Source: Stenotrophomonas sp. SAU14A_NAIMI4_5 (GTDB lineage: Bacteria > Pseudomonadota > Gammaproteobacteria > Xanthomonadales > Xanthomonadaceae). From it: 64,000 nt of DNA. The notes beneath the pieces are model-generated. The model saw nothing but the letters and a program-made list of their open reading frames with translations. It was not told the origin of the DNA and made no database searches. Every line of letters begins with the position of its first letter. Within the stretch, counting starts at the first letter, position 1. Shown piece after piece: positions 1 through 64,000 of this stretch. The stretch covers positions 2,592,579-2,656,578 of the forward strand of contig NZ_CP026003.1 in NCBI RefSeq assembly GCF_003086795.1, read 5' to 3'. The position numbers and the translations under genes are program-made.

Positions 1-392
1 TCAAGACCGATGCCGTCGACAACGCCGAGCGCGTCTACCGCACCTTCGTGCAGCAGACCGAGCAGCTTGCCCAGGTCTACATCGATACCACCCGCCTGGA
101 AGCAGGCAAGCGCTACACCGAGCGCCTGGTGTCGTACAACGAAGAGCGCCTGCGCACCCTGCAGCAGGAAATGGAACAGCAGCAGGCACAGTCGGCCCAG
201 GTCAGCGCGTCCCTGCAGCAGGCCCAGCAGCAGGCGGTCAGCCTGAGCACCGATGTGCAGAGCACCAACAACCAGCTGGACGCCCTGCAGCGCCGCATCC
301 AGATCCTGCAGGCCGAACAGGGCAATCCGGAGCTCAGCCTGCCGAAGGCGGAAGCTTCCGGTGCGCCGGCGGCGGCCAGCGACGGCAACTGA
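1..392 (+). CDS. C-terminal end of a coiled-coil protein (5' truncated)
   Basis: The reading frame is open from the left edge (codons in phase with position 3) and ends at the TGA at 390-392, so only about 129 C-terminal residues are visible. The visible part is rich in Gln, Ala and Leu with heptad-like spacing over roughly the first 105 residues, which predicts a long coiled coil, followed by a short Ala/Pro/Ser-rich tail. No catalytic motif is seen. The family cannot be named from this fragment. A strong hairpin with a TTCG loop follows directly downstream. Confidence 0.75.
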   Translation, partial: KTDAVDNAERVYRTFVQQTEQLAQVYIDTTRLEAGKRYTERLVSYNEERLRTLQQEMEQQQAQSAQVSASLQQAQQQAVSLSTDVQSTNNQLDALQRRIQILQAEQGNPELSLPKAEASGAPAAASDGN

Positions 393-413
393 GTTCCTGG
401 CACTGCACCACAC

Positions 414-439
414 GCAACGGCACCTTCGGGTGCCGTTGC
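414..439. terminator. bidirectional hairpin terminator
   Basis: An 11-bp perfect stem (GCAACGGCACC / GGTGCCGTTGC) closes a TTCG tetraloop and is followed by TGTTTC. It lies between two convergent genes, the coiled-coil protein on + and the DUF4124-like gene on -, so it can terminate both. The T-run is short. Confidence 0.75.
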
Positions 440-443
440 TGTT

Positions 444-854
444 TCAGGGGGACTGGCAGGCCAGGCGCAGGGCGTCGTCCAGCTGCCGCCGCTGCTGGTA
501 GTCCAGCCGACGCGCACGCGTCATCTTCCGCGCCTGCTCGCGGCGCGCCTGCTCGCAGCCGGCGGGATCCCGCGCGAGGGTGATCAGTGCGCCCTCGGCC
601 CGAGCGCGACGGCCACGCCGCACATTGGCCGGCGCCCTGCCCGCCTGCGCCGGGCGCGCGGGCTTTGACTCACCCTTGCCTCGTGCCTGCGCCGTCTCGG
701 CCGGCACGTCCCAGCGCCATTCCGCCCGCCCCTGGCACGGCGTCTGCTGGTAGACCGGGTGCGGCCCGTCCACGCATTTGTAGACATGGGTCTGGGCCAG
801 CGCGGTACCGGCCAGCAGCCAACCCACGATCGCCCCCGACAGCACCTTCTTCAT
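444..854 (-). CDS. DUF4124-like exported protein
   Basis: A 136-residue protein. The start at 854 gives a classic signal peptide (KK, hydrophobic stretch, Ala-rich cleavage site near residue 20). The mature N-terminus has the pattern [15 protein letters not shown], typical of DUF4124 proteins, in which a Tyr-Lys-Cys and a second Cys lie in a small beta domain of envelope proteins. The C-terminal half is Arg/Ala-rich and probably helical (residues about 60-130). Longer in-frame upstream codons would bury the signal peptide and were not used. Function is unknown. It stands alone and converges on the coiled-coil gene. Confidence 0.72.
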
Positions 855-1057
855 GCAGCGTCCTCCCTGGCAGAGCGGGCATCGTGGCCAGCATCGACCG
901 CCCGCCGCCAGAGCGGAACGCGTCGTCCCCACCTGCGACCGCCTGCCATCCATCGGACACAGGCGTGCAAGCCGCGCGGCGGATCCTGCGCTCTACTGCC
1001 GGTACGCCGGCAGCGTCACCGCCGGTTGTCTTTCCCCTACCGCCAAAGGAACCCGCA

Positions 1058-1882
1058 ATGAGCAACTTCGTAACCGTCAAAGATGGCGCCCGCATCTTCT
1101 ACAAGGATTGGGGCACCGGCCAGCCGATCGTGTTCGCCCATGGCTGGCCGCTGTCGTCCGACGCGTGGGATCCGCAGATGCTGTTCATGGGCCAGAACGG
1201 CTACCGCGTCATCGCCCATGACCGCCGCAGCCACGGCCGCTCCAGCCAGACCTGGGACGGCAACAACATGGACACCTACGCCGACGACCTGGCCGCGGTG
1301 CTCGATGCGCTCGACCTGAAGGACGCGATCCTGGTCGGCCACTCCACCGGTGGTGGCGAAGTGGCCCACTACATCGGCCGCCATGGCAGCAAGCGCGTGG
1401 CCAAGGTGGTGCTGGTCGGCGCCGTGCCGCCGCTGATGCTGAAGACCGAGGCCAACCCGGCCGGCACTCCGCTGGAAGTGTTCGACGGCATCCGCAAGGG
1501 CACCGGCGGTGATCGCTCGCAGTTCTTCAAGGACCTGACGGCACCGTTCTTCGGCGCCAACCGCGATGGCAACAGCGTCACCCAGGGCATGCGCGATTCT
1601 TTCTGGCTGCAGGGCATGCTGGGCGGCGTCAAGGGCCAGTACGACTGCGTGCACGAGTTCTCGGAAGTGGACTACACCGAAGACCTGAAGAAGATCGACG
1701 TGCCGGCCCTGGTCGTGCATGGCGATGACGACCAGATCGTGCCGTTCGATGCGTCGGCCAAGCTGTCCTCGCAGATCATCAAGGACGCCGAGCTGAAGGT
1801 CTACGCCGGTGCCCCGCACGGCCTGACCATCACCCACGCCGACCAGTTCAACGCCGACCTGCTGGCGTTCGTACGCAAGTGA
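1058..1882 (+). CDS. alpha/beta hydrolase, non-heme chloroperoxidase type
   Basis: A 274-residue single-domain alpha/beta hydrolase of the cofactor-free haloperoxidase/esterase family. The nucleophile elbow GHSTGG places Ser near residue 96. The acid is in HGDDDQIVP near residue 226 and the base His in APHGL near residue 252. The oxyanion motif HGWP lies near residue 29. ATG at 1058 is preceded by AAAGGA at good spacing. No signal peptide, so it is cytoplasmic. It is monocistronic and followed by a GC-rich hairpin. These enzymes hydrolyse esters and can perhydrolyse acids; the natural substrate is unknown. Confidence 0.88.
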
Positions 1883-1888
1883 TGCAAC

Positions 1889-1914
1889 GCGGCGGCGCCC
1901 AAAAGCGCCGCCGC
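1889..1914 (+). terminator. GC-rich hairpin after the hydrolase
   Basis: A 10-bp perfect stem (GCGGCGGCGC / GCGCCGCCGC) with loop CCAAAA begins 6 bases after the hydrolase stop codon. It has no T-run, so termination efficiency is uncertain. Confidence 0.55.
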
Positions 1915-1920
1915 CCCTCC

Positions 1921-1973
1921 GGTAGTGCCGGCCGCTGGCCGGCAACCGCAGCCGGCCAGCGGCCGGCTCTACC
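1921..1973. repeat. SMAG/REP inverted pair
   Basis: Two GTAG-headed palindromes face each other: GTAGTGCCGGCC..., and the reverse complement ending GGCCGGCTCTAC, separated by a few bases. This is the standard dimer form of S. maltophilia GTAG (SMAG) elements. It lies between the convergent hydrolase and amidohydrolase genes. Confidence 0.85.
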
Positions 1974-1984
1974 GGGGATCCCGA

Positions 1985-3955
1985 TCAGAACGCGAAGCAG
2001 GAACAGCCCATCGCGCCCCAGAACGCGGTGAGGTCGTCGGTCGGTGCCGCGTGCTGCGCGGCATGACCGTGGGCGCCGTGGGTGCCGCAGGCCACACCGT
2101 GGTGGTGATGGTGCGCCGCGGCCAGGCCGGTGGCGGTTCCGCCAACGTGGTAACCACCGAACTTGTTCACCGGCGACCAGTCCGGCATCGCCGGCGGAAG
2201 CTGCGGTGCCAGGCCAGCGTAGTCACCATCGGCGTGCACGATGCGGCCACCGACCACGGTCAGCAGGCTGGTGATGTCGGCGATCTGCGCATCATCGACG
2301 CGGAAGAAATCGGACGACAGCACGATGAAGTCGGCCAGTTGGCCCTGCTTCAGCGTGCCCTTCACCGCCTCGTCGCCGGAGAACCACGCACTGCCCTGGG
2401 TCCACAGGCGCAGTGCCTGTTCGCGTTCCAGCAGGTTCTCGTCGCCATACAGGGCCAGGCCACCGACGGTGCGCCCGGTCACCAGCCACGACAGCGCCAC
2501 CCACGGGTTGTAGCTGGCCACGCGGGTGGCATCGGTACCGGCGCCGACCGGCACGCCCTCGGCCAGCATGCGCTTGACCGGCGGCGTATGCCGCGCGGCC
2601 TGCACGCCATAGCGCTCGACGAAGGCTTCGCCCTGGTAGGCCATGCGGTGCTGCACGGCGATGCCGCCGCCCAGTGCGCGGATGCGCTCGATGTTGCGCG
2701 GGGTGATGGTTTCGGCGTGGTCGATGAACCAGTGCAGGCCATCGAACGGCACCTCGCGGTTCACCTGCTCGTACACATCCAGGATGCGGGTGATGCTCTC
2801 GTCGTAGGTGGCGTGGATGCGGAACGGCCAGCGCTTCTCCACCAGCAGCTTCACTACGTCGTGCAGCTCGGGCTCCAGTTCCGGCGGCAGCTCCGGACGC
2901 GGCTCGTTGAACAGCTCGAAGTCGGCGGCGGAGAACACCAGCATTTCGCCGGCGCCGTTGTGGCGCAGCAGGTCGTCGCCCTGGCGCGGCTGCAGTATCT
3001 CGCTCCAGCCACGGAAGTCGTTGACCTCGCTGCCCTTGTTCTGGGTGAACAGGTTGTAGGCGATGCGCACGGTCAGCTGCTCGTCGCGGTGCAGCTGTTC
3101 GATGACCTGGTAGTCCTCCGGGTAGTTCTGGAAGCCACCACCGGCATCGATCACCGACGTGATGCCCAGGCGGTTCAGCTCACGCATGAAGTGGCGGGTG
3201 GAGTTGGCCTGGTACTCGATCGGCAGGCGCGGGCCCTTGGCCAGCGTCGCGTACAGGATCAGCGCGTTGGGCTTGGCCAGCAGCAGGCCGGTCGGGTTGC
3301 CCAGCGAATCGCGCACGATCTGGCCACCGGGCGGATCCGGTGTCTCCTTGGTGTAGCCGCAGGCCCGCAGCGCGGCGCGGTTCAGCAGCGCCCGGTCGTA
3401 CAGGTGCAGCAGGAACACCGGCGTGTCCGGCGCGATGTCGTTGAGCTCCTGCAGGGTGGGCAGGCGCTTCTCGGTGAACTGCGTTGCGGTGAAGCCACCG
3501 ACCACGCGCACCCACTGCGGTGCCGGGGTACGGTCGACCTGCGCCTTCAGCATGGCCATCGCATCGGCCAGCGAGCGCAGGCCATCCCAGCGCAGTTCCA
3601 GGTTGTAGTTCAGGCCACCACGGATCAGGTGGGTGTGGCTGTCGTTGAGGCCGGGCACGATGCGGCGGCCCTGTGCGTCGATGATGGTGGCTTCATTGCC
3701 CCATTCGCGCATGATCTGTTCATCGCTGCCGACCGCGGCGATGCGACCGTTCTGCACCGCCAGTGCCTGCGCGTGTGGCTGCTGCGGATCAAGGGTGGTG
3801 ACGCGGGCGTTTCTGATGACCAGCGTGCTCATGCGACGCTCCTTCGGAAGGGTTTCGATGGCCGCGGCGGCACCGCCGGCCAGCCCCAGCACCATCGCGG
3901 CGCCGCTGGCCAGCACGACGTTGCGTCGGCCGTGGTCGAGGGGGGAGGAACTCAT
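1985..3955 (-). CDS. YtcJ-type amidohydrolase with Tat-like leader and His/Cys-rich tail
   Basis: A 656-residue amidohydrolase-superfamily enzyme of the YtcJ/amidohydrolase-3 group. The metal-binding signature NDSHTH lies near residue 120, with later conserved His and Asp residues (HATYDES, DHAE, GAGTDA). The start at 3955 forms an ATGA overlap with the DoxX stop codon and encodes a leader with RRN followed by a hydrophobic Ala/Gly-rich stretch, like a twin-arginine signal. A second in-frame ATG at 3832 has a perfect AAGGAG six bases upstream and would give a leaderless protein. The last about 50 residues carry five consecutive His, further His and two to three Cys, a likely metal-binding extension. 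Substrate unknown. Last gene of the AraC/hydrolase/DoxX run. Confidence 0.85.
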   Translation of the reverse strand: MSSSPLDHGRRNVVLASGAAMVLGLAGGAAAAIETLPKERRMSTLVIRNARVTTLDPQQPHAQALAVQNGRIAAVGSDEQIMREWGNEATIIDAQGRRIVPGLNDSHTHLIRGGLNYNLELRWDGLRSLADAMAMLKAQVDRTPAPQWVRVVGGFTATQFTEKRLPTLQELNDIAPDTPVFLLHLYDRALLNRAALRACGYTKETPDPPGGQIVRDSLGNPTGLLLAKPNALILYATLAKGPRLPIEYQANSTRHFMRELNRLGITSVIDAGGGFQNYPEDYQVIEQLHRDEQLTVRIAYNLFTQNKGSEVNDFRGWSEILQPRQGDDLLRHNGAGEMLVFSAADFELFNEPRPELPPELEPELHDVVKLLVEKRWPFRIHATYDESITRILDVYEQVNREVPFDGLHWFIDHAETITPRNIERIRALGGGIAVQHRMAYQGEAFVERYGVQAARHTPPVKRMLAEGVPVGAGTDATRVASYNPWVALSWLVTGRTVGGLALYGDENLLEREQALRLWTQGSAWFSGDEAVKGTLKQGQLADFIVLSSDFFRVDDAQIADITSLLTVVGGRIVHADGDYAGLAPQLPPAMPDWSPVNKFGGYHVGGTATGLAAAHHHHHGVACGTHGAHGHAAQHAAPTDDLTAFWGAMGCSCFAF

Positions 3956-4377
3956 GCGATGTCTCCAGGCAGGGCCAGGCCATCCAGCGCCCAGGCGCCC
4001 GGCCCGGCCAGGGCGATCGCCAGCAGGGCCAGCGTCCACATCAAGGGGTATTCAGTGCCACCGCGCATCCAGAACCAGCCCTTGGGCAGGGCCAGCAGCG
4101 CGGTGAAGGCAATGAACGCGGCCGCGGCCAGTGCGGCAATGCGGGTCTGCCAGCCCAGCAGCACGGCCAGGCCGGAGGCCACCTGCAACAGGGCCAGCAG
4201 CAGCGGCAGCGGCGCCACCGCCGGCAGGCCGAAGCCGCGCAGTTCACCGGCAAAACCGGCCAGGCCCGGGCCGCCGAACCAGCCAAACAGCTTGCCCAGC
4301 GCATGTGGCAGCAGGAAACCTCCCGCTGCCACGCGCAGGATCAGCAGGGCCATATCGAGGCCGTGCCCGTTACCCAT
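3952..4377 (-). CDS. DoxX family membrane protein
   Basis: A 141-residue integral membrane protein with four predicted hydrophobic segments and the DoxX hallmarks LRVAAGGFLLPHALGK near the N-terminus and LALAGPGAWALDG at the C-terminus. DoxX-like proteins are small quinone- or redox-associated inner-membrane proteins; a precise role is not established here. It starts 2 bases after the isochorismatase-like gene and overlaps the next gene by ATGA, so it is almost certainly co-translated with them. Confidence 0.85.
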   Translation of the reverse strand: MGNGHGLDMALLILRVAAGGFLLPHALGKLFGWFGGPGLAGFAGELRGFGLPAVAPLPLLLALLQVASGLAVLLGWQTRIAALAAAAFIAFTALLALPKGWFWMRGGTEYPLMWTLALLAIALAGPGAWALDGLALPGDIA

Positions 4378-4379
4378 GC

Positions 4380-5036
4380 TCAGTGACCGCCTTCCTGCGC
4401 GCCGAACATGGTCTTGGCGTACTGGATGCCGATGCCGTAGCCGCCGGCGTGGTCGCGGGCGATGCCGGTGGTCAGGCCGTAGGTCTCGCCACGGGCCCAG
4501 TCGCGCTGCAGTTCCAGCAGGTACTGCACGCTGGTGATCGGGCGCGCACCGGCCTGCACCATGCGGGTGACCGCACGTTCGTGCGCCTCATCGCTGACAT
4601 CGCCGCAGGCATCGGTGATCACGTAGACCTCGAAGCCCTGCTCCAGCGCCGACAGGGTCGGGCCGACGATGCACACGCTGGTCCACAGGCCTGCCAGCAC
4701 CAGGCGCTTCTTGCCGATGCGGTTGATCTCATCGATCACCGGCTGGTCTTCCCAGGTGTTCATCGAGGTGCGGTCGAACACGGTCTGGCCAGCGAAGATC
4801 TCCGGCAGCTCCGGGAACATCGGGCCGGAGAACGACTTCTCGGCGACCGTGGTCAGCACCACCGGCACGTTGAAGCCCTTCGCGCCCTTGCTGATCAGCG
4901 AGACGTTGTTGCGCAGCGCGGAGATGTCGATGGTGTGGGTGGCAAATGCCATCTGCGACTGGAAGTCGATCAGCACCAGGGCGTGGTCGGTCGGGGAAAG
5001 CAGGCCCTTGGCGGGCGTGGCGGTAGCAGTGGTCAT
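4380..5036 (-). CDS. isochorismatase-like (YcaC-type) cysteine hydrolase
   Basis: A 218-residue isochorismatase-superfamily hydrolase. The Asp of the triad is in LVLIDFQ near residue 24, and the Cys is in TSVCIVGPTLSALEQGF near residue 122, in the same context as in E. coli YcaC. The central segment PVVLTTVAE also matches that subgroup. These enzymes are cytoplasmic amide/ester hydrolases, and the substrate of YcaC-type members is undefined. Its ATG overlaps the AraC-family stop codon by ATGA, so the regulator and the enzyme are translationally coupled. Confidence 0.87.
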   Translation of the reverse strand: MTTATATPAKGLLSPTDHALVLIDFQSQMAFATHTIDISALRNNVSLISKGAKGFNVPVVLTTVAEKSFSGPMFPELPEIFAGQTVFDRTSMNTWEDQPVIDEINRIGKKRLVLAGLWTSVCIVGPTLSALEQGFEVYVITDACGDVSDEAHERAVTRMVQAGARPITSVQYLLELQRDWARGETYGLTTGIARDHAGGYGIGIQYAKTMFGAQEGGH

Positions 5037-5467
5037 GGGTGGGTTCCAGTAGTGGGCGGGGCAACAGAAGAAGGGAGAACAGCGGGTATGTGCAGGGCGG
5101 CATCACCGGCCAGGTACTGGCCCGGGCTGCAGCCGGTCTCGGCACGGAAACTGCGGACGAAATGGCTCTGGTCGAAGAAGCCCAGGTGCTGGGCCAGGCG
5201 GGACATCGGCTGGTCGCCGGCCGGCAGCAGTTGCCGCGCGCGTTCGATGCGGCGACGGCGCAGGTAGCGCAGCGGGCTGGCACCGGTGCCGGTGCGGAAC
5301 AGCCGCACCAGATGGAAACGGCTCACGCAGGCCACCTCGGCCAGCTCCGTCACCCGCAGCGGCTGCGACAGATGCGCATCGATGTAGCGCAGAGCGCGCT
5401 GCAGGGCGGCAGCCTGGTGTGGCGCCAACGCGGTGGCTGGGGCGACGGGCGGTGAAGCTTCGGCCAT
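5033..5467 (-). CDS. AraC-family regulator, DNA-binding domain only
   Basis: A 144-residue protein consisting almost wholly of the AraC double helix-turn-helix (about residues 20-125; VTELAEVACVSRFHLVRLFR and LGFFDQSHFVRSFRAETGCSPGQY). There is no room for an N-terminal sensor domain, which is unusually short for the family. The start at 5467 was preferred over 5545 because the extra 26 residues are low-complexity and resemble nothing. It is the promoter-proximal regulator of the overlapping hydrolase-DoxX-amidohydrolase operon. Confidence 0.82.
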   Translation of the reverse strand: MAEASPPVAPATALAPHQAAALQRALRYIDAHLSQPLRVTELAEVACVSRFHLVRLFRTGTGASPLRYLRRRRIERARQLLPAGDQPMSRLAQHLGFFDQSHFVRSFRAETGCSPGQYLAGDAALHIPAVLPSSVAPPTTGTHP

Positions 5468-5545
5468 GACAGAGCACCGCGACGGGGTGCCCCATGGTGG
5501 GCCGCCAGGTGCCGATGCCCTACCCCCGTCCGTCGAGGCCACCAC

Positions 5546-5878
5546 TCACCCGTTCGGGGGAGGCCGACGCGCCAGCAGGCGCCGTCCGAACTGCCGTGCA
5601 TCCAGCGAATACGCGCCCGGGCCGAGCAGCAGCAAGGCCAGCGGCAGCGCCAGCAGCGGCACGGCCGCGCCCTGCAGCCACAATCCCACGCAGGCGAGCA
5701 TCGCCGACAACGGGGTCAGCCACCCCAGTACCAGCAGCGCGACGCCCAGCGCGCACAGCACCACCAGGACGCCTGAATGCAGGCCCGGCGCACACAGGGC
5801 AGCGGCCAGGCACAGCCGCAGCCAGAGCAGGCCCAGGCCGGGCCCACGATCGGGAAACATCACGAACAGACGCTGCAT
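5546..5878 (-). CDS. DoxX-like small membrane protein
   Basis: A 110-residue, very hydrophobic protein with three to four membrane segments and the closing DoxX motif LLLGPGAYSLDAR. The start at 5878 has GGAGG eight bases upstream; the in-frame ATG at 5899 has no such site. It lies 78 bases upstream of the AraC gene on the same strand and opposite the sensor kinase, so the 5879-5977 gap should hold divergent promoters. It is a second, divergent DoxX paralogue next to the one at 3952-4377. Confidence 0.7.
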   Translation of the reverse strand: MQRLFVMFPDRGPGLGLLWLRLCLAAALCAPGLHSGVLVVLCALGVALLVLGWLTPLSAMLACVGLWLQGAAVPLLALPLALLLLGPGAYSLDARQFGRRLLARRPPPNG

Positions 5879-5977
5879 CCTCGGCCTCCACCACTCCATT
5901 GCCGGCGTGATAGCCGATGCCGCCGCCACCGCGCCTACCCCGTTCGGGTCACCCTCGGCTGCCCCGCACCTGCCAGA

Positions 5978-8900
5978 ATGCTGCCCATGCGTGGCCGCCC
6001 CTTCCCCTTGCTGCGTCGCCTGCCGGCGCTGCTGTCGTGCCTGCTGCTGATCGCCCTGCCCGCTTTCGCCGGGCAGCGGCCGGTCGTGGCCGACGGCATG
6101 CCCGGCTACCAGCACACCGCGTGGCGGGTCGGACAGGGGGCGCCCGGCGACATCTGGGACATCGCCCAGGACCACCAAGGCATGCTGTGGCTGGCGACGG
6201 GCTCGGGCCTGTACCGCTTCGACGGCCGCCGTTTCGAACGCCAGGCCGCGCCGTCCGGCAGCACGTTCCCCTCCACCAACATGGTCACCCTGGCAACGGA
6301 TGCCGACGACAGCCTGTGGATCGGCTACTTCCAGGCAGGCATCAGCCAGCTTTCGGCCCGCCACCTGCGCAGCTTCGGCCGCGCCGAGGGCGTGCCGATC
6401 GGCGTGGTGCCACACTTCAGCCGTGATCGCGACGGTCACCTGTGGGCGGCCATCAACGGCGGCCTGCGCTGGTTCGATGGGCAGCAGTGGCGGGCCTTGC
6501 CCCGTGGCAGCGGCGTACCGGATCGGCGCGTGCAGTGGCTGCTGCATGATCGCCAGGGCACGTTCTGGGTGCTGGCCGACCTGAAGATCTGGCGACGGCC
6601 CGCAGGTGCCAGCACCTTCGAGGACACCGGCATCGCCGTCTCGCAGATGGCCTCGTTGGCCGAAAGCCCGCGCGGCGAAATCTGGCTGGCCGACCGCATT
6701 CGCGGCACTTCGCCGCTGGCCAACGCGCACGGCCTGCTGCCTTGCGCCGAGCGCGAGGCGCGACGCCTGCCCGAACTGGTCGCCGCGCGCCTGCAGTTCA
6801 CCGCCGATGGCACGCTGTGGGCCACGATGAGCCCGCATGGCGGCGTGGCACGGGTCACCTTCGAGGGCGACCAGGCCACGCGCATGGAGCGCTTCGATAC
6901 GCCGCAGGGCCTGACCGCCACGTCGGCGGTGCCGGTCCTGCTGGATCGCGAAGGCAATCTCTGGGTCGGCACCAACCTCGGCCTCAACCGCTTCCGCGCG
7001 CGCAGCGTGCAGACCCTGGCGGCCGGCCCCACCGATCCCTATCGCTCGCTGGTACGCGCCAGCGACGGTCGCGTGTATGGTTATGGCGAGGACCTGAAAC
7101 CCTACGACCTGCGCCGCACACTGCTGGGCGACAGCGCCGCGCAGCTGCAGGATGCCGCACGCCAGGCGCCGACACCGTTGTGGCAGTTCGACTGGATCAA
7201 CCTGGTCCGCACCGTCGGCGGCCACGCCACGCGCATTCCACTGCCGGCTCCGTACACCGGGCAGTCCCTGCAGGCGCTGCTGTTCCACAACGACGATGAC
7301 GCCTGGATGTGTGTCGGCGAGCGCGGCGTCCTGCGCTACCAGCACGCGCAGTGGTACCGCCAGCCGCGGCTGCCCGAACAGGCCTGTTCGTCGATGGCGA
7401 TGGCCAGCGATGGCGCCGTGCTGCTGGGCTATGCCGATGGTCGGCTGCGGCGCATGGATGACCGCGGGGTGGCGACCTTCGATACCCGCCAGGGATTGGC
7501 CGTCGGGCCGGTGACCGCCCTGCTGCAGGACCAGGACATGCTGCTGGTGGCCGGCGAAGCCGGGCTGGCCGCGCGTATCGGCGAGGGCCACTTCAGCGAG
7601 GTGCGCACCGACATGGCGGGCGTGCTGGAAGGCATCACCGGCATGGTCGCCGACGCACATGGGCGGCTCTGGCTCAATGGCAGCCGCGGGCTGGTGCGGC
7701 TGGACCGCACCGCCCTGCGCAATGCCGTGCTCACCCATCAACCGGTGGCACCGCGCCTGTTCGATGCAGTCGACGGCATGCCCGGCATCGCCCTTCAGAG
7801 CGGCCCGATTCCCACCGCCGCGCTGGCCGCCGACGGACTACTGTGGCTCGCCACCAACCAGGGGTTGGCGTGGCTGGACACCAACGCCGCACACACCAAC
7901 ACCCTGGCACCGGGCGTGCGTATCGGCGATGTGCTGTATGGCGCCACCCAGGCACCGCTGCAGGAAGGGCTGCGCCTGCCGGCCGGTACCACCCAGCTGC
8001 AGATCGACTACGTGGCGCTGTCGCTGGCCCGGCCGGAACGCAACCGCTACCGCTACCGTCTTTCCGGCGTGGACGAAGGCTGGCAGGACGCCGGCAGCAG
8101 CACGCGCGCCTACTACACCAACCTCATCCCGGGCACGTACCGCTTCGAGGTGGAAGCGGCCAACGAGGACGGCATCTGGAGCACGGAGCCGGCCAGCCGC
8201 AGCTTCAGCATCGCCTCCACCTTCGTGCAGACGATCTGGTTCAAGCTGCTGTGCGCGGCGCTGGTGCTGGTGGCGCTGATGGTGGCCGTGCGCATCCGCA
8301 GCGGCCAGCTGGCCGCACTGTTCCGCGCGCGCCTGCAGGAACGCCATGGCGAGCGCGAGCGCATCGCCCGCGATCTGCACGACACCCTGCTGCAGGGCAG
8401 CCAGGGGCTGATCCTGCGCCTGCATGCGATCAGCCAGTCGGCGCAGACGCCGGACAACGTGCGCACCCAGCTGGAATCGGCGATGCAGCTGGCCGAACGC
8501 AACCTCGCCGAGGGCCGCGAGCGGGTCAATGCGCTGCGCGATGGTCCCTTCGCCGGCCGCGACCTGGCCACCGCATTGGCCGACGTGCATGCCGAGTACG
8601 CCGGCCAGGGCACCAACCCGCTGCGCCTGACCGTCGAAGGCACGCCACCGCCGCTGCGGCCCGATGCCGTGGAGGAGGTGTTCCTGATCGGCCGCGAAGC
8701 GATCCGCAATGCCCTGCGCCATGCCCAGGCCAGCGCCATCGAGGTGGAACTGTCCTACGGCAGCCGCTGTTTCCTGCTGCATGTGCGCGACGACGGCGTC
8801 GGCATTGCCGACGACGATGCCGGCCATGGCCACTGGGGCCTGCAGGGCATGCGCGAACGCGCGCAGCGGCTTGGCGCGGAACTGCAGCTGTGGACCCGCC

Positions 8901-9004
8901 CGGGCCTGGGCACCGAAGTCGCGCTGGCGGTTCCCGCACGGCGCCTGTATCACCGCCGGCCGCCACGTTGGCGCTGGCCCTGGAGTGCAAAGCAGCATGA
9001 CTGA
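5978..9004 (+). CDS. two-component propeller sensor histidine kinase
   Basis: A 1008-residue hybrid-fold sensor. After a signal peptide (hydrophobic stretch near residues 15-32), about 690 residues form WD-like ligand-binding propeller blades (repeats such as GMLWLATGSGLYRFDG, GNLWVGTNLGLNRF, GLLWLATNQGLAWL). A Y_Y_Y domain follows (about 680-750, ending with the GTYRFEVEAANEDGIW type pattern), then one membrane helix (about 750-772). The kinase core has HisKA_3 with phospho-acceptor His near residue 801 (RDLHDTLLQGSQG), and an HATPase with N-box REAIRNALRHA and DDGVGI. The ATG at 5987 is an alternative start. The gene overlaps its response regulator by eight bases. The ligand is unknown; this architecture usually senses periplasmic carbohydrate or other small molecules. 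Confidence 0.9.
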   Translation: MLPMRGRPFPLLRRLPALLSCLLLIALPAFAGQRPVVADGMPGYQHTAWRVGQGAPGDIWDIAQDHQGMLWLATGSGLYRFDGRRFERQAAPSGSTFPSTNMVTLATDADDSLWIGYFQAGISQLSARHLRSFGRAEGVPIGVVPHFSRDRDGHLWAAINGGLRWFDGQQWRALPRGSGVPDRRVQWLLHDRQGTFWVLADLKIWRRPAGASTFEDTGIAVSQMASLAESPRGEIWLADRIRGTSPLANAHGLLPCAEREARRLPELVAARLQFTADGTLWATMSPHGGVARVTFEGDQATRMERFDTPQGLTATSAVPVLLDREGNLWVGTNLGLNRFRARSVQTLAAGPTDPYRSLVRASDGRVYGYGEDLKPYDLRRTLLGDSAAQLQDAARQAPTPLWQFDWINLVRTVGGHATRIPLPAPYTGQSLQALLFHNDDDAWMCVGERGVLRYQHAQWYRQPRLPEQACSSMAMASDGAVLLGYADGRLRRMDDRGVATFDTRQGLAVGPVTALLQDQDMLLVAGEAGLAARIGEGHFSEVRTDMAGVLEGITGMVADAHGRLWLNGSRGLVRLDRTALRNAVLTHQPVAPRLFDAVDGMPGIALQSGPIPTAALAADGLLWLATNQGLAWLDTNAAHTNTLAPGVRIGDVLYGATQAPLQEGLRLPAGTTQLQIDYVALSLARPERNRYRYRLSGVDEGWQDAGSSTRAYYTNLIPGTYRFEVEAANEDGIWSTEPASRSFSIASTFVQTIWFKLLCAALVLVALMVAVRIRSGQLAALFRARLQERHGERERIARDLHDTLLQGSQGLILRLHAISQSAQTPDNVRTQLESAMQLAERNLAEGRERVNALRDGPFAGRDLATALADVHAEYAGQGTNPLRLTVEGTPPPLRPDAVEEVFLIGREAIRNALRHAQASAIEVELSYGSRCFLLHVRDDGVGIADDDAGHGHWGLQGMRERAQRLGAELQLWTRPGLGTEVALAVPARRLYHRRPPRWRWPWSAKQHD

Positions 9005-9650
9005 GTCTTCTTCCCCGATCGGCGTACTGGTGGTCGACGACCATCCGCTGCTGCGCGACGGCCTGGCCGCCCTGCTCGGCGCGCAACCGGACCTGCGCCT
9101 GCTGGGCGAAGCCGCCGACGGCGAGGAGGCCATCGCGCGCTACCAGGAACTGCAGCCGGACGTGGTGCTGATGGACCTGCAGATGCCGCGCCTGGATGGC
9201 GTGGAAGCGATCGTGCGGATCCGCGCACTGGACCCGCGCGCGCGCATCATCGTGCTGACCACCTACCGTGGCGACGTGCGTGCGGTACGTGCGCTGCAGG
9301 CTGGCGCCAGCGCCTACCTGCTGAAGGACATGCTGCGCCACGAACTGGTGGACACGATCCGCACGGTGGCCGGCGGCCGGCGTGCCGCGATTCCCCCGGC
9401 GGTGGCCGCGAGCATCGCCGCCCACGTGGTGGAAGACCGGCTGTCGCCGCGCGAGACGGAAGTGCTGCGGCACGTTGCCGGTGGCCTGTCGAACAAACGC
9501 ATCGGCGAGCGGATGCAGATTTCCGAGCAGACGGTGAAGGCGCACATGAAGAGCCTGATGGACAAGCTGGGCGTGGGTGACCGCACGCATGCGGTGACGC
9601 AGGCGCTGCGGCGCGGGATCATCAGCCTGGATGACAGCGGTCACGATTAA
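8997..9650 (+). CDS. NarL/FixJ-type response regulator
   Basis: A 217-residue response regulator. The receiver domain spans about residues 8-125, with acidic pair DD near 14-15, phospho-acceptor Asp60 in VVLMDLQMP, Thr in IIVLTTY and Lys in YLLKD. A LuxR-type helix-turn-helix follows at about 150-210 (LSPRETEVLRHVAGGLSNKRI). The start codon lies inside the kinase's last codons, so the two are translationally coupled and form a cognate pair. Targets are not evident from the sequence. Confidence 0.93.
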   Translation: MTESSSPIGVLVVDDHPLLRDGLAALLGAQPDLRLLGEAADGEEAIARYQELQPDVVLMDLQMPRLDGVEAIVRIRALDPRARIIVLTTYRGDVRAVRALQAGASAYLLKDMLRHELVDTIRTVAGGRRAAIPPAVAASIAAHVVEDRLSPRETEVLRHVAGGLSNKRIGERMQISEQTVKAHMKSLMDKLGVGDRTHAVTQALRRGIISLDDSGHD

Positions 9651-9661
9651 GGGTGGGGTTT

Positions 9662-9856
9662 TCTGCAGGGCTTGCAGCCCTGCACCTGCAGAAAGCCGAA
9701 GCAAGATCAAAAGCCTGCATCCCGTGGGATGGCGGGGCGATGTGGGTGGTCAGGACACGCCGTAACCCATCCATGGGGGCTCGATGGCGCCATCCATGGC
9801 GCCAACGGTCCTGCCCACCCACACCGCCCCGCCTCTGACAGGTTCACGCGGCTGAT
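9662..9856 (+). repeat. long inverted-repeat module, copy A
   Basis: The module starts with a small palindrome around CTGCAGGGCTTGCAGCCCTGC. It contains the landmark AAAAGCCTGCATCCCGTGGGATGG and then a large imperfect stem. The 5' arm at about 9731-9756 starts GGCGGGGCGATGTGGGTGG and the 3' arm at about 9808-9833 ends CACACCGCCCCGCC. Between the arms are a GGCGCCATCCATGGCGCC palindrome and CCATCCATGG. It is the near-identical reverse complement of copy D at 16714-16911. No gene is present. Confidence 0.75.
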
Positions 9857-9868
9857 GGGAACTGCTGG

Positions 9869-10450
9869 TGGTGGGTGCCGACCATTGGTCGGCACATCTG
9901 TCAGATATCGAATGAATTCATCCACGCACGGCGTGGCTCTACTGCGACTGTGCAGCTGTTGGTGGGTGCCGACCGTTGGTCGGCACATCTGTCAGATGTC
10001 GAATGAATTCATCCACGCATGGCGTAGCTCTACTGCGACTGTGCAGCTGTTGGTGGGTGCCGACCGTTGGTCGGCACATCTGTCAGATGTCGAATGAATT
10101 CATCCACGCATGGCGTGGCTCTACTTCGACTGTGCAGCTGTTGGTGGGTGCCGACCGTTGGTCGGCACATCTGTCAGATGTCGAATGAATTCATCCACGC
10201 ATGGCGTAGCTCTACTGCGACTGGCAGCTGTTGGTGGGTGCCGACCGTTGGTCGGCACATCTGTCAGATGTCGAATGAATTCATCCACGCATGGCGTGGC
10301 TCTACTGCGACAGGCGGCTGTTGGTGGGTGCCGACCGTTGGTCGGCACAATTGTCAGATATCGAATGAATTCATCCACGCATGGCGTGGCTCTACTGCGA
10401 CAGGCGGCTGTTGGTAGGTGTCGACCGTTGGTCGACGCATCTGTCAGACA
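9869..10450. repeat. tandem array, seven units of 90/91 bp
   Basis: Seven successive units begin with GTGGGTGCCGACC (variant GTAGGTGTCGACC in the last) at 9871, 9962, 10053, 10144, 10234, 10324 and 10414, so the period is 91, 91, 91, 90, 90, 90. Each unit holds a hairpin with arms GTGCCGACC / GGTCGGCAC, then TCTGTCAGATGTCGAATGAATTC, then a reversed SMAG element (CCACGCATGGCGTGGCTCTAC). Units differ at only a few positions. The array is open in several frames, but this follows from the repeat and does not indicate a protein gene. Confidence 0.9.
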
Positions 10451-10465
10451 TCGATATCCGACCCC

Positions 10466-10486
10466 GTGCCGACCAACGGTCGGCAC
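10466..10486. repeat. GTGCCGACC hairpin, inverted singleton
   Basis: A 21-bp palindrome with arms GTGCCGACC / GGTCGGCAC around AAC, in opposite orientation to the tandem array and preceded by ATCGATATCCGACCCC. The same composite (ATCGATATCCGACCCC plus the hairpin plus CCACCAACAGC) recurs at 16663-16709. Confidence 0.8.
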
Positions 10487-10507
10487 CCACCAACAGCAGC
10501 GTCATGC

Positions 10508-10795
10508 CGTTCCCACAGATCGCGGAGGTCTGTCGAAGGCGGGGTGGGTCCGGTTGAGGGGGTGTGAGCGGCATGGATGCCGCGACCAAGCCCCCATGGG
10601 TGAGGGCGCTTTGCTTGCGAAGCACTGCTTCGCGAGCGCCCGAACGCACAGCCGCCAGCGGCTGGGCCGGACCCCGGAGGGGGGTTTACGGCGCCCCCCT
10701 CAACCGGACCCACCCCGCCAACCCACGGAAAGCCAGCTCTTGACCTTGACGTTGCTCTGGCTTGAAGCAGGTGCAGCGCTGCAAGCCCTGCAGAA
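10508..10795 (-). repeat. long inverted-repeat module, copy B (reverse orientation)
   Basis: The outer arms are 10538-10562 (GGCGGGGTGGGTCCGG, then TTGAGGG) and 10694-10719, its exact complement. The interior is longer than in the other copies and includes a GCGAAGCACTGCTTCGC palindrome. The arms are followed by AACCCACGGAAAGCC and a GCAGGTGCAGCGCTGCAAGCCCTGCAG tail segment, which are the reverse of the leading parts of copies A, C and E. Copies A and B thus flank the tandem array in opposite orientations. No gene is present. Confidence 0.75.
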
Positions 10796-10801
10796 CAACA
10801 C

Positions 10802-11995
10802 TCACCTCAACCGCACCAGCAGGCTGCTGCCCGCACACACCACTGCCAGCCACGCCACGCCATGCCAACCCCACTGGGCAAGTGCGAGGCTGCCCAGCGC
10901 ACCACCCGCCGCCATGCCGATGAACATGCCGGTGAACAGCAGCGCGTTGAGGCGGCTGCGCGCCGGCGGCACCAGGCCGTAGACCAGCGTCTGGTGCGCC
11001 ACCAGCGCCGACTGGAAACCGAAGTCGAACAGCAGCGCGCTCACCACCAGCAGAGGCAGCAGCGCGGCGGTCGGCAGCCAGCTGTCGGCCAGCAGCAGGC
11101 CGAAGCCCACCAGCGCCACCGCAATCGCCAGCCGTGCCACCGCGTGGCTGCCCAGGCGGTCGGCATAGCGGCCCGCGAACGGCGCCGCCAGCGCGCCGGC
11201 CGCACCGGCAATGCCGAACGCACCTGCGGCGGCACTGCCCAACCCGAGCTTGGCGTGCAGCATCAGTGCCAGGGTCGACCAGAACGCGCTGAAGCCCACC
11301 GCCAGCAGCGACTGGCTGGCGACCGCGCGACGCAGCTGCGGCTGCTCCCGCCACAACTGCAGCAGCGAGGCCAGCAATGCCGGGTAGCGCAAGGTGCTGG
11401 TCGGTGCGAAGCGCGGCAGTGCCTTGGCCATCACCGCGCCCATCGCCGCCACCGACACCGCCGCCAGCACGAACTGCGTACGCCAGCCCCAGGCTTCGGC
11501 GACCACGCCACTGACCACGCGCGAGAGCAGGATGCCCAGCAGCAGACCGGTCATCACCCGGCCAACGATCTGCCCGCGGTGTGCGTCCGGGGCCAGTACC
11601 GCCGCCGCCGGCACGATGTCCTGCGCCAACGTGGCCATCAGGCCTACCAGCAGGCTGGCCATCAGCAGGCCCGGCAGATGGCCGGCCAGCGCCGCCGCCC
11701 CCAGGGCCAGCGACAACAGCACCGACTTCAGCAGGATCAGGTGACGACGGTCGAAGCGGTCACCCAGCGGGGCCAGCAGCAGGATGCCCAGCGCGTAGCC
11801 CAGCTGGGTCAGGGTCGGCACCAGGCCGACGCCGCGCTCGCTGGCGCCGAGGTCCTGCGCGATCAGGCCCAGCATCGGCTGGCTGTAGTACAGCGAGGCC
11901 ACCGAAAAGCCGGCGCCGGCCGCCATCGCCAGGACCAGCGGGGCCGAGGGGGCGGCAGTGGGCGTGGCGGTCACGGAAACAGAGGGGGTGGACAT
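10802..11995 (-). CDS. MFS efflux transporter
   Basis: A 397-residue major facilitator with about 12 hydrophobic segments. The loop 2-3 signature appears as LGDRFDRRHLILLKS near residue 80, and a matching loop AGRYADRLGSHAVAR appears in the second half near residue 265, as in the drug/sugar efflux (YnfM/AraJ-like) group. The start at 11995 has GGAG upstream; the longer frame adds only non-conserved residues. It is divergent from a LysR gene (gap 94 bases), which is the usual arrangement for a regulated efflux pump. The substrate is unknown. Confidence 0.85.
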   Translation of the reverse strand: MSTPSVSVTATPTAAPSAPLVLAMAAGAGFSVASLYYSQPMLGLIAQDLGASERGVGLVPTLTQLGYALGILLLAPLGDRFDRRHLILLKSVLLSLALGAAALAGHLPGLLMASLLVGLMATLAQDIVPAAAVLAPDAHRGQIVGRVMTGLLLGILLSRVVSGVVAEAWGWRTQFVLAAVSVAAMGAVMAKALPRFAPTSTLRYPALLASLLQLWREQPQLRRAVASQSLLAVGFSAFWSTLALMLHAKLGLGSAAAGAFGIAGAAGALAAPFAGRYADRLGSHAVARLAIAVALVGFGLLLADSWLPTAALLPLLVVSALLFDFGFQSALVAHQTLVYGLVPPARSRLNALLFTGMFIGMAAGGALGSLALAQWGWHGVAWLAVVCAGSSLLVRLR

Positions 11996-12089
11996 GGATG
12001 AACTCCGGGGGAGGAATGGTGCATAGCCTGAAGATATTCGCCACACGTCTGTAGTAGGCTCAGCCACATATCATTCATACGCACAGCGC

Positions 12090-13019
12090 ATGACCGACCT
12101 GCCCACTGGCGCCGACCGCCTCGACCTGCTGCGCACCTTCCTGCGCATCGTCGATGCCGGCAGCCTTTCCGCCGCCGCCACCCAGCTCGGCACCACACAG
12201 CCCACGGTCAGCCGGCGGCTGCAGGCGCTGGAGCGACAGCTGGGCCTGCGCCTGCTGCAGCGCTCCACCCACGGCCTGCAGCTGACCGAGGACGGCCAGC
12301 GCTGCCAGCGCCACGCGCAGCGGGTCATCGATGAGTGGGAGTCACTGCAGGCCGAGCTGCATGGCGAGGCGCAGGTGCTGCGCGGGCGTCTGCGGGTGAT
12401 GGTGCCGCACGCGTTCGGCCAGGCGCAGCTGCTGCCGACCATGCTGGATTTCCTGGCACGGCACCCGCAGCTGAGCCTGGAATGGATCCTCGAGGACCAT
12501 CGCCCGGATTTCGTTGCCGAGGGCATCGACTGCGCCGTGCGCGTCGGCCCGGTGGACGAGCCGCGCATGGTCGCCCTGCCGCTGGCCGAGGTGCCGCGCA
12601 TCGTGGTGGCCTCGCCCACCCTGGCCGATCCGGCGCGCGTGCGCACGCCCGAGCAGGCGCAGGCACTGCCCTGGATCGCGCTGGCCACCTATTACCGCGA
12701 GCGCCTGCTGCTGCACGATGCGCAGGGGCGCGCGCACACGCTGTCGATCGCCCCGCGCCTGCTCACCGACAACCTGTTCGTGGTGCAGCGTGCCGCCGTG
12801 GCCGGTCTGGGCGCGGCGATGGTCTCGGCGTGGCTGGTGGCCGACGATCTCGCCGAAGGCCGTCTGGTGCAGCTGCTACCGCAGTGGCAGGCGCCACCGC
12901 TGCCGGTGCACCTGGTGTTCCCCGCCGCGCGCCAGCAGCCGCTGCGGCTGCGCGCGTTCATCGATGCGATGAAGGAAGCACTGCCGCAGCTGCATGGGAT
13001 GCGACCGGCGGTGCGCTGA
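12090..13019 (+). CDS. LysR-family regulator
   Basis: A 309-residue LysR protein. The winged helix-turn-helix is at residues about 10-70 (FLRIVDAGSLSAAATQLGTTQPTVSRRLQALE), followed by a substrate-binding domain of the CrgA/DmlR-like subgroup (about 95-295; ends with LVFPAARQQPLRLRAFID). It is transcribed divergently from the MFS gene and is the obvious candidate for its control. No convincing T-N11-A operator was picked out in the 94-base gap. Confidence 0.88.
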   Translation: MTDLPTGADRLDLLRTFLRIVDAGSLSAAATQLGTTQPTVSRRLQALERQLGLRLLQRSTHGLQLTEDGQRCQRHAQRVIDEWESLQAELHGEAQVLRGRLRVMVPHAFGQAQLLPTMLDFLARHPQLSLEWILEDHRPDFVAEGIDCAVRVGPVDEPRMVALPLAEVPRIVVASPTLADPARVRTPEQAQALPWIALATYYRERLLLHDAQGRAHTLSIAPRLLTDNLFVVQRAAVAGLGAAMVSAWLVADDLAEGRLVQLLPQWQAPPLPVHLVFPAARQQPLRLRAFIDAMKEALPQLHGMRPAVR

Positions 13020-13029
13020 ACCGCTGGAA

Positions 13030-13126
13030 GGGTCAGAGCCCTTTGCGCAGCAAAGGGATCCGACCCTGGGCTGGAGGGTCAGTGTCCGGGGTCGGATCCC
13101 TTTCCACCGGAAAGGGCTCTGACCCC
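13030..13126. repeat. inverted pair of GGGTCGGATCC-type palindromic repeats
   Basis: The first unit, at about 13031-13065, runs GGTCAGAGCCC-TTTGCGCAGCAAA-GGGATCCGACC. The second, at 13088-13126, is its reverse form, GGGGTCGGATCCC-TTTCCACCGGAAA-GGGCTCTGACCCC. Each unit has its own hairpin, and the two together form a larger inverted repeat. They lie between the convergent LysR and amidohydrolase genes, where they could act as a terminator. Confidence 0.85.
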
Positions 13127-13134
13127 ACAGCCGG

Positions 13135-14592
13135 TCACTTCGCCTTGGCCGCCTCGGCATTCCACGCCGCCACCTTGGCCTTGGTGTCGGCCAGCATCTT
13201 GTCCAGCGCCGCACGGTCATACACAGTGCCGCGCAGAATCACGCTGTCGATCTTCTCGGTCGCGGCGATGTCCTGCAGCGGGTTGGCGGTCAGCAGCACC
13301 AGGTCGGCCGCCTTGCCGCTGGCGACGCCACCGTAGCGATCCATCTGGCCGAACCATGCCGGGCCGGAACGCGTGGCCGCCGACAGCGCCTGCGGCGCGC
13401 TCAGGCCTTCCTTCACGAACAGCTGCAGTTCCTGGTGCAAGGCAATGCCCGGGAAGTTGTACGAATTGAGGAAGCCGGCATCGGTGCCGGCGATGATCGT
13501 CACCCCCGCTTCCTGCAGCATCGGCAGCACCGAGGCCACCTGGTGGTACTGCGCATGGCGCGCTTCGATCTGCGCCGGGGTCGCCTTGGCCGCGCGATCC
13601 ACGCGCCACTGGTAGGTCGCACGCAGGCCCGGGCCGATGTAGGCCAGGTACGGATCGTTGGCGTGGTCATCCTGGTCGAGGAAATCGAGGATGCGGCCGC
13701 CATTGAGGGTCGGGGTGACGAACACGCCGCGCCTGGCGAAGTCGCGGTAGGCGTGCATCGCCGTATCGTGGTCGAAGCTGGCATCCAGGCGGCGGTTGGC
13801 CTCGGCGCGGTCGATGCGACCGGCACCGAAATCGGCGGCGATCTGCGCTTCATCCTTGCTGCCGGCCTTGAACGCGTAGTCCAGATGCTCGATCGAGGCG
13901 AGGCCCGCATCGACTGCCTGTTCGACGGTCAGCGCCATCGGGATATGGCCCGAGGCCTTGAAACCGGCCTTGCGCGCGGCGCTGGCCGAATACAGGAACA
14001 GCTCCGGCTTCAGCGTGCTGTCGGTGATCTTCGCGAAATCGACCTTGTCGTGCTGCAGGCGGGTGATCGCCTTGTCGACGTCAGCCTCGCTGCCCACTTC
14101 GATGGTGCCCTTCCAGACCGGCTTGATGCCTTCGATCTTGGCGCCCGAGCTGAGCAGGCGCGGCCCGAACAGCGTGCCGTTGGCGATCTCGCCGCGCCAC
14201 TGCAGCACCTGCTCCGGCAGGTCGCCCGAGCAGTCGCGCACGGTGGTGATGCCATGGGCGATGTACAGCGGCAGCAGCGCCTTGTTCTCTTCGATGAGGG
14301 CCGGGCCGCCGCCGAAGTGCACGTGCATGTCCCACAGGCCCGGGATCAGGTACTTGCCCTTGGCATCGATCTGGCGGCTGGCGCTCCACTGGCTGCGCAG
14401 CTGCGCATCGGGGCCGACGGCGACGATGTCGTCGCCCCGGATCACCACGCTCTGCCCCGGCAGGCTGCGCGCGTGTTCGACATCGACCACGGTGGCGTTG
14501 CGGATCAGCAGGTCGGCGCGCTCGGCAGCGGAGGCCGACAACGGTGCGACGGCAAGGAGGATCGCAAGGGACAACGGACGGGACTGGAACAT
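13135..14592 (-). CDS. exported amidohydrolase (imidazolonepropionase/prolidase-like)
   Basis: A 485-residue amidohydrolase-superfamily enzyme with a Sec signal peptide (cleavage near ASA, residue 21). The metal ligands fit the family: IPGLWDMHVHFGGG (HxH near residue 80), His in SGHIPMAL, EHLD, and Asp in IIAGTDAGF near residue 395. The shape matches the periplasmic imidazolonepropionase-like/Xaa-Pro dipeptidase group. The start at 14592 has AGGA eight bases upstream; 14601 is the alternative. It follows the ankyrin lipoprotein gene after 52 bases, so the two probably form one transcript. Substrate unknown. Confidence 0.83.
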   Translation of the reverse strand: MFQSRPLSLAILLAVAPLSASAAERADLLIRNATVVDVEHARSLPGQSVVIRGDDIVAVGPDAQLRSQWSASRQIDAKGKYLIPGLWDMHVHFGGGPALIEENKALLPLYIAHGITTVRDCSGDLPEQVLQWRGEIANGTLFGPRLLSSGAKIEGIKPVWKGTIEVGSEADVDKAITRLQHDKVDFAKITDSTLKPELFLYSASAARKAGFKASGHIPMALTVEQAVDAGLASIEHLDYAFKAGSKDEAQIAADFGAGRIDRAEANRRLDASFDHDTAMHAYRDFARRGVFVTPTLNGGRILDFLDQDDHANDPYLAYIGPGLRATYQWRVDRAAKATPAQIEARHAQYHQVASVLPMLQEAGVTIIAGTDAGFLNSYNFPGIALHQELQLFVKEGLSAPQALSAATRSGPAWFGQMDRYGGVASGKAADLVLLTANPLQDIAATEKIDSVILRGTVYDRAALDKMLADTKAKVAAWNAEAAKAK

Positions 14593-14644
14593 GGACGGCA
14601 TCCTGGTGGGCGCGCGTAACGCGCAGGGTGGAAGGGGTCGGGGT

Positions 14645-15343
14645 TCAGCGCTGGGCGCCGGCCTGGCGCAGCAGGGTTTCAATGGGGGTGTAGCCACGCT
14701 GGCGTGCGTGCATCAGCGGCGTCACGCCATCGCCATCAGCCAGTTCGGGATTGGCGCCGGCGTCGAGCAGCAGCTGCACGATCTGCACATGGCGCGGGCC
14801 ACCATCGCCGAGCAGGATCGCTTCCAGCAGTGCGGTCCAGTGCAGGCGGTTGACATGGTCCACCGCCACGCCCGCGCGCAGCAGCGTGCGCACGGTGGCC
14901 ACATGGCCGCGTTCGGCGGCGGGAATCAGGGCGATGCCGCCGTAGCGGTTGGTGCTGCGCAGATCGGCACCGTGGGCCAGGGTCAGCGCGAGAATGTCAT
15001 CCAGGCCGCGCGCGCCGGCATACAGGTAAGCGCTGTCCTGCATCGCATCCTTGGCGTTGACGTCGGCACCGGCTTCGATCAGTTCGCGTGCGGCATCGAC
15101 GTGGTTGCCGTGGGTCGCCAGCAGCAGTGCGGTGCGGCCCTCACCATCGCGCGATTCCAGATCGGCATCGTCTTCCAGCGCCGCACGCACGGCGGCGGCA
15201 TCGCCTCGCGCGGCAGCATCGCGCAGGCGCGCATCGGCCGTGCCGGCCGTGGCCGAACAGCCAGGTAGTACCATCGCCAACAGGCACAGCGGCAACAGGC
15301 GACCCAGCGGGCCGGGCAAACGAGGGCGACGAGCGATGCGCAT
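14645..15343 (-). CDS. ankyrin-repeat lipoprotein
   Basis: A 232-residue protein with a lipoprotein signal (LAMVLPGCSA; Cys near residue 29) followed by about five to six ankyrin repeats over residues 35-230 (GRTALLLATHGNHVDAARELIEAGADVNAKD is typical, with DGVTPLMHARQRGYTPIETLLRQAGA as the last). GGAG precedes the ATG. Ankyrin lipoproteins are protein-binding periplasmic factors, often paired with catalases or with toxic effectors. Here the partner in the operon is an exported amidohydrolase. A LysR gene is divergent. Confidence 0.85.
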   Translation of the reverse strand: MRIARRPRLPGPLGRLLPLCLLAMVLPGCSATAGTADARLRDAAARGDAAAVRAALEDDADLESRDGEGRTALLLATHGNHVDAARELIEAGADVNAKDAMQDSAYLYAGARGLDDILALTLAHGADLRSTNRYGGIALIPAAERGHVATVRTLLRAGVAVDHVNRLHWTALLEAILLGDGGPRHVQIVQLLLDAGANPELADGDGVTPLMHARQRGYTPIETLLRQAGAQR

Positions 15344-15436
15344 CTGCAGTTCTCCGGTGCAGCGGGGCGCCGTGCTTGCCGCCCCCTGCCTTGCATGGTA
15401 GAAGTCGCCACGTGCATCCAGAAGTGAAATGTTCAA

Positions 15437-16318
15437 ATGCAAGACAGTGCCAAATCGAATAGAACGCTGTTCGAACTGGACCTGCTGCGTGCGCTGGTGA
15501 TGGTGGCCGACTGCGGCAGTTTCACCACCGCGGCCACCCGCCTGCATTCCACCCAGTCCACGGTCAGCCAGAAGGTGCGGCGGCTGGAGGAGCTGGCCGG
15601 GCACCGCCTGCTCGAACGCGGCCACCGCGACGTGCACCCCACCGATGCCGGGCACACGCTGCTGGGTTACGCCCGGCGCATGCTCGACCTGAACGAGGAA
15701 ATGGCCCAGGCCCTGGCCGGCGCCACGGTGGAGACCGCGGTGCGCATCGGCGTGCCGGAGGACTTCGTCAACGCGCAGACCACGCGGATGCTGGCCGCGT
15801 TCAGCCGCCGCCACCCGCAGGTGAAGCTGGAAATCAGCAGCGGTCTGAGTCGGGACCTGGCCCATGGCTTCGACCATGGCGAACTGGACCTGGTGCTGGT
15901 CAAGCAGCGCCGCAACACGCGCCAGGCGGTGCACTGCCGGCGCGAGCCGATGCACTGGATCGACAGCCAGCGCAGCAGCAGCCTGCAGCTGGATCCGCTG
16001 CCGCTGGTGACGTTCCCGCCGCGCGGCCTGTACCGCGACGAGATGATCCAGGCGGTGGAGGCACTCGGCCTGCGCTGGCGCATCGCGTTCACCAGTTCGT
16101 CGCTGAGCGGCATTCAGGGGGCGGTGGCCGATGGCATCGGCATCAGCCTGCTGCCGCGTCGCGCGGTGAGCCGCGAGCACCGCGTGATCGATGGTGAGCG
16201 TGGCCTGCCGGTGGTGGAGAACTATGAGATCGGGCTGCTGCATCGGCCGGATGCGGATGGTGCGGTGCGCGCGCTCGCCGCCGAGCTCTGGCGGCAGGTC
16301 CAGCGCGAGGCGGAGTAG
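15437..16318 (+). CDS. LysR-family regulator
   Basis: A 293-residue LysR protein with its helix-turn-helix at about residues 14-73 (LRALVMVADCGSFTTAATRLHSTQSTVSQKVRRLEE) and an effector-binding domain at about 98-285. It is divergent from the ankyrin-amidohydrolase pair across a 93-base gap, which suggests it controls that pair. The AT-rich stretch AGTGAAATGTTCAAATGCAAGAC just before the start is the likely promoter/operator zone, though no perfect operator is evident. Confidence 0.87.
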   Translation: MQDSAKSNRTLFELDLLRALVMVADCGSFTTAATRLHSTQSTVSQKVRRLEELAGHRLLERGHRDVHPTDAGHTLLGYARRMLDLNEEMAQALAGATVETAVRIGVPEDFVNAQTTRMLAAFSRRHPQVKLEISSGLSRDLAHGFDHGELDLVLVKQRRNTRQAVHCRREPMHWIDSQRSSSLQLDPLPLVTFPPRGLYRDEMIQAVEALGLRWRIAFTSSSLSGIQGAVADGIGISLLPRRAVSREHRVIDGERGLPVVENYEIGLLHRPDADGAVRALAAELWRQVQREAE

Positions 16319-16321
16319 TGT

Positions 16322-16533
16322 TCGGCAGGGCTGCGCCCTGCACCTGCGGTAGTGCCGGCCGCTGGCCGGCAACTTCAAAAGCAGAAGCCGGCTTTCCGTG
16401 GGTTGGCGGGGTGGGTCCGGTTGAGGGGGGCACTGCAAGTACGTCCATGTAAGCTCGGTCGCCGCATCCATGCGGCTCACGCCCCCTCAACCGGACCCAC
16501 CCCGCCTTCGACAGTTTCCCGCGATCTGTCGGA
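16322..16533 (+). repeat. long inverted-repeat module, copy C, with internal SMAG
   Basis: The module starts with GGCAGGGCTGCGCCCTGC and a GTAG palindrome (16349-16372). It then has AGCCGGCTTTCCGTGGGTTGG and a large stem: arms 16405-16430 (GGCGGGGTGGGTCCGG, then TTGAGGGGG) and 16481-16506 (exact complement). The loop contains GTACGTCCATGTAAGC and GCCGCATCCATGCGGC, identical to the loop of copy E at 39900-40001. It ends CTTCGACAGTTTCCCGCGATCTG. No gene. Confidence 0.78.
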
Positions 16534-16540
16534 ACGGCAC

Positions 16541-16579
16541 GGGGTCGGATCCCATTGCTCCGCAACGGGCTCTGACCCC
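16541..16579. repeat. GGGTCGGATCC-type palindromic repeat
   Basis: A 39-bp unit GGGGTCGGATCCC ... GGGCTCTGACCCC with centre ATTGCTCCGCAAC. It belongs to the same family as the units at 13030-13126, 27156-27217, 27783-27813 and 41837-41873. Confidence 0.85.
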
Positions 16580-16625
16580 AAATGAATTTCGATATCTGAT
16601 GGAAAAATCGTTAGGAATTGGCACA

Positions 16626-16699
16626 GTAGAGCCACGCCATGCGTGGATGAAATCTGTCATATATCGATATCCGACCCCGTGCCGACCAACGGTCGGCAC
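16626..16699. repeat. SMAG element plus GTGCCGACC hairpin
   Basis: GTAGAGCCACGCCATGCGTGG at 16626-16646 is a SMAG unit. It is followed by ATCGATATCCGACCCC and the hairpin with arms GTGCCGACC / GGTCGGCAC (16679-16699). This is a single-unit counterpart of the long tandem array at 9869-10450, likewise set between two inverted modules. Confidence 0.82.
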
Positions 16700-16713
16700 C
16701 CACCAACAGCACA

Positions 16714-16911
16714 CGGAAACTGTCAGAGGCGGGGCGGTGTGGGTGGGCAGGACCGTTGGCGCCATGGATGGCGCCATCGAGACCCCATGGATGGGTTTAC
16801 GGCGTGTCCTGACCACCCACACCGCCCTGCCATCCCACGGAATGCAGGCTTTTGAAGTTAGCTGTTGACGTTGTCTCTGCAGGTGCAGGGCTGCAAGCCC
16901 TGCCGACTACA
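16714..16911 (-). repeat. long inverted-repeat module, copy D (reverse orientation)
   Basis: It runs from ACTGTCAGAGGCGGGGCGG through the GGCGCCATGGATGGCGCC palindrome and GGGTTTACGGCGTGTCCTGACC to CATCCCACGGAATGCAGGC and GGTGCAGGGCTGCAAGCCCTGC. Almost every base matches the reverse complement of copy A. It lies between the LysR gene at 15437-16318 and the deaminase-like gene at 16907-18067, which it just touches. Confidence 0.75.
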
Positions 16912-18067
16912 CCCACTGCCCCTGGACAACCACGCGCCGTTCGACCGGCACACCCGCCACCGCCGCGGGACCGTGATCCGCCCGCACCGCCACGAACGTC
17001 GCTGGCAACCCCTCGCCCATCCCGTAGTCCGGCAACCCGATCACCGCCGCCGCATGCGTGGTCACCATCTCCAGCGCCAGCATCAGGTCGGCATCCGTGT
17101 AAAACCCCGAACGGTAGCCCAGCAGCATCGCCCGCTGCAGCAGATCGCCATTGCCGTAGGGCCACCAGCAGTCTCGGATGTTGTCGTTGCCTGCGAACAC
17201 CCGCACCCCGGCATCGTGCAGCGCCCGCAGCGGCGGGAACGGGTGATCGCCCGGCGCGTTGCTCATGATCGACACGCCGGCCGCCGCCAAGGCCTCGCCC
17301 ACCTGCAGGGCGCGCGCCAACGGCACCTCGCCTAGCGCGTAGGCGTGGCTGACCGCCACCCTGCCCTGCAGCCCGGCCGCTCGCGTACGCGCGGCGATGC
17401 GCAGCAGCTGGGCCAGGCCGGTTTCACCCGGTTCGTGCAGATGGATGTCCAGGCGCACCCCGTAGCGCTCGGCCAGGCCGAACAGCAGGGCCAGCTGCCC
17501 CTCGGCATCGCCATCCAGCGTGGTCGGGTCGATGCCACCCAGCACCTCCACGCCCTCGGCCAGGGCCTGCTCCAGCACCGCGGCCGTGCCCGCGCAGGAC
17601 ATCACCCCCGCCTGCGGGAACGCCACCAGCTGGATCTGCATGATGTCGGCGCAGCGCTGCGCAGCCTCGCGCACAGCCAGCAGATGGCGCAGGCCGGTGC
17701 TGGCGTCGATATCGACGTGGCAGCGCATCGCCACGGTACCGAAGCGGCTGCACTGGCGGATCAGCGCCTCGGCGCGGTCCACCATCGGCGCGGCGTCGGC
17801 CACCGCGGCCTTTTCCACCGCCAGGCGCTCGCGCAGGCTGGCCACCGGCTGGTGCGGATGCCAGCGGTCGCCGACGAAACTCTTGTCCAGATGGATGTGC
17901 CCATCCACCAGGCCCGGCAGCAGGGTGAACCCCTGCAGGTCGATGACCTCGGCACCTTCGGCCGGGCCCGTTGTGCGGTTGAAACCCTCAAAACGCCCGT
18001 CGCGGATGTGGAAATGCACCGGCGCACCCTCGCGGTCGACGCCGCCCTGGATGAACTGCAGGGTCAT
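16907..18067 (-). CDS. cytosine-deaminase-like amidohydrolase
   Basis: A 386-residue cytoplasmic amidohydrolase of the CodA/AtzC group. The metal motif LVDGHIHLDKSFVG is near residue 60. A second His pair is in DIHLHEPGETG near residue 200, SHAYALG follows near 245, and FAGNDNIRDCWWPYGNGDLLQRA near 290 aligns with the CodA segment that carries the active-site Asp. The start at 18067 has GGGAG upstream. The enzyme probably deaminates or hydrolyses an N-heterocycle; the exact substrate cannot be told. It stands alone, and its 3' end abuts repeat module D. Confidence 0.83.
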   Translation of the reverse strand: MTLQFIQGGVDREGAPVHFHIRDGRFEGFNRTTGPAEGAEVIDLQGFTLLPGLVDGHIHLDKSFVGDRWHPHQPVASLRERLAVEKAAVADAAPMVDRAEALIRQCSRFGTVAMRCHVDIDASTGLRHLLAVREAAQRCADIMQIQLVAFPQAGVMSCAGTAAVLEQALAEGVEVLGGIDPTTLDGDAEGQLALLFGLAERYGVRLDIHLHEPGETGLAQLLRIAARTRAAGLQGRVAVSHAYALGEVPLARALQVGEALAAAGVSIMSNAPGDHPFPPLRALHDAGVRVFAGNDNIRDCWWPYGNGDLLQRAMLLGYRSGFYTDADLMLALEMVTTHAAAVIGLPDYGMGEGLPATFVAVRADHGPAAVAGVPVERRVVVQGQWV

Positions 18068-18252
18068 GGGGGAACTCCCGGAAAGCCAGACAAGGCCCCA
18101 TCGTGCGCCCCGCCCGGCCCATCGGCCAACGAAATATCTGCATGCCTCGTATTTGGCAACGCGATGAATGCCCGACGAGTCGCGACGCTTTCGGCACGCC
18201 GGGGACACGCCTGAACGGGTAACATGGGCGCCTGTTTCCGCTGTGATGCCGC

Positions 18253-18894
18253 ATGGGCCCGTCCGACCGCCACGATCGTCTCCGCCGCTGGCAGGCCGCA
18301 TCCCTGCTGGCCGCTGCCCCGATCGCCAGCCTGTCCGCCGCCGATGCCGGTGCCACCGCGCCGCTGCAGGCGCCGCCCGGACAGCAGCGCATCGCGCCCG
18401 CCGCCCTGGTCGAGCAGCTGCACCAGCGCGTGCTGGCCGGCCCCAGTGCAACCGGTACGCTGGAAAGCTGGTGCGCCGAGCATGGCCTGGCCGAACAGGC
18501 CCGCGTGCGCGCCGTGCGCGTGCATGGCCAGGACAAGGCGGCACCGGCCGACGTACTCAAGGCGCTCGGCGCGGGTGCCGATACGCCGCTGCGCTACCGT
18601 CGCGTGCAGCTGGTCTGCGGCAGCCGCGTGCTCTCCGAAGCCGACAACTGGTACCTGCCGGGCCGCCTCAGCGCGGCGATGAACCAGGTGCTGGACAGCA
18701 GCGACGAACCCTTCGGCCGCGTGGTCGGCCCCCTCGGCTTCCAGCGCCAGACCCTTGCCGACCAGACCTTCTGGCCACCGCGCGGCGATGGCGACCATGG
18801 CGTCATCCTGGAAGTGCGTGCCCTGCTGCGCGACCGCCAGCAACAGGCCTTCAGCTACGTCATCGAGTCGTACAGCGTGCAGGCGCTGCCCTGA
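18253..18894 (+). CDS. conserved hypothetical, distantly chorismate-lyase/UTRA-like
   Basis: A 213-residue protein with a charged N-terminus followed by a weakly hydrophobic Ala-rich stretch, so it may carry a non-classical export or anchor signal. The part around residues 115-165 (YRRVQLVCGSRVLSEADNWY, then FGRVVGPLGFQRQTL) resembles in order and spacing the chorismate lyase/UTRA fold, where a Gly-Arg pair and a small-acid binding pocket occur. The similarity is weak, and no ubiquinone gene is nearby. Function unassigned. No strong ribosome site is seen upstream. Confidence 0.6.
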   Translation: MGPSDRHDRLRRWQAASLLAAAPIASLSAADAGATAPLQAPPGQQRIAPAALVEQLHQRVLAGPSATGTLESWCAEHGLAEQARVRAVRVHGQDKAAPADVLKALGAGADTPLRYRRVQLVCGSRVLSEADNWYLPGRLSAAMNQVLDSSDEPFGRVVGPLGFQRQTLADQTFWPPRGDGDHGVILEVRALLRDRQQQAFSYVIESYSVQALP

Positions 18895-18907
18895 CGGCGA
18901 GCGAGCG

Positions 18908-18932
18908 GTAGTCGAGCAGGCTCGACGCTACT
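18908..18932. repeat. SMAG/REP element
   Basis: GTAGTCGAGC-AG-GCTCGACGCTAC lies between two convergent genes. Single GTAG-headed palindrome. Confidence 0.75.
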
Positions 18933-19587
18933 GGCTGATGCCGTTGGCAGTGGGATCGATCGAGAACACGAAACGCCCCGAGGACTGTCCGTTTCCCAGC
19001 GGATACTCGGCCGTCATCAACGCGTAGTGCGGTGCGCCGCGGTCCTTGCCGAACAGGCCAACCCAGTCACGGAATCCACCTTGGCTGCGGCTGCGCACCT
19101 CGCCCATGCACAGGGTATAGCCACACGTCAGCGAGGCCAGCGCCACGTCCTCGCCCAGCGCACGGGTCGCCGCGGCCTGGTACAACCGGGTCAGATCCTG
19201 CGCATCCGGACTCAGCGACGCATCCGCTTCGAACTGCTGCAGGGCTGCTTTGAAGCTTCTGCTGGAAAGAAGGACGGCCTCGGCCTGGTCGCCCGACAAT
19301 TCGCCGCCGTTCAGCAGTTGCGACTCCCCTGCGAGATAGGCCGCATTCGATGGCATGGCGTGTTGTGCCGACGGCATGGCTGCGGCGGCACGTGGACGCG
19401 CAGGCACAGACACAGGCGCAGGCGCATCATCCGGAGTCGCGGCGTGACCGGTCGCCTGCGCTTGCGATGCGGCCGCCTTGACGGGGGCCTGCGCGATCTC
19501 ATTGCGCGCAGTTCCGGTTTCGCCCGGGTGGCAACCCGGCAACACGCCCAGCACCATCCCGGCGATCAACAGCATCCTTGCATCCAT
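18928..19587 (-). CDS. hypothetical lipoprotein
   Basis: A 219-residue protein. The start at 19587 gives a lipoprotein signal (LLIAGMVLGVLPGC, Cys at about residue 18) and has GGAG upstream. A Pro/Ala-rich linker covers about residues 30-85. The C-terminal domain (about 90-219) carries two Cys in LTCGYTLCMGEVRSRS and ends in a beta-rich segment (SGRFVFSIDP). It is probably anchored in the envelope. No family is recognised and no motif suggests an enzyme. Confidence 0.65.
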   Translation of the reverse strand: MDARMLLIAGMVLGVLPGCHPGETGTARNEIAQAPVKAAASQAQATGHAATPDDAPAPVSVPARPRAAAAMPSAQHAMPSNAAYLAGESQLLNGGELSGDQAEAVLLSSRSFKAALQQFEADASLSPDAQDLTRLYQAAATRALGEDVALASLTCGYTLCMGEVRSRSQGGFRDWVGLFGKDRGAPHYALMTAEYPLGNGQSSGRFVFSIDPTANGISQ

Positions 19588-19776
19588 CCGTGCACTCCGT
19601 GTGTGGAAAGGCCACAGCATCGACCGTTCGCACACGTTGCGCCATCTGCATCGCACAAACAAGCGTCTTGCAACCGCGCCTTCATCCCTGAACGGCCCCG
19701 GACCATCGCGCAGTATGCTCCTCACTTTGCAACAAATTTCATGGGCATCGCCCCGCGCAGACGGGATCGTGGCCGG

Positions 19777-20388
19777 ATGTGCATCGAACCGAACCCCACC
19801 TCCCCTCCTGCCCTGCACCCGGTACTGCGCCGCCACCTGCTGCTGCTGGGCCATGGTTCCATCAACCTGCGCTCACTGCAGCGCACCGACCTGCCTGGCT
19901 GGCGCACGCTGTGCGGGCAGCGCCGCACCCGCTGCAACGTGAACTGCCGCAGCGAGGCCGAGGTGCAGCTGTTCATCGGCATCCAGCGCTCGCGCCTGCA
20001 GGAGGACAATGACCGCCTGCTGCTGGGTGTGTTCGACCAGCCCAGCCATACCCTGATCGACCAGCTGACCGTGCGGCTGCAGTCCGCGCGCGATCGCAGC
20101 GCCGAGCTGCAGCGCTTCTGCCAGGCCGACTGGACCGATGCGCAGCGCTTCGCCGACACGCTGCAGGCACTGTGCCCGTTCCTGTTCGAACAGGTCGGAC
20201 TGCACCGCGTCTATGTGATGCTCCCGCCCGACAACAGCGCCGGGCTTGCAGACGTGCTGCGCGCCGCCGGCTTCGAGAACGAAGGCCTGCTGCGCGACCA
20301 TCACCTGGGCCCTGACGGCTGGGAAGACCGCAGCCTGCATGCGCTGACGGCGCCGACCTGGCGCCGCCAGCACCCCGCGCGGGGCTAG
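19777..20388 (+). CDS. GNAT-like N-acetyltransferase
   Basis: A 203-residue protein with a RimJ/RimL-like layout: SINLRSLQRTDLPGWRTL at the N-terminus, a central LLLGVFDQPSHTLIDQLTVRLQ, and a C-terminal segment in which an acetyl-CoA-fold helix would lead to LADVLRAAGFENEGLLRDHHLGPDGWEDRSL, the typical end of RimJ-type enzymes. The central acetyl-CoA loop (Q/RxxGxG/A) is not clear, so it may be a divergent or inactive member. The ATG at 19741 is an alternative start. It converges on cdh; the two stop codons share the tetranucleotide CTAG. Confidence 0.62.
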   Translation: MCIEPNPTSPPALHPVLRRHLLLLGHGSINLRSLQRTDLPGWRTLCGQRRTRCNVNCRSEAEVQLFIGIQRSRLQEDNDRLLLGVFDQPSHTLIDQLTVRLQSARDRSAELQRFCQADWTDAQRFADTLQALCPFLFEQVGLHRVYVMLPPDNSAGLADVLRAAGFENEGLLRDHHLGPDGWEDRSLHALTAPTWRRQHPARG

Positions 20389-21164
20389 CGCACCCGCTCC
20401 AGCGCGGAACCGGCGCCGGTCAGCACGCTGCAGGCGTGGTCCTGCAGCTCCTCGGCACTGGCGTCGTTGCCGGTGGCGGTGTCGAGCCGGGTCGCCAGCA
20501 GCACGAACCCGGGGGCGCCGTGCGCATCGCGGTGACCGGCCACCAGCAGGCTCCAGTTGCCGACGTCGGCCGGGCCACTCAGGTCGAAGGCCAGCAGGTT
20601 CAGCGGGTTGGCGGTCAGCTCCGCGCCCGGCAGCACGCGCGCCTGGTACGGGTGGCCACGCAGCGGCACCGGCAGCGGCGCCCACTGCTGCCCCAGCGCC
20701 GCACGCTGTGCGTCCAGCGCCTGCACCACGTCGGCACGCAGGCAGTCCACGTGGATGTGCAGCTGGTGCTGCGAGCGACCATGCGGCGAGTTCAACGCCA
20801 GGCTGGCCACTTCGCGCGGCAGCGGCTGGCCAAGCGCCTGCTGGGTGTGCGAGCGCGCCTGCCATGCAGCGGCAAAGTAGTTCGGCACGCCCCTGCGGTA
20901 CAGGCCGGGGCTTTCAATGCCGCTGACCTTGTCCAGCGGCATCAGCAGGAACTGGTAATCCCCATGCGAATCCTTGACCAGTACGTCGCGGCGGTCGGCG
21001 CCGGGCTGCACCTGCAGGCAGGCACCTCGCGGGCCATCAGCCCCTTCGCAGTCGCGTTCGATCAGGCGCCACAGCGCATCGGAATGGGCCGGCGGCGGCG
21101 GCGGCGCGCTGGCACAAGCAGCCAGCGTGGTCAGGGACAACAGCAGCAGGGGACGCAGGGACAC
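20385..21164 (-). CDS. cdh: CDP-diacylglycerol pyrophosphatase
   Basis: A 259-residue lipoprotein-like enzyme (E. coli Cdh is about 250). The signal is followed by LAACAS with a lipobox-type Cys near residue 17. The HIT-like catalytic segment is NSPHGRSQHQLHIHVDC near residue 130, matching Cdh. It hydrolyses CDP-diacylglycerol to CMP and phosphatidate at the membrane. The start is GTG at 21164. The gene overlaps the convergent acetyltransferase by four bases. It is otherwise isolated from lipid genes. Confidence 0.85.
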   Translation of the reverse strand: MSLRPLLLLSLTTLAACASAPPPPPAHSDALWRLIERDCEGADGPRGACLQVQPGADRRDVLVKDSHGDYQFLLMPLDKVSGIESPGLYRRGVPNYFAAAWQARSHTQQALGQPLPREVASLALNSPHGRSQHQLHIHVDCLRADVVQALDAQRAALGQQWAPLPVPLRGHPYQARVLPGAELTANPLNLLAFDLSGPADVGNWSLLVAGHRDAHGAPGFVLLATRLDTATGNDASAEELQDHACSVLTGAGSALERVR

Positions 21165-21199
21165 GGTGGAAACTCAGGTAAACAGGCGCAGCGAACATT

Positions 21200-21223
21200 G
21201 TAGGGTCGAGCGTGCTCGACTGC
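21200..21223. repeat. SMAG/REP-like element
   Basis: GTAGGGTCGAGC-GT-GCTCGACTGC between two minus-strand genes. Single GTAG-headed palindrome. Confidence 0.7.
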
Positions 21224-21237
21224 CCGCATCGACCGGC

Positions 21238-21909
21238 TCAGTACGTCCCGAACGGCACTTCCACGACCTTCGCCGGGCCTTGGCCCGGGGCCTGCAGGGT
21301 GTAGCGGTCCAGCGCACCATCGTCATCGGCAAAGGGCTGGCGCTGGAACTGCAGCCGGTACTGCACCTCACCCAGGCGCACCGTGGTCGCCTCGGAGTCC
21401 ACCGCGGCCGCTTCCGGCAGCAGCAGGCCACCCAGATCGCTGTAGGCACCGGCAACATCGGCGAAGGTGTAATCGGCCAGCTCATCCACCCGCTGCATCG
21501 CATACACATGCGGCACATAGGGGCGGGACGGGCTGCGCACGTTGCCGAGGTCATCCACCCCGGCCTGAGCGAGGTGGTACTGCTCGCGCAGCGCGGCCAC
21601 GCCCAGCGACGGGCTGGCCACCTGCAGGCAGCACACCGCGCGGTGGCCTTCGCGATCAAGGATGACGAAGCGGTCGCCACGGGTCGCTTCCTGCGGCAGC
21701 ATGCCGAACGCCAGGTTGCGCTGCGCCGGCTCATGGCCGGCCTCGGTCTGCAGGTTGCGCCAGCCACCGAACACGGGGGCAGCATCGGCGGTTGCAGCCG
21801 CCACTGCCGGATCAATGGCCGCGGCGTTGACTGTCGCGGCCGCCAGCAGCAACGGCAGCAACGCCATCGAGGTCAGCCAGCCCTGTCCGTGCGCTTCGCC
21901 TGACGTCAT
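21238..21909 (-). CDS. exported hypothetical protein
   Basis: A 223-residue protein. The start at 21909 (alternative 21870) gives a signal peptide ending near residue 33 (LLPLLLAAATVNA). The mature part is soluble, with a segment RFVILDREGHRAVCCLQV containing an adjacent Cys pair and a C-terminal region rich in beta-type alternation (TTVRLGEVQYRLQFQRQPF). No enzyme motif or known family is recognised. It is divergent from the I78 inhibitor gene across about 167 bases. Confidence 0.6.
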   Translation of the reverse strand: MTSGEAHGQGWLTSMALLPLLLAAATVNAAAIDPAVAAATADAAPVFGGWRNLQTEAGHEPAQRNLAFGMLPQEATRGDRFVILDREGHRAVCCLQVASPSLGVAALREQYHLAQAGVDDLGNVRSPSRPYVPHVYAMQRVDELADYTFADVAGAYSDLGGLLLPEAAAVDSEATTVRLGEVQYRLQFQRQPFADDDGALDRYTLQAPGQGPAKVVEVPFGTY

Positions 21910-22076
21910 ACCCTGTTCCGCACCTGCGCCGGAATGGCCCGACCTGCCCGTCGGCGCGATGCCGTACGTTCGCGCACTATGCATCGGCGGTCGGCCAGCG
22001 GCAATGATCCGATCGCTGCCGGGGCCGCGCCAGACAGTGCTATGGTGCGGCCATTCCCCTGCAATGGAGCGCCCGC

Positions 22077-22373
22077 ATGACTGCCCACCGCCTGTTCCTG
22101 CTGCTTCCTGCCACTGCACTGCTGCTGTCGGCATGCGTCAGCACGCCCGGCCCGCAGGTCAAGGGCAGCGGCCGCTGCGATGCCAGCCAGCTCGGCTGGG
22201 CCGTCGGCCAGCCGGGCAACGAAGAGAACATGCGCCGCCTGTCCCGTGAAAGCGGCGCCGGCCTGGTCAACCCGATCGGACCGACCACCATCACCACCAA
22301 GGACATCCGCCCGGACCGCCTGCGCGTGTACGTGGACAAGAACAACGTCATCACCGCCGCACGCTGCGAATAA
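22077..22373 (+). CDS. I78-family peptidase inhibitor lipoprotein
   Basis: A 98-residue lipoprotein with lipobox LLLSAC (Cys at residue 20). The mature part fits the I78 inhibitor family: CDASQLGWAVGQP at the start, a central RESGAG, then DIRPDRLRVYVDKNNVITAARC with a closing Cys. I78 proteins inhibit serine peptidases in the envelope. It is monocistronic, and two direct SMAG units follow. Confidence 0.85.
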   Translation: MTAHRLFLLLPATALLLSACVSTPGPQVKGSGRCDASQLGWAVGQPGNEENMRRLSRESGAGLVNPIGPTTITTKDIRPDRLRVYVDKNNVITAARCE

Positions 22374-22380
22374 CCCGACA

Positions 22381-22445
22381 GTAGAGCCGAGCCCGCGCTC
22401 GGCTGCTCTCGCCTTCTGTAGAGCCGAGCCATGCTCGGCTGCTAC
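22381..22445. repeat. two SMAG/REP elements in direct orientation
   Basis: GTAGAGCCGAGCCCGCGCTCGGCTGC (from 22381) and GTAGAGCCGAGCCATGCTCGGCTGC (from 22418) are two GTAG-headed palindromes in the same orientation, about 37 bases apart. They lie between the convergent I78 inhibitor and hypothetical genes. Confidence 0.85.
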
Positions 22446-22450
22446 CGCGC

Positions 22451-23341
22451 TCAGGGCTCGGTATAGCCCGCGCAGTCCGGCAGCGCCTGGTCCGGCTGGT
22501 AAGCACCATCACTGAAGCCGAACGTACGCACATACGTGCACGCCGGGTCCTGCTCGGTGCGCAGGTCCTTCTTGGTCAGCGGGCCCTTGGCCAGCGAATC
22601 CTCGTTGCGTGACACACCGGCCGGGAAGCGCGTGGCCACGGTCTGGTAGCGCAGCACCGGCATCGCCGTGGCGGTGGAATCCAGCGAGAGCCTGGCCGAG
22701 AACCCGTAACTGTCATGGCAGGCGCCAGCGCGCTGCTTCATGTCCTGCTCGCTGAAGCAGGCACGGATCTCCGCATGTCCCGCCCAGGCCACACCGAGCA
22801 CGTCATTGTCGACCTGGATGCCGTCATCCAGGTGCCGCACCCGTGCCAGCTGCAGGCGCGACGCATCGGCACCGCCGCCGGAATACATGTTGCTGACCTT
22901 GCTGATGCCGCCGACCAGCACGTTCTGTCGTGCCCGCTGCTGCGGATCGGCCACGGCCTGGTCGGCACCCACGCCCGGTGCCAGGCGCACGATCCATGGC
23001 CACAGTGACAGCTCACCTTCAGACGGCACATCCATCGTCACGTGCCAGGACTGCGGCTGGCCCGTGCCCTGTGCACGTTCGGTCACCACCAGCGTGTTGG
23101 ACACCTCACCTTCGGTGTCGCTGGGCTGCAGGGCCACGCACCAGGCACGATCGGCCGTGCAGTTCTGCAGGCGGTCACCGCCATCCTCGCCGGGCAACAG
23201 CACCTGCCCCAGCGGCTCCATCACGTTGCCTGCCGCATCGCGCTGCTGCGGCAGGATCGATCCCTGCGCAGATGCCAGTACTGGCGTCGACAGCAGCAGT
23301 GCAAGCCACGCGGCTCGGGAAATCGTCGTGTGCATCATCAT
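22451..23341 (-). CDS. exported hypothetical protein
   Basis: A 296-residue protein with a clear signal peptide (WLALLLSTPVLASAQG, cleavage near residue 25). The start is one of three consecutive ATG codons (23341, 23338, 23335). The mature region contains six Cys (for instance NCTADRAWC, CFSEQDMKQRAGACHDS, a final DPACTYVR and DCAGYTEP), consistent with disulfides in a periplasmic or secreted domain. It shows no catalytic motif that I recognise. It lies 40 bases downstream of dld on the same strand, so read-through from the lactate operon is possible. Confidence 0.65.
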   Translation of the reverse strand: MMMHTTISRAAWLALLLSTPVLASAQGSILPQQRDAAGNVMEPLGQVLLPGEDGGDRLQNCTADRAWCVALQPSDTEGEVSNTLVVTERAQGTGQPQSWHVTMDVPSEGELSLWPWIVRLAPGVGADQAVADPQQRARQNVLVGGISKVSNMYSGGGADASRLQLARVRHLDDGIQVDNDVLGVAWAGHAEIRACFSEQDMKQRAGACHDSYGFSARLSLDSTATAMPVLRYQTVATRFPAGVSRNEDSLAKGPLTKKDLRTEQDPACTYVRTFGFSDGAYQPDQALPDCAGYTEP

Positions 23342-23381
23342 TCCAGCGCGTCAGCGCATCCATGCGGAAGGCCGATGATAG

Positions 23382-25088
23382 TCAATGCCCGCTGCAATCG
23401 CAGCTGCCCCAGCCCGCCACCTTGGATGTGTGGCCGATACCGGGATTGAACGTGTTGCTCGGATCCAGCTGCCGATAGAATCCGGCCAGCGCCGGCTTGG
23501 CCGGGTACAGGTGGCCGACGTTGTGTTCGGCCGGGTACTCGGCGCCACGCTTGTCCAGCAGCGCCCACATCGCATGTTCGATGGCCATCGGGTCTTCGCC
23601 TTTGCGCGCGATGTAATCCTGGTGGAACACATGGCAGAGGAAGTGCCCGTAGTACAGTTTGTGCAGCAGGCGCCCATCGATATCGGGGGGCAGCGTCTCG
23701 AACCAGTCCGCATCGTCGCGGCGCAGGGCGATGTCCAGCGCCACGATGTCCTGCACCTTCGCGCGATGGACTTCGCGGTAGCGCACCGCCGCACCGGCCA
23801 CGGCGAAACGATGCAGGAACGCCTTGCGTCCCTCCTCGGCGCTGCAGCGGAAGAAACCGCCCTCATGGTTGGCAAAGCACTCGCGCAGCCAGCGCTCGGT
23901 CTCCGCAGCATCCTGCGCCGACACCTTCAGCAGCAGGTGATGCTCATACCGCTGGCGGAACTCGCCCATGCGCGGCGGCAGGTGCGACGGCAGCAGGCCG
24001 ACCAGCGCCTGCATCACCCGGTCGGTCACCCCGCGCAGACCCAGCCGCTCGAACCAGCCATCGACGCGGCTCTTCAGCGCGAACGCGGCCGGCACGCGCG
24101 CCGTGCCGAGGCGATCGATCAGCAGGAAGGTGTCCTTGCCGTAGCGCTCGCCGATGTCGTACGCATCGCGGTGGATGTACTCCCCGGCGATCGGCAGGCG
24201 TTCGAAGCCGGTCAGCAGCTGGCGGCGGATGGTGGTGAGCGTGGCCGTGCGGTTGCTGCCGATGTAGAACACCTCGGCGGCTTCCTTCTCGAACGTATCC
24301 AGGCGCACGGCGAACACCGCCAGTTTGCCCGCCGAACCGGACGCCTCGTAATGACGGCTGGGGTCGGCGTTGAAGCGTGCCGGCGTATCCGCATCGACAC
24401 GTCGCACATCCTCGGCATAGCGCGCATCGGAGGCAGCGCGGCCATCGCCATCGCCGACATCGGCGGGGCTGTAGTCGCCCGCCTGCAGACGCTGCAGGAT
24501 CTGCTCGGGCGTCTCGCCGAGGGCAATGCCAAGGTGGTTGACCAGCTGCAGCTGGCCCTGCGCATCGACCTGCGCGAACAGTGCCAACTCGGTATAGGCC
24601 GGGCCACGGCGCACCAGTGAACCGCCGGAGTTGTTGCAGATGCCGCCCAGCACCGAGGCACCGATGCACGACGAGCCGATCACCGAATGCGGCTCGCGCC
24701 CCAGCGGTGCCAGCGTCTGTTCCAGACGATCCAGCGTCGCGCCGGGCAGGCACAGCACCTGGCGGCCCTCGTTCAACAGCTGGATGCCGGTCAGGCGCAG
24801 CGTGCTGACCAGTACCATCGGCCGCCCGTAGTCATCGCCATCGGGAGTCGAACCACCGGTCAGGCCGGTGTTGGCCGCCTGCAGGATGATCGCCGCCCCA
24901 CCCTGCACCGCCGCCTGCAGCACCCGCCAGAGTTCCAGCAGCGTGCCTGGGCGCGCCACGGCCAGCACCGGGCCTTCGCCAAACCGATAGCCGCGACGGA
25001 AACGACGGGTCGCCTTGTCACCGGTCAGCACATAGCGGCTGCCGACGGCGGCACGCAGCTGCGCCAGCACGCTCGCGTGGTCGCTCAT
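23382..25088 (-). CDS. dld: D-lactate dehydrogenase (quinone-dependent)
   Basis: A 568-residue FAD enzyme, matching the E. coli Dld length of 571. The FAD-binding domain (residues about 15-230) contains [14 protein letters not shown] and [16 protein letters not shown]. The membrane-associated cap and C-terminal domain include [19 protein letters not shown] and [25 protein letters not shown]. It oxidises D-lactate to pyruvate and passes electrons to quinone at the inner membrane. Its ATG overlaps the lldD stop (ATGA), so both lactate isomers are handled by one coupled unit. Confidence 0.95.
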
Positions 25089-26224
25089 GGCAGGCTGACC
25101 AGCGAGTCGCGGCCGATGTCGGCGATGCGGCGCGCACCGGTCAGCGTCATCGCCACCCGCATTTCCTTGGCGACCAGATCCAGCAGGTTGGCCACGCCCG
25201 CTTCACCCTGTGCGGCCAGTGCATAGACGAAGGCGCGGCCCAGCAGCACGGTATCGGCACCCAGCGCCAGCATGCGCACCACGTCCAGGCCATTGCGGAT
25301 GCCCGAATCGGCGAGGATCTTCAGGTCGCCCTGCACCGCATCGGCGATGGCCGGCAGTGCGCGTGCGGTGGACAGCACGCCATCCAGCTGGCGGCCACCG
25401 TGGTTGGAGACTACGATGCCGTCGGCACCGAACTTCACTGCATCGCGCGCGTCGTCCGGATCGAGGATGCCCTTGATGACCATCGGCCCCTTCCAGAACT
25501 CGCGGATCCATTCCAGGTCCTTCCACGAGATCGAAGGATCGAAGTTGCTGCCCAGCCAGCCGATGTAGTCCGCCAGCCCGGTCGGATTGCCGCGGTAAGC
25601 GGAGATGTTGCCGAGGTCGTGCGGGCGCCCGAGCAGACCCACGTCCCACGCCCAGCGCGGGTGGGTGAAGGCCTGGCCGACGCGGCGCAGCGAGGCATTG
25701 GGACCGCTCATGCCCGAGTGCGCGTCACGATAGCGCGCGCCGGGCACCGGCATGTCCACGGTAAACACCAGGGTGGTCACGCCGGCCGCCTGCGCGCGTT
25801 CCAGCGCGTTGCGCATGAAACCGCGGTCGCGCAGCACGTACAGCTGGAACCACATCGGCCGCTGGATGGCCGGCGCCACTTCCTCGATCGGGCACACCGA
25901 CACGGTCGACAGGGTGAACGGAATGCCACGGCTGTCCGCCGCACGCGCGGCCTGCACCTCGCCACGCCGGGCGTACATGCCGGTCAGGCCGACCGGCGCC
26001 AGCGCTACCGGCATCGCCAGCGTCTCGCCGAACAGCTCGGTTTCCAGGCTGAGGTCGGACATGTTGCGCAGGATGCGCTGGCGCAGCCCAATGTCGGACA
26101 GGTCGGAAACGTTGCGCTTCAGCGTGTGCTCGGCATATGCGCCACCATCGATGTAGTGGAACAGGAACGGCGGCAGTCGACGCTCGGCGGCGGCACGGTA
26201 ATCGGTGGAAGCGGAAATGATCAT
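25085..26224 (-). CDS. lldD: L-lactate dehydrogenase (cytochrome/quinone), FMN-dependent
   Basis: A 379-residue FMN alpha-hydroxyacid dehydrogenase. It starts with the family pattern [20 protein letters not shown]. The active-site His and Arg are in [12 protein letters not shown], and the FMN phosphate site is in [20 protein letters not shown]. It oxidises L-lactate to pyruvate at the membrane. It starts 18 bases after lldR and overlaps dld by four bases. No lactate permease gene (lldP) is linked, unlike the E. coli operon. Confidence 0.95.
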
Positions 26225-26242
26225 GGGGTCAACCGGAAGTCA

Positions 26243-27007
26243 TCAGCCATGCGGGGAAGGGAGACGCGAGGCCCGCGCACGCCGGGCTTCGTTGTCATCG
26301 AGCGTGCGCAGCGTGGTGTGCACGAACTCAAGGTGGGCATGGGCAGCGGCGCGCGCGCGTTCGGGATCGCCGGCCAGCACCGCATCCATCATCTCGCGAT
26401 GCTGGTCGGACAGCGGCGAGAAGGTTGCTGCCGAGGTGTAGAGCTTCTCGCGGCTCTGCGAGATGTTGGTCTGCAGCAGCTCGAACAGGCCGCGCATCAC
26501 CTGCAGCAGCACCAGGTTGTGCGAGGCCTCGGCGATGGACAGATGGAAGGCCGCATCGGCTGCGGCCTCGCCGGCCGGGTCATCCTTGCCGTGCGCGTCC
26601 ATCATGGTCTGGAAGGCGCGGGTGATGCGCGCGCGGTCCTCGTCGGTGGCACGCAGCGCGGCGTGCCACGCCGTGGCACCTTCCAGCGCGTGGCGGATCT
26701 CCAGCACATCGAAACGGTATTCCGGATCGCCCTGGAACACCGGCAGGTAGGGCACCAGGGGTTCCTGCAGCGCCTGCCGGGCGAGTGCCGCCGGGTCGGC
26801 CACGTAGGTGCCGCCGCCGACGCGCGCGGTCAGCAGCCCCTGGCTGGCCAGCTGCGCGATGGCCTCGCGCAACGCGGTGCGCGAGACGCCCAGCTCCAGC
26901 GCCAGAGTGCGCTCGGCCGGCAGCCGGTCGCCGGGCTGCAGCTGTTGTTCCTGCACCAGCAGGCGCAGCTGTGCAGCGACCTTGTCAGAGACGCGCGGCG
27001 AGGTCAT
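26243..27007 (-). CDS. lldR: lactate-responsive FadR-family regulator
   Basis: A 254-residue GntR/FadR-type protein. The winged helix-turn-helix spans residues about 5-70 (SDKVAAQLRLLVQEQQLQPG, then LPAERTLALELGVSRTALREAI). An all-helical FCD effector domain spans about 85-235 with the metal/ligand His and Asp residues (EIRHALEG, FHLSIAEASHN, QHREMMDAVL). The start at 27007 best matches the E. coli LldR N-terminus; an upstream ATG at 27046 would sit on top of an operator. It is the first gene of lldR-lldD-dld. Confidence 0.9.
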   Translation of the reverse strand: MTSPRVSDKVAAQLRLLVQEQQLQPGDRLPAERTLALELGVSRTALREAIAQLASQGLLTARVGGGTYVADPAALARQALQEPLVPYLPVFQGDPEYRFDVLEIRHALEGATAWHAALRATDEDRARITRAFQTMMDAHGKDDPAGEAAADAAFHLSIAEASHNLVLLQVMRGLFELLQTNISQSREKLYTSAATFSPLSDQHREMMDAVLAGDPERARAAAHAHLEFVHTTLRTLDDNEARRARASRLPSPHG

Positions 27008-27009
27008 GG

Positions 27010-27027
27010 CGTCCACCGCGCGGTGGA
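27010..27027. promoter_or_regulatory. 18-bp perfect palindrome at the lldR start
   Basis: GTCCACCGCGCGGTGGAC is a perfect 9+9 palindrome whose edge is 2 bases from the lldR ATG on the minus strand. It occupies the place where a ribosome binding site should be; no Shine-Dalgarno sequence is visible there. It could be an RNA hairpin limiting lldR translation or a DNA operator. Confidence 0.5.
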
Positions 27028-27034
27028 CGAAACT

Positions 27035-27045
27035 TGGTATGACCA
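27035..27045. promoter_or_regulatory. FadR/LldR-type operator, proximal
   Basis: TGGTATGACCA matches the FadR-family consensus TGGT-N3-ACCA. It lies 28 bases upstream of the lldR start codon. Confidence 0.7.
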
Positions 27046-27131
27046 TTCGTGGCAAAGGATGCGCTGGCGATTCAAGGCAGGCAATCAAAGCAGGCGAAGA
27101 GCCCATTTAATCACAGGTTTCGCGCCGACAT

Positions 27132-27142
27132 TGGTCCGACCA
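27132..27142. promoter_or_regulatory. FadR/LldR-type operator, distal
   Basis: TGGTCCGACCA is a perfect TGGT-N3-ACCA palindrome. It lies 97 bases upstream of the proximal site, about nine helical turns, which would allow loop formation by a dimer pair, as described for LldR in E. coli. Confidence 0.72.
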
Positions 27143-27155
27143 TTTTGCCGCAATT

Positions 27156-27217
27156 GGGGTCAGAGCCCCTGCGGGGATCCGACCCCGGGGTCGGATCCCC
27201 GCAGGGGCTCTGACCCC
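27156..27217. repeat. perfect 62-bp palindrome of GGGTCGGATCC type
   Basis: Arm 27156-27186 (GGGGTCAGAGCCCC ... ATCCGACCCC) is exactly complementary to arm 27187-27217 over all 31 bases, with no spacer. The right arm is identical to a third copy at 27783-27813. It lies between the divergent lldR promoter region and the 3' end of the MgtC-like gene. Confidence 0.92.
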
Positions 27218-27230
27218 ACCCCCACTCCCC

Positions 27231-27680
27231 TCAGAGTTTTTTCTCCACCCGCCGGATCACCGCCAGCACCAGCACGCACAGCACGCTCACCCCGATGGCG
27301 ATCACGTACTTGCCGATGCCCACGGCAATGCCGATGGCCGCAGCCATCACCAGCGAACTCGCCGTGGTCAATCCGCTGACCTGGTCCTCGCGGTTGCCGC
27401 GCAGGATGGTGCCGGCGGCCACGAAACCAACGCAGGCCACCACTGCCTCGATCAGGCGCACCGGATCGACCTGCAGCAGGTCGCGGTAGCGCTCCTGCTG
27501 GAAATGTTCGGCCACCGAATCACCGAGGCCGACGATCAGCGCCGCCGCCCCGGCAATCAGCATATGCGTGCGCAGGCCCGCGGCGTGCTTGCCCATCTCA
27601 CGTTCGACGCCCAGCACGCCGCCGAACAGCATCGCCGCGGCCACGCGCAGCAGGATCGATACATCCTGGGTGAGTTCCAT
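27231..27680 (-). CDS. MgtC/SapB family membrane protein
   Basis: A 149-residue inner-membrane protein with about four hydrophobic helices. The family motif GGVLGVEREMGKHAAGLRTHM is near residues 20-40, and GFVAAGTILRGNREDQVSGLTTASSLV near 85-110 is the conserved MgtC core. The C-terminal soluble domain of virulence-type MgtC is absent, so this is the short YhiD-like form. The start at 27680 has GGAG seven bases upstream. It stands alone, flanked on both sides by identical 31-bp repeats. The role is probably in membrane or ion homeostasis; not certain. Confidence 0.87.
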   Translation of the reverse strand: MELTQDVSILLRVAAAMLFGGVLGVEREMGKHAAGLRTHMLIAGAAALIVGLGDSVAEHFQQERYRDLLQVDPVRLIEAVVACVGFVAAGTILRGNREDQVSGLTTASSLVMAAAIGIAVGIGKYVIAIGVSVLCVLVLAVIRRVEKKL

Positions 27681-27782
27681 CGGCGGACTCCGGGAGTTTC
27701 CCCGGAGCGTCGCGCGAGGGCCGTGGCACCACGGTGAAGGTGCCACCACGGCCGGTTCACCCGGCAGCGCCCGGCGATGCCC

Positions 27783-27813
27783 GGGGTCGGATCCCCGCAG
27801 GGGCTCTGACCCC
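27783..27813. repeat. GGGTCGGATCC-type repeat, single arm
   Basis: The 31 bases are identical to the right arm of the palindrome at 27156-27217, beginning GGGGTCGGATCCCC and ending GGGCTCTGACCCC. It lies between the SDR gene and the MgtC-like gene. Confidence 0.88.
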
Positions 27814-27839
27814 AGCCATCCGTTCCCCTCAGCAGCGCA

Positions 27840-28598
27840 TCACTGCGCCAGGTAGCCACCGTCGATCGCGTAATAGGTGCCGGTCGCGAACGAGGCATCA
27901 TCACTGGCCAGCCAGGCCACCAGCGCCGCCACTTCCTCCGGCGTACCCAGGCGCTTGAGCGCATGGCGCCCTTCCAGCGTCGCGCGCACCTTGGCATCCA
28001 TCTTTTCCAGCAGCGGCGTGGCGATGAAGCCCGGGCCGACTGCGTTGATGCGGATGCCATCGCCGGCATGTTCCCACGCGGCGGTCTGGGTCAGGCCCAC
28101 CACGCCATGCTTGGCTGCCACGTAGGCGGTCGAACCGGCATAGCCCACCTGGCCCAGGATCGAGGCCATGTTGATGATGCTGCCGCCCTTGCCCGCCGCG
28201 CGCATCGCCTGGATCTGCGCACGCTGGCACAGGAACACGCTGGTCAGGTTCACATCGACCACGCGCTTCCAGCCATCGACCGGATAATCGCCACTGCTTG
28301 CGGCCGGGCCGCCGATGCCGGCGTTGTTCACCGCCACGTCGATGCCACCCAGCTCCTTCACCGTGCGCTGTACCGCTGCCTCCACCGCCGCCTCATCGGT
28401 CACGTCCAATGCGATGCCGATGACCTGCACGCCCTTCGCCTTCAGGCTCTGGACGGTGGCATCCACCGCGTCCTGTTTCAGGTCCCACACCGAGAGGCTG
28501 GCACCGGATGCAGCAAGCAGTTCCGCCACGGCCAGGCCGATGCCGGACACACCGCCGGTCACGATCGCGGTCTTGCCCTTGAGCTGGTAGTCGATCAT
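27840..28598 (-). CDS. short-chain dehydrogenase/reductase
   Basis: A 252-residue classical SDR. The cofactor motif TGGVSGIG is near residue 15, NNAGIGG near residue 93, Ser in INMASILG near residue 145, and the active-site YVAAK near residue 160. LDVTD near residue 65 indicates adenine-ring binding. GGAGA lies seven bases before the start at 28598. Substrate and NAD/NADP preference are not certain. It is divergent from the old yellow enzyme gene (gap 189 bases), so the two may share a regulator. Confidence 0.88.
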   Translation of the reverse strand: MIDYQLKGKTAIVTGGVSGIGLAVAELLAASGASLSVWDLKQDAVDATVQSLKAKGVQVIGIALDVTDEAAVEAAVQRTVKELGGIDVAVNNAGIGGPAASSGDYPVDGWKRVVDVNLTSVFLCQRAQIQAMRAAGKGGSIINMASILGQVGYAGSTAYVAAKHGVVGLTQTAAWEHAGDGIRINAVGPGFIATPLLEKMDAKVRATLEGRHALKRLGTPEEVAALVAWLASDDASFATGTYYAIDGGYLAQ

Positions 28599-28787
28599 CT
28601 GTGTTCTCCACGTGTTGGTCATCGATGCGGAGCGCGTCCGCCTGTTGATGACGTTACGCCCGCGCGTGTTACGGAGGTGCCATCTGCAGCGACATTCGAC
28701 GTCCATTGCCTGCAACGAACCTTCCCATCGCTGCAACGCATTCGCACCTATGATCCAAGCCACACCTCTCCCCCAGTGGAACCTTCG

Positions 28788-29879
28788 ATGAGCCCTGCCG
28801 CCGATCTGCTGTTCACGCCCACCCACCTTGGCCACATCGCCGTGGCCAACCGCATCGCCATGGCGCCGCTGACGCGCAACCGTGCCCTGCCCGACCGCGT
28901 GCCCTCGCCGCTGGCGATCACCTACTACCAGCAGCGCGCCAGCGCCGGCCTGATCATTGCCGAGGCGACGCAGATCAGCCCGCTCGGCCAGGGCTACCTG
29001 GACACCCCGGGCATCTACAGCGACGCACAGGTGGCTGGATGGAAGCCGGTGACCGATGCGGTGCACGCCGCCGGTGGCCGCATCGTGCTGCAGCTCTGGC
29101 ACGTCGGCCGCATCTCCCACACCAGCCTGCTGCCGGAGGGCGAAGTGCCGGTGGCACCGAGCGCGATCCGCGCCAATGGCAAGACTTTCACCGCCAACGG
29201 TTTCGAGGATGTATCCGCGCCGCGCGCGTTGGCCATCGAGGAGATCCCGGCGCTGATCGAGGACTACCGCACCGCTGCACGCAACGCGATCGCCGCCGGC
29301 TTCGACGGCGTGGAAGTGCACGCCGCCAATGGCTACCTGATCGACCAGTTCCTGCGCGATGGCAGCAATCACCGCAGTGATGCCTACGGTGGCAGCATCG
29401 AGAACCGCACGCGCCTGCTGTTTGAAGTGGTCAGCGCGGTGGCCGAAGCCATCGGCCCGGCCCGCACCGGCGTGCGCCTGTCGCCGGTCACGCCGGTCAA
29501 CGATGCGCACGACAGCAATCCGCAGCCGCTGTTCGACCGCGCGGTGGAGCGCCTGGACACGATCGAGGGCCTGGCCTTCATCCATGTCATCGAAGGTGCC
29601 ACCGGCGGTGACCGTGACAACCTCGCCTTCGACTACGCCGGCCTGCGTGCGCGCTTCCGTGGTCCCTGGATTGCCAACAACGGCTACGACGCCGTGCGTG
29701 CCGAGCAGGCCGTAGCCAGCGGCTACGCCGACATGGTCGCGTTCGGGCGGCCCTTCATTGCCAACCCCGATCTGGTGGCGCGCCTGCGCAGTGGCGCCGC
29801 ACTGGCCGACCTCGACCCCAGCACCCTCTATGGCGGCGGCGAACACGGCTACACCGACTACCCCGCACTGGGTGCGTAA
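28788..29879 (+). CDS. old yellow enzyme family alkene reductase (NemA-like)
   Basis: A 363-residue FMN-dependent TIM-barrel oxidoreductase. It starts with LFTPTHLGHIAVANRIAMAPLTRNRA. Active-site and FMN-binding segments are QLWHVGRISH (near residue 100), EVHAANGYLIDQFLRDGSNHR with its substrate His-Asn pair (near 180), and the C-terminal phosphate-binding VAFGRPFIANPDL. It uses NADPH to reduce activated alkenes or nitro compounds. It is close to E. coli NemA in length and motifs. An AraC gene follows 98 bases downstream on the same strand. Confidence 0.9.
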   Translation: MSPAADLLFTPTHLGHIAVANRIAMAPLTRNRALPDRVPSPLAITYYQQRASAGLIIAEATQISPLGQGYLDTPGIYSDAQVAGWKPVTDAVHAAGGRIVLQLWHVGRISHTSLLPEGEVPVAPSAIRANGKTFTANGFEDVSAPRALAIEEIPALIEDYRTAARNAIAAGFDGVEVHAANGYLIDQFLRDGSNHRSDAYGGSIENRTRLLFEVVSAVAEAIGPARTGVRLSPVTPVNDAHDSNPQPLFDRAVERLDTIEGLAFIHVIEGATGGDRDNLAFDYAGLRARFRGPWIANNGYDAVRAEQAVASGYADMVAFGRPFIANPDLVARLRSGAALADLDPSTLYGGGEHGYTDYPALGA

Positions 29880-29977
29880 TCCATTGTCACCGGCCCGTCG
29901 CTGCGGCGGCGGGCCCGCGCTAGAATGTTCCTGCGAGCCGACGCCAGCACTCTCCTCCCCAGCTGAGCGGCCTCGCA

Positions 29978-30934
29978 ATGTCCCGATATTTCACCTTTGC
30001 CGATTACCGTCGCTTCGGCGATCGGCACGGCTATGACTACCGCGCCGACCCGCGCGACCTGCGCGACGACCAATGGGTCGGTCGCGGCGAAATGCACGAA
30101 CAGACCCTGCGCGGCGGCCTCAGCCTGATCGCCACCGATGTGTGCAACCGCGTGGGCTATACGGCCACTGCCGAGCAGCGGCCGGGCCTGTCGATCCGGA
30201 TGATGCTTGATGGCCAGGTCGACGTGCAGGTGCCGCAGCGTGAGGCCTTCAGCCTGCGCGCCGGCACCGCGATGACCAGCCATCACCGTGAACCGGTCGA
30301 GATGCGCGGCGTGCATCCGGGCAGCGTGCGCCTGCGTGGCGTGAGCCTGCGCATTCCTGCGGAGTTCGATGTGGACCTGCTGCAACAACCCGCGCTGCAG
30401 CAGGCACTGCAGGGCAGCGAGGGCGGCTGCCGCCACTGGGCCATTCCGCACACACTGGTGCCGGCGTTGTCGCAGCTGTTCGACAGCCCGTGGCAGGGCG
30501 ATCTGGATGCACTGTGGCGCGAGGGCCTGGCCCTGCAGATCCTGGCGGTCGGCCTGCAGGCCGATGACCTGCACGGGGCGACCACCCGTACGCTGCGTGC
30601 CGGGCAGCATGCGCGGCTGGAACGCGTGCGCGATTTCCTGCGCGAAGACCCCAGCCATGAGCACAGCCTGGTCGAACTGGCGCAGATCGCCTGCATGAGC
30701 CCCAGTTCGCTGCGCCGTCATTTCGTGCAGCAGTACGGCTGTTCGGTATTCGATTACCTGCACGAACAACGCATGCACCACGCCGAACAGGGCCTGCGCG
30801 AACGCGGCTGGAGCGTCGAACAGGCGGCGGCCGCTACCGGCTACCGCCACCCCAGCAACTTCGCTGCGGCGTTCCGCAAGCGCTTCGGCCTGGTACCCAG
30901 CCGCTGGCGCACCGGGCCCTCGAAGGTGGGGTGA
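29978..30934 (+). CDS. AraC-family regulator (PchR-like)
   Basis: A 318-residue AraC protein. The N-terminal ligand domain spans residues about 1-210, and the double helix-turn-helix spans about 215-312 (HSLVELAQIACMSPSSLRRHFVQQYGCSVFDYLHEQRM, then YRHPSNFAAAFRKRFGLVPSRWR). The layout and the C-terminus resemble the siderophore regulator PchR. No siderophore receptor is adjacent, so the target is unclear. A repeat-rich spacer follows. Confidence 0.85.
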   Translation: MSRYFTFADYRRFGDRHGYDYRADPRDLRDDQWVGRGEMHEQTLRGGLSLIATDVCNRVGYTATAEQRPGLSIRMMLDGQVDVQVPQREAFSLRAGTAMTSHHREPVEMRGVHPGSVRLRGVSLRIPAEFDVDLLQQPALQQALQGSEGGCRHWAIPHTLVPALSQLFDSPWQGDLDALWREGLALQILAVGLQADDLHGATTRTLRAGQHARLERVRDFLREDPSHEHSLVELAQIACMSPSSLRRHFVQQYGCSVFDYLHEQRMHHAEQGLRERGWSVEQAAAATGYRHPSNFAAAFRKRFGLVPSRWRTGPSKVG

Positions 30935-30954
30935 GCTGCGCTCTGGTGGGTTGG

Positions 30955-31232
30955 CCTCCGTTCTGGTGGGTGTCGACCGTTCTGGTGGGTTGGTCTCCGC
31001 TCCGGTGGGTGTCGACCGTTGGTCGACACGCTTTTGCATGGCTCGCCGGGCATTGCCCGGCGCTACCAACATCGCTTAATCCCCGCTTTGGTGGGTGTCG
31101 ACCGTTGGTCGACACGCTCTCACGCGATCCCCGCTCTGGTGGGTGTCGACCGTTGGTCGACACGCTCTCGCATGGCATGCCGGCCAGCGGCCGGCACTAC
31201 CACCGCCGGGCATGGCCCGGCGCGTCCACCAG
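30955..31232. repeat. cluster of GTGTCGACC hairpins and REP elements
   Basis: GGTGGGTGTCGACC occurs at 30964, 31004, 31090 and 31138. The last three continue to the closing arm GGTCGACAC, while the first is cut short. Between them are GCCGGGCATTGCCCGGCGCTACC (31038-31060), GCCGGCCAGCGGCCGGCACTACC (31178-31202) and GCCGGGCATGGCCCGGC. The hairpin stem is a T-A/A-T variant of the GTGCCGACC hairpins elsewhere. The 300-base gap has no gene. Confidence 0.82.
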
Positions 31233-31234
31233 CC

Positions 31235-33145
31235 TCAATACACCGGCAGATCGATGTAACTGGCCTGCGCGGCGCTGTGCCACACCCGCTGCGTGGCCTT
31301 CTGGTAATCCCCCGGCTTGGCCAGGTAGATGTTCGGCACGTAGGTCTGTGGGTTGCGGTCGTACAGCGGGAACAGGCTGGACTGCACCTGCACCATCACC
31401 CGGTGCCCCTTCTGGAACACATGGTTGGCATTGGGCAGGTCGAAGCGGTACGGCTGCACCTGGTTGGCCACCAGCGCCTTGGGCTCGCTGAAGCTCTCGC
31501 GGTAACGGCCGCGGAAGATCGCCAGCGACACCGGCAGCTCATAGCCGCCCATTTCCGGCGACGAGGCATCCTGGTCCGGGTAGACGTCGATCAGCTTCAC
31601 CACCCAGTCGCTGTCGGTGCCGCTGGTCGATGCCTGCAGGTGCACCGCCGGCGCGCCACCAATGCGCAGCGGCTCGCTCAGCGGCTCGGTGATGAAGGTC
31701 AGCACGTCAGGGCGACCATCGACGAAGCGCTGGTCCTTCACCAGCCAGGTGGTCCACATGTCACGATCGCCGAAGCGCACCGGGCGCGGCACGAACGGCA
31801 CCGGCTTGGCCGGGTCGGACACGTATTCCTCGAAGTCGCCCTCGCCCGCCGCCGGCGCCTGGAAGGCCAGCTTGCCACCGGCACGCAGGTACAGCGGCTT
31901 GCTGGCTGCGGTGCAGTCCTTCTGGCAGCTGCGCGGCCAGCCCTGCAGGCGGTCCCAATGGTTTTCCCCAGTGTTGTAGATCAGCACCGGCGGCGTGTCG
32001 GCCTTCGGGGCACCGTCCACCAGGTACTGGTCGAAGAACGGCTTGAGCACGTCGCGGCGGAACTGCAGCGCGGTATCGCCGTCGAACTTCAGCGCGCCCA
32101 GCGAGTCACCGGTGTAGTTCACCTGGCTGTGCCGCCACGGGCCCATCACCAGGTAGTTGAGGCTGTTGCCGGTGTCGCGCCCTTCCATCGCCTGGTAGGC
32201 ATGGTTGGCGCCCCACATGTCCTCCTGGTCCCACAGGCCCTGCAGCCACATGGTCGGCACCTTCAGCGGCGTCTTCGCCATCACCGCGTCCAGCGCCTGG
32301 CCCTGCCAGAAGGCATCGTAGGCCGGGTGCTGCACCAGCTTCTTCCACCAGGTCAGCTGGTCCACGCCGGTGAAGCGTGCGTAATCGCCAGCGGAACCGA
32401 TGCGCAGGAAGGTGCTGTAGTCGTCGTAGCCGAGGCTGGGCAGCGGCGTGCCCTTGCCGCGCTTCTCGGTCTGCATCGCGAAGTAGTTGAAGTTGACCTG
32501 GCGGAACGCGCCGTAGTTGAGCCAGTCGTCACCCATCCAGCCATCGACCATCGGGCTTTCCGGTGCGGCAACCTTCAGCGCCGGATGCGGGTCGGTCAAG
32601 GCCATAACCACCGTGAAACCCTCATACGACGAGCCCAGCATGCCGACCTTGCCGTTGGTCTCCGGCACGTGTTTGACCAGCCAGTCGATGGTGTCCCACG
32701 CATCGGTGGAATGATCGACCTTGGTGTTGTTCAGCGGACCGCGCAGCGGCCGGGTCATCACGTAATCGCCTTCGGAACCGTACTTGCCGCGGATGTCCTG
32801 GAACACGCGGATGTAGCCGCCATCGACGAACACTTCATCGCCCTGCGGCAGCATGTCACGCATGCGCGGCGAATCGATGCGGCTGGCGCGGCCGGCCGCG
32901 TCGTAGGGCGTGCGGGTCAGCAGGATCGGCGCGTTGTGCGCGCCCTTGGGCACCACGATGACGGTGTACAGCTTGGTGCCATCGCGCATCGGCACCATCA
33001 CCACGCGCTTGTCGTAGTCACGGCCGACATCGGGGGCCACGAAAGGCTTGCCGCTGATGTCCGGGGTCATCGGCGGGGTATCGGCGGCCAGCACGGTGCT
33101 GGACAGGCCAAGGGCGATCGCTACAGCAACGGCACGCACACGCAT
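31235..33145 (-). CDS. alpha-amino acid ester hydrolase (CocE/NonD family)
   Basis: A 636-residue secreted or periplasmic enzyme with a signal peptide (cleavage after VLA, residue about 20). The nucleophile elbow is GSSYEG near residue 175. The rest is close to the Xanthomonas alpha-amino acid ester hydrolase: KYGSEGDYVMTRPLRG, MWLQGLWDQEDMWG, VMGPWRHSQVN with the catalytic Asp and His, a jelly-roll C-domain, and Asp-rich carboxylate-cluster segments. These enzymes hydrolyse and transfer alpha-amino acid esters and act on some beta-lactams. GGGAGG precedes the ATG at 33145. The gene stands alone. Confidence 0.88.
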   Translation of the reverse strand: MRVRAVAVAIALGLSSTVLAADTPPMTPDISGKPFVAPDVGRDYDKRVVMVPMRDGTKLYTVIVVPKGAHNAPILLTRTPYDAAGRASRIDSPRMRDMLPQGDEVFVDGGYIRVFQDIRGKYGSEGDYVMTRPLRGPLNNTKVDHSTDAWDTIDWLVKHVPETNGKVGMLGSSYEGFTVVMALTDPHPALKVAAPESPMVDGWMGDDWLNYGAFRQVNFNYFAMQTEKRGKGTPLPSLGYDDYSTFLRIGSAGDYARFTGVDQLTWWKKLVQHPAYDAFWQGQALDAVMAKTPLKVPTMWLQGLWDQEDMWGANHAYQAMEGRDTGNSLNYLVMGPWRHSQVNYTGDSLGALKFDGDTALQFRRDVLKPFFDQYLVDGAPKADTPPVLIYNTGENHWDRLQGWPRSCQKDCTAASKPLYLRAGGKLAFQAPAAGEGDFEEYVSDPAKPVPFVPRPVRFGDRDMWTTWLVKDQRFVDGRPDVLTFITEPLSEPLRIGGAPAVHLQASTSGTDSDWVVKLIDVYPDQDASSPEMGGYELPVSLAIFRGRYRESFSEPKALVANQVQPYRFDLPNANHVFQKGHRVMVQVQSSLFPLYDRNPQTYVPNIYLAKPGDYQKATQRVWHSAAQASYIDLPVY

Positions 33146-33270
33146 GGAAACCCCTCCCGACAGGAAAGTCCCAAGCCTACTCCTGCCCTGTCCGGTGAAG
33201 TGTGTGCAGGCTTTGCGTTCTGCGCTCTTTGGGGGCAGGACTGATGGCACATGTGCAGTGGCCTCGCAGC

Positions 33271-33358
33271 GTCCGCCGGGCATGGCCCGGCGCTACCGAC
33301 CCGCGGCCCTCGATCCGACCCGCGGCCCCGAGGTAGCGCCGGGCCATGCCCGGCGGAT
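33271..33358. repeat. SMAG/REP inverted pair
   Basis: CGCCGGGCATGGCCCGGCGCTACC at about 33274-33297 and GGTAGCGCCGGGCCATGCCCGGCG at about 33331-33354 are GTAG elements facing each other, between the NTF2-like gene and the ester hydrolase gene. Confidence 0.85.
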
Positions 33359-33361
33359 CCG

Positions 33362-33748
33362 TCAACCCGATTGAACCTCATGCAGCGCCAGCCAGCGCCA
33401 ACGCCCCTGCTCCTGCCGCAGCACCGCCAGCGACTCGCGCCATGCGACCGCCCCATCGCCCACTGCATGCCCCTCGCGATAGCGCAGCACTGCCAGCGGT
33501 GACGGTGCTTCAATCGCCTGCACGGCGTCGATGGCGATGCGCAGGCCAGGGCGCGCACCATGCCCACCCACGAACAAGGCCTGCACCGCCTGCCGATCCA
33601 GCCGCCGCCCGGCGATGCCGACCATGCTGAAGTCCGCGCAGAAATGCGTCATCAGATCGTCGAGTGCTTCGGCGCCGACTTCGGCGCGGAACCAGGCCTG
33701 CAGCTTGTCGTGCAGTTCGTGGATTTCATGTTCGGCAGTGCGGTGCAT
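33362..33748 (-). CDS. NTF2-like/DUF4440 small protein
   Basis: A 128-residue protein with the cone-like NTF2 fold pattern: an N-terminal helix (EIHELHDKLQAWFRAEVG), then DLMTHFCADFSMVGIAGRRLDRQAVQALF, and a C-terminal beta-sheet ending in RWRWLALHEVQ. Such proteins are small enzymes or ligand carriers; nothing here fixes the ligand. Its start overlaps the MFS stop by one base (TGATG), so it is translated with the transporter. Confidence 0.75.
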   Translation of the reverse strand: MHRTAEHEIHELHDKLQAWFRAEVGAEALDDLMTHFCADFSMVGIAGRRLDRQAVQALFVGGHGARPGLRIAIDAVQAIEAPSPLAVLRYREGHAVGDGAVAWRESLAVLRQEQGRWRWLALHEVQSG

Positions 33749-35106
33749 CAGGCATTCTCCGGTTGCGCAAGTGTCAGGGGCTGCGCGCGGCGCAACAGCG
33801 CCATCGGCAGCAGGGTAAGGAAAGCGGCCAGGCCCAGCGCCAGACCGGTGGCCCGCGCCGGCAGCCACTGCATGGCCAGGGCCAGCAGCAGCGCGATGGC
33901 GGCGGTGCCAAGACAGAAGCTGAGCTGGCGGTTGAGATTCCACAGCGCGCTGGCATCACCCAGCGCCTCGGCCTCCACACCGTGGAAGGCCAGCGTCTGC
34001 GCGGTGCTGCTGCACAGGCTGCCGCCCGCCCCCATCAGCGCGAACAGCAGCGCCGCCAGCGCGAACGAAGGCTGCGGCAGCAGGGCCATCAGCAGCAGAC
34101 CCGACGCCTGCAACAACATCCCGCCACGCAGCACCGCGCCCGGCCCGAAACGCGCCAGCAGGCGACGGCTGCCGGTGATGGCCAGCGCCGAGGCCAGCGC
34201 CCACGGCAGCATCAACGCACCGATGCGTGCAGCGCTGAAACCGGCCTGGTGCAGCTGCAACGTGCTCGCCAGCTGGCTTCCGATGAACACGCCCGGCACG
34301 GCCAGATAGACCAGCATCGCCAGCCGCAGCCCGCGATGGGACAGCAGCGACCAGCGCAGCAGCGGCTGTGCCTGCCTGCGCGCGTGGCGCAGGTGGGCGG
34401 TCGCCAGCACCAGCGCCAGCAGCAACAGCACCGCGCCGGCAATCCGGTGGCCGGGTTCACCCAGCCAGGTCAGCGCCAGCAGCAGCACGCCCAGCGCGCT
34501 CATCGCCGTGGCCAGCGCATAGGCCTGCAGGCGGGGCGCGGTGCGTTCACCATCGGCCGGCATCCACGCCAGCACCAGACCCATCGCCGCCAGTGCCAGC
34601 GGCAGGCTGGCCCACAGCACGCCGCGCCAGGACAGCCACTGCACCAGCAGCCCACCCAGCGCCGGTGCCAGCGCCGGTACCAGCAGGGCCACCAGCAGGA
34701 TGCGGCGGGTCAGCGCCCCGCGCTGGTCAGGGCTGCACTGCCGGTAGGCCGCAGCCTGCGCGACCGGGATCAGCAGGCCACCGGCCAGGCCCTGCAGCAG
34801 CCGCCAGCCCAGCAGCCAGCCTATGCCCGGCGCCGCACCGGCCAAGGCCGCCGCCAGCGCGAACAGCAGCAGCGCCACCAGCAGCAGGCGGCGCTCGCCA
34901 CAGCGCGCGGCCAGCCACGGCGCCAGTGGAATCACCATGCTCAGGCCCAGCATGTAGGCCGTGCCGACCCAGGCCAGCACGCCGACATCGGCATGCAGCT
35001 CGGCCGCCAGCGCCGGGTAGGCCACCGTGGCGATGAACATGTTGACCAGGTCCAGGGCGAACACCAGCAGGAATATCGCCTCATGGCGCAGGCGGGGGGA
35101 CGGCAT
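33748..35106 (-). CDS. MFS drug transporter (EmrB/QacA-like, DHA2)
   Basis: A 452-residue transporter with about 14 hydrophobic segments, as in the DHA2 group. Motif-type segments are FIATVAYPALAAELH (DHA2 motif D1 region), RLLQGLAGGLLIPVAQA (motif B with its Arg) and the C motif LVPALAPALGG. It probably exports a toxic compound. It is divergent from a LysR gene across about 105 bases that contain a 19-bp inverted repeat, and is coupled to the NTF2-like gene. Confidence 0.87.
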   Translation of the reverse strand: MPSPRLRHEAIFLLVFALDLVNMFIATVAYPALAAELHADVGVLAWVGTAYMLGLSMVIPLAPWLAARCGERRLLLVALLLFALAAALAGAAPGIGWLLGWRLLQGLAGGLLIPVAQAAAYRQCSPDQRGALTRRILLVALLVPALAPALGGLLVQWLSWRGVLWASLPLALAAMGLVLAWMPADGERTAPRLQAYALATAMSALGVLLLALTWLGEPGHRIAGAVLLLLALVLATAHLRHARRQAQPLLRWSLLSHRGLRLAMLVYLAVPGVFIGSQLASTLQLHQAGFSAARIGALMLPWALASALAITGSRRLLARFGPGAVLRGGMLLQASGLLLMALLPQPSFALAALLFALMGAGGSLCSSTAQTLAFHGVEAEALGDASALWNLNRQLSFCLGTAAIALLLALAMQWLPARATGLALGLAAFLTLLPMALLRRAQPLTLAQPENA

Positions 35107-35182
35107 GGGCGGCGCTCCAGCGGGGAAGCAGGCAGGATGCCCTGCACCGGCTGTTGGAAAAACACGACAGCAGCTGCAACAC

Positions 35183-35201
35183 TGTCAAATCTGTTTTGAC
35201 A
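35183..35201. promoter_or_regulatory. LysR-type inverted-repeat operator
   Basis: TGTCAAATCTGTTTTGACA has perfect 7-bp arms TGTCAAA / TTTGACA around TCTGT. It ends 10 bases before the LysR start and lies in the divergent MFS/LysR promoter region. It is the obvious binding site for the LysR protein. Confidence 0.72.
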
Positions 35202-35211
35202 ATGAATCGCC

Positions 35212-36117
35212 ATGGTCAGCCTGGATCGCTTCGACATCTTCCGCGCCGTGGTCGACGCCGGCAGCCTCACTGCAGCCGCCGACCGCCTTGGCCTGAGCCG
35301 CGCGGTGGTCAGCTTCAACCTGAAGCGGCTGGAGCAGGAACTGGGGGTGACCCTGCTGCTGCGCAGTACCCGCCAGCTGGCCCTGACCGAGGCCGGCGAA
35401 CAGTTCCTGCAGCACTGCGTGCAGGCCCTGGATGCGGCCCAGGCGGCCATCGATGCCGCGCGCCGCGACCAGCACCAGCTGCAGGGCACGCTGCGCCTGA
35501 CCACCACGCCGGAGTACGCGCAGCTGCGGCTGATCCCGGCGCTGGAGGCATTCCGCGCGCGGCATCCGGCGCTGCAGCTGCATCTGTCCACGTCGCCCGC
35601 ACCGGCCGACCTGATTCCCGAGCGTTTCGACGTAGCCATCCGCCTTGGCCGCCTGCCGGATTCAGGCCTGCACGCCAGCGAACTGGAACGGCACCCGCTG
35701 TGCGCGGTGGCCGCACCGTCGCTGCTGGCGCGCCTGCCCTCTGCCGAAGCGGTCGATGACCCGGTGCAGCTGGGCACCCTGCCCCGCCTCGGCTATCCGC
35801 GTCTGGCCGATGTGCCGGTGGTGGCGCCCGACGGCAGCGATGCGTTGTTTGCGACCAATCCGGGCAATGCCGTGGTGCGCGTGGACGGCGCCAGCAGCCT
35901 GCGCGCCTTCGCCCTGGCCGGTGCAGGCGTTACCGTGCTGCCGCGCTGGCTGATCGAGGACGACCTGGCCCACGACCGCCTGCGGCCGGTGCTGCGCCAG
36001 CACCGCTTCCCGCAGCAGAGCGTCTACGCCGTCTACCCGCACAGCACGCAGCCCTCGCCGAAGGTGCGCCACCTGATCGATTTCCTGCGCGGGTGGTTCA
36101 CCGGCACGCCCGGGTGA
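35212..36117 (+). CDS. LysR-family regulator of the adjacent MFS
   Basis: A 301-residue LysR protein. Its helix-turn-helix is at residues 5-65 (FDIFRAVVDAGSLTAAADRLGLSRAVVSFNLKRLEQ), and its effector domain at about 90-295 is of the type ending in YAVYPHSTQPSPKVRHLIDFL. It is divergent from the MFS/NTF2-like pair and next to a perfect inverted repeat. Such pairs usually act as repressor or inducer-dependent activator of the pump. Confidence 0.88.
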   Translation: MVSLDRFDIFRAVVDAGSLTAAADRLGLSRAVVSFNLKRLEQELGVTLLLRSTRQLALTEAGEQFLQHCVQALDAAQAAIDAARRDQHQLQGTLRLTTTPEYAQLRLIPALEAFRARHPALQLHLSTSPAPADLIPERFDVAIRLGRLPDSGLHASELERHPLCAVAAPSLLARLPSAEAVDDPVQLGTLPRLGYPRLADVPVVAPDGSDALFATNPGNAVVRVDGASSLRAFALAGAGVTVLPRWLIEDDLAHDRLRPVLRQHRFPQQSVYAVYPHSTQPSPKVRHLIDFLRGWFTGTPG

Positions 36118-36148
36118 TGACGGCGTCCGCCGGAGATGCCATGACCAG

Positions 36149-36170
36149 GTAGCGCCGGGCCATGCCCGGC
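36149..36170. repeat. SMAG/REP element
   Basis: GTAGCGCCGGGCCATGCCCGGC between the LysR gene and the GH3 terminator. Confidence 0.78.
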
Positions 36171-36190
36171 GAGCGCAGCGGCAATCCACA

Positions 36191-36220
36191 AAAAGAAACG
36201 GCCCCATTCGGGGCCGTTCC
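36191..36220 (-). terminator. intrinsic terminator of the GH3 gene
   Basis: The stem AACGGCCCC / GGGGCCGTT closes ATTC. On the minus strand it is followed by TCTTTTTG, a proper T-run, 26 bases after the GH3 stop codon. It can also slow transcription arriving from the convergent LysR gene. Confidence 0.82.
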
Positions 36221-36244
36221 TTCAAACATCAACAACCCGCTGGA

Positions 36245-39052
36245 TCAGCGCAGCACCTGCTCTACCAGCTGCACGTCCACGCTCTGCAGCGGCTCGGCCG
36301 CGTTGCGCGACAGCTGCACCTGGTAGGTGCCGCCGTCGATCTTCCACTGGCGCGCCTGCGCATCGTAGTGGGCCAGGGTCTTCGGCTCGGCTTCGATGCG
36401 GATGCGGCGCTGTTCGCCCGGCTGCAGCTGCACCTTGTCATAGCCGATCAGGCGGATCGGCGTGGTGCTGCCAGCCGGCAGCTTCAGGTACAGCTGGGCC
36501 ACGTCCGCACCGGCGCGCTTGCCGGTGTTGCGGATGTCCACGCTGGCGACCAGGCGCGAACCCTCTACGCTCACCTTCAGGTTTTCATAGGCGAACGAGG
36601 TGTAGGACAGGCCATGGCCAAACGCGAAGGTCGGGGTCAGACCCTTGGCGGCCATCCACTTGTAGCCGACGTTGGCGCCTTCGATATCGAAATCGAACAC
36701 GTCGCCGAACTCCTTCTTCGGCTTGAAGCCCAGGCCGTCGATGTGCGGGCGCGGCAGCTGCGATTCGTCCACCACCCAGGTCACCGGCAGGCGGCCGGAC
36801 GGGTTGGCCTGGCCGGTCAGCAGCGCGGCGATGCCTTCGCCACCGCGGATGCCCGGGTACCAGGCCTGCAGCATCGCCGGCACCTGCGCCAGCCACGGGG
36901 TACGCACCGGGCCATTGGTTTCCAGCACCAGCACGGTCTTCGGGTTGGCCTTGGCCACCGCCGAGATCAGCGCGTCCTGCTTGTCGGGCAGCTGCATGTC
37001 CGGCAGGTCCACCGATTCGGCCGCCCACTGGGTGGCGAACACGATGGCCACGTCGGCCTGCGCGGCCGCCTTGGCCGCGGCGGCGGCATTGGTGCCGTCC
37101 ACATATTCGATGGTCGCGTCCGGACGCGCTGCACGCAGCGATTCCAGCGGCGAGGACGGGTGGAAGATCACCGGGCCCGGCCAGGTGGTCGGCATCACGC
37201 CCGGCACTGCGTTGGTGCCCTTGGCGGTCACGCCCACCATCGACGAACCACCACCACCGATCACGCCCTTGTCGGCATGGCCACCGATGATGACGATGCG
37301 CTTCACGCTGTCGGCCAGCGGCAGCAGGTTGCCTTCATTGCGCAGCAGCACGCTGCCTTCTTCCACCGTGCGCTGGGCAACGGCGTAGCCGGCTTCGGCA
37401 TCCACCTTCTGGTGCTGCGGCGGGTTGTCGAAGTTGCCATGCAGGAACATCGTGCGCAGGATGCGCGCCACCATGTCGTTCAGGCGCGCCTGCGGCACCA
37501 CGCCACCGTGCACGGCCAGGCGCAGCGGTTCGTCGAAGAACACCGCGGCGTCGAACACTTCACCGGCCGACTGCTGGTCCAGGCCGGCCAGCGCCGCCTT
37601 CGAACCGCTGTGCACGCCGCCCCAGTCGGACATCACGAAACCGGGGAACTTCCATTCCTGCTTCAGCACCTGGTTCATCAGGTAGCCGTTCTCGCAGCCG
37701 TAGGTGCCGTTGATCTTGTTGTACGAGCACATCGCCACGCCCGGGCGACCGGCTTCCAGCGCGATCTCGAAGGCCAGCAGGTCCGATTCGTGCATGGCCT
37801 GTTCGCCGATGCGCACGTCATGGAAGTTGCGGCGGGTCTCCATGTCGTTCAGCGCGAAGTGCTTCATCGAGGAGATCACGTGCTGGCTCTGCACGCCCTG
37901 GATCAGCGCGCCGACCATCGAACCGGCCAGCAGGGGATCTTCGCCGGCGTATTCAAAGTTGCGACCGTTGCGCGGGTCACGCTGCAGGTTGACGCTGCCC
38001 GACAGCAGGATGTTGAAGCGCTGCTGCCATGCTTCGCGGCCCATGGTCGCGCCACCGGCGAAGGCCACTTCGCGGTTCCAGCTGGAGGCGGTGGACGGGC
38101 CGGACGGCATCGCGGTGGCGAAGTCGCCCGGACGGATGCCGCCCGGATTGGTCACGCCCACGCCGGCATCGGCCGACTGCTGCGCCGGAATGCCCAGGCG
38201 CGGCACCGCCGGCACGAAACCGGCCGAACCCACGGCGCCTTCCGGCAGCGGGCCACCGTCCTTGCCCAGCCCGAAGTAGCTGTGCAGCATCTGGAACTTC
38301 TCGTCCTCGGTCATCGCCTTCAGCAGCAGCGCAGCGCGCGCATCGGCGTTGAGGGTGGCGTCCATCCACGGCTGCTCGCCGCCCTTGTCGGCCACGTAGG
38401 CCAGGGTCAGCAGGGTCGCGCGCAGGGCGCTGCCATCGATCTTGAACGGCGCGCTGCTGGCAGCCTGGAAGCCATCGCTGAAGTAGCTGGCATCGGCTTC
38501 CAGGGCCACGCGGGCCGGATCGAAACCGGCAGCCTTGGCCGATTCACCGGCCACCGCACCCAGCAGCACGGCCGGTGCGCCCAGGCGCGAACGGGTGACC
38601 AGGGCCGGCAGGCGCGCGGCGCCCGCACCGGCATCGGTGTACAGGGCCACGGTGTGGCGGCCATCGTCCAGGCGCAGGTAGTTCAGGCCCGGCTGGTCGG
38701 GGCCGGATTCGGCGGCGATCGGCAGGCGGGTCAGCACGGCCTGGCCCTGCTGGGTCTGGCCATCATCCTTGCCGGCGGCGATGAAGCGGTATTCGTAGCC
38801 CAGGCCATCGGCCAGCAGCTGCAGCGGATCGACCTGGCCGATGCCGCGCTGCACCTGGCGCACGCTGACGGCGTCCACCTGCAGGGATTTCAGCTGGGCA
38901 GCCAGGGCGGGAATGGCATCGGCGCTCGGCGCCTGGTCCAGGGTCAGCACGGTGAAGGCGGCCGTGTCGGCCCAGGCCGGGGCGGCCAGCGCGGCAGACA
39001 GCGCAAGGGACAGGGCAAGGGACAGGGCAAGCGGCTTTGTAAACGTTTTCAT
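36245..39052 (-). CDS. GH3 family beta-glucosidase with degenerate EEP-like N-terminal domain
   Basis: A 935-residue exported protein. The signal peptide (residues 1-28) contains a tandem LALS repeat encoded by 12-bp repeats. Residues about 32-220 resemble an endonuclease/exonuclease/phosphatase fold (TVLTLD, then DAVSVRQV, then QAVLTRLPI, then VALYTD, then AVLLGAVAGE), but the expected catalytic Glu, His, Asp and Asn are replaced (Gln66, Asp140, Ala166, Ala168). The GH3 part starts about residue 230; RNGRNFEYAGEDPLLAG and MKHFALND are substrate-binding segments, and the nucleophile is Asp476 in FVMSDWGG. A C-terminal fibronectin-type domain follows. It likely hydrolyses beta-glucosides in the periplasm. 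It lies alone with its own terminator. Confidence 0.87.
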   Translation of the reverse strand: MKTFTKPLALSLALSLALSAALAAPAWADTAAFTVLTLDQAPSADAIPALAAQLKSLQVDAVSVRQVQRGIGQVDPLQLLADGLGYEYRFIAAGKDDGQTQQGQAVLTRLPIAAESGPDQPGLNYLRLDDGRHTVALYTDAGAGAARLPALVTRSRLGAPAVLLGAVAGESAKAAGFDPARVALEADASYFSDGFQAASSAPFKIDGSALRATLLTLAYVADKGGEQPWMDATLNADARAALLLKAMTEDEKFQMLHSYFGLGKDGGPLPEGAVGSAGFVPAVPRLGIPAQQSADAGVGVTNPGGIRPGDFATAMPSGPSTASSWNREVAFAGGATMGREAWQQRFNILLSGSVNLQRDPRNGRNFEYAGEDPLLAGSMVGALIQGVQSQHVISSMKHFALNDMETRRNFHDVRIGEQAMHESDLLAFEIALEAGRPGVAMCSYNKINGTYGCENGYLMNQVLKQEWKFPGFVMSDWGGVHSGSKAALAGLDQQSAGEVFDAAVFFDEPLRLAVHGGVVPQARLNDMVARILRTMFLHGNFDNPPQHQKVDAEAGYAVAQRTVEEGSVLLRNEGNLLPLADSVKRIVIIGGHADKGVIGGGGSSMVGVTAKGTNAVPGVMPTTWPGPVIFHPSSPLESLRAARPDATIEYVDGTNAAAAAKAAAQADVAIVFATQWAAESVDLPDMQLPDKQDALISAVAKANPKTVLVLETNGPVRTPWLAQVPAMLQAWYPGIRGGEGIAALLTGQANPSGRLPVTWVVDESQLPRPHIDGLGFKPKKEFGDVFDFDIEGANVGYKWMAAKGLTPTFAFGHGLSYTSFAYENLKVSVEGSRLVASVDIRNTGKRAGADVAQLYLKLPAGSTTPIRLIGYDKVQLQPGEQRRIRIEAEPKTLAHYDAQARQWKIDGGTYQVQLSRNAAEPLQSVDVQLVEQVLR

Positions 39053-39232
39053 CGGCGGGCGTAATTCCGTTGCCAAGGCAATCGGTCCAGGGAAAGTGCC
39101 GCCGAAGGGTGCAGCGTTCATGCCGCGCGGGCGTTGCCAGGCAACACACCGCGGGCCAGGGGACGGACCGGTCTGCGCGCGGGACCCTCCTCCCGGCGTG
39201 ACAACCTGCCTGCCCGGGCCGCAAAGCGACCC

Positions 39233-39245
39233 ATCTTGTTAAGAT
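39233..39245. promoter_or_regulatory. possible operator palindrome upstream of GH3 and VOC genes
   Basis: ATCTT-GTT-AAGAT is a 13-bp palindrome in the only AT-rich patch of the 334-base gap between the divergent GH3 and VOC genes. The rest of the gap shows no gene or other repeat. It is only a candidate. Confidence 0.35.
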
Positions 39246-39386
39246 TGTGCGAGGGCATCGATGGCTGTCAACAGGACCTAAGTCACAGGCCTTCCTATGG
39301 CCTTGGTTATCAGGCCATCACCGGCGGTCATCAGCGGGCCGCAGGGCCGTGCCGATAATGGGAGTCCCCGGCGATGGACCGAGCCC

Positions 39387-39821
39387 ATGAACGTACACCG
39401 CACTTTCGACCACCTCTGGCGCGACCGCTGTGATACTTCCAGCCAGCGCAGCCCGCGCGTGCTGATCCGCGTGTTCGTCACTCCCGGCGAGCTGGAGCGC
39501 AGCGTGGCGTTCTACGAGCAGCTGCAGGGCGTGGTGGCCGATGCGGGCTTTCCGTTCCCCGATGCCGGCCTGCGCCTGGCCATGGTCGGTGCGTTCCTGC
39601 TGATCGAAGGCAGCGATGACGCGCTGGCGCCGTTCACCTCCACCACCGGCACGTTGCTGGTCGATGATGTGCGGCCCTATCACGACAGGCTGGTGGCGGC
39701 CGGCGCCGAGATCATCTTCCCGCTGCAGGTGGTGCCCACTGGCGCGGCGTTCAATGCGGTGCATCCCGATGGCACCGTGGTCGAGTACGTGCACCATCGC
39801 CCGGATCCGCACGGGCGGTGA
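39387..39821 (+). CDS. VOC (glyoxalase/bleomycin-resistance fold) protein
   Basis: A 144-residue protein. The VOC pattern begins about residue 25 (VLIRVFVTPGELERSVAFYEQLQG) and ends with HPDGTVVEYVHH, giving the two beta-alpha-beta-beta-beta halves. Some metal-ligand positions are kept (the final Glu and His), but the first His is replaced, so catalysis is not certain. The start is uncertain, and no clear ribosome site is seen. It is divergent from the GH3 gene. Confidence 0.72.
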   Translation: MNVHRTFDHLWRDRCDTSSQRSPRVLIRVFVTPGELERSVAFYEQLQGVVADAGFPFPDAGLRLAMVGAFLLIEGSDDALAPFTSTTGTLLVDDVRPYHDRLVAAGAEIIFPLQVVPTGAAFNAVHPDGTVVEYVHHRPDPHGR

Positions 39822-39854
39822 TGGTGCGGCCGGGCTGCCGCCCGGCACCCGCTG

Positions 39855-39878
39855 ACGTCAACGTCAACGTCAACGTCA
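39855..39878. repeat. hexanucleotide tandem repeat (ACGTCA)4
   Basis: Four perfect ACGTCA units lie immediately upstream of module E. The equivalent place in modules B and D has single TTGACGTT-type remnants, so copy number may vary between loci. Confidence 0.85.
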
Positions 39879-39882
39879 AGAG

Positions 39883-40020
39883 CCTGCATTCCGTGGGATG
39901 GCGGGGTGGGTCCGGTGGCATGGGACGCTGCAAGTACGTCCATGTAAGCTCGGTCGCCGCATCCATGCGGCTCACGCCCCTGCCACCGGACCCACCCCGC
40001 CTTCGACAGTTTCCTGCTAG
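39883..40020 (+). repeat. long inverted-repeat module, copy E
   Basis: The module starts CCTGCATTCCGTGGGATGG. Its stem has arms GGCGGGGTGGGTCCGG, then TGGCA (from 39900), and TGCCA, then CCGGACCCACCCCGCC (to 40001). The loop is identical to that of copy C (GTACGTCCATGTAAGC, then GCCGCATCCATGCGGC). It ends CTTCGACAGTTTCC. Where copy C has TTGAGGGGG/CCCCCTCAA in the arms, this copy has GGCATGGG/CCCTGCC, so pairing is kept by changes on both sides. No gene in the gap 39822-40173. Confidence 0.78.
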
Positions 40021-40081
40021 CTGTTGGAACCTGCTGCTGATGGAATCTGCTGCTGATGGAAGCTGCTGCTTATGGTGGTGG

Positions 40082-40164
40082 GTGCCGACCGTTGGTCGGC
40101 ACGGGGTCGGATCTCCATGGATTCAATTCCGATGTCGATCCATCCACGCACGGCGTGGATCTAC
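40082..40164. repeat. GTGCCGACC hairpin and SMAG element
   Basis: The hairpin arms GTGCCGACC / GGTCGGCAC (40082-40102) are followed by GGGGTCGGATC, then a reversed SMAG element ATCCACGCACGGCGTGGATC (to 40164). This is a single-unit version of the array at 9869-10450, placed next to module E. Confidence 0.8.
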
Positions 40165-40173
40165 ACTACCCGC

Positions 40174-40854
40174 ATGCCCCACCCCGCCCTGCCCTGGACT
40201 GGCACCCTGCTGCTGGATGCACACGCCGCCCTGCTGCAGGGCCATGCCGGTGGCAGCGGCACGCACGCGCACTACGCCCACCAGCTGCTGCTCAGCGATG
40301 GCGCGCCTTGGGAGGTGGAGATCGACGGTGTGGCGCAGCACGGCCAGCGCCTGTGGTTGCCGTCCTTCGTACCGCACGCCATCCTCTCGGCGCCGCAGGA
40401 CGGTTGCACCCTGTTCCTGGAACCGGCCCACGCTGATCTCGAACAGATCCAGCAGCAGCTGCCCACGCTGCCCACCGACATCACCGCCCTGCAGCAATGC
40501 CTGCCGCAGCTGAGCCGTGCGCAGCCGCTGGACCGCCGCGTGCAGGTGGCGCTGGAACACATCGCCCAGCACCTGCCCGGCCCGGTGCCGGCCGCGGACA
40601 TCGCCGGCGCCGCGCACCTGTCCACCAGCCAGCTGCACCGGCGCTTCCAGTCCGATCTCGCCGTAACCCTGCGTGGCTGGGTGCTGTGGCAGCGCCTGCG
40701 CATCGCCCTGGCCCATCACCTGCGTGGGCACAGCCTGACCGACAGCGCGCATGCCGCCGGCTTCGCCGATCTGGCCCATCTGTCGCGCAGCCTGCGCCGC
40801 ATGTTCGGCATCGGTGCGGCGCAGCTGCAGGGCCTGCAGCTGCGCGCTGCCTGA
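40174..40854 (+). CDS. AraC-family regulator
   Basis: A 226-residue protein. Residues about 5-95 form a small cupin-like N-terminal domain (HAHYAHQLLLS, then PSFVPHAIL). Residues about 120-225 form the AraC helix-turn-helix (VPAADIAGAAHLSTSQLHRRF, then AHAAGFADLAHLSRSLRRMFG). The start codon follows a SMAG element directly. The neighbouring minus-strand desaturase-like gene ends 7 bases away, so the two are convergent and this regulator's target is unclear. Confidence 0.8.
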   Translation: MPHPALPWTGTLLLDAHAALLQGHAGGSGTHAHYAHQLLLSDGAPWEVEIDGVAQHGQRLWLPSFVPHAILSAPQDGCTLFLEPAHADLEQIQQQLPTLPTDITALQQCLPQLSRAQPLDRRVQVALEHIAQHLPGPVPAADIAGAAHLSTSQLHRRFQSDLAVTLRGWVLWQRLRIALAHHLRGHSLTDSAHAAGFADLAHLSRSLRRMFGIGAAQLQGLQLRAA

Positions 40855-40861
40855 GGCGCGC

Positions 40862-41752
40862 TCAACGGCGGCGACGCAGCCCGTCCGGCACCTCGGGCAC
40901 CTGCCCGTGTGGCAGCTCACGGAACGGCGCCAGCAGCTGCCCCGCATAGTCGCGCGGATAGTCCGGCTGGCTGCCGATGCCCAGGTCACGCGTCCCCAGT
41001 CGATAGTCCGGCGCATCGAAGGCCGTGCCCAGCAGGCGGTCCCAGACGGTCAGGAACAGACCGAAGTTGACGTCGCCAGCGGTGCCGTAGCGCATGTGGT
41101 GGAAACGGTGCAGCGGCGCCCAGGCCATCACCCGGCCGAGTACGCCCGGCCGCATGTCCACGTTGGAGTGCTGCAGCAGCAGCTGGATGGCGATGGCGAA
41201 GGCCAGCACCGCCGCCACCGGCAGCGGCAGGCCCAGCAGCAGCAACGGCAGCACGCCACCCACCGCCTCGGCGGCCTGGTGCAGCGGGTGCTTCATCAGG
41301 CCATTGAAGCCGTACATGCGGGTCACGCTGTGGTGCACCGCGTGCAGCCGCCACAGCCAGCCGATGCGATGGCTGGCGTAGTGCACCAAGGTGATGCCGA
41401 GATCGGCGGCGATGATGGCGACCAGCACCTGCAGCGCGAACGGCCATTGTTGCGGCCACGCCTGCCACGGAATGATCGCCGCCAGCAGCGGCACGGCGGC
41501 GATCGACAGCAGGTTCAGGCCTTCGTTGACCACGGCGTGCAGGGTGTCGCGCAGGCGATCGCCGTGGTCGTGGTTGAACGCCGGGTCGTAGGGCCAGAGG
41601 CGTTCGGCCACGAAGGAAACGCCGATGGCGAGGGCAAGCAGAGGCAGCAGCCACAGCGGGTCGCCGTGGTGGTGGCCGACCCAGGCGATGGCGGCGGCAA
41701 TGAAGCCAGACAGGAACAACGGGGCGTACAGGCGGAGGATCCAGCGTTTCAT
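40862..41752 (-). CDS. sterol desaturase/fatty acid hydroxylase family protein
   Basis: A 296-residue membrane enzyme with about five hydrophobic segments and the di-iron His clusters of the family: HYASH (near residue 127), HAVHH (near 143) and HRFHH (near 218). It probably hydroxylates or desaturates a lipid; the substrate is unknown. The start at 41752 was chosen over a longer frame because the hydrophobic N-terminus MKRWILRLYAPLF starts there. It is convergent with the AraC gene; a GGGTCGGATCC-type repeat lies upstream. Confidence 0.85.
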   Translation of the reverse strand: MKRWILRLYAPLFLSGFIAAAIAWVGHHHGDPLWLLPLLALAIGVSFVAERLWPYDPAFNHDHGDRLRDTLHAVVNEGLNLLSIAAVPLLAAIIPWQAWPQQWPFALQVLVAIIAADLGITLVHYASHRIGWLWRLHAVHHSVTRMYGFNGLMKHPLHQAAEAVGGVLPLLLLGLPLPVAAVLAFAIAIQLLLQHSNVDMRPGVLGRVMAWAPLHRFHHMRYGTAGDVNFGLFLTVWDRLLGTAFDAPDYRLGTRDLGIGSQPDYPRDYAGQLLAPFRELPHGQVPEVPDGLRRRR

Positions 41753-41836
41753 CGGCAGGCCATGAATGAGGGGCCCGCAGGGTGGCCCCCGCACCCCCGG
41801 CCGGGATTGAACAAACGGCGCAACGCGCAGGCCGAC

Positions 41837-41873
41837 GGGGTCGGATCCCTTTCACAGAAAGGGCTCTGACCCC
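41837..41873. repeat. GGGTCGGATCC-type palindromic repeat
   Basis: GGGGTCGGATCCC, then TTTCACAGAAA, then GGGCTCTGACCCC. Sits between the desaturase-like gene and the imuA promoter region. Confidence 0.85.
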
Positions 41874-41888
41874 ATTCACGATGACCCT

Positions 41889-41911
41889 ATCCACGCATGG
41901 CGTGGATCTAC
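41889..41911. repeat. SMAG/REP element
   Basis: Reversed GTAG element, ATCCACGCATGGCGTGGATC followed by TAC, just upstream of the LexA box of imuA. Confidence 0.8.
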
Positions 41912-41931
41912 CGGCCAGCCCGCCAATTTCA

Positions 41932-41946
41932 TTAGTAATTTTACTC
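41932..41946. promoter_or_regulatory. LexA box upstream of imuA
   Basis: TTAGTAATTTTACTC fits the Xanthomonas-type LexA consensus TTAG-N6-TACTA at all but the last base. It lies 126 bases upstream of the imuA start in the only AT-rich segment of the gap. SOS control of this cassette is established for the family. Confidence 0.7.
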
Positions 41947-42072
41947 ACAAGGCGAGTAGCATGTCGGTCTCAGCCCCTGATCCCGACCCGTCGATACTCG
42001 CTCCATGCCCGCCGTTTCCGCCCATTCCTGCCGCTTCCCGCCTGACCGGCGCCTCCCTTGGAGGACCGGCTG

Positions 42073-42693
42073 ATGGGGGCCGTCGTCGCGCTCGACCGTC
42101 TGCTGGACGGCCGCCAGCTGTGGCGTGGCCCGGCGCGCACCGGGCCCGCCAGCGACCACCTGGCCAGTGGCCACCCGGCGCTGGATGCCCGCCTGCCCGG
42201 CGGCGGCTGGCCGGCCAGCGGCCTGTGCGAGGTGCTGCAGGACGCCCCCGGGGTGGGGGAACTGGCCCTGGTCTGGCCGGCACTGGCCAGGCTGAGCCAG
42301 CGCGACCGGCCCATCGTGCTGGTCGCCCCGCCCTACCGTCCGCACGCCCCGGCCTGGGCCGCGGCCGGCCTCGACCTGGCCCAGCTGCAGATCATCCAGG
42401 CCGCGCCGAAGCAGGCCCTGTGGGCGGCCGAACAATGCCTGCGCTCGGCGGCCTGTGCCGCGGTGCTGTGCTGGCCACAGCCGCAGCAGGCCGATGACCG
42501 TTCGCTGCGCCGCCTGCAGGTCGCCGCTGACAGCGGCCAGTGCCTGGGCTTCGTGTTCCGCGACGTGCGCGCCGCACGCAATCCCTCCCCGGCCAGCCTG
42601 CGCCTGCAGCTCGACCACGGCCAGGTGCGGGTGCTGAAGTGCCGCGGCGGCCTGCCACCGGCGCAACCGCTGCCGCTGGCCATCGCCCACTGA
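42073..42693 (+). CDS. imuA: translesion synthesis accessory protein ImuA
   Basis: A 206-residue SulA/RecA-like protein. It has the ImuA pattern LASGHPALDARLPGGGWPASGLCEVLQDAPGVGE near residues 28-65, corresponding to the RecA-like core, but no true Walker A (no GKT/S). GGAGG precedes the ATG at 42073; a TTG at 42058 is less likely. It is the first gene of the cassette and is followed by imuB after 9 bases. With ImuB and DnaE2 it supports damage-induced mutagenesis. Confidence 0.9.
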   Translation: MGAVVALDRLLDGRQLWRGPARTGPASDHLASGHPALDARLPGGGWPASGLCEVLQDAPGVGELALVWPALARLSQRDRPIVLVAPPYRPHAPAWAAAGLDLAQLQIIQAAPKQALWAAEQCLRSAACAAVLCWPQPQQADDRSLRRLQVAADSGQCLGFVFRDVRAARNPSPASLRLQLDHGQVRVLKCRGGLPPAQPLPLAIAH

Positions 42694-42702
42694 GGCCGCG
42701 CC

Positions 42703-44112
42703 ATGCATTGGGCCTGCCTGTTGTTGCCGCAGCTGGCGCTGGACAGCGTGCTGCGCCTGCAGCCGGACCCGCAGCGGCCGCTGGTGCTGCTGCAGGGGCC
42801 GGCGCAGCGCCGCGTGCTGCGTGCGGTCAGCCCGGCGGCGCGCGCGGCCGGCCTGCGCCCGGGCATGCTGCTGTCGGCCGCGCAGGTGCTGGTGCAGGAC
42901 ATGCAGCTGCACGATTACGACCCCAGCGCCGAACAGCACACCCGCCAGCTGCTGGCCAGCTGGGCCTATGCGTACAGCTCGCAGGTCAGCCTCGATTTCC
43001 CGCATGCGCTGGTGCTGGAAATCGGCGCCAGCCGTGCCCTGTTCGGTGATTGGCTTAAGATCGAGAAACGCCTGCGCGATGGCCTGCACGAGCTGGGCTT
43101 CCGCCATCGCCTGGTGGCCGCGCCCACCCCACATGCCGCACGCGTGCTGGCCAACGTGCACGATGGCCTGGGCGTCGACATGCAGCAGCTGCCGGCGCTG
43201 CTCGCGCAGTTGCCCCTGTCGCGCTGCGGCCTGCCCGCCGAGGCGGTCACCGTGCTCGGCCGCTCCGGCCTGCGTACGCTGGGCGCCGCGCTCGACCTGC
43301 CGCGCGACAGCCTGGCCCGGCGCTTTGCCCCCGATGTGCTGCAGCAGCTGGATGCACTGCGCGGCCTGCCGGCGCCGCCATTGCGCTATTACCAGCCCCC
43401 GGACCGCTTCGATGCGCGCATCGAATTCGAGTACGAGATCGAATCCAGCCAGGCATTGCTGTTCCCGCTGCGCCGCCTGCTGCTGGACCTGGCCGCCTTC
43501 CTCTGTTCGCGCGATGGCGGCGTGCAGCGCTTCGACCTGTATTTCGAACACGACCTGCTGCCGGCCAGCGTGCTGACCATCGGCCTGCTGGCCCCCGAGC
43601 GCGATGCCGCGCTGCTGTTCGAGATCGCCCGCAACCGCATGGAAGCCTTCGCCCTGCCCGCCGGCAGCCGGGCACTGCGCCTGCAGGCCGAACACCTGCC
43701 GCCGTTCGTGCCGGCCGCGCGTGACCTGTTCGACACCCGCCCGGCGCAGGCGATGCCGTGGACCCAGCTGCGCGAGCGCCTGCGCGCACGCCTCGGCGAT
43801 GACGCCGTGCAGCCGCTGGCGGTGCAGGCCGACCATCGCCCCGAATGTGCCAGCGGCACCCAGCCGGCGGCCAAGCCCCCCGCGTACTGGCCGCTGCGCC
43901 CCGGCTGGCTGCTGGACACGCCGCAGCCGCTGCGTGACCCACGCCTGCGCATCGTCGCCGGGCCGGAGCGGATCGAATCGGGCTGGTGGGACCAGGCCGA
44001 CGCGCGCCGCGATTACTACGTGGTGGAAACCGCCCACGGCCAGCGCGGCTGGGCCTTCCGCCCGCGCAACGATCCGCATGCGCCGTGGATGCTGCACGGC
44101 TGGTTCGGTTGA
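42703..44112 (+). CDS. imuB: inactive Y-family polymerase ImuB
   Basis: A 469-residue Y-family polymerase-like protein. The catalytic acidic residues expected at the N-terminus and in the palm are absent; the N-terminus reads HWACLLLPQLALDSVLRL where active enzymes have an Asp-Met-Asp. Helix-hairpin-helix and little-finger regions follow, up to about residue 400. In the family it serves as a hub that binds the beta clamp and DnaE2. It overlaps neither neighbour but is spaced by only 9 and 6 bases. Confidence 0.92.
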   Translation: MHWACLLLPQLALDSVLRLQPDPQRPLVLLQGPAQRRVLRAVSPAARAAGLRPGMLLSAAQVLVQDMQLHDYDPSAEQHTRQLLASWAYAYSSQVSLDFPHALVLEIGASRALFGDWLKIEKRLRDGLHELGFRHRLVAAPTPHAARVLANVHDGLGVDMQQLPALLAQLPLSRCGLPAEAVTVLGRSGLRTLGAALDLPRDSLARRFAPDVLQQLDALRGLPAPPLRYYQPPDRFDARIEFEYEIESSQALLFPLRRLLLDLAAFLCSRDGGVQRFDLYFEHDLLPASVLTIGLLAPERDAALLFEIARNRMEAFALPAGSRALRLQAEHLPPFVPAARDLFDTRPAQAMPWTQLRERLRARLGDDAVQPLAVQADHRPECASGTQPAAKPPAYWPLRPGWLLDTPQPLRDPRLRIVAGPERIESGWWDQADARRDYYVVETAHGQRGWAFRPRNDPHAPWMLHGWFG

Positions 44113-44118
44113 ACCGCC

Positions 44119-47100
44119 ATGACCGCCACCTCCCCTGCCTATGCCGAACTGCACTGCCTGTCGGCCTTCAGTTTCCAGCGCGGCGCGTCCACCGCCGATG
44201 AACTGTTCGCGCGTGCCGCCGGCCAGGGCTACCGCGCCCTGGCGATCACCGATGAGTGCTCGCTGGCCGGCATCGTGCGTGCCTGGCAGGCAGCGAAGAC
44301 GCACGGCGTGGCGCTGGTCATCGGTGCCGAATTCCAGGTCGAGGACGGGCCGAAGATCGCCCTGCTGTGCACCGACCAGGAGGCCTATGCCAGCCTGTGC
44401 CAGCTGATCACCACCTGCCGGCGGCGCGCGGGCAAGGGCGAATACCGCTGCCTTCGCGAGGATCTGCACGGCCTGGCCGAGGGCCTGCTGTGCCTGTGGC
44501 TGGACCGCCAGCCCGATGCCAGCCACCTGCAGCTGCTGCGCAACGCCTTCAGCGACCGCCTGTGGCTGGCGGTGGAACTGCACCACGAACACGACGACGT
44601 GCGACGCCTGCAGCAGCTGCAGGCCTTCGGCGAGCGCCACGCATTGCCGCTGGTGGCCAGCGGTGACGTGCACATGCATGTGCGCCGCCGTCGCGCCCTG
44701 CAGGACACGCTGACCGCGATCCGCCACCGCTGCAGCGTGGCCGAAGCCGGTTGGCGGCTGTTTCCCAACGGCGAACGCCACCTGCGCCCGCGCAGCGCGC
44801 TCGCCCAGCTGTATCCGCCCGGGCTGCTGGCCGAGACCCTGCGCATTGCCGAGCGCTGCCACTTCACCCTGGACCAGCTGCAGTACACCTATCCACGCGA
44901 GCTGGTGCCCGACGGGCAGACGCCGGACAGCTGGCTGCGCGAACTGGTGGAAGAAGGCATTCCCGAGCGCTGGCCACGAGGCATCCAGCCGGCGCAGCGC
45001 GCGCAGATCGAACACGAGCTGGCGTTGATCGCCAAGAAGAACTACGCCTCCTACTTCCTCACCGTGCAGGACATCGTGCGCTTCGCGCGCAGCCAGCAGA
45101 TCCTCTGCCAGGGGCGTGGCTCGGCGGCCAATTCGGCGGTGTGCTTCGTGCTCGGCGTCACCGAGATCGACCCGGCGCGCAGCAACCTGCTGTTCGAGCG
45201 TTTCATTTCCGATGAGCGCGACGAGCCACCGGACATCGACATCGATTTCGAGCACGAGCGCCGCGAGGAAGTGCTGCAGTACGTGTTCAACCGCTATGGC
45301 CGCGAGCGCGCCGCGCTCACTGCCGTGGCGATCAGCTACCGCGGCCGCAGCGCGATCCGTGATGTCGCCCGCGCGCTCGGCCTGCCGATGGACCAGGTGA
45401 ATGAGCTGGGTGCGGCGATGGACCACTGGGGCGGCAACATCCCGCTGCCGGACACCCTGCGCGAACGCGGCTTCGATCCGGACACGCCGCTGATGCGGCG
45501 CCTGCTGTCACTCACCGAAGAGCTGATCGATTTCCCCCGCCACCTGTCGCAGCACCCGGGTGGTTTCGTGATTTCCGAACACCCGCTGTCCACCCTGGTA
45601 CCGGTGGAGAACGCTGCCATGGCCGGGCGCACCGTCATCCAGTGGGACAAGGACGACCTCGATGCCACCGGCCTGATGAAGGTCGACTGCCTGGCGCTGG
45701 GCATGCTCACCGCCATCCGCAAGTGCCTGGCCATGCTGCAGCAGCACGGCCTGCACGAAGGACGCATGGATGCGATTCCAGACGAGGATGGCCCGACCTA
45801 CGACATGATCTGCGCCGCCGAAACCATCGGCGTGTTCCAGATCGAATCGCGCGCGCAGATGGCGATGCTGCCACGCATGCAGCCGCGCACCTTCTACGAC
45901 CTGGTGATCGAAGTGGCAATCGTGCGCCCGGGCCCGATCCAGGGCGACATGGTGCACCCCTACCTGGAGCGCCGGCGGATCCTGCGCGAACAGGGCCCCG
46001 AGGCACTGAACGATCCGGACAACCCGCTGTACCCACCGCAGCTGGAGCGCGTGTTCGCACGTACCCTGGGCGTGCCGCTGTTCCAGGAACAGGTGATGCA
46101 GCTGGCGGTGGATGCCGCCGGCTACAGCGCCGGCGAAGCCGATGCACTGCGTCGCTCGATGGCCGCGTGGAAGCGCCACGGCGGGCTGGAGCCACATCGC
46201 GAAAAGCTGTTGACCGGCATGCTCGACCGCGGCTACAGCCTGGAATTCGGCGAGCGCCTGTTCGAGCAGATCAAGGGCTTCGGCAGCTATGGCTTCCCCG
46301 AGAGCCATGCGGCCAGCTTCGCCCTGCTCACCTATGCCAGCTGCTGGCTGAAGTGCCACTACCCGGCCGCGTTCACCGCCAGCCTGATCAACAGCCAGCC
46401 GCTGGGTTTCTACAGCCCCGACCAGCTGCTGCAGGATGCGCGCCGTCATGGCATCACGGTATTGCCGGTGGACGTGCGCCACAGCGACTGGGATTGCACC
46501 CTGGATTTCAGCAAGGGCGCAGCGGCAATCCGGCTCGGCCTGCGCCTGATCGATGGCTGCAGCGAAACGGCAGTGCAGGCACTGATGCGCGAACGCGCGC
46601 GCCGCTCGTTCGACGATGTCGGCGATCTCTGCCAACGCACCGGGCTGGACCGGCGCCAGCAGGGCCTGCTGGCCGATGCCGGTGCGCTGCGTGGGCTCAG
46701 CGGCCACCGCCATCGCGCACGCTGGGATATTTCCGGCGTGGAAAACCGGCTGCCGCTGTTCGACCAGGCCCGCGCCACCACCGAGGCCCGCGTGGCCCTG
46801 CCGCTGCCCAGCGCGTGGGAGGACATGCAGGCCGATTACCGCAGCACCGGCACCACGCTCGGCCGCCATCCGATCAGTTTCCTGCGCGCGCAGTTGCGTA
46901 CCCGTGGCTGCCTCGACGCCGCACAACTGGCAGGCCACGGCCATGGACGCCGCGTGCGCATCGCCGGCCTGGTACGCATGCGCCAGCGCCCGCAGACCGC
47001 CAGCGGCGTCACCTTCCTCACCCTGGAAGACGAGACCGGCATGGTCAATGCCGTGGTCTGGCGGCACGTGGCCGACCGCCAGCACCGCGTACTGGTCGAT

Positions 47101-47229
47101 ACCCAGCTGATGCAGATCGACGGCCGCCTCGAACGCGTCGATGGTGTGCAGCATGTGATCGTGCAGCGCATGCTGTGCCTGGATGAACTGCTGCAGGGCC
47201 TGCGCAGCCACAGCCGCGATTTCCATTGA
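44119..47229 (+). CDS. dnaE2: error-prone DNA polymerase DnaE2
   Basis: A 1036-residue C-family polymerase. The PHP domain is at about residues 5-275 ([16 protein letters not shown] and [12 protein letters not shown]). The palm Asp residues are in [17 protein letters not shown] (near 375). A tandem helix-hairpin-helix region follows, and the OB domain lies near 930-1010 ([32 protein letters not shown]). It matches the DnaE2/ImuC group, not replicative DnaE (shorter, with no C-terminal tau-binding domain). It is the third gene of the imuA-imuB-dnaE2 cassette. Confidence 0.95.
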
Positions 47230-47294
47230 CCGCGCGGCCCTACCCATCCGCTTTTGCATCCGCTATCGTCGGCACATCCAAGGAAGGACGAACG

Positions 47295-47801
47295 ATGGCC
47301 CGCGCACTGATGCTGACCACCCTGGGGGTGTCGACCCTCGCCCTGCTCGTTTCCGGCTGGACCGCCTGGAACCTGCACCACAGCCAGTCACCGCAACGGG
47401 TGATCGAAGCCCGCGGCCTGGTCATCCACGATGACAAGGGCCAGGCCCGCGTCATCCTCGGCGCCCCCGTGCCCGATCCGCTCAGCAAGGGCAAACCGCA
47501 GGGCCCGCGTGCCACCGCACTCTCAGGCATGATCCTGCTCGGCCCCGATGGCTCCGAACGCGGCGGCTACGGCACCAGCGACCGCGGTGGCGAAGCCCTG
47601 CTGACCCTGGACGATGCCAGCGGCACCACCGAAGTATTCAAGGTCGTGGCCAACCCTGATCGCGGCGCGAGCCTGATGGTGCGGCACCAGAACAACACCG
47701 GCGCCATGCTCACCTCATGGCAGGGCAAGCCGGAACTGGTGTTCCTGGATGACACCGGCCAGACCTACTACGTGCGACCCGGCGCCAACGCCGCGCCCTG
47801 A
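47295..47801 (+). CDS. membrane-anchored hypothetical protein
   Basis: A 168-residue protein with an N-terminal hydrophobic segment (residues about 4-27) that is followed by no obvious cleavage site, so it is probably an anchor. The soluble part is made of beta-repeat-like units with a D(D/E)xGxxRxxLG pattern (IHDDKGQARVILGAP, then LLGPDGSERGGYGTS). AAGGAAGG precedes the ATG. It is downstream of dnaE2 by 65 bases but is probably not part of that cassette. Function unknown. Confidence 0.7.
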   Translation: MARALMLTTLGVSTLALLVSGWTAWNLHHSQSPQRVIEARGLVIHDDKGQARVILGAPVPDPLSKGKPQGPRATALSGMILLGPDGSERGGYGTSDRGGEALLTLDDASGTTEVFKVVANPDRGASLMVRHQNNTGAMLTSWQGKPELVFLDDTGQTYYVRPGANAAP

Positions 47802-47813
47802 GCGCCCGCCCTT

Positions 47814-47871
47814 GTAGAGTCGAGCTTGCTCGACTATGTGGCGAACGGCAGTCGAGCAAGCTCGACGCTAC
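47814..47871. repeat. SMAG/REP inverted pair
   Basis: GTAGAGTCGAGCTTGCTCGAC and the facing GTCGAGCAAGCTCGACGCTAC. It lies between convergent genes and its right edge meets the mocR stop codon. Confidence 0.85.
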
Positions 47872-49154
47872 CCACCGCACACCGCCAGCAGATCATCGGC
47901 CAGCCTGCGCAGCTCGGCCGCCCCCAGCGCCGCACAGGTAATGCGCAGCCCATGCGCCGGCGCCGCCACCGCAAACACCTCACCACCACGCACATGCCAG
48001 CCGCGTGCCGCCAGCGCCAGTACCTGCGCGTGGCTGTCACCCGACAGCGGCAGCCACAGGTTCAAGCCCTCCATCGGCAGCGGCGTCTGCAGCCCGCGCG
48101 CGCGCAGCAGTTCCTGCAATGACTGCAGGCGCTGCTGGTAACGCTCGCCCGCTGCGGTGATCTTTGCCCGTTGCGGCGCCGACTCCAGCACCGCGCTGGC
48201 CGCATCCTGCAGCAGGTGGCTGACCCAGCCGGTGCCGGCCGCCAGACGCAGGCGCAGCACGCTGGCAGTGGCAGCATCGCAGCCCAGCCACGCCAGCCGC
48301 AGGTCCGGCCCCAGCGCCTTGGACAGCGACCGCAGCAGCGCCCAGCGCCGGCCATCGTCCGGCAGCACTGAATGGTAGGGCTGCTGCGAAAGCAGCGCGT
48401 AGTGATCGTCGATCAACACGGCCACCTGCGGGTAACCGGCCAGCAACTGCCGCAGCGCCCGCGCCCGCTTCGCATCCAGGCTGGCGCCGGTGGGGTTGTG
48501 CGCGCGCGGGGTCAGCAGCACCGCCCGCGCACCGGCCTCCAGCGCTGCACGCAGCGCCTCCACCCGCATGCCGTGCGCATCCACCGCCACCGGCAGCACC
48601 GCGTGCCCGCCCGCGGCCAGCACGTTGAGGCTGCCGAGGAAGCACGGATCCTCGATCGCGATGCGGTCACCCGGCAGCAGCCACGCCGCCAGCAGGCGCT
48701 CGATGCCATCGACTGCCCCATGAGTCAGCTCCAGCGCATAGCCGGCCGGGCAATGCGGGTCCAGCGAGGCGCGCGCCAGCCGCTGCATGCGCACATCCAC
48801 CGTCTCCGCCCCGTACAGCCGCGGGGCCGCGGCCTGAACGCGCAGCGTGGGAAGAAGCCGCGGATCCGGGTTGCCCCCGGCCAGGTCGTGCAGGGCCAGG
48901 CCCGGTGCGCTGCCTTCGCGGGCCATGGCCTGTACCGGCCCACGCACCACCGTGCCACGGCGGCCGCCGGTGCTGGCCAGGCCGGCACCGTCCAGGCGCT
49001 TGTAGGCGGCCGCCACGGTATTCCGGTTCACCCCCAGCTGCTCGGCCAGCTCCCGCACCGGCGGCAGCACGCTGCCCGCGGCCAACTGGCCGTTGCCAAT
49101 GCCCTCACGGATGCTGTCGAAAATGGCCTCGGCACTACGCCCGGTGATTTTCAT
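47868..49154 (-). CDS. MocR-type PLP-dependent regulator (PtsJ-like)
   Basis: A 428-residue GntR-aminotransferase fusion. Residues about 5-75 form the winged helix-turn-helix (LPPVRELAEQLGVNRNTVAAAYKRLD). Residues about 85-425 form a fold-type I aminotransferase domain with the PLP-binding Lys in SLSKALGPDLRLAW. The sequence around this Lys is close to PtsJ of Salmonella, which controls a pyridoxal kinase. It is divergent from a YggS gene. Two 13-bp direct repeats 22 bp apart stand just before its start, the typical MocR operator. Confidence 0.88.
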   Translation of the reverse strand: MKITGRSAEAIFDSIREGIGNGQLAAGSVLPPVRELAEQLGVNRNTVAAAYKRLDGAGLASTGGRRGTVVRGPVQAMAREGSAPGLALHDLAGGNPDPRLLPTLRVQAAAPRLYGAETVDVRMQRLARASLDPHCPAGYALELTHGAVDGIERLLAAWLLPGDRIAIEDPCFLGSLNVLAAGGHAVLPVAVDAHGMRVEALRAALEAGARAVLLTPRAHNPTGASLDAKRARALRQLLAGYPQVAVLIDDHYALLSQQPYHSVLPDDGRRWALLRSLSKALGPDLRLAWLGCDAATASVLRLRLAAGTGWVSHLLQDAASAVLESAPQRAKITAAGERYQQRLQSLQELLRARGLQTPLPMEGLNLWLPLSGDSHAQVLALAARGWHVRGGEVFAVAAPAHGLRITCAALGAAELRRLADDLLAVCGG

Positions 49155-49155
49155 T

Positions 49156-49190
49156 TTGTCCTATGCCAAACTGAGCCTTGTCCTGTGCCA
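49156..49190. promoter_or_regulatory. MocR operator: two direct repeats
   Basis: TTGTCCTATGCCA (49156-49168) and TTGTCCTGTGCCA (49178-49190) differ at one base and are spaced 22 bp apart, two helical turns. They lie in the 75-base gap between the divergent mocR and yggS genes. Direct repeats at this spacing are the usual binding sites of MocR-type dimers. Confidence 0.8.
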
Positions 49191-49229
49191 GTGTATCCCA
49201 CCCTGGCCACCCCGCACCGGAGGTCCCCC

Positions 49230-50003
49230 ATGCCCCTAGCCGCCGCCGACTGGCCCGTCGCCCAGTCCGTCGAACAGATCGCTGCCAACCTGGTCACCGT
49301 GCGCCAGCGCATCGCCGCTGCCTGCATGCGCGCCGGTCGCGATCCGGCCAGCGTGCGCCTGCTGCCGGTCAGCAAGACCGTCGACGAAGCGCGCATCCGC
49401 ATGGCCGTGGCCGCCGGTTGCCACGAGCTGGGCGAGAACAAGGTGCAGGAAGCCCAGCGCAAGGCCGAAGCCATGGCCGACCTCGGCGTGCACTGGTCGG
49501 TCATCGGCCACCTGCAGACCAACAAGGCCCGCCATGTCGCCCGCTTCGCCAGCGAATTCCAGGCCCTGGACAGCCTGCGCGTGGCCGAGGCGCTGCAGCA
49601 GCGGCTGCAGCTGGAGGACCGTACGCTGGACGTGTTCGTGCAGGTCAACACCTCGGCCGAACCCAGCAAGTACGGCCTGGAACCGGACGCCGTCGCGGCC
49701 TTCGTGCAGCAGCTGCCCGCCTTCGACCGCCTGCGCGTGCGCGGGCTGATGACCCTGGCGATCTTCACCACCGACGTCGAACGCGTGCGCGCCTGCTTCG
49801 TGCGCCTGCGCAAACTGCGCGACCAGCTGCAGCACAGCGCACCGGCGGGCATCGACCTGTCAGAACTGTCGATGGGCATGTCCGGTGATTTCGAGATCGC
49901 CATCGAGGAAGGCGCCACCGTGGTGCGTGTCGGCCAGGCGATCTTCGGCGCGCGCGCGACGCCGGACAGCTTCTACTGGCCCAGCGCAGGGGAACCCGCA
50001 TGA
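49230..50003 (+). CDS. PLP homeostasis protein YggS/PLPBP
   Basis: A 257-residue fold-type III TIM-barrel protein. The PLP-binding Lys is in LPVSKTV near residue 50. Other family segments are GENKVQEAQRK, WSVIGHLQTNKAR, LDVFVQVNTSAEPSKYGL, and LSMGMSGDFEIAIEEGATVVRVGQAIFG. YggS binds PLP without a known catalytic activity and keeps the free PLP pool balanced. GGAGG precedes the ATG. It overlaps the glutamine amidotransferase gene by ATGA, and a MocR regulator is divergent. Confidence 0.95.
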   Translation: MPLAAADWPVAQSVEQIAANLVTVRQRIAAACMRAGRDPASVRLLPVSKTVDEARIRMAVAAGCHELGENKVQEAQRKAEAMADLGVHWSVIGHLQTNKARHVARFASEFQALDSLRVAEALQQRLQLEDRTLDVFVQVNTSAEPSKYGLEPDAVAAFVQQLPAFDRLRVRGLMTLAIFTTDVERVRACFVRLRKLRDQLQHSAPAGIDLSELSMGMSGDFEIAIEEGATVVRVGQAIFGARATPDSFYWPSAGEPA

Positions 50004-50713
50004 CCACCGCTGCCGGCAAGCATGCCGTGGTGCTGCAGCACGTTGCCTTCGAAGACCTGGGCACGCTGCAGCCGCTGCTGCTCGCGCAGGGCTGGAGCCT
50101 GCAGGTCCTGCAGGCCGGCGTCGATCCGCTGGAGCCCGCCGAAGCGGCCGACCTGCTGGTGGTGCTCGGCGGCCCGATCAGCGTCAATGACACAGCGCTC
50201 TATCCGTTCCTGGCCGACAGCATCGCCCTGCTGCAACACCGCCTGCGGCAGCAGCGGCCGACGCTGGGCATCTGCCTGGGCGCGCAGCTGATGGCGCGCG
50301 CCCTGGGCGCCACGGTCGCGGCCAGTGGCGGCAAGGAAATCGGCTTCGCGCCGCTGCTGCTCACCGAAGACGGCCAGCACTCGCCGTTGCAGGCCCTGCA
50401 GGGCATCCCGGTGCTGCACTGGCATGGCGAAGCCTTCGAACTGCCCAACGGTGCGCAGCGCCTGGCCAGCACGCCGGCCTGCCGCCACCAGGCCTTTGCC
50501 ATCGGCCAGCATGCCCTCGCGCTGCAATGCCATCCGGAACTGGATGCACACCAGTTCGAGCGCTGGCTGATCGGCCATACCCTCGAACTGGCCCAGGCCG
50601 GCATCGATCCCAACGACCTGCGCGCGCAGGCCCGCCGCTATGGTGCGCCGCTGGCCGCTGCAGCCAACGCCATGTTCGCGCAGTGGCTGCAGCACCTGCC
50701 GGAGAACCCCTGA
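50000..50713 (+). CDS. class I glutamine amidotransferase domain protein
   Basis: A 237-residue free-standing class I amidotransferase, similar to the GuaA N-domain group. The nucleophile Cys is in TLGICLGAQLMA near residue 95, and the His and Glu are in LQCHPELD near residue 175. There is no fused synthetase. Possible roles include a gamma-glutamyl hydrolase or an amidotransferase that gives ammonia to an unknown acceptor. It is coupled to yggS by overlap and to the next small gene by a one-base TGATG overlap. Confidence 0.85.
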   Translation: MTTAAGKHAVVLQHVAFEDLGTLQPLLLAQGWSLQVLQAGVDPLEPAEAADLLVVLGGPISVNDTALYPFLADSIALLQHRLRQQRPTLGICLGAQLMARALGATVAASGGKEIGFAPLLLTEDGQHSPLQALQGIPVLHWHGEAFELPNGAQRLASTPACRHQAFAIGQHALALQCHPELDAHQFERWLIGHTLELAQAGIDPNDLRAQARRYGAPLAAAANAMFAQWLQHLPENP

Positions 50714-50937
50714 TGCATTACCGCCTGACCATCCATCGCCACGGCCAGTACTGGGGCCAGTTCGACTGCGAGGGCCCGGGAGCCCTGCAGCATCTGGACG
50801 CCCTCGCCGCGCGCCTGCCCGTCGAACACGGCTTCCAGCTGCAGCGCCTGAAGGGCGTGGGCGAGGAACGCATCCTCTCCAGCGGCGCCGACGGCCTGCG
50901 CGTGCTGGCGGCGCAGATCCAGTACAAGCCCCTCTGA
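50713..50937 (+). CDS. small conserved protein coupled to the YggS operon
   Basis: A 74-residue protein of mixed alpha/beta appearance (MHYRLTIHRHGQYWGQFDCE at the N-terminus, IQYKPL at the C-terminus). It has no signal peptide and no known motif. Its ATG overlaps the amidotransferase stop by one base, which argues strongly that it is a translated gene. Third gene of yggS-amidotransferase-small gene; a hairpin follows. Confidence 0.65.
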   Translation: MHYRLTIHRHGQYWGQFDCEGPGALQHLDALAARLPVEHGFQLQRLKGVGEERILSSGADGLRVLAAQIQYKPL

Positions 50938-50949
50938 AAACCGGCAAGC

Positions 50950-50971
50950 GGGGCCGCTGAGGGGCGGCCCC
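50950..50971 (+). terminator. hairpin ending the YggS operon
   Basis: The stem GGGGCCGC / GCGGCCCC around TGAGGG begins 12 bases after the small gene. No T-run follows, so this is a weak or assisted terminator. Confidence 0.5.
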
Positions 50972-50982
50972 GAGGCTGTCAT

Positions 50983-50997
50983 TGATGCAAATGATTC
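50983..50997. promoter_or_regulatory. Fur-like box upstream of the ECF sigma gene
   Basis: TGATGCAAATGATTC matches most positions of the 7-1-7 Fur consensus, and GCAAATGATTCTC is the common half of natural Fur boxes. It lies 72 bases upstream of the sigma factor start in the promoter region, which fits iron control of the heme operon. Confidence 0.55.
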
Positions 50998-51069
50998 TCC
51001 TTTACTGTAAGGTGCAGCCGCTGCCCTTGCCGCCGCGGGCTGTTCCTCCACCCTGCCCCCGCCCGCCTT

Positions 51070-51579
51070 GTGTCCACGCCTGTCGAACAGACGGATGTCG
51101 CGCATCTGTGCGCAGCCCATTACCGGCCGCTGCATGCCCACGTCCGCCGCAAACTCCCACAACGCAGCGACGCCGATGACGTCGTCCAGGAAACCTGGCT
51201 GCGCGTCGTCAAGGTCGCGGCCAGCGGACTGCTGGGCAACGGTCGCGCCTATCTGTACCGCGTCGCCCACAACCTGATCGCCGACCACTACCGGCAGCGC
51301 GCGCGCCGCCGCGAGGACGTGCTGGACGATGCCCAGCTGCTGGCCATCGCCGACCCGGCGCCGCTGCCCGAACAACGTCTGCTCGACGCCGAACAGCTGC
51401 GCCATCTCGACGCGGTCATCGCCGCCCTGCCTGCACGTTCGCGCCAGGTGTTCCTGCTGGCGCGGGTGGAACAGAGAGGGCTGGCCGAGATCGGCCGCCT
51501 GCTCGGCATCACCCGGCAGACCGCGCACGGCCACCTGCTGCGTGCACTGGTCGCCGTGCAGCAGGTACCGCAGGCGTGA
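51070..51579 (+). CDS. ECF sigma factor, FecI/HasI-like
   Basis: A 169-residue group IV sigma factor. Region 2 is at residues about 15-75 (DADDVVQETWLRVVKV, RAYLYRVAHNLIADHYRQ). Region 4 is at about 105-160 (LPARSRQVFLLARVEQRGLAEIGRLLGITRQTAHGHLLRAL). The start codon is GTG at 51070. It overlaps fecR by GTGA. A Fur-like site lies upstream. By the FecI/HasI model it would be released by the receptor/anti-sigma pair when the iron source binds, and would transcribe the receptor operon. Confidence 0.9.
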   Translation: MSTPVEQTDVAHLCAAHYRPLHAHVRRKLPQRSDADDVVQETWLRVVKVAASGLLGNGRAYLYRVAHNLIADHYRQRARRREDVLDDAQLLAIADPAPLPEQRLLDAEQLRHLDAVIAALPARSRQVFLLARVEQRGLAEIGRLLGITRQTAHGHLLRALVAVQQVPQA

Positions 51580-52502
51580 GCCACGACGCCATCGCCCAGG
51601 AGGCCGCCCGCTGGTGGCTGGACGGCCATGACGGCCACCGCGACGAGAACGCGTTCGCCCGCTGGATCGCGGCCGATCCGCGCCATGCCACGCAGTACCA
51701 GCACCTGCAGGCGCTTTGGCAGGCCGGCACGGGCCTGCCCAGCATGCAGCGGCAGCAGCAGCGTCGGCAGCGCAGGCGCCTGCGCGAAGCTGGCATCGCG
51801 GTGCTGCTGCTGTGCGCGCTGGGACTGTACAGCCGGCACGTGACCCCGCCCCCGGCACAGGTCGTACGCACGGCTGCGGGCCAGATCCGCGAGGAAACCC
51901 TGCCTGATGGCTCGCAGTTGCAGCTGGCGCCCGGCAGCGAGATCCACGTCCGCATCGATGGCAAGCGTCGCCAGCTGCAGCTGCAGCAGGGCCAGGCGTG
52001 GTTCAAGGTCGCCAGCGACGCCGCCAGGCCATTCCAGGTACACACACCGCACGGCACGGTCACCGCGCTGGGCACCGCCTTTGATGTCGCCGTCGGGGAA
52101 CACGCCAGCAGGGTCGTCGTCACCGAGCACACCGTGCAGGTGGACAGTGGCCCGGGCCATGCCGAAGCCCAGCAGGGCCAGCAGATGCGCTTTGATGGTA
52201 ACGGCACGACCGAGGCCACCGACATGGAAAGCGGTGCACTGGCCTGGCGCGAGCGGCGCCTGCACTGGGTCTCCGCGCCGCTGGCCACGGTCGCGCAGGG
52301 GCTGGATGCCTGGCACGGCGGCCACACCTGGATCATCGGCAGCGCACTCCGGCAGCAGCCGGTCAGCGTGCTCGGCAGTGCCGACGGCGCTGCCGAAAGC
52401 CGTGACCAGCTCGCCACGCAGCTGCACGTGCGCGTGCTGCGCCTGCCCGCTGGCATGCAGGTCTGGATGGCGCCGCACGGCGAGCCGCGCGATGCACCCT
52501 GA
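51576..52502 (+). CDS. FecR-type anti-sigma/sensor
   Basis: A 308-residue protein with the N-terminal sigma-binding DUF4880 segment (EAARWWLDGHDGHRDENAFARWIAADPRH, residues about 8-35), one transmembrane helix (about 70-90) and the periplasmic FecR domain (about 95-200; LPDGSQLQLAPGSEIHV, then VHTPHGTVTALGTAFDV). It starts with GTG at 51576, overlapping the sigma stop. It links the signal from the receptor's N-terminal domain to the sigma factor. Confidence 0.9.
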   Translation: MSHDAIAQEAARWWLDGHDGHRDENAFARWIAADPRHATQYQHLQALWQAGTGLPSMQRQQQRRQRRRLREAGIAVLLLCALGLYSRHVTPPPAQVVRTAAGQIREETLPDGSQLQLAPGSEIHVRIDGKRRQLQLQQGQAWFKVASDAARPFQVHTPHGTVTALGTAFDVAVGEHASRVVVTEHTVQVDSGPGHAEAQQGQQMRFDGNGTTEATDMESGALAWRERRLHWVSAPLATVAQGLDAWHGGHTWIIGSALRQQPVSVLGSADGAAESRDQLATQLHVRVLRLPAGMQVWMAPHGEPRDAP

Positions 52503-52566
52503 CATCGGCCCCATCGCCGCGTCTACCCAGGTGAACGACGCCCCGCGTCATCCCCTGGAGCCTTCG

Positions 52567-55044
52567 ATGCTGTGCCACCGCCCCTTTGTTCTTGCCCTGT
52601 CGCTGGCGTGTGCCGGCGCCCTGCCGCTGTTGCCCGCACCCGCCCGCGCACAGGCTGCGACGCGCCACTACGATCTGCCCGCGCAGCCTCTGGCCCGCGC
52701 ACTGGATGCCTACAGCCGCCTCACCGGCGTGGACCTGGTGATGGCCACCGCACTCCCCGCGGGCCAGATGGCGCCCGCCCTGCAGGGTGACTTCGATGAC
52801 ACCCAGGCGCTGAGCCGCCTGCTGGCCGGCAGCAACCTGCGGCCGCGCTTCATCGACGCCCGCCATGCCACCCTGGAACCGGCGCCGCCCCAGCACGACG
52901 ACGGCAGCCGCCGCACCGGTCCACTGCGCGTGCAGAGTGACAGCGCGCGCGGACCCGTCGCCGATACCGCTGCCAGCGCCAGCCAGTACGTCGCCCCCAC
53001 CGCCGATGGCTTCACCCCTAAGGTCGGCAGCGAACGCGTGGCGATGGCCGAACGCCAGGACGGCAACAGCCTGCTGCGCTCGATGCCCGGCAGCCACAGC
53101 TTCCACTCGCGCAGCCAGCCGGGCCTGCAGGTCAACATCCGCGGCATGACCGGCGCCGGCCGGGTCAACACCATGATCGACGGCGTGACCCAGACCTTCC
53201 GCAACAACGCCGGGCATGGCTCCGGTGGCCCGTTCGCCTATGTCGATCCGTTCCTGCTGGCCGGCGTTGACGTGCAGCGCGGCGCAGTGGCCGGTGCTGA
53301 CGGCGCCGGCACGCTGGCCGGCAGTGCCAACTTCCGCACGCTGGACATCGACGATCTGCTTGGCGAAGGTCGCGACTGGGGCCTGCGTGCCGGTTACCGC
53401 CACGGCAACAACGGCTACGGCGATGGCCGCACCTTTGCCGGTGCCTGGCGCCACAGCGAGGACGGTGGCGACCGCCAGTTCGGCCTGCTGGCAGCGGCCA
53501 GCAGCAGCCGCAGCGGCGAATACGCAACCGCCAACGGGCAGAAGAACAGCGCCGATCCGGCCAGCCAGCAACCCAGCAGCTGGCTGCTGAAGGCACGTCT
53601 GCAGCCCAGTGACCAGCATCGGCTGGACCTGAGCCACATGCGCTATGAAAACGACTTCTACCACAACTACCCGTGGCAGATTTCCGCGCGCAACCAACGC
53701 GCCAGCTACCACTACACGCCCTACACCCCGTGGCTGGACGTGCGCGTCACCTTCGCAGGCAACAAGACTCATCTGTACTACCCGCCCGTGGAGGATTCCA
53801 GCTTCATCGGCCGGCGCACGCACAGCAGCCTGAGCAGCTGGACCGCGGACAACACCAGCCGCTTCGAGATCGGCGCCGTGCAGGCGCGTTGGAACACCGG
53901 CATCAAGCACCAGTCGGACATCTTCGTGGCCGACACCCCCACCCTGCGCGGCGCCAACCCGCAGGGCCGCAGCCAGCTGGACAGTGTGTTCAGTACGCTG
54001 GAGCTGCAGTACGACCGCTACGCGATGACGGCCGGCCTGCGCCAGGAACGCTACGGCATCAGCGGCCAAATCCCGGTCTGTTCCGATGTGCCGGGCCAGT
54101 GTGCGGACATCGGCGGCGGCGGCATCGACGTGCGCCGCACCCAGCATGCGCTCAGCCCGAACCTTGCATTCTCGGTGCAGGCCACCGATTGGCTGCAGTT
54201 GTTCGTCGAAGCCTCGCGCACCTCGCGCGCGCCGCGGGTGCAGGAAATGTTCTTCGAGAAGATCCCGCTGGAAGGCATGAGCGACGCCGATGGCGTGGGC
54301 GCCAATCCGTTCCTGAGGCGCGAGCGTTCACGCAACCTGCAGTTCGGCGCCAACCTCAGTACCGACTCTCTGCTGGTCGACGGCGATCTGGCCCAGCTGC
54401 GGGTGACCCGCTTCGACAACCGCATCCGCGATTACATCAAGCCGCAGTACCTGCTGGTGGTGCACCCGCCGGAAGTGGCGCCGCTGGTGGTGGCCATCGA
54501 CAGCGACGAGCAGCTGAGTGCCTGGACCGACGTGCTCGATGCCGATGACTTCACCACCACCACCCGCTGGATGAACCAGCCCGGCATCGTGCGCATGCGT
54601 GGCATCGAACTGGAAGCCAACTACAGCAGCGAGCACTACCACGCCACGCTGAGCTGGACCCGCTCGCATACCAGCGCGCCCACCATCGAATACGTCAACC
54701 TGGAAGACATCACCGCCCTGCCCGACCGCTACTGGACGCTGGATGTGGGTGGCAGCTGGTGGCAGCAGCGCGTGCAGGCCGGCGTGCGCTCCGAATACTC
54801 CGGCCCCACCGAGGAAGGCTACGACTTCTTCCAGACCCGCAAGACCGGCGGCACCGGCGTGCTGCTGGACTTCTACGCCAGCTTCAAGCCGCAGCCCAAC
54901 ACCACGCTGTGGTTGAACATCGAAAACCTGAAGAACAAAGCCTATGACAACAATGCCTCGATCGACAGCATCTTCAGCCCGATCCTGGACCGCGGCAACG
55001 GCCGTGGCCGGACGGTCTCGATGGGCGTCAATGTGGCGTTCTGA
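52567..55044 (+). CDS. TonB-dependent heme/hemoprotein receptor with STN domain
   Basis: An 825-residue outer-membrane receptor. A signal peptide (residues about 1-34) is followed by an STN signalling domain (about 38-110), a plug domain (about 155-275; NIRGMTGAGRVNTMIDGV), and a beta-barrel to the C-terminal MGVNVAF. Heme-receptor boxes are visible: SRAPRVQEMFF (FRAP-like) and ANPFLRRERSRNLQFG (NPNL-like); between them I see no His, unlike most hemophore receptors. The start at 52567 has GGAG; an earlier ATG at 52492 overlaps fecR. It is coupled to the sigma-fecR pair and to the ChaN/TonB genes. Confidence 0.88.
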   Translation: MLCHRPFVLALSLACAGALPLLPAPARAQAATRHYDLPAQPLARALDAYSRLTGVDLVMATALPAGQMAPALQGDFDDTQALSRLLAGSNLRPRFIDARHATLEPAPPQHDDGSRRTGPLRVQSDSARGPVADTAASASQYVAPTADGFTPKVGSERVAMAERQDGNSLLRSMPGSHSFHSRSQPGLQVNIRGMTGAGRVNTMIDGVTQTFRNNAGHGSGGPFAYVDPFLLAGVDVQRGAVAGADGAGTLAGSANFRTLDIDDLLGEGRDWGLRAGYRHGNNGYGDGRTFAGAWRHSEDGGDRQFGLLAAASSSRSGEYATANGQKNSADPASQQPSSWLLKARLQPSDQHRLDLSHMRYENDFYHNYPWQISARNQRASYHYTPYTPWLDVRVTFAGNKTHLYYPPVEDSSFIGRRTHSSLSSWTADNTSRFEIGAVQARWNTGIKHQSDIFVADTPTLRGANPQGRSQLDSVFSTLELQYDRYAMTAGLRQERYGISGQIPVCSDVPGQCADIGGGGIDVRRTQHALSPNLAFSVQATDWLQLFVEASRTSRAPRVQEMFFEKIPLEGMSDADGVGANPFLRRERSRNLQFGANLSTDSLLVDGDLAQLRVTRFDNRIRDYIKPQYLLVVHPPEVAPLVVAIDSDEQLSAWTDVLDADDFTTTTRWMNQPGIVRMRGIELEANYSSEHYHATLSWTRSHTSAPTIEYVNLEDITALPDRYWTLDVGGSWWQQRVQAGVRSEYSGPTEEGYDFFQTRKTGGTGVLLDFYASFKPQPNTTLWLNIENLKNKAYDNNASIDSIFSPILDRGNGRGRTVSMGVNVAF

Positions 55045-55831
55045 GCGCCGCTGGCTGCTGCTGTGCCTGCTCGCGTTGGCGGGCATCGCCGGCGCGCAGC
55101 CGATGCCGGGCAGCGTCATCGACCTGGCCACGGGCGAGGCGCTGGATGAAGCCGGCTTCGTCCAGCGCGTGGCCACGGCGCAGCGCGTACTGCTGGGCGA
55201 ACGTCACGATGTTGAGGCCGACCATGCTGCCCAGCGCTGGCTGCTGGCGGCCCTGCAGAAACAGCGCCCGCAGGGCGCCCTGGTGCTGGAGATGATCGCG
55301 CAGGAACGCCAGGCGCGCCTGCAGCGCGTGCAGCACTGGTTGGCCAAGGGCAACCGGGCCGACGGCACTCGCCTGCAGGAACTGCTGGGCTGGGACCCGC
55401 GCTGGCCCTGGCAGGCCTATGGCGGACTGGTGCAGGACGCCGCTGCCGCCGGCATTGCACTGCACGGCGGCAACCTGTCGCGCGCCGAAGTCGATACCCT
55501 GCTGGCTTCGATGGGCCCGGTCACCTTCCCGGTGGCCGATGCGCGGCAGCGGCTGTCGGCGGTCGTGCTCGCCCAGCATGCCGGCGCTGCGCCGATGCTG
55601 GAGGGCATGCTGGCCGTGCAGCACGCGCGCGACACGCGCATGGCCGGGGTGCTTGCTACCGCGCCTGCACCGGCCCTGCTGGTCGCCGGGCGCTGGCACG
55701 CACTGCGCGGCACCGGCGTGCCCGGCTATCTGCCGCCCACCACGCCGGCACTGGTGATCGCCCTGGCTGCGCCCGGTGAAGCGGTCGATGGGCGCGATGC
55801 CGACCTGCTGTGGGTCGCCGGCGATGAGTGA
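55031..55831 (+). CDS. ChaN-family heme-associated protein
   Basis: A 266-residue protein with a signal peptide (residues about 1-22). The ChaN pattern is present: RVLLGERHDVEADHAAQRWLLAAL (near residue 45), LVLEMIAQERQARLQ and the end segment LLVAGRWHALRGTGVPGYL. ChaN proteins bind heme in the periplasm or membrane and accompany heme receptors. It overlaps the receptor stop by 14 bases and the next gene by 8, so it belongs firmly to the operon. Confidence 0.87.
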   Translation: MWRSERRWLLLCLLALAGIAGAQPMPGSVIDLATGEALDEAGFVQRVATAQRVLLGERHDVEADHAAQRWLLAALQKQRPQGALVLEMIAQERQARLQRVQHWLAKGNRADGTRLQELLGWDPRWPWQAYGGLVQDAAAAGIALHGGNLSRAEVDTLLASMGPVTFPVADARQRLSAVVLAQHAGAAPMLEGMLAVQHARDTRMAGVLATAPAPALLVAGRWHALRGTGVPGYLPPTTPALVIALAAPGEAVDGRDADLLWVAGDE

Positions 55832-56543
55832 GCGCCGCCGCCACTGGCTGGCCATCGCCATCAGCACCGGCCTGCATCTGCTGCCGCTGCTGTTGCTGGT
55901 GCACTGGGTGGCGGCACCGCCGCCCCTGCCGCCGCCGGAACAGGACATGCGCATCAGCCTGCGCCTGCTGGCCCCGGCCGCACCACCGCAGCCGGTGGAG
56001 GAACGTCACGCCGATACGCCGCGCCCGGCGCAGCAGGCCAGCGCACCGCAGCCGAGCAAGGCGCCACCGCCGCCGTTGCCCACGGCAGCGCGCGAGGGCG
56101 AACGGGCCGCCAGCGAAACCGGCGGCACCGGCCGCCAACCGCTGCTGGTTGCCCCGCCTGCGGCCGCGACCAACGCAGCACCGTCCATCGCCTCGGTCGC
56201 TGCGGCACCGCCCACGCCGGATGCGCCGCCTGCAGACCAGCAGGCCGGCGCGGTCAGTGACCAGTGGGAAGCCCGCCTGATGGCACGCCTGCAGCGCTAC
56301 CGCTTCTACCCGGCCGCCGCGCGCGCGCGACGGCAGCAGGGCACCGCGTGGGTGCGGGTCAGCCTGGATCGCGAAGGCCGCCTGCTCGCACTGCGGCTGG
56401 AGCAGTCCAGCGGCCAGGCGCTGCTGGATGAAGCCGCGTTGCAGACCTTCCGCCGCGCACAGCCGCTGCCGCCCATTCCCGATGAAATGAGCGCGCCACA
56501 GGAACTGGTCGTGCCGGTGGAGTACTACCTGCACCAGGCATAG
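55824..56543 (+). CDS. TonB-family energy transducer
   Basis: A 239-residue protein. It has an N-terminal membrane helix (about residues 7-27), a Pro/Ala-rich periplasmic linker (about 35-150), and a C-terminal TonB domain (about 165-238; ARLQRYRFYPAAARARRQQGTAWVRVSLDREG and ALQTFRRAQPLPPIP). It supplies energy to the receptor in the same operon. It is the last gene. No exbB/exbD are linked, so it must use a pair encoded elsewhere. Confidence 0.88.
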   Translation: MSERRRHWLAIAISTGLHLLPLLLLVHWVAAPPPLPPPEQDMRISLRLLAPAAPPQPVEERHADTPRPAQQASAPQPSKAPPPPLPTAAREGERAASETGGTGRQPLLVAPPAAATNAAPSIASVAAAPPTPDAPPADQQAGAVSDQWEARLMARLQRYRFYPAAARARRQQGTAWVRVSLDREGRLLALRLEQSSGQALLDEAALQTFRRAQPLPPIPDEMSAPQELVVPVEYYLHQA

Positions 56544-56545
56544 CG

Positions 56546-56589
56546 CTCGACTGCCGTAAAAAGCAGTCGAGCATGGCTCGACTCTACCC
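56546..56589. repeat. SMAG/REP-like elements, terminator zone
   Basis: CTCGACTGC and GCAGTCGAG around CGTAAAAA, then GTCGAGCATGGCTCGACTC with TACC. It lies between convergent tonB and adiA, so it could end both transcripts. Confidence 0.7.
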
Positions 56590-56604
56590 GGCGGCGAAGG
56601 CCGC

Positions 56605-58893
56605 TCAGGCCTTCAGCACCTCCACCCGGTAAGACACGCCATTGCCGTCGTGCTCGATGATCAAGCCGTGCACATCCGACTCGAAGCCCGGGAACCGCGC
56701 GTTCTGCTCACGGGCAATCCGCAGTGACTGGATGATCGGCTCATCGCTGGCGCCAAAGCGTTCACCCGGCATGATGGTCGGAATGCCCGGCGGGTACGGC
56801 ACCAGCATCGTCGCGGCGATACGGCCGCTGATCTCCTCGATATCAACCCGCTCGATCTCGCCCTTCACCAGGTGGTTGTAGGCATCGGCCGGGGTCATCA
56901 CCGGGGCCGGCAGGTCCACGTACATCTCGCGCATCACCTTGGCCACCGCGAATTCCTGGTTGAACGCGTGCAGCGCATCGCACAGGTCGCGCAGGCCCCA
57001 GCCGGCATAGGCCACCGGATAGTCGGCGGCCAGCGTCGGCAGTGCCTGGCTCAGCGGCGCGTTGCGGTCATACAGTTCCTTGAACGCCATCAGCTCGGCC
57101 ACCAGGGTGCTCCACTTGCCCTTGGTGATACCCATCGAGAACAGGAACAGCACCGAGTACAGGTTGGTCTTCTCCACCGTGATGCCGCGGCTCCACAGGA
57201 ACTTGCTCAGCACCGCCGCGGGAATTCCCAGCTGGCCCATGCTGCCGTCCATCGACAGGCCCGGGGTCAGCAGGGTCACCTTGATCGGGTCGATCAGCAC
57301 GTAATCGTCGACCAGGTTCTCGAAGCCGTGCCAGTGGCCATCGGGCTGCAGGTACCACTCCTCGCGCTTGGCCACCAGCGGGGCCGGCGAATCGCCCTTG
57401 CCCAGGCTGCGCTCGACCTGGGTCGGCTGCCACACGCTGAACCACCAGTCGTCGCGCCCCAGGTCGTCGCGCACGTGCAGCATCGCGCGGCGGAAGGCGA
57501 TCGCTTCGTCATGCATCTCCTGCACCAGCGAACGGCCGGCATCGCCCTCCATCATCTTCGAGGCCACGTCGCAGGCCGCGATCACCCCGTAATGCGGGCT
57601 GGTCGAGGTGTGCATCATGAACGACTCGTTGAAACGCTCGGCATCCAGGTTGCGCTGTGCGGAATTGCGCACGTGGATCATCGACGCCTGCGAGAACGCC
57701 GCCAGCAGCTTGTGGGTCGAATGGGTGGTGAAGATGATCGCGTCCTGCTCGCGCGGCTTGCCCTTGGCCATGCCGTAATGGTTCTCGTAGAACGGATGGA
57801 ACGCCGCGTAGGCGTACCAGGCTTCATCGAAGTGCAGGAAATCCACCGCACTGCCGATCTCGCCGGCGATCTTCTCGGCGTTGTAGCACAGGCCGTCATA
57901 GGTGGAGTTGGTGACCACGGCAATGCGCGGCTTGGAACCGGCCTTGTAGGCCTGGTTGGCCAGCGGGTTGGCGGCGATGCGCTGCTGCAGGGCCTCGGGG
58001 GTGAACTGGTCCAGGCTGATCGGGCCGATGATGCCGTGCGCGTTGCGGCTGGGGGTGAAGTACACCGGCACCGCACCGGTCATGATCAGCGCATGCAGCA
58101 GCGATTTGTGGCAGTTGCGGTCGACGAAGACCACGTCGCCGCGGGCCACCGTGCCGTGCCAGACGATCTTGTTGGCGGTTGACGTGCCGTTGGTGACGAA
58201 GAAGGTGTGGTCGGCGCCGAAGTTGCGCGCCGCCTCTTCCTCGGCATCCTTGATCGGGCCGGTATGGTCGAGCAGCGAACCCAGTTCCGGCACCGAGATC
58301 GACAGGTCGCTGCGCAGGGTGTTCTCACCGTAGAACTGGTGGAAGGCGCGGCCGACCGGGGACTTGGTGAAGGCCACGCCGCCGGCGTGGCCCGGCGTAT
58401 GCCAGGAATAGTTCGATTCGGCCGCGTGACGGATCAGCGCCTTGAAGAATGGCGGCAGCAGGTTCTTCATGTAGTCTTCGGCCGCGCGCATCACCTGCCG
58501 CGCGATGAAGCTCTTGGTGTCTTCGAACAGGAAGATGAAACCGTGGATGTGCTTGAGCAGCTTGCTCGGCACCTTCTCGATGGTGCGCCGCTCGCCGTAC
58601 AGGAACACCGGCAGGTTGGCGCGGCGCGCGCTCTGTTCGCGCAGGAACGCGGTCAGCCGCTGGAACTCGCCATCCACTTCCTCGCTGCCGTCGATGGAGA
58701 TCAGCACCGCCGACGCAGCCACGTAGGTACGTGCGCCCGCACGCGCATCATCCAGGTTCAGCCCGCACAGCACGCGCTGGTCGTTGCCGCGCAGCTCCTC
58801 CACCAGCGCGCGGATCAGGATGCCGCCGATGTGCGGCGACTCGTAGTCGTTGTCGATGACAATGACCGGGTAATCCAGGGACTTGAAGTACAC
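56605..58893 (-). CDS. adiA: arginine decarboxylase, acid-inducible (AdiA-like)
   Basis: A 762-residue fold-type I decarboxylase of the Orn/Lys/Arg group, near the AdiA length of 755. The N-terminal response-regulator-like wing domain is at about 1-130. The PLP domain contains SWHTPGHAGG, VTNGTSTANKIVWHG and the PLP-binding Lys395 in HSTHK. Arginine is preferred over lysine or ornithine on the basis of the AdiC-type antiporter next door, not on sequence alone. It decarboxylates arginine to agmatine, using up a proton. Third gene of porin-adiC-adiA, 20 bases after adiC. Confidence 0.87.
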   Translation of the reverse strand: MYFKSLDYPVIVIDNDYESPHIGGILIRALVEELRGNDQRVLCGLNLDDARAGARTYVAASAVLISIDGSEEVDGEFQRLTAFLREQSARRANLPVFLYGERRTIEKVPSKLLKHIHGFIFLFEDTKSFIARQVMRAAEDYMKNLLPPFFKALIRHAAESNYSWHTPGHAGGVAFTKSPVGRAFHQFYGENTLRSDLSISVPELGSLLDHTGPIKDAEEEAARNFGADHTFFVTNGTSTANKIVWHGTVARGDVVFVDRNCHKSLLHALIMTGAVPVYFTPSRNAHGIIGPISLDQFTPEALQQRIAANPLANQAYKAGSKPRIAVVTNSTYDGLCYNAEKIAGEIGSAVDFLHFDEAWYAYAAFHPFYENHYGMAKGKPREQDAIIFTTHSTHKLLAAFSQASMIHVRNSAQRNLDAERFNESFMMHTSTSPHYGVIAACDVASKMMEGDAGRSLVQEMHDEAIAFRRAMLHVRDDLGRDDWWFSVWQPTQVERSLGKGDSPAPLVAKREEWYLQPDGHWHGFENLVDDYVLIDPIKVTLLTPGLSMDGSMGQLGIPAAVLSKFLWSRGITVEKTNLYSVLFLFSMGITKGKWSTLVAELMAFKELYDRNAPLSQALPTLAADYPVAYAGWGLRDLCDALHAFNQEFAVAKVMREMYVDLPAPVMTPADAYNHLVKGEIERVDIEEISGRIAATMLVPYPPGIPTIMPGERFGASDEPIIQSLRIAREQNARFPGFESDVHGLIIEHDGNGVSYRVEVLKA

Positions 58894-58913
58894 GTTGTTT
58901 CTCCTTGTCGAAC

Positions 58914-60266
58914 TCAGGAACGCTGGGCGCCGGCACCGATGGCCGATGCATCACGGGCGCGCTGCCGCTGCTGGCGGCGCTCCTCGCTGAAGAAGGGATA
59001 GAACACGGTGATGAACAGCACGAACAGGAAGGCGTACTGCACGATGCTTCCCGACGAACCGTAGATCGCCCACAGGCAGTACACGACCGTCAGGCTGGTC
59101 AGGGTCCAGAACGCACCGGTATGCACCAGCGTGTGCGAGCGCTCGACCACGAAGTAGCAGGCCACGCACGAATAGATGTACGGCAGCAGGGTCAGCACCA
59201 CGGCGGCGGAGGTGATCACATCGAACTGCGCCGACGCGGTCTCGGAGGTCGAGGTGACCAGCACCGCCAGGGTCATCAGCACGGCCACGATCAGCACGCC
59301 CTTGACCGGCACATCATCCTTGTTGGTCTTGCTGAAAATGCTCGGGAACAGGCCGTCATCGGAAGCGGCCTTGGCGCTCTGCGCGGTCAGCAGGATCCAG
59401 CCGCCCAGCGAACCGGCCGCGCCAACGAAGGCGCACAGGCTGACCACTGCACCGCCCCAGCCGCCGACGGCCTTGGCCGCGGCCAGCGCGAACGGTGCAT
59501 CGGAGACCTGCAGTTCCGCGTTCGGCACCATGCCCATGATCACTGACGAGCTGGCGATGTAGGCGATGGCCGCCAGGAACACGCCGGCCAGGGTGGCCCG
59601 GGCCACGTTCTTTTCCGGGTTCTCGACCACGCCGGCGGTCACCGAGGCCGACTCGACGCCGATGAAGGCCCACAGGGTCAGTGCCGCTGCGCTGGAGATC
59701 GCACCGAAGTTCGATTCGCCGGACACGTTGTACGCGCCCTTGAAGATCTCTGCGTCGAAGAAGAACCAGCCGAAGATGGCGATGCCCAGGATCGGCACCA
59801 GCGCGAAGCTGGTGGTGACCGTCTGAACCCGGCTGACGAACGCCGGGCCGATCATGTTGGCGAAGCTCAGCGCCCATACCAGCACCAGCACCGCGGCGCA
59901 GCGCACCAGCGGTTGCGAGAGGATCGGGAAGAAGTAGCTGAAGTAGCCCACCGCCGCGATCGGGATGGCAACGTTGCCGATCCAGTTGGCAAACCAGTAG
60001 ATGGTGTTGGTCTGGAAGCCCATGTAGGGCCCGAACCAGTCACGCGCATAGGCGTAGGGGCCGCCGGCCTTGGGCGCCAGCTTGCCCAGCTTGGCGAACA
60101 CGAAGGCCAGCAGCAACGCGCCTGCCGTGGTGATCAGCCAGCCCCAGATCGAGGCGGTGCCGATCTTGGCCAGGCTGGAGGGCAACAGGAACACACCGGA
60201 ACCCATCATGTTGCCGGCGACGAGGAAGGTGGCTCCGACCACCCCGATCTTTTTTGCTTCTGCCAT
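58914..60266 (-). CDS. adiC: arginine:agmatine antiporter
   Basis: A 450-residue APC-family antiporter with about 12 helices. The GSGVF-type substrate loop is NMMGSGVFLLP near residue 20. The aromatic residues essential in E. coli AdiC are kept: LTLWAFIGVESASV near 200 and GSLGGWILL near 290. It swaps external arginine for internal agmatine. AGGAGAG precedes the ATG at 60266. It follows the porin gene by 79 bases and precedes adiA by 20. Confidence 0.9.
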   Translation of the reverse strand: MAEAKKIGVVGATFLVAGNMMGSGVFLLPSSLAKIGTASIWGWLITTAGALLLAFVFAKLGKLAPKAGGPYAYARDWFGPYMGFQTNTIYWFANWIGNVAIPIAAVGYFSYFFPILSQPLVRCAAVLVLVWALSFANMIGPAFVSRVQTVTTSFALVPILGIAIFGWFFFDAEIFKGAYNVSGESNFGAISSAAALTLWAFIGVESASVTAGVVENPEKNVARATLAGVFLAAIAYIASSSVIMGMVPNAELQVSDAPFALAAAKAVGGWGGAVVSLCAFVGAAGSLGGWILLTAQSAKAASDDGLFPSIFSKTNKDDVPVKGVLIVAVLMTLAVLVTSTSETASAQFDVITSAAVVLTLLPYIYSCVACYFVVERSHTLVHTGAFWTLTSLTVVYCLWAIYGSSGSIVQYAFLFVLFITVFYPFFSEERRQQRQRARDASAIGAGAQRS

Positions 60267-60345
60267 GGCACTCTCCTGAAACTGGCATTGGCCCGGCAGC
60301 ACCGGGCATGGGGACTGGCTGCGCTGGCGCTGGGTCCGCTGGCGG

Positions 60346-61761
60346 CTATCTGATGAAGTTGTATTGCAGGCTGCCCTGCACCCGGACCGTGTCGCCGCGC
60401 GCGCCGCCCTGCTGTTCCAGGCGGCCGTACAGCAGCTCCATGCCCATCGTCCACGACGTGGCCGGGCTCCAGATCAGGTTGAACACGCCGTAGCGGCTCT
60501 CGCGGAACGCATCGGCGGCCAGGGCGCTGTTCCGCTCCAGGGTCAGCTGGCCGAAGATCAGGTTCGAACGCCACAGCTCGGACCAGTAGTGGGTGTAGCC
60601 GACGAAGCCGCCGTGCAGGTCCAGCGCATCGAGCCGCCCGTTGGCATCGACCACCGCATCCAGCCCGGAACCGGTGAGGTCGGCGGTATAGCGGCTCAGG
60701 CCGCGCCCGCCCAGCGCACCGAACAACAGAAGGTCGCGCTCGCCCACCGCGGCCGAGCCGCTCAGCTGCAGGCCGCCGCCCATGCGCCTCTCGCGCTCGC
60801 CATCACCGTCATAGGCCAGGCTGCGGGCCACCGCGCCCAGCTGCAGATGGCCCCAGTCGCGTTCCATGCGGGCGATGACGCTGACGTCGGGCAGACGGTT
60901 GGCGGCCGCCCGCGTCTCGCTGGCGCCGGCCAGTTCGGTGTCCGGATCCTCGGCGGCCAGGGTCAGCGTGTTGCCCTTGCCCATCGCAAAGCTGTGGTGG
61001 ATGCCGGCCACCAGCAGGTAGCCCGCGCCGCCCGGCCCGGCAAAGTCCAGGGTGTCGGGCAGGCTGTCGGCATCCATGAAGCTGGAATAGCCGTAACCGG
61101 CATAGGTATTGCCGAGCTGGCCATAGGCGTGGCGCAGGCGGAACTGGTAGCCGTCACTGCTGCCGAAGAAGTCGTTTTCCAGGTAGAAACGCAGGTTGCC
61201 GTGCGTGGTCGGCCGCCGCGCCTCGAAGCTGAAACGGGTCTGCTTGGCGTGAATGTTGAAGTTGGACACGTCGCGGTGGCTGCCGCCCACCGGTATCGAC
61301 GAGGGAATGAACTGGTCCTCGTCGCCAGCCGCGCGTGAATCGGCGATGGCATCGAGCTTGGCATAGCCACCGATGCGGATGACCGTGTCGGTGCCGGGTA
61401 TGGCGAAGAAGCCCTTCAGGTCGGGATCGGTCGGGCCTGCAGCGCTGTCCGGTCGCGATGCAGCGGTGGACGGATCGGCCACCGATTCGCGCTGTGGCAG
61501 CACCGGCGGCGCCACACCGGGCACCTGGGTGGGATGCAGCACGGCCGTCGCTGCTGGCGTGGCTGCTGCCGCCACCGGCGTCGGCGCGGCGGCACTGGCA
61601 TCGCGCTGCTCGAGGCGGTCCAGGCGTTGCTGCATGCCCTCCAGCGCCTGGCGCAGGGTCGCGATCTCGCGCCGCAGTGCCTGCGCGTCCTCCTCCTCGG
61701 CACGGGCCGGCGTTGCCACCAACGCTGCCATGCACGCAAGACTCAGTACTGCCAAGCGCAT
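60346..61761 (-). CDS. DcaP-like outer-membrane porin
   Basis: A 471-residue porin with a signal peptide ending near ARA (residue 21). A short coiled coil (LRREIATLRQALEGMQQRLDRLEQRD, about 28-53) as in trimeric DcaP porins is followed by an Ala/Pro-rich linker and a barrel from about residue 120 (RIGGYAKLDAI, KQTRFSFEARRP) to the C-terminal QYNFIR. It is the first gene of the acid-resistance operon, an unusual partner for AdiA/AdiC. GGGAGG precedes the ATG. Its cargo is unknown; arginine uptake or agmatine release is plausible. Confidence 0.85.
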   Translation of the reverse strand: MRLAVLSLACMAALVATPARAEEEDAQALRREIATLRQALEGMQQRLDRLEQRDASAAAPTPVAAAATPAATAVLHPTQVPGVAPPVLPQRESVADPSTAASRPDSAAGPTDPDLKGFFAIPGTDTVIRIGGYAKLDAIADSRAAGDEDQFIPSSIPVGGSHRDVSNFNIHAKQTRFSFEARRPTTHGNLRFYLENDFFGSSDGYQFRLRHAYGQLGNTYAGYGYSSFMDADSLPDTLDFAGPGGAGYLLVAGIHHSFAMGKGNTLTLAAEDPDTELAGASETRAAANRLPDVSVIARMERDWGHLQLGAVARSLAYDGDGERERRMGGGLQLSGSAAVGERDLLLFGALGGRGLSRYTADLTGSGLDAVVDANGRLDALDLHGGFVGYTHYWSELWRSNLIFGQLTLERNSALAADAFRESRYGVFNLIWSPATSWTMGMELLYGRLEQQGGARGDTVRVQGSLQYNFIR

Positions 61762-62114
61762 TGCATCCTCCCTGGACGAACACCTGCCATGCACTGCCGG
61801 GCGCGACGCGTGCGCCATCCCGACAGCGACCTGCCGTTGCTGGGTTGCGGAGTACTGCGTCGGTGCCCGCGGGCAGCCTGCGCGCTGCAGGCAACAGGAC
61901 GATGACATCGCCCTGTCGTTGCCGTGGGTAGCTCGACTGAGGCTGCGCTGCCAACGAGGTGGCGACCGCAGGCGTCTGGGTAACAACCCCGAAGTGAGGG
62001 TGTCGTGAATGACGCATCACGGATCGCCCTCGTGAGGGCGATGTGTGGCGCTGTCCCTGTCGCAGTGACGCTGTATTCCATGCGTCAAGGCTAGCCAGGC
62101 TGTCGTTTTCAGCC

Positions 62115-62128
62115 TTGATTGCGATCAA
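62115..62128. promoter_or_regulatory. FNR/ANR-type box upstream of the acid-resistance operon
   Basis: TTGATTGCGATCAA is a perfect TTGAT-N4-ATCAA site. It lies 353 bases upstream of the porin start and 146 bases beyond the dsbG-like stop on the same strand. No -10 is convincing at the expected distance. The 513-base gap has no gene; the remainder (61762-62110) shows no other clear element. Confidence 0.7.
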
Positions 62129-62217
62129 GCCGCAATGCTTGATCTCAGTCACTGTTCAGAAGTGATGCCGCGCCGCCGACTGCGCAGGCCTGAAGCGCTG
62201 CACTGTCGCAGAATGCA

Positions 62218-62247
62218 ACAGGCCCGCATGTCGCCATGCGGGCCTGT
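62218..62247 (-). terminator. hairpin after the dsbG-like gene
   Basis: A 13-bp perfect stem (ACAGGCCCGCATG / CATGCGGGCCTGT) closes TCGC, 27 bases after the dsbG-like stop. No long T-run follows on the minus strand, but the stem is very stable. Confidence 0.65.
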
Positions 62248-62274
62248 GTCGTTGATGACGGAGCGAAGCCGACG

Positions 62275-63114
62275 TCAGCGCGGGCCAAGCACCTTCAGCA
62301 GGTCATCGCCCTGCGGCAGGCCGGCGCGTCGCTCGACGTTGCCGTGTTCATCCTGGAACAGGATGCCCGGCGTGCCCTGGAAGCCCATCTCGACCATCAG
62401 TACCTGGTTGGCGTCGAGCTTGCCGGCGACCTCGCGGCTGATGCCCGGCAGCGGCTTGATGCCACCGCGGTCGAACTGGTGCTCGTTCTCCATCAGGGCC
62501 GCACTGGGATCACGTGCGGACAGGATCGCCGCCGCCTTGGCCGGGCTGTCCTCACGGATCACGCCCACCATGATGTGACGCAGCTGCACCTTGCCTGCAT
62601 CAACCCAGGGACGCGCTGCCTCCCAGAACTTGTGGCAATACGGGCAATTTGCGTCACTGAAGGTGTAGACCACGCGGGGGGCGTCGGCCTTGCCGTCACG
62701 GACCCAGGCACTGGATTCAAGCTTGGACCACATCTTCGCCGACATCGGCGCGGCCACGAGCTTTTCCACGGCCTCGGCCGCCACGTCGTTGCCTTCGGCA
62801 TCGAACAGGCTGCCCACCAGCACGTGCTTGCCATCGGCAGTGACGTAGGCGGCAGCCGGCTGCTGGCCGCCCACCACGCCAGCAAAGCCGCGCAGGCCAC
62901 CCGGCGCATCGAATTCGGACACCACTTCGAAGCCATGCTTCTCGATGCCCTTCAGCACGGCAGGAACGTTGCCCTTGCCGGCGGCCGGGGCCGCAGCAGC
63001 AGTGCTGGCAGGCGCCTTGCCGGGCGGGGTCTGGGCCTGGCTGCAGGCGGTCATCGCCAGCAGCACAGGCAGGATCAGGACCGCAGGCGCGGTGCGCAGG
63101 GAAATCGACAGCAT
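62275..63114 (-). CDS. dsbG: periplasmic disulfide isomerase/reductase, DsbG-like
   Basis: A 279-residue exported protein. The N-terminal signal ends near LAMTACSQ, a possible (weak) lipobox. The DsbC/DsbG dimerisation part (about 50-135) precedes the thioredoxin fold (about 150-275) with active site CPYC in FSDANCPYCHKFW near residue 161 and cis-Pro in GFQGTPGILF. CPYC is the DsbG-type dipeptide. The likely role is repair of oxidised Cys residues or isomerisation. It follows the TlpA-like gene by 30 bases, so they are co-transcribed. Confidence 0.88.
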   Translation of the reverse strand: MLSISLRTAPAVLILPVLLAMTACSQAQTPPGKAPASTAAAAPAAGKGNVPAVLKGIEKHGFEVVSEFDAPGGLRGFAGVVGGQQPAAAYVTADGKHVLVGSLFDAEGNDVAAEAVEKLVAAPMSAKMWSKLESSAWVRDGKADAPRVVYTFSDANCPYCHKFWEAARPWVDAGKVQLRHIMVGVIREDSPAKAAAILSARDPSAALMENEHQFDRGGIKPLPGISREVAGKLDANQVLMVEMGFQGTPGILFQDEHGNVERRAGLPQGDDLLKVLGPR

Positions 63115-63144
63115 GGGAACTCCGAAAGAAAATGCCCGCGCAGG

Positions 63145-63948
63145 CTACCGCAGCCCGCGCAGTTTGTGTTCAAGACCGGCCTGGGTCAGTTCACCCAGAT
63201 GCAGTTCCTGCAGCCGCCCCTGCGCATCGAAGAACAGGGTGGAGGGATAGGCGCGCACGCCCAGCGCGGTCGATGCAGCGGCAGGTTCGTCCAGCAGTAC
63301 GTTGCGCAGTACAAGCCGTTCCGCGTCCAGGAACTGTTGGACCTCCGCCTGCTGTTCGCCCTGGTTGAGGAAGACGAACTGCAGCTCGGGGTGCGCCTGC
63401 TGCGCTTTGGCCAGAACCGGCATTTCGCGCCGGCACGGGCCACACCAGCTCGCCCAGAGATTGAGCACCAGCGGCGTGCCGTGGAACTGGGCCAGATCCA
63501 GTGGCTGGCCCTGCAGGTCGACCACCTGCACCGCTGGCAGCGGCAATGTGTTGGCCTGCCACTGGGCAAGGCCGTAGCTGCCTGCGCCCCACAGCAGTAC
63601 GCCTGCCAGGGCGCTGCACAGCACCGGTACACGCAGCGAAGGATGACGCCGCAGGCTCCAGACGCCCCAGCCCAGTGCCGCAGCCACCACCACGGCCACA
63701 TGATAGCCGCCATCGGCAATCTGCAACATGCTCCAGGGCGCGTCACGATAGAAGGCGAAGTTGGCGGCAATAAACGACACGCGGCCGCAGAGCAGGCCCA
63801 CCAGCAGCATGTCCAGCACCCGGCCCGCGCCCGAGGGGCGAGGTGTCACGGGTTCGCGCGACGGCCAGAGCCGCGCGAGGCCCATCGCCAGCAGCAGACA
63901 GATCAGGATCACCACTACCGGCATCGGCACCGGCCCCACACTCGCCAT
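63145..63948 (-). CDS. Lgt-like membrane segment fused to TlpA-type thioredoxin
   Basis: A 267-residue protein. Residues about 1-125 are membrane helices with a stretch like the prolipoprotein diacylglyceryl transferase N-terminus (DMLLVGLLCGRVSFIAANF, then APWSMLQIADGGYH), too short for a working Lgt. Residues about 130-267 are a periplasmic TlpA/thioredoxin domain with WCGPC near residue 170 and AYPSTLFF as the cis-Pro strand. It likely supplies reducing power to the DsbG-like protein. AGGTGA precedes the ATG. Confidence 0.8.
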   Translation of the reverse strand: MASVGPVPMPVVVILICLLLAMGLARLWPSREPVTPRPSGAGRVLDMLLVGLLCGRVSFIAANFAFYRDAPWSMLQIADGGYHVAVVVAAALGWGVWSLRRHPSLRVPVLCSALAGVLLWGAGSYGLAQWQANTLPLPAVQVVDLQGQPLDLAQFHGTPLVLNLWASWCGPCRREMPVLAKAQQAHPELQFVFLNQGEQQAEVQQFLDAERLVLRNVLLDEPAAASTALGVRAYPSTLFFDAQGRLQELHLGELTQAGLEHKLRGLR

Positions 63949-64000
63949 TACATCACCTGCACCACATTCCAGAATCCTGCATGGTCGGAACGCCGCGCCC

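Follow-up and report, generated by a model that had tools for sequence, protein, structure and literature searches.

A dispersed REP-like repeat of gammaproteobacteria that may encode a two-site CsrA/RsmA-binding RNA

A family of palindromic modules lies scattered through the intergenic DNA of Stenotrophomonas sp. SAU14A_NAIMI4_5, and similar repeats occur in many gammaproteobacteria. Judged from their sequences, these modules may serve as scattered CsrA/RsmA sponges; on balance, we favor the view that they are a family of REP-like repeats, dispersed and encoding an RNA with two binding sites for CsrA/RsmA. More tentative, and rated slightly below an even chance, is the wider proposal of a gammaproteobacteria-wide interspersed repeat with such an RNA as its cargo, whose decoys, spread over the whole chromosome, would tune CsrA through pervasive or read-through transcription. 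The repeat, its covariation-backed fold, the loop motif and its fixed spacing, the strand bias of the wobble pairs, the geometry of neighboring copies and the distribution of the family were all computed; from them, we infer that the modules are transcribed, bind CsrA and act as decoys.

Modules in the 64-kb window

An earlier reading of the letters alone (the sequence-only reading) had placed five modules, A to E, in the window, i.e., the whole 64-kb stretch of DNA that was analyzed. Sequence and model matches located all five there, while the coordinates given earlier were wider than the exact modules and also took in an upstream hairpin (H0). The framework then described (GGCGGGG...CCCCGCC, with a CCGTGGGATGG-type lead and a GACAGTTTCC-type tail) is common to all five modules; the flanks vary to GACAGGTTCA in module A and to GACAGACCTC in module B, and for modules B and D the reading strand is the minus strand. 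The core of each module is modeled as a three-way junction at which the stem P1, long and variable, meets the hairpins P2 and P3.

Module A (9722-9841, plus strand; model core 9745-9819) has class III P1 arms and is preceded by the H0 hairpin GCAGGGCTTGCAGCCCTGCACC (9665-9686, plus strand). The NGGAN segments of its P2' loop (CCATGGATGGG; 9769-9773) and P3' loop (CCATGGATGGC; 9792-9796) are read on the minus strand. Its inverted partner, module B (10530-10728, minus strand), is an extended variant with class I P1 arms that matches the model in part (10563-10608). The NGGAN of its P3' loop (GCATGGATGCC) is found at 10574-10578 on the plus strand; a longer hairpin occupies the place where P2 would be, no ANGGAX loop was found at that position, and a fuzzy match to an H0-like hairpin is present at 10770-10792 (minus strand).

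Module C (16396-16514, plus strand; core 16418-16493) carries class I P1 arms, an H0 hairpin at 16325-16344 (plus strand), and the NGGAN of its P2' loop (ACATGGACGTA; 16443-16447) and P3' loop (GCATGGATGCG; 16466-16470) on the minus strand. It is paired with the inverted module D (16720-16840, minus strand; core 16742-16817), which has class III P1 arms, the NGGAN of its P3' and P2' loops at 16765-16769 and 16788-16792 on the plus strand, and its H0 hairpin at 16882-16903 (minus strand). Module E (39891-40009, plus strand; core 39913-39988) possesses class I-type P1 arms that differ in their inner part, and its H0 hairpin (GCCGGGCTGCCGCCCGGCACC; 39829-39849, plus strand) is a paired variant of the other H0s. 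Both E loops lie on the minus strand; in the predicted RNA fold, the NGGAN of the P2' loop (ACATGGACGTA; 39938-39942) is unpaired, as is the GGA of the P3' loop (GCATGGATGCG; 39961-39965). The interiors of C and E, previously called identical, are nearly but not exactly so, since they start with GCACTGC and ACGCTGC, respectively; in the inner arm of E, GGTGGCATGGG and CCCCTGCCACC pair as described apart from a single T x C mismatch.

Copy number, distribution and family status

The window and the retrieved stretches of the Stenotrophomonas sp. SAU14A_NAIMI4_5 genome contain 114 covariance-model matches, a lower bound because some doubly extended copies were missed and four further matches fall outside the retrieved stretches. 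Twenty-one of these matches score below 45 bits, being extended or partial variants. Sequence queries against this genome, with at least about 40 sites scored per query, yielded 113 listed intervals that merge into 80 clusters. After nine of 101 candidate modules had been dropped for want of a core and module C had been restored, 93 parsed modules were available, 85 of which are accompanied by an H0-like hairpin no more than 140 nt upstream. The family was matched in at least 76 of 370 sampled gammaproteobacterial genomes, and another genome contains at least 123 module matches. One gammaproteobacterial copy carries UACAGGGAUGU.

No module in the window reached an Rfam gathering threshold (Rfam 15), and among 12 other gammaproteobacterial loci the sole gathering match was to the unrelated Alpha_RBS. 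Matches on modules C and D at E-values up to 5, mainly microRNA-type hairpins and Ysr224, were all sub-gathering and were treated as chance. We recognized no paper describing such a repeat in a literature search that reached few subscription papers, had the 2010 SMAG paper outside its range, and is no proof of absence. The description of the modules as a structured element of no described family hence stands for the families checked (SMAG/REP, Rfam), while the epithet "mobile" is plausible at most. Whatever its ligand, a structure without a gathering-score match to Rfam 15 in the DNA searched merits an entry of its own.

Fold, covariation and strand

All four modeled helices covary in 38 diverse copies: double-sided changes affect 24 of 28 pairs, and the covariation measure amounts to 0.762, in comparison with 0.183 for shuffled and at most 0.162 for slid alignments. 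Weaker measures separate less well; the number of double-sided pairs, 24 vs. 20.5, was matched by five of 500 shuffles. The pair percentages of alignments A1 and A6 are slightly flattered because irregular cores were excluded, namely three of 32 diverse cores from A1 (one with mismatched arm classes and two irregular ones) and three of 41 from A6 (irregular or in a shifted register). The covariation test extends the claim that the two arms change together well beyond the original five copies. The further claim that joint arm change marks selection for pairing is less secure, since covariation of the arms is no proof of it by itself: on the strand used in the sequence-only reading, the 924 P1 pairs of the genus include only 5 G.U but 15 A.C combinations, and at least one copy (L056) combines arms of two classes.

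The informative strand is the reverse one, and the stronger evidence is provided by the wobble strand together with the loops as CsrA/RsmA sites. Wobble pairs in P1 favor the reverse strand in 134 vs. 57 distinct contexts (p=2.5e-8; copies of 75-77 nt), and outside the Xanthomonadales in 46 vs. 22 (p=0.005; copies of 74-78 nt); such contexts are not equivalent to independent lineages, and the bias could be of mutational instead of selective origin.

Fold stability was compared with that of dinucleotide shuffles. Six sequences of module length (119-121 nt; window modules E, A and D on their reverse strands, plus three typed family sequences) had z-scores between -7.3 and -10.1, and not one of 200 shuffles was as stable; a 76-nt gammaproteobacterial core gave -5.7. 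The inner 58 nt alone performed no better than shuffles (z -0.2; 78 of 200 equally stable), and it is therefore the long stem P1 that carries the fold signal. P2' is short and is sometimes missing from the predicted minimum-energy fold.

Paired CsrA-type loops

Read on the reverse strand, the P2' and P3' loops share the sequence C-[A-N-G-G-A-X]-G. Both CANGGANG motifs are present in 269 of 302 unique copies and are spaced by exactly 23 nt in 259 of these 269, while two such motifs arose in five of 11,350 composition shuffles. The 33 copies without one or both motifs are most frequent outside the Xanthomonadales (13 of 48). In 62 copies from other genomes, the P2' loop has the composition C61 A61 N (T34 G17 A6 C5) G62 G60 A62 C39/T21 G62 and the P3' loop C62 A61 N G61 G62 A62 T56 G62; 224 aligned copies of exactly 76 nt, a few of them fetched twice, have much the same loop composition. 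As expected for unpaired bases, the N and X positions show no covariation (p=0.31 and 0.16). The pattern underlying the N/X test, which kept 279 of the 302 copies and, like the motif count, used copies of 74-78 nt, fixed C, GG and G, so that the informative columns are limited to A, N, the final A and X.

A hexaloop of the ANGGAX type placed directly on a stem is described as the high-affinity site of CsrA/RsmE (PMC4005645), and the CsrA SELEX consensus is RUACARGGAUGU (PMC7652899). UACARGGAUGU occurs in 11 of 48 unique copies outside the Xanthomonadales; most of these came from a scan whose pattern prescribed part of the P2 loop, and in its direct matches P2, but not P3, is therefore ascertained. 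CsrA bridges sites 10-63 nt apart, best at more than 18 nt, and most SELEX ligands have four or fewer contiguous pairs (PMC7652899), whereas P3' and P1 of the modules are long. As in RNAs of the CsrB/RsmZ type, ANGGAX-type GGA loops sit directly on their stems (both loops, in 269 of 302 copies), and by sequence at least two sites lie at bridging distance on a predicted joint RNA; an Rfam match to such a family was found neither in the window nor at the 12 loci. Same-orientation arrays of four and of six units also exist, the latter with twelve CANGGANG motifs; in the four-unit array (L254), the P3' loop is AAGGGATT, not CANGGANG.

A csrA gene is present in 73 of 74 element-bearing genomes tested, the exception being a 98% complete draft (G518); in a separate search, a 65% complete element-bearing genome (G248) likewise gave no match. 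The gene is near universal, being found in five of six element-negative genomes tested as well. The CsrA frame of the Stenotrophomonas sp. SAU14A_NAIMI4_5 genome contains L4 and R44, counted from the MLILTRR start.

A working model

We propose that the reverse strand is the functional one and that its transcript would fold as a compact three-way junction in the order P1 (long, of any sequence), P3', a single A, P2', and GU leading back to P1. P3' would be a stem of about 10 bp, frequently interrupted by a single mismatch and capped by an ANGGAX hexaloop; P2' would consist of 3 bp, a one-sided UUCAC-type bulge, another 3 bp and the second ANGGAX hexaloop. The 23-nt GGA spacing would suit a single CsrA/RsmA dimer bridging both loops. 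Copies are spread across intergenic DNA as REP/BIME repeats are, and in the frequent head-to-head pairs, whose P1 arms differ, the reverse strands point outward; transcription from either side would therefore meet one copy in the CsrA orientation. The module RNA would hold CsrA/RsmA in one of two ways, by acting as scattered decoys or by forming the tails of long 3' UTRs.

Genomic context and alternative explanations

Foremost among the alternatives is a non-autonomous mobile element, the reverse strand of which would fold as single-stranded DNA with its junction and loops recognized by a transposase or recombinase, as for REP/REPIN and IS200-like hairpins. We regard this as unlikely, though well short of negligible. 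It would fit the high copy number (114 and at least 123 matches), the mosaics that the modules share with SMAG REPs in intergenic DNA, and the one-strand G.T wobble, which is also compatible with single-stranded DNA. Neighboring copies, counted after removal of pairs fetched twice and with some extended copies out of register in part of the comparison, are mostly head-to-head with unlike P1 arms, as a mobile element would allow. Presence and absence likewise vary: of 27 anchored loci, 17 are intact (the own genome included), three are partial and seven have no module, some of the seven differing in the downstream gene too, and the arm class also changes at one site. The flanks of module-free sites are too diverged to place exact ends. 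On the other hand, neither an autonomous copy nor a target duplication was noticed in the module copies examined, and mobility leaves unexplained why the CANGGANG loop, its N free to vary, recurs on two different hairpins at a fixed spacing.

We consider it improbable that the modules are generic RNA structures near gene ends, comparable to REP/BIME and acting in termination, mRNA 3' stabilization or insulation without CsrA. Their folds are very stable, 36 of 50 modules with a same-strand upstream gene call begin 60-93 nt past the stop codon, and convergent contexts outnumber divergent ones (28 vs. 11, by a crude call). Yet the strand favored by the wobble pairs and by the identity of the loops is not that of the adjacent gene but the opposite one, a stabilizing stem needs no loop conservation, and no regular U-tract after H0 was noticed in the flanks inspected. 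A crude coding score counted 22 sense and 28 antisense codirectional modules in this genome; the modules hence have no clear orientation toward neighboring genes and imply no simple transcript, which also counts against the favored CsrA/RsmA reading. These calls are given little weight because open-ended frames at stretch ends yield false antisense calls. A sense-strand 3'-UTR function, attractive since the copies in the window follow stop codons, was rejected in view of the mixed orientation genome-wide.

Neutral palindromes whose arms are mutually corrected by template switching or gene conversion, and which would covary without function, are very improbable: few G.U intermediates on the originally read strand and a copy (L056) with P1 arms drawn from two different classes would suit them, but they predict neither strand-biased wobble, nor a fixed 23-nt spacing, nor class-wide conserved loops and bulge.

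Comparison with known systems

REPINs and BIMEs are inverted pairs of palindromic units with a mosaic structure. The modules, too, form inverted pairs of palindromic units in mosaics, but their units are much longer, contain two sub-hairpins and have stems unlike those of their partners. SMAG/GTAG-type REPs of Stenotrophomonas are likewise intergenic, palindromic, high in copy number and part of the same mosaics. SMAGs are described as short units starting with GTAG (GTAGTGCCGGCCGCTGGCCGGCA; PMC2613905), whereas the modules start with a CCGTGGGAT-type sequence, measure about 120 nt, lack a GTAG head and fold as a three-way junction; identity with SMAGs was rejected on these grounds. If the proposed CsrA/RsmA-binding RNA is real, REP-like repeats would gain a concrete molecular partner.

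The antagonists known for CsrA/RsmA, which controls metabolism and lifestyle globally at the post-transcriptional level, amount to a few sRNAs. Sequestering sRNAs of this kind are known from single or few loci, in contrast to the modules, which are a dispersed repeat with up to more than 100 copies and a three-way-junction fold. CsrB/C, RsmX/Y/Z and RsmU likewise present GGA in hairpin loops, each RNA carrying at least two. Xanthomonads are reported to lack the rsmB type (PMC3937308). RsmU, described as derived from a 3' UTR, limited to Xanthomonas and more than 90% conserved there (PMC7694677), was rejected as a family member, since no module cluster lies near the comEA-like match at 1203211 (80 clusters, among the matches listed). 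If CsrA indeed binds the modules, the many dispersed candidate sites would change how its titration is counted.

A repeat family with a covarying three-way junction

The five modules of the window, A (9722-9841, forward strand), B (10530-10728, reverse), C (16396-16514, forward), D (16720-16840, reverse) and E (39891-40009, forward), are all present and share the framework that the sequence-only reading had described, and their assignment to one repeat family is borne out by BLAST copies and covariance model matches. With three modules as queries, BLAST returned at least 113 intervals, which merged into 80 clusters, and at least 114 covariance model matches were found in the window and the stretches fetched around these clusters. 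The matches to A, C, D and E were complete; B is an extended variant. Modules without large insertions mostly measure 118-122 nt, and 85 of the 93 parsed modules are preceded, at most 140 nt upstream, by a small GC-rich hairpin (H0). After H0 there is usually a spacer containing AACGTC-like hexamers.

The core folds into a three-way junction formed by a long variable stem (P1, with arms of classes I, II and III) and two hairpins (P2 and P3). In an alignment of 29 diverse cores of equal length, the junction was constant and the stems were hypervariable yet paired; 19 of 25 pairs changed on both sides, and the covariation score was 0.617 vs 0.190 after shuffling, in agreement with the earlier claim of covarying arms. 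Two-sided changes recurred in all four helices once 62 copies taken from further genomes, congeneric ones among them, were aligned to the model; a reverse-strand model built from 38 diverse copies showed them in 24 of its 28 pairs.

Conserved loops and strand bias

On the forward strand of a module, the loops mostly read R-UCC-N-U; on the reverse strand, both hairpins present C-[A-N-G-G-A-X]-G, though stem, bulge and position differ between the two. Conservation is lowest at N (0.48 bits in one loop, 1.04 in the other); the A preceding N and the A of GGA are near-invariant. The GGA-to-GGA spacing is 23 nt in 259 of the 269 copies bearing both motifs; one or both are missing from 33 of the 302 unique copies.

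Transitions in long stems leave either G.U or A.C. In a set of 203 unique arm pairs, forward-strand A.C (G.U on the reverse strand) exceeded G.U by 272 to 77 cells, and by 134 to 57 when distinct contexts were counted (p=2.5e-8), these contexts not being fully independent lineages. Gammaproteobacterial copies outside the Xanthomonadales deviated in the same direction (46 vs 22 contexts, p=0.005). This excess implies a reverse strand that would fold single-stranded, or that at least has a distinct mutation pattern; transcription-coupled mutation could contribute.

Paired modules and arrays

We counted neighbouring model matches as pairs, each once, when fewer than 450 nt separated them. Reverse strands pointed outward in all 34 pairs of the genome itself, in 56 of the 73 from other genomes of the order and in 11 of the 15 from outside it. 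Partners rarely had similar P1 arms: none of the 34 own pairs (3.6 expected; 35 of 2,000 shuffles as low) and one of 66 others (6.4 expected; 8 of 2,000 shuffles as low). Among the 93 modules parsed in the genome, all 27 adjacent pairs were head-to-head and 25 joined class I to class II or III; none of the 27 joined class I to class I, although this class comprises 51 of the 93 modules.

Arrays of SMAG/REP-like palindromes, with GGTGGGTGCCGACC.TTGGTCGGCAC alternating with ATCCACGC.TGGCGTGG, lie between A and B (9872-10480) and between C and D (16580-16710). Same-orientation arrays were also found: four units in a Saccharophagus MAG, and six modules in tandem with a period of ~227 nt (L383, G861 contig 1), whose spacers carry GCGGCTGAAGCCGCTCCTACAAAA, which we take to resemble a Pseudomonas REP.

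Distribution

Beyond the genus, a search of 299 genomes of the order found the core in at least 74 (at least 23 of 85 genera); among the matches listed for 15 of these genomes, the number per genome ran from 3 to 123. A class-wide scan with the 38-copy model, under strict filters and in genomes at least 90% complete, matched at least 76 of 370 genomes and 64 of 272 genera. In a sample of the phylum at least 24 of 299 genomes matched, all 24 from that same class, named as Gammaproteobacteria because of the genera in a pattern scan of named genomes; among the matches listed, these were Xanthomonas, Stenotrophomonas, Luteimonas, Arenimonas, Lysobacter, Thermomonas and Pseudoxanthomonas, together with Pseudomonas, Halopseudomonas, Marinobacter, Alcanivorax, Rheinheimera, Cellvibrio, Microbulbifer, Methylotetracoccus and others. 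Two further copies (L293, L295) come from MAG contigs that bear the labels Klebsiella pneumoniae and Rhodobacteraceae and are possibly misbinned. Modules sit at the extreme ends of about 10 contigs of one genome (G302), where the repeat seems to break the assembly.

Site occupancy and variants

At 27 loci corresponding to the E site, anchored on the upstream gene and scored by inspection, 17 modules were intact (our genome's included), three were partial and seven loci had none; P1 class and P2 type vary among species. Larger nested hairpins replace P2, P3 or both in L011, L033, L042, L069, L072 and module B, which is modular hairpin swapping; the loops of such hairpins can be of the GCGTCCTGC type or, read on the reverse strand, CCCCGGAGGGG. 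Two copies (L057 2173-2548, L077 919-1294) share an insertion of ~257 nt within the P2 loop, bounded by TGAAGTGACCCCC and GGGGTCACTTCA and resembling a deleted IS or MITE. One chimeric copy (L056 1769-1887) combines a class I 5' arm with a class II 3' arm, so that its P1 is largely unpaired, and is evidence of recombination between copies. A subset from the same genome (L047, L049, L067, L073, L075) has other surroundings and other P1 arms, some with GGCGGAGCCCCTCGTGGC-type sequence on one side and GCCACGGAA...AAAAGC-type sequence on the other, which suggests that the core is present in more than one repeat context.

A candidate CsrA/RsmA-binding domain

Loop identity, the free N, fixed spacing, strand bias and class-wide conservation are most simply accounted for by a two-site CsrA/RsmA-binding RNA domain, which the dispersed repeat would carry; we lean slightly towards predicted CsrA-type binding as the conserved function. 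csrA was detected in 26 of the 27 genomes of one set, in which element-bearing and element-free genomes were mixed, and in 73 of the 74 genomes of another, all of them element-bearing; the ligand is therefore available, and the co-occurrence is no evidence because csrA is too widespread. The main rival explanation holds the module to be a mobile element acting as hairpin DNA; it and CsrA-type binding can both be true at once. Module orientation relative to genes is mixed, and for CsrA-type binding a head-to-head pair would ensure that transcription from either side meets one copy in the binding orientation.

GGA motif counts alone are no proof of a binding mode, since RsmU is reported to have still bound RsmA after every one of its four predicted GGA motifs had been altered (PMC7694677). 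By analogy with CsrB/RsmZ and with RsmU, which derives from a 3' UTR (PMC7694677), the modules may act as decoys.
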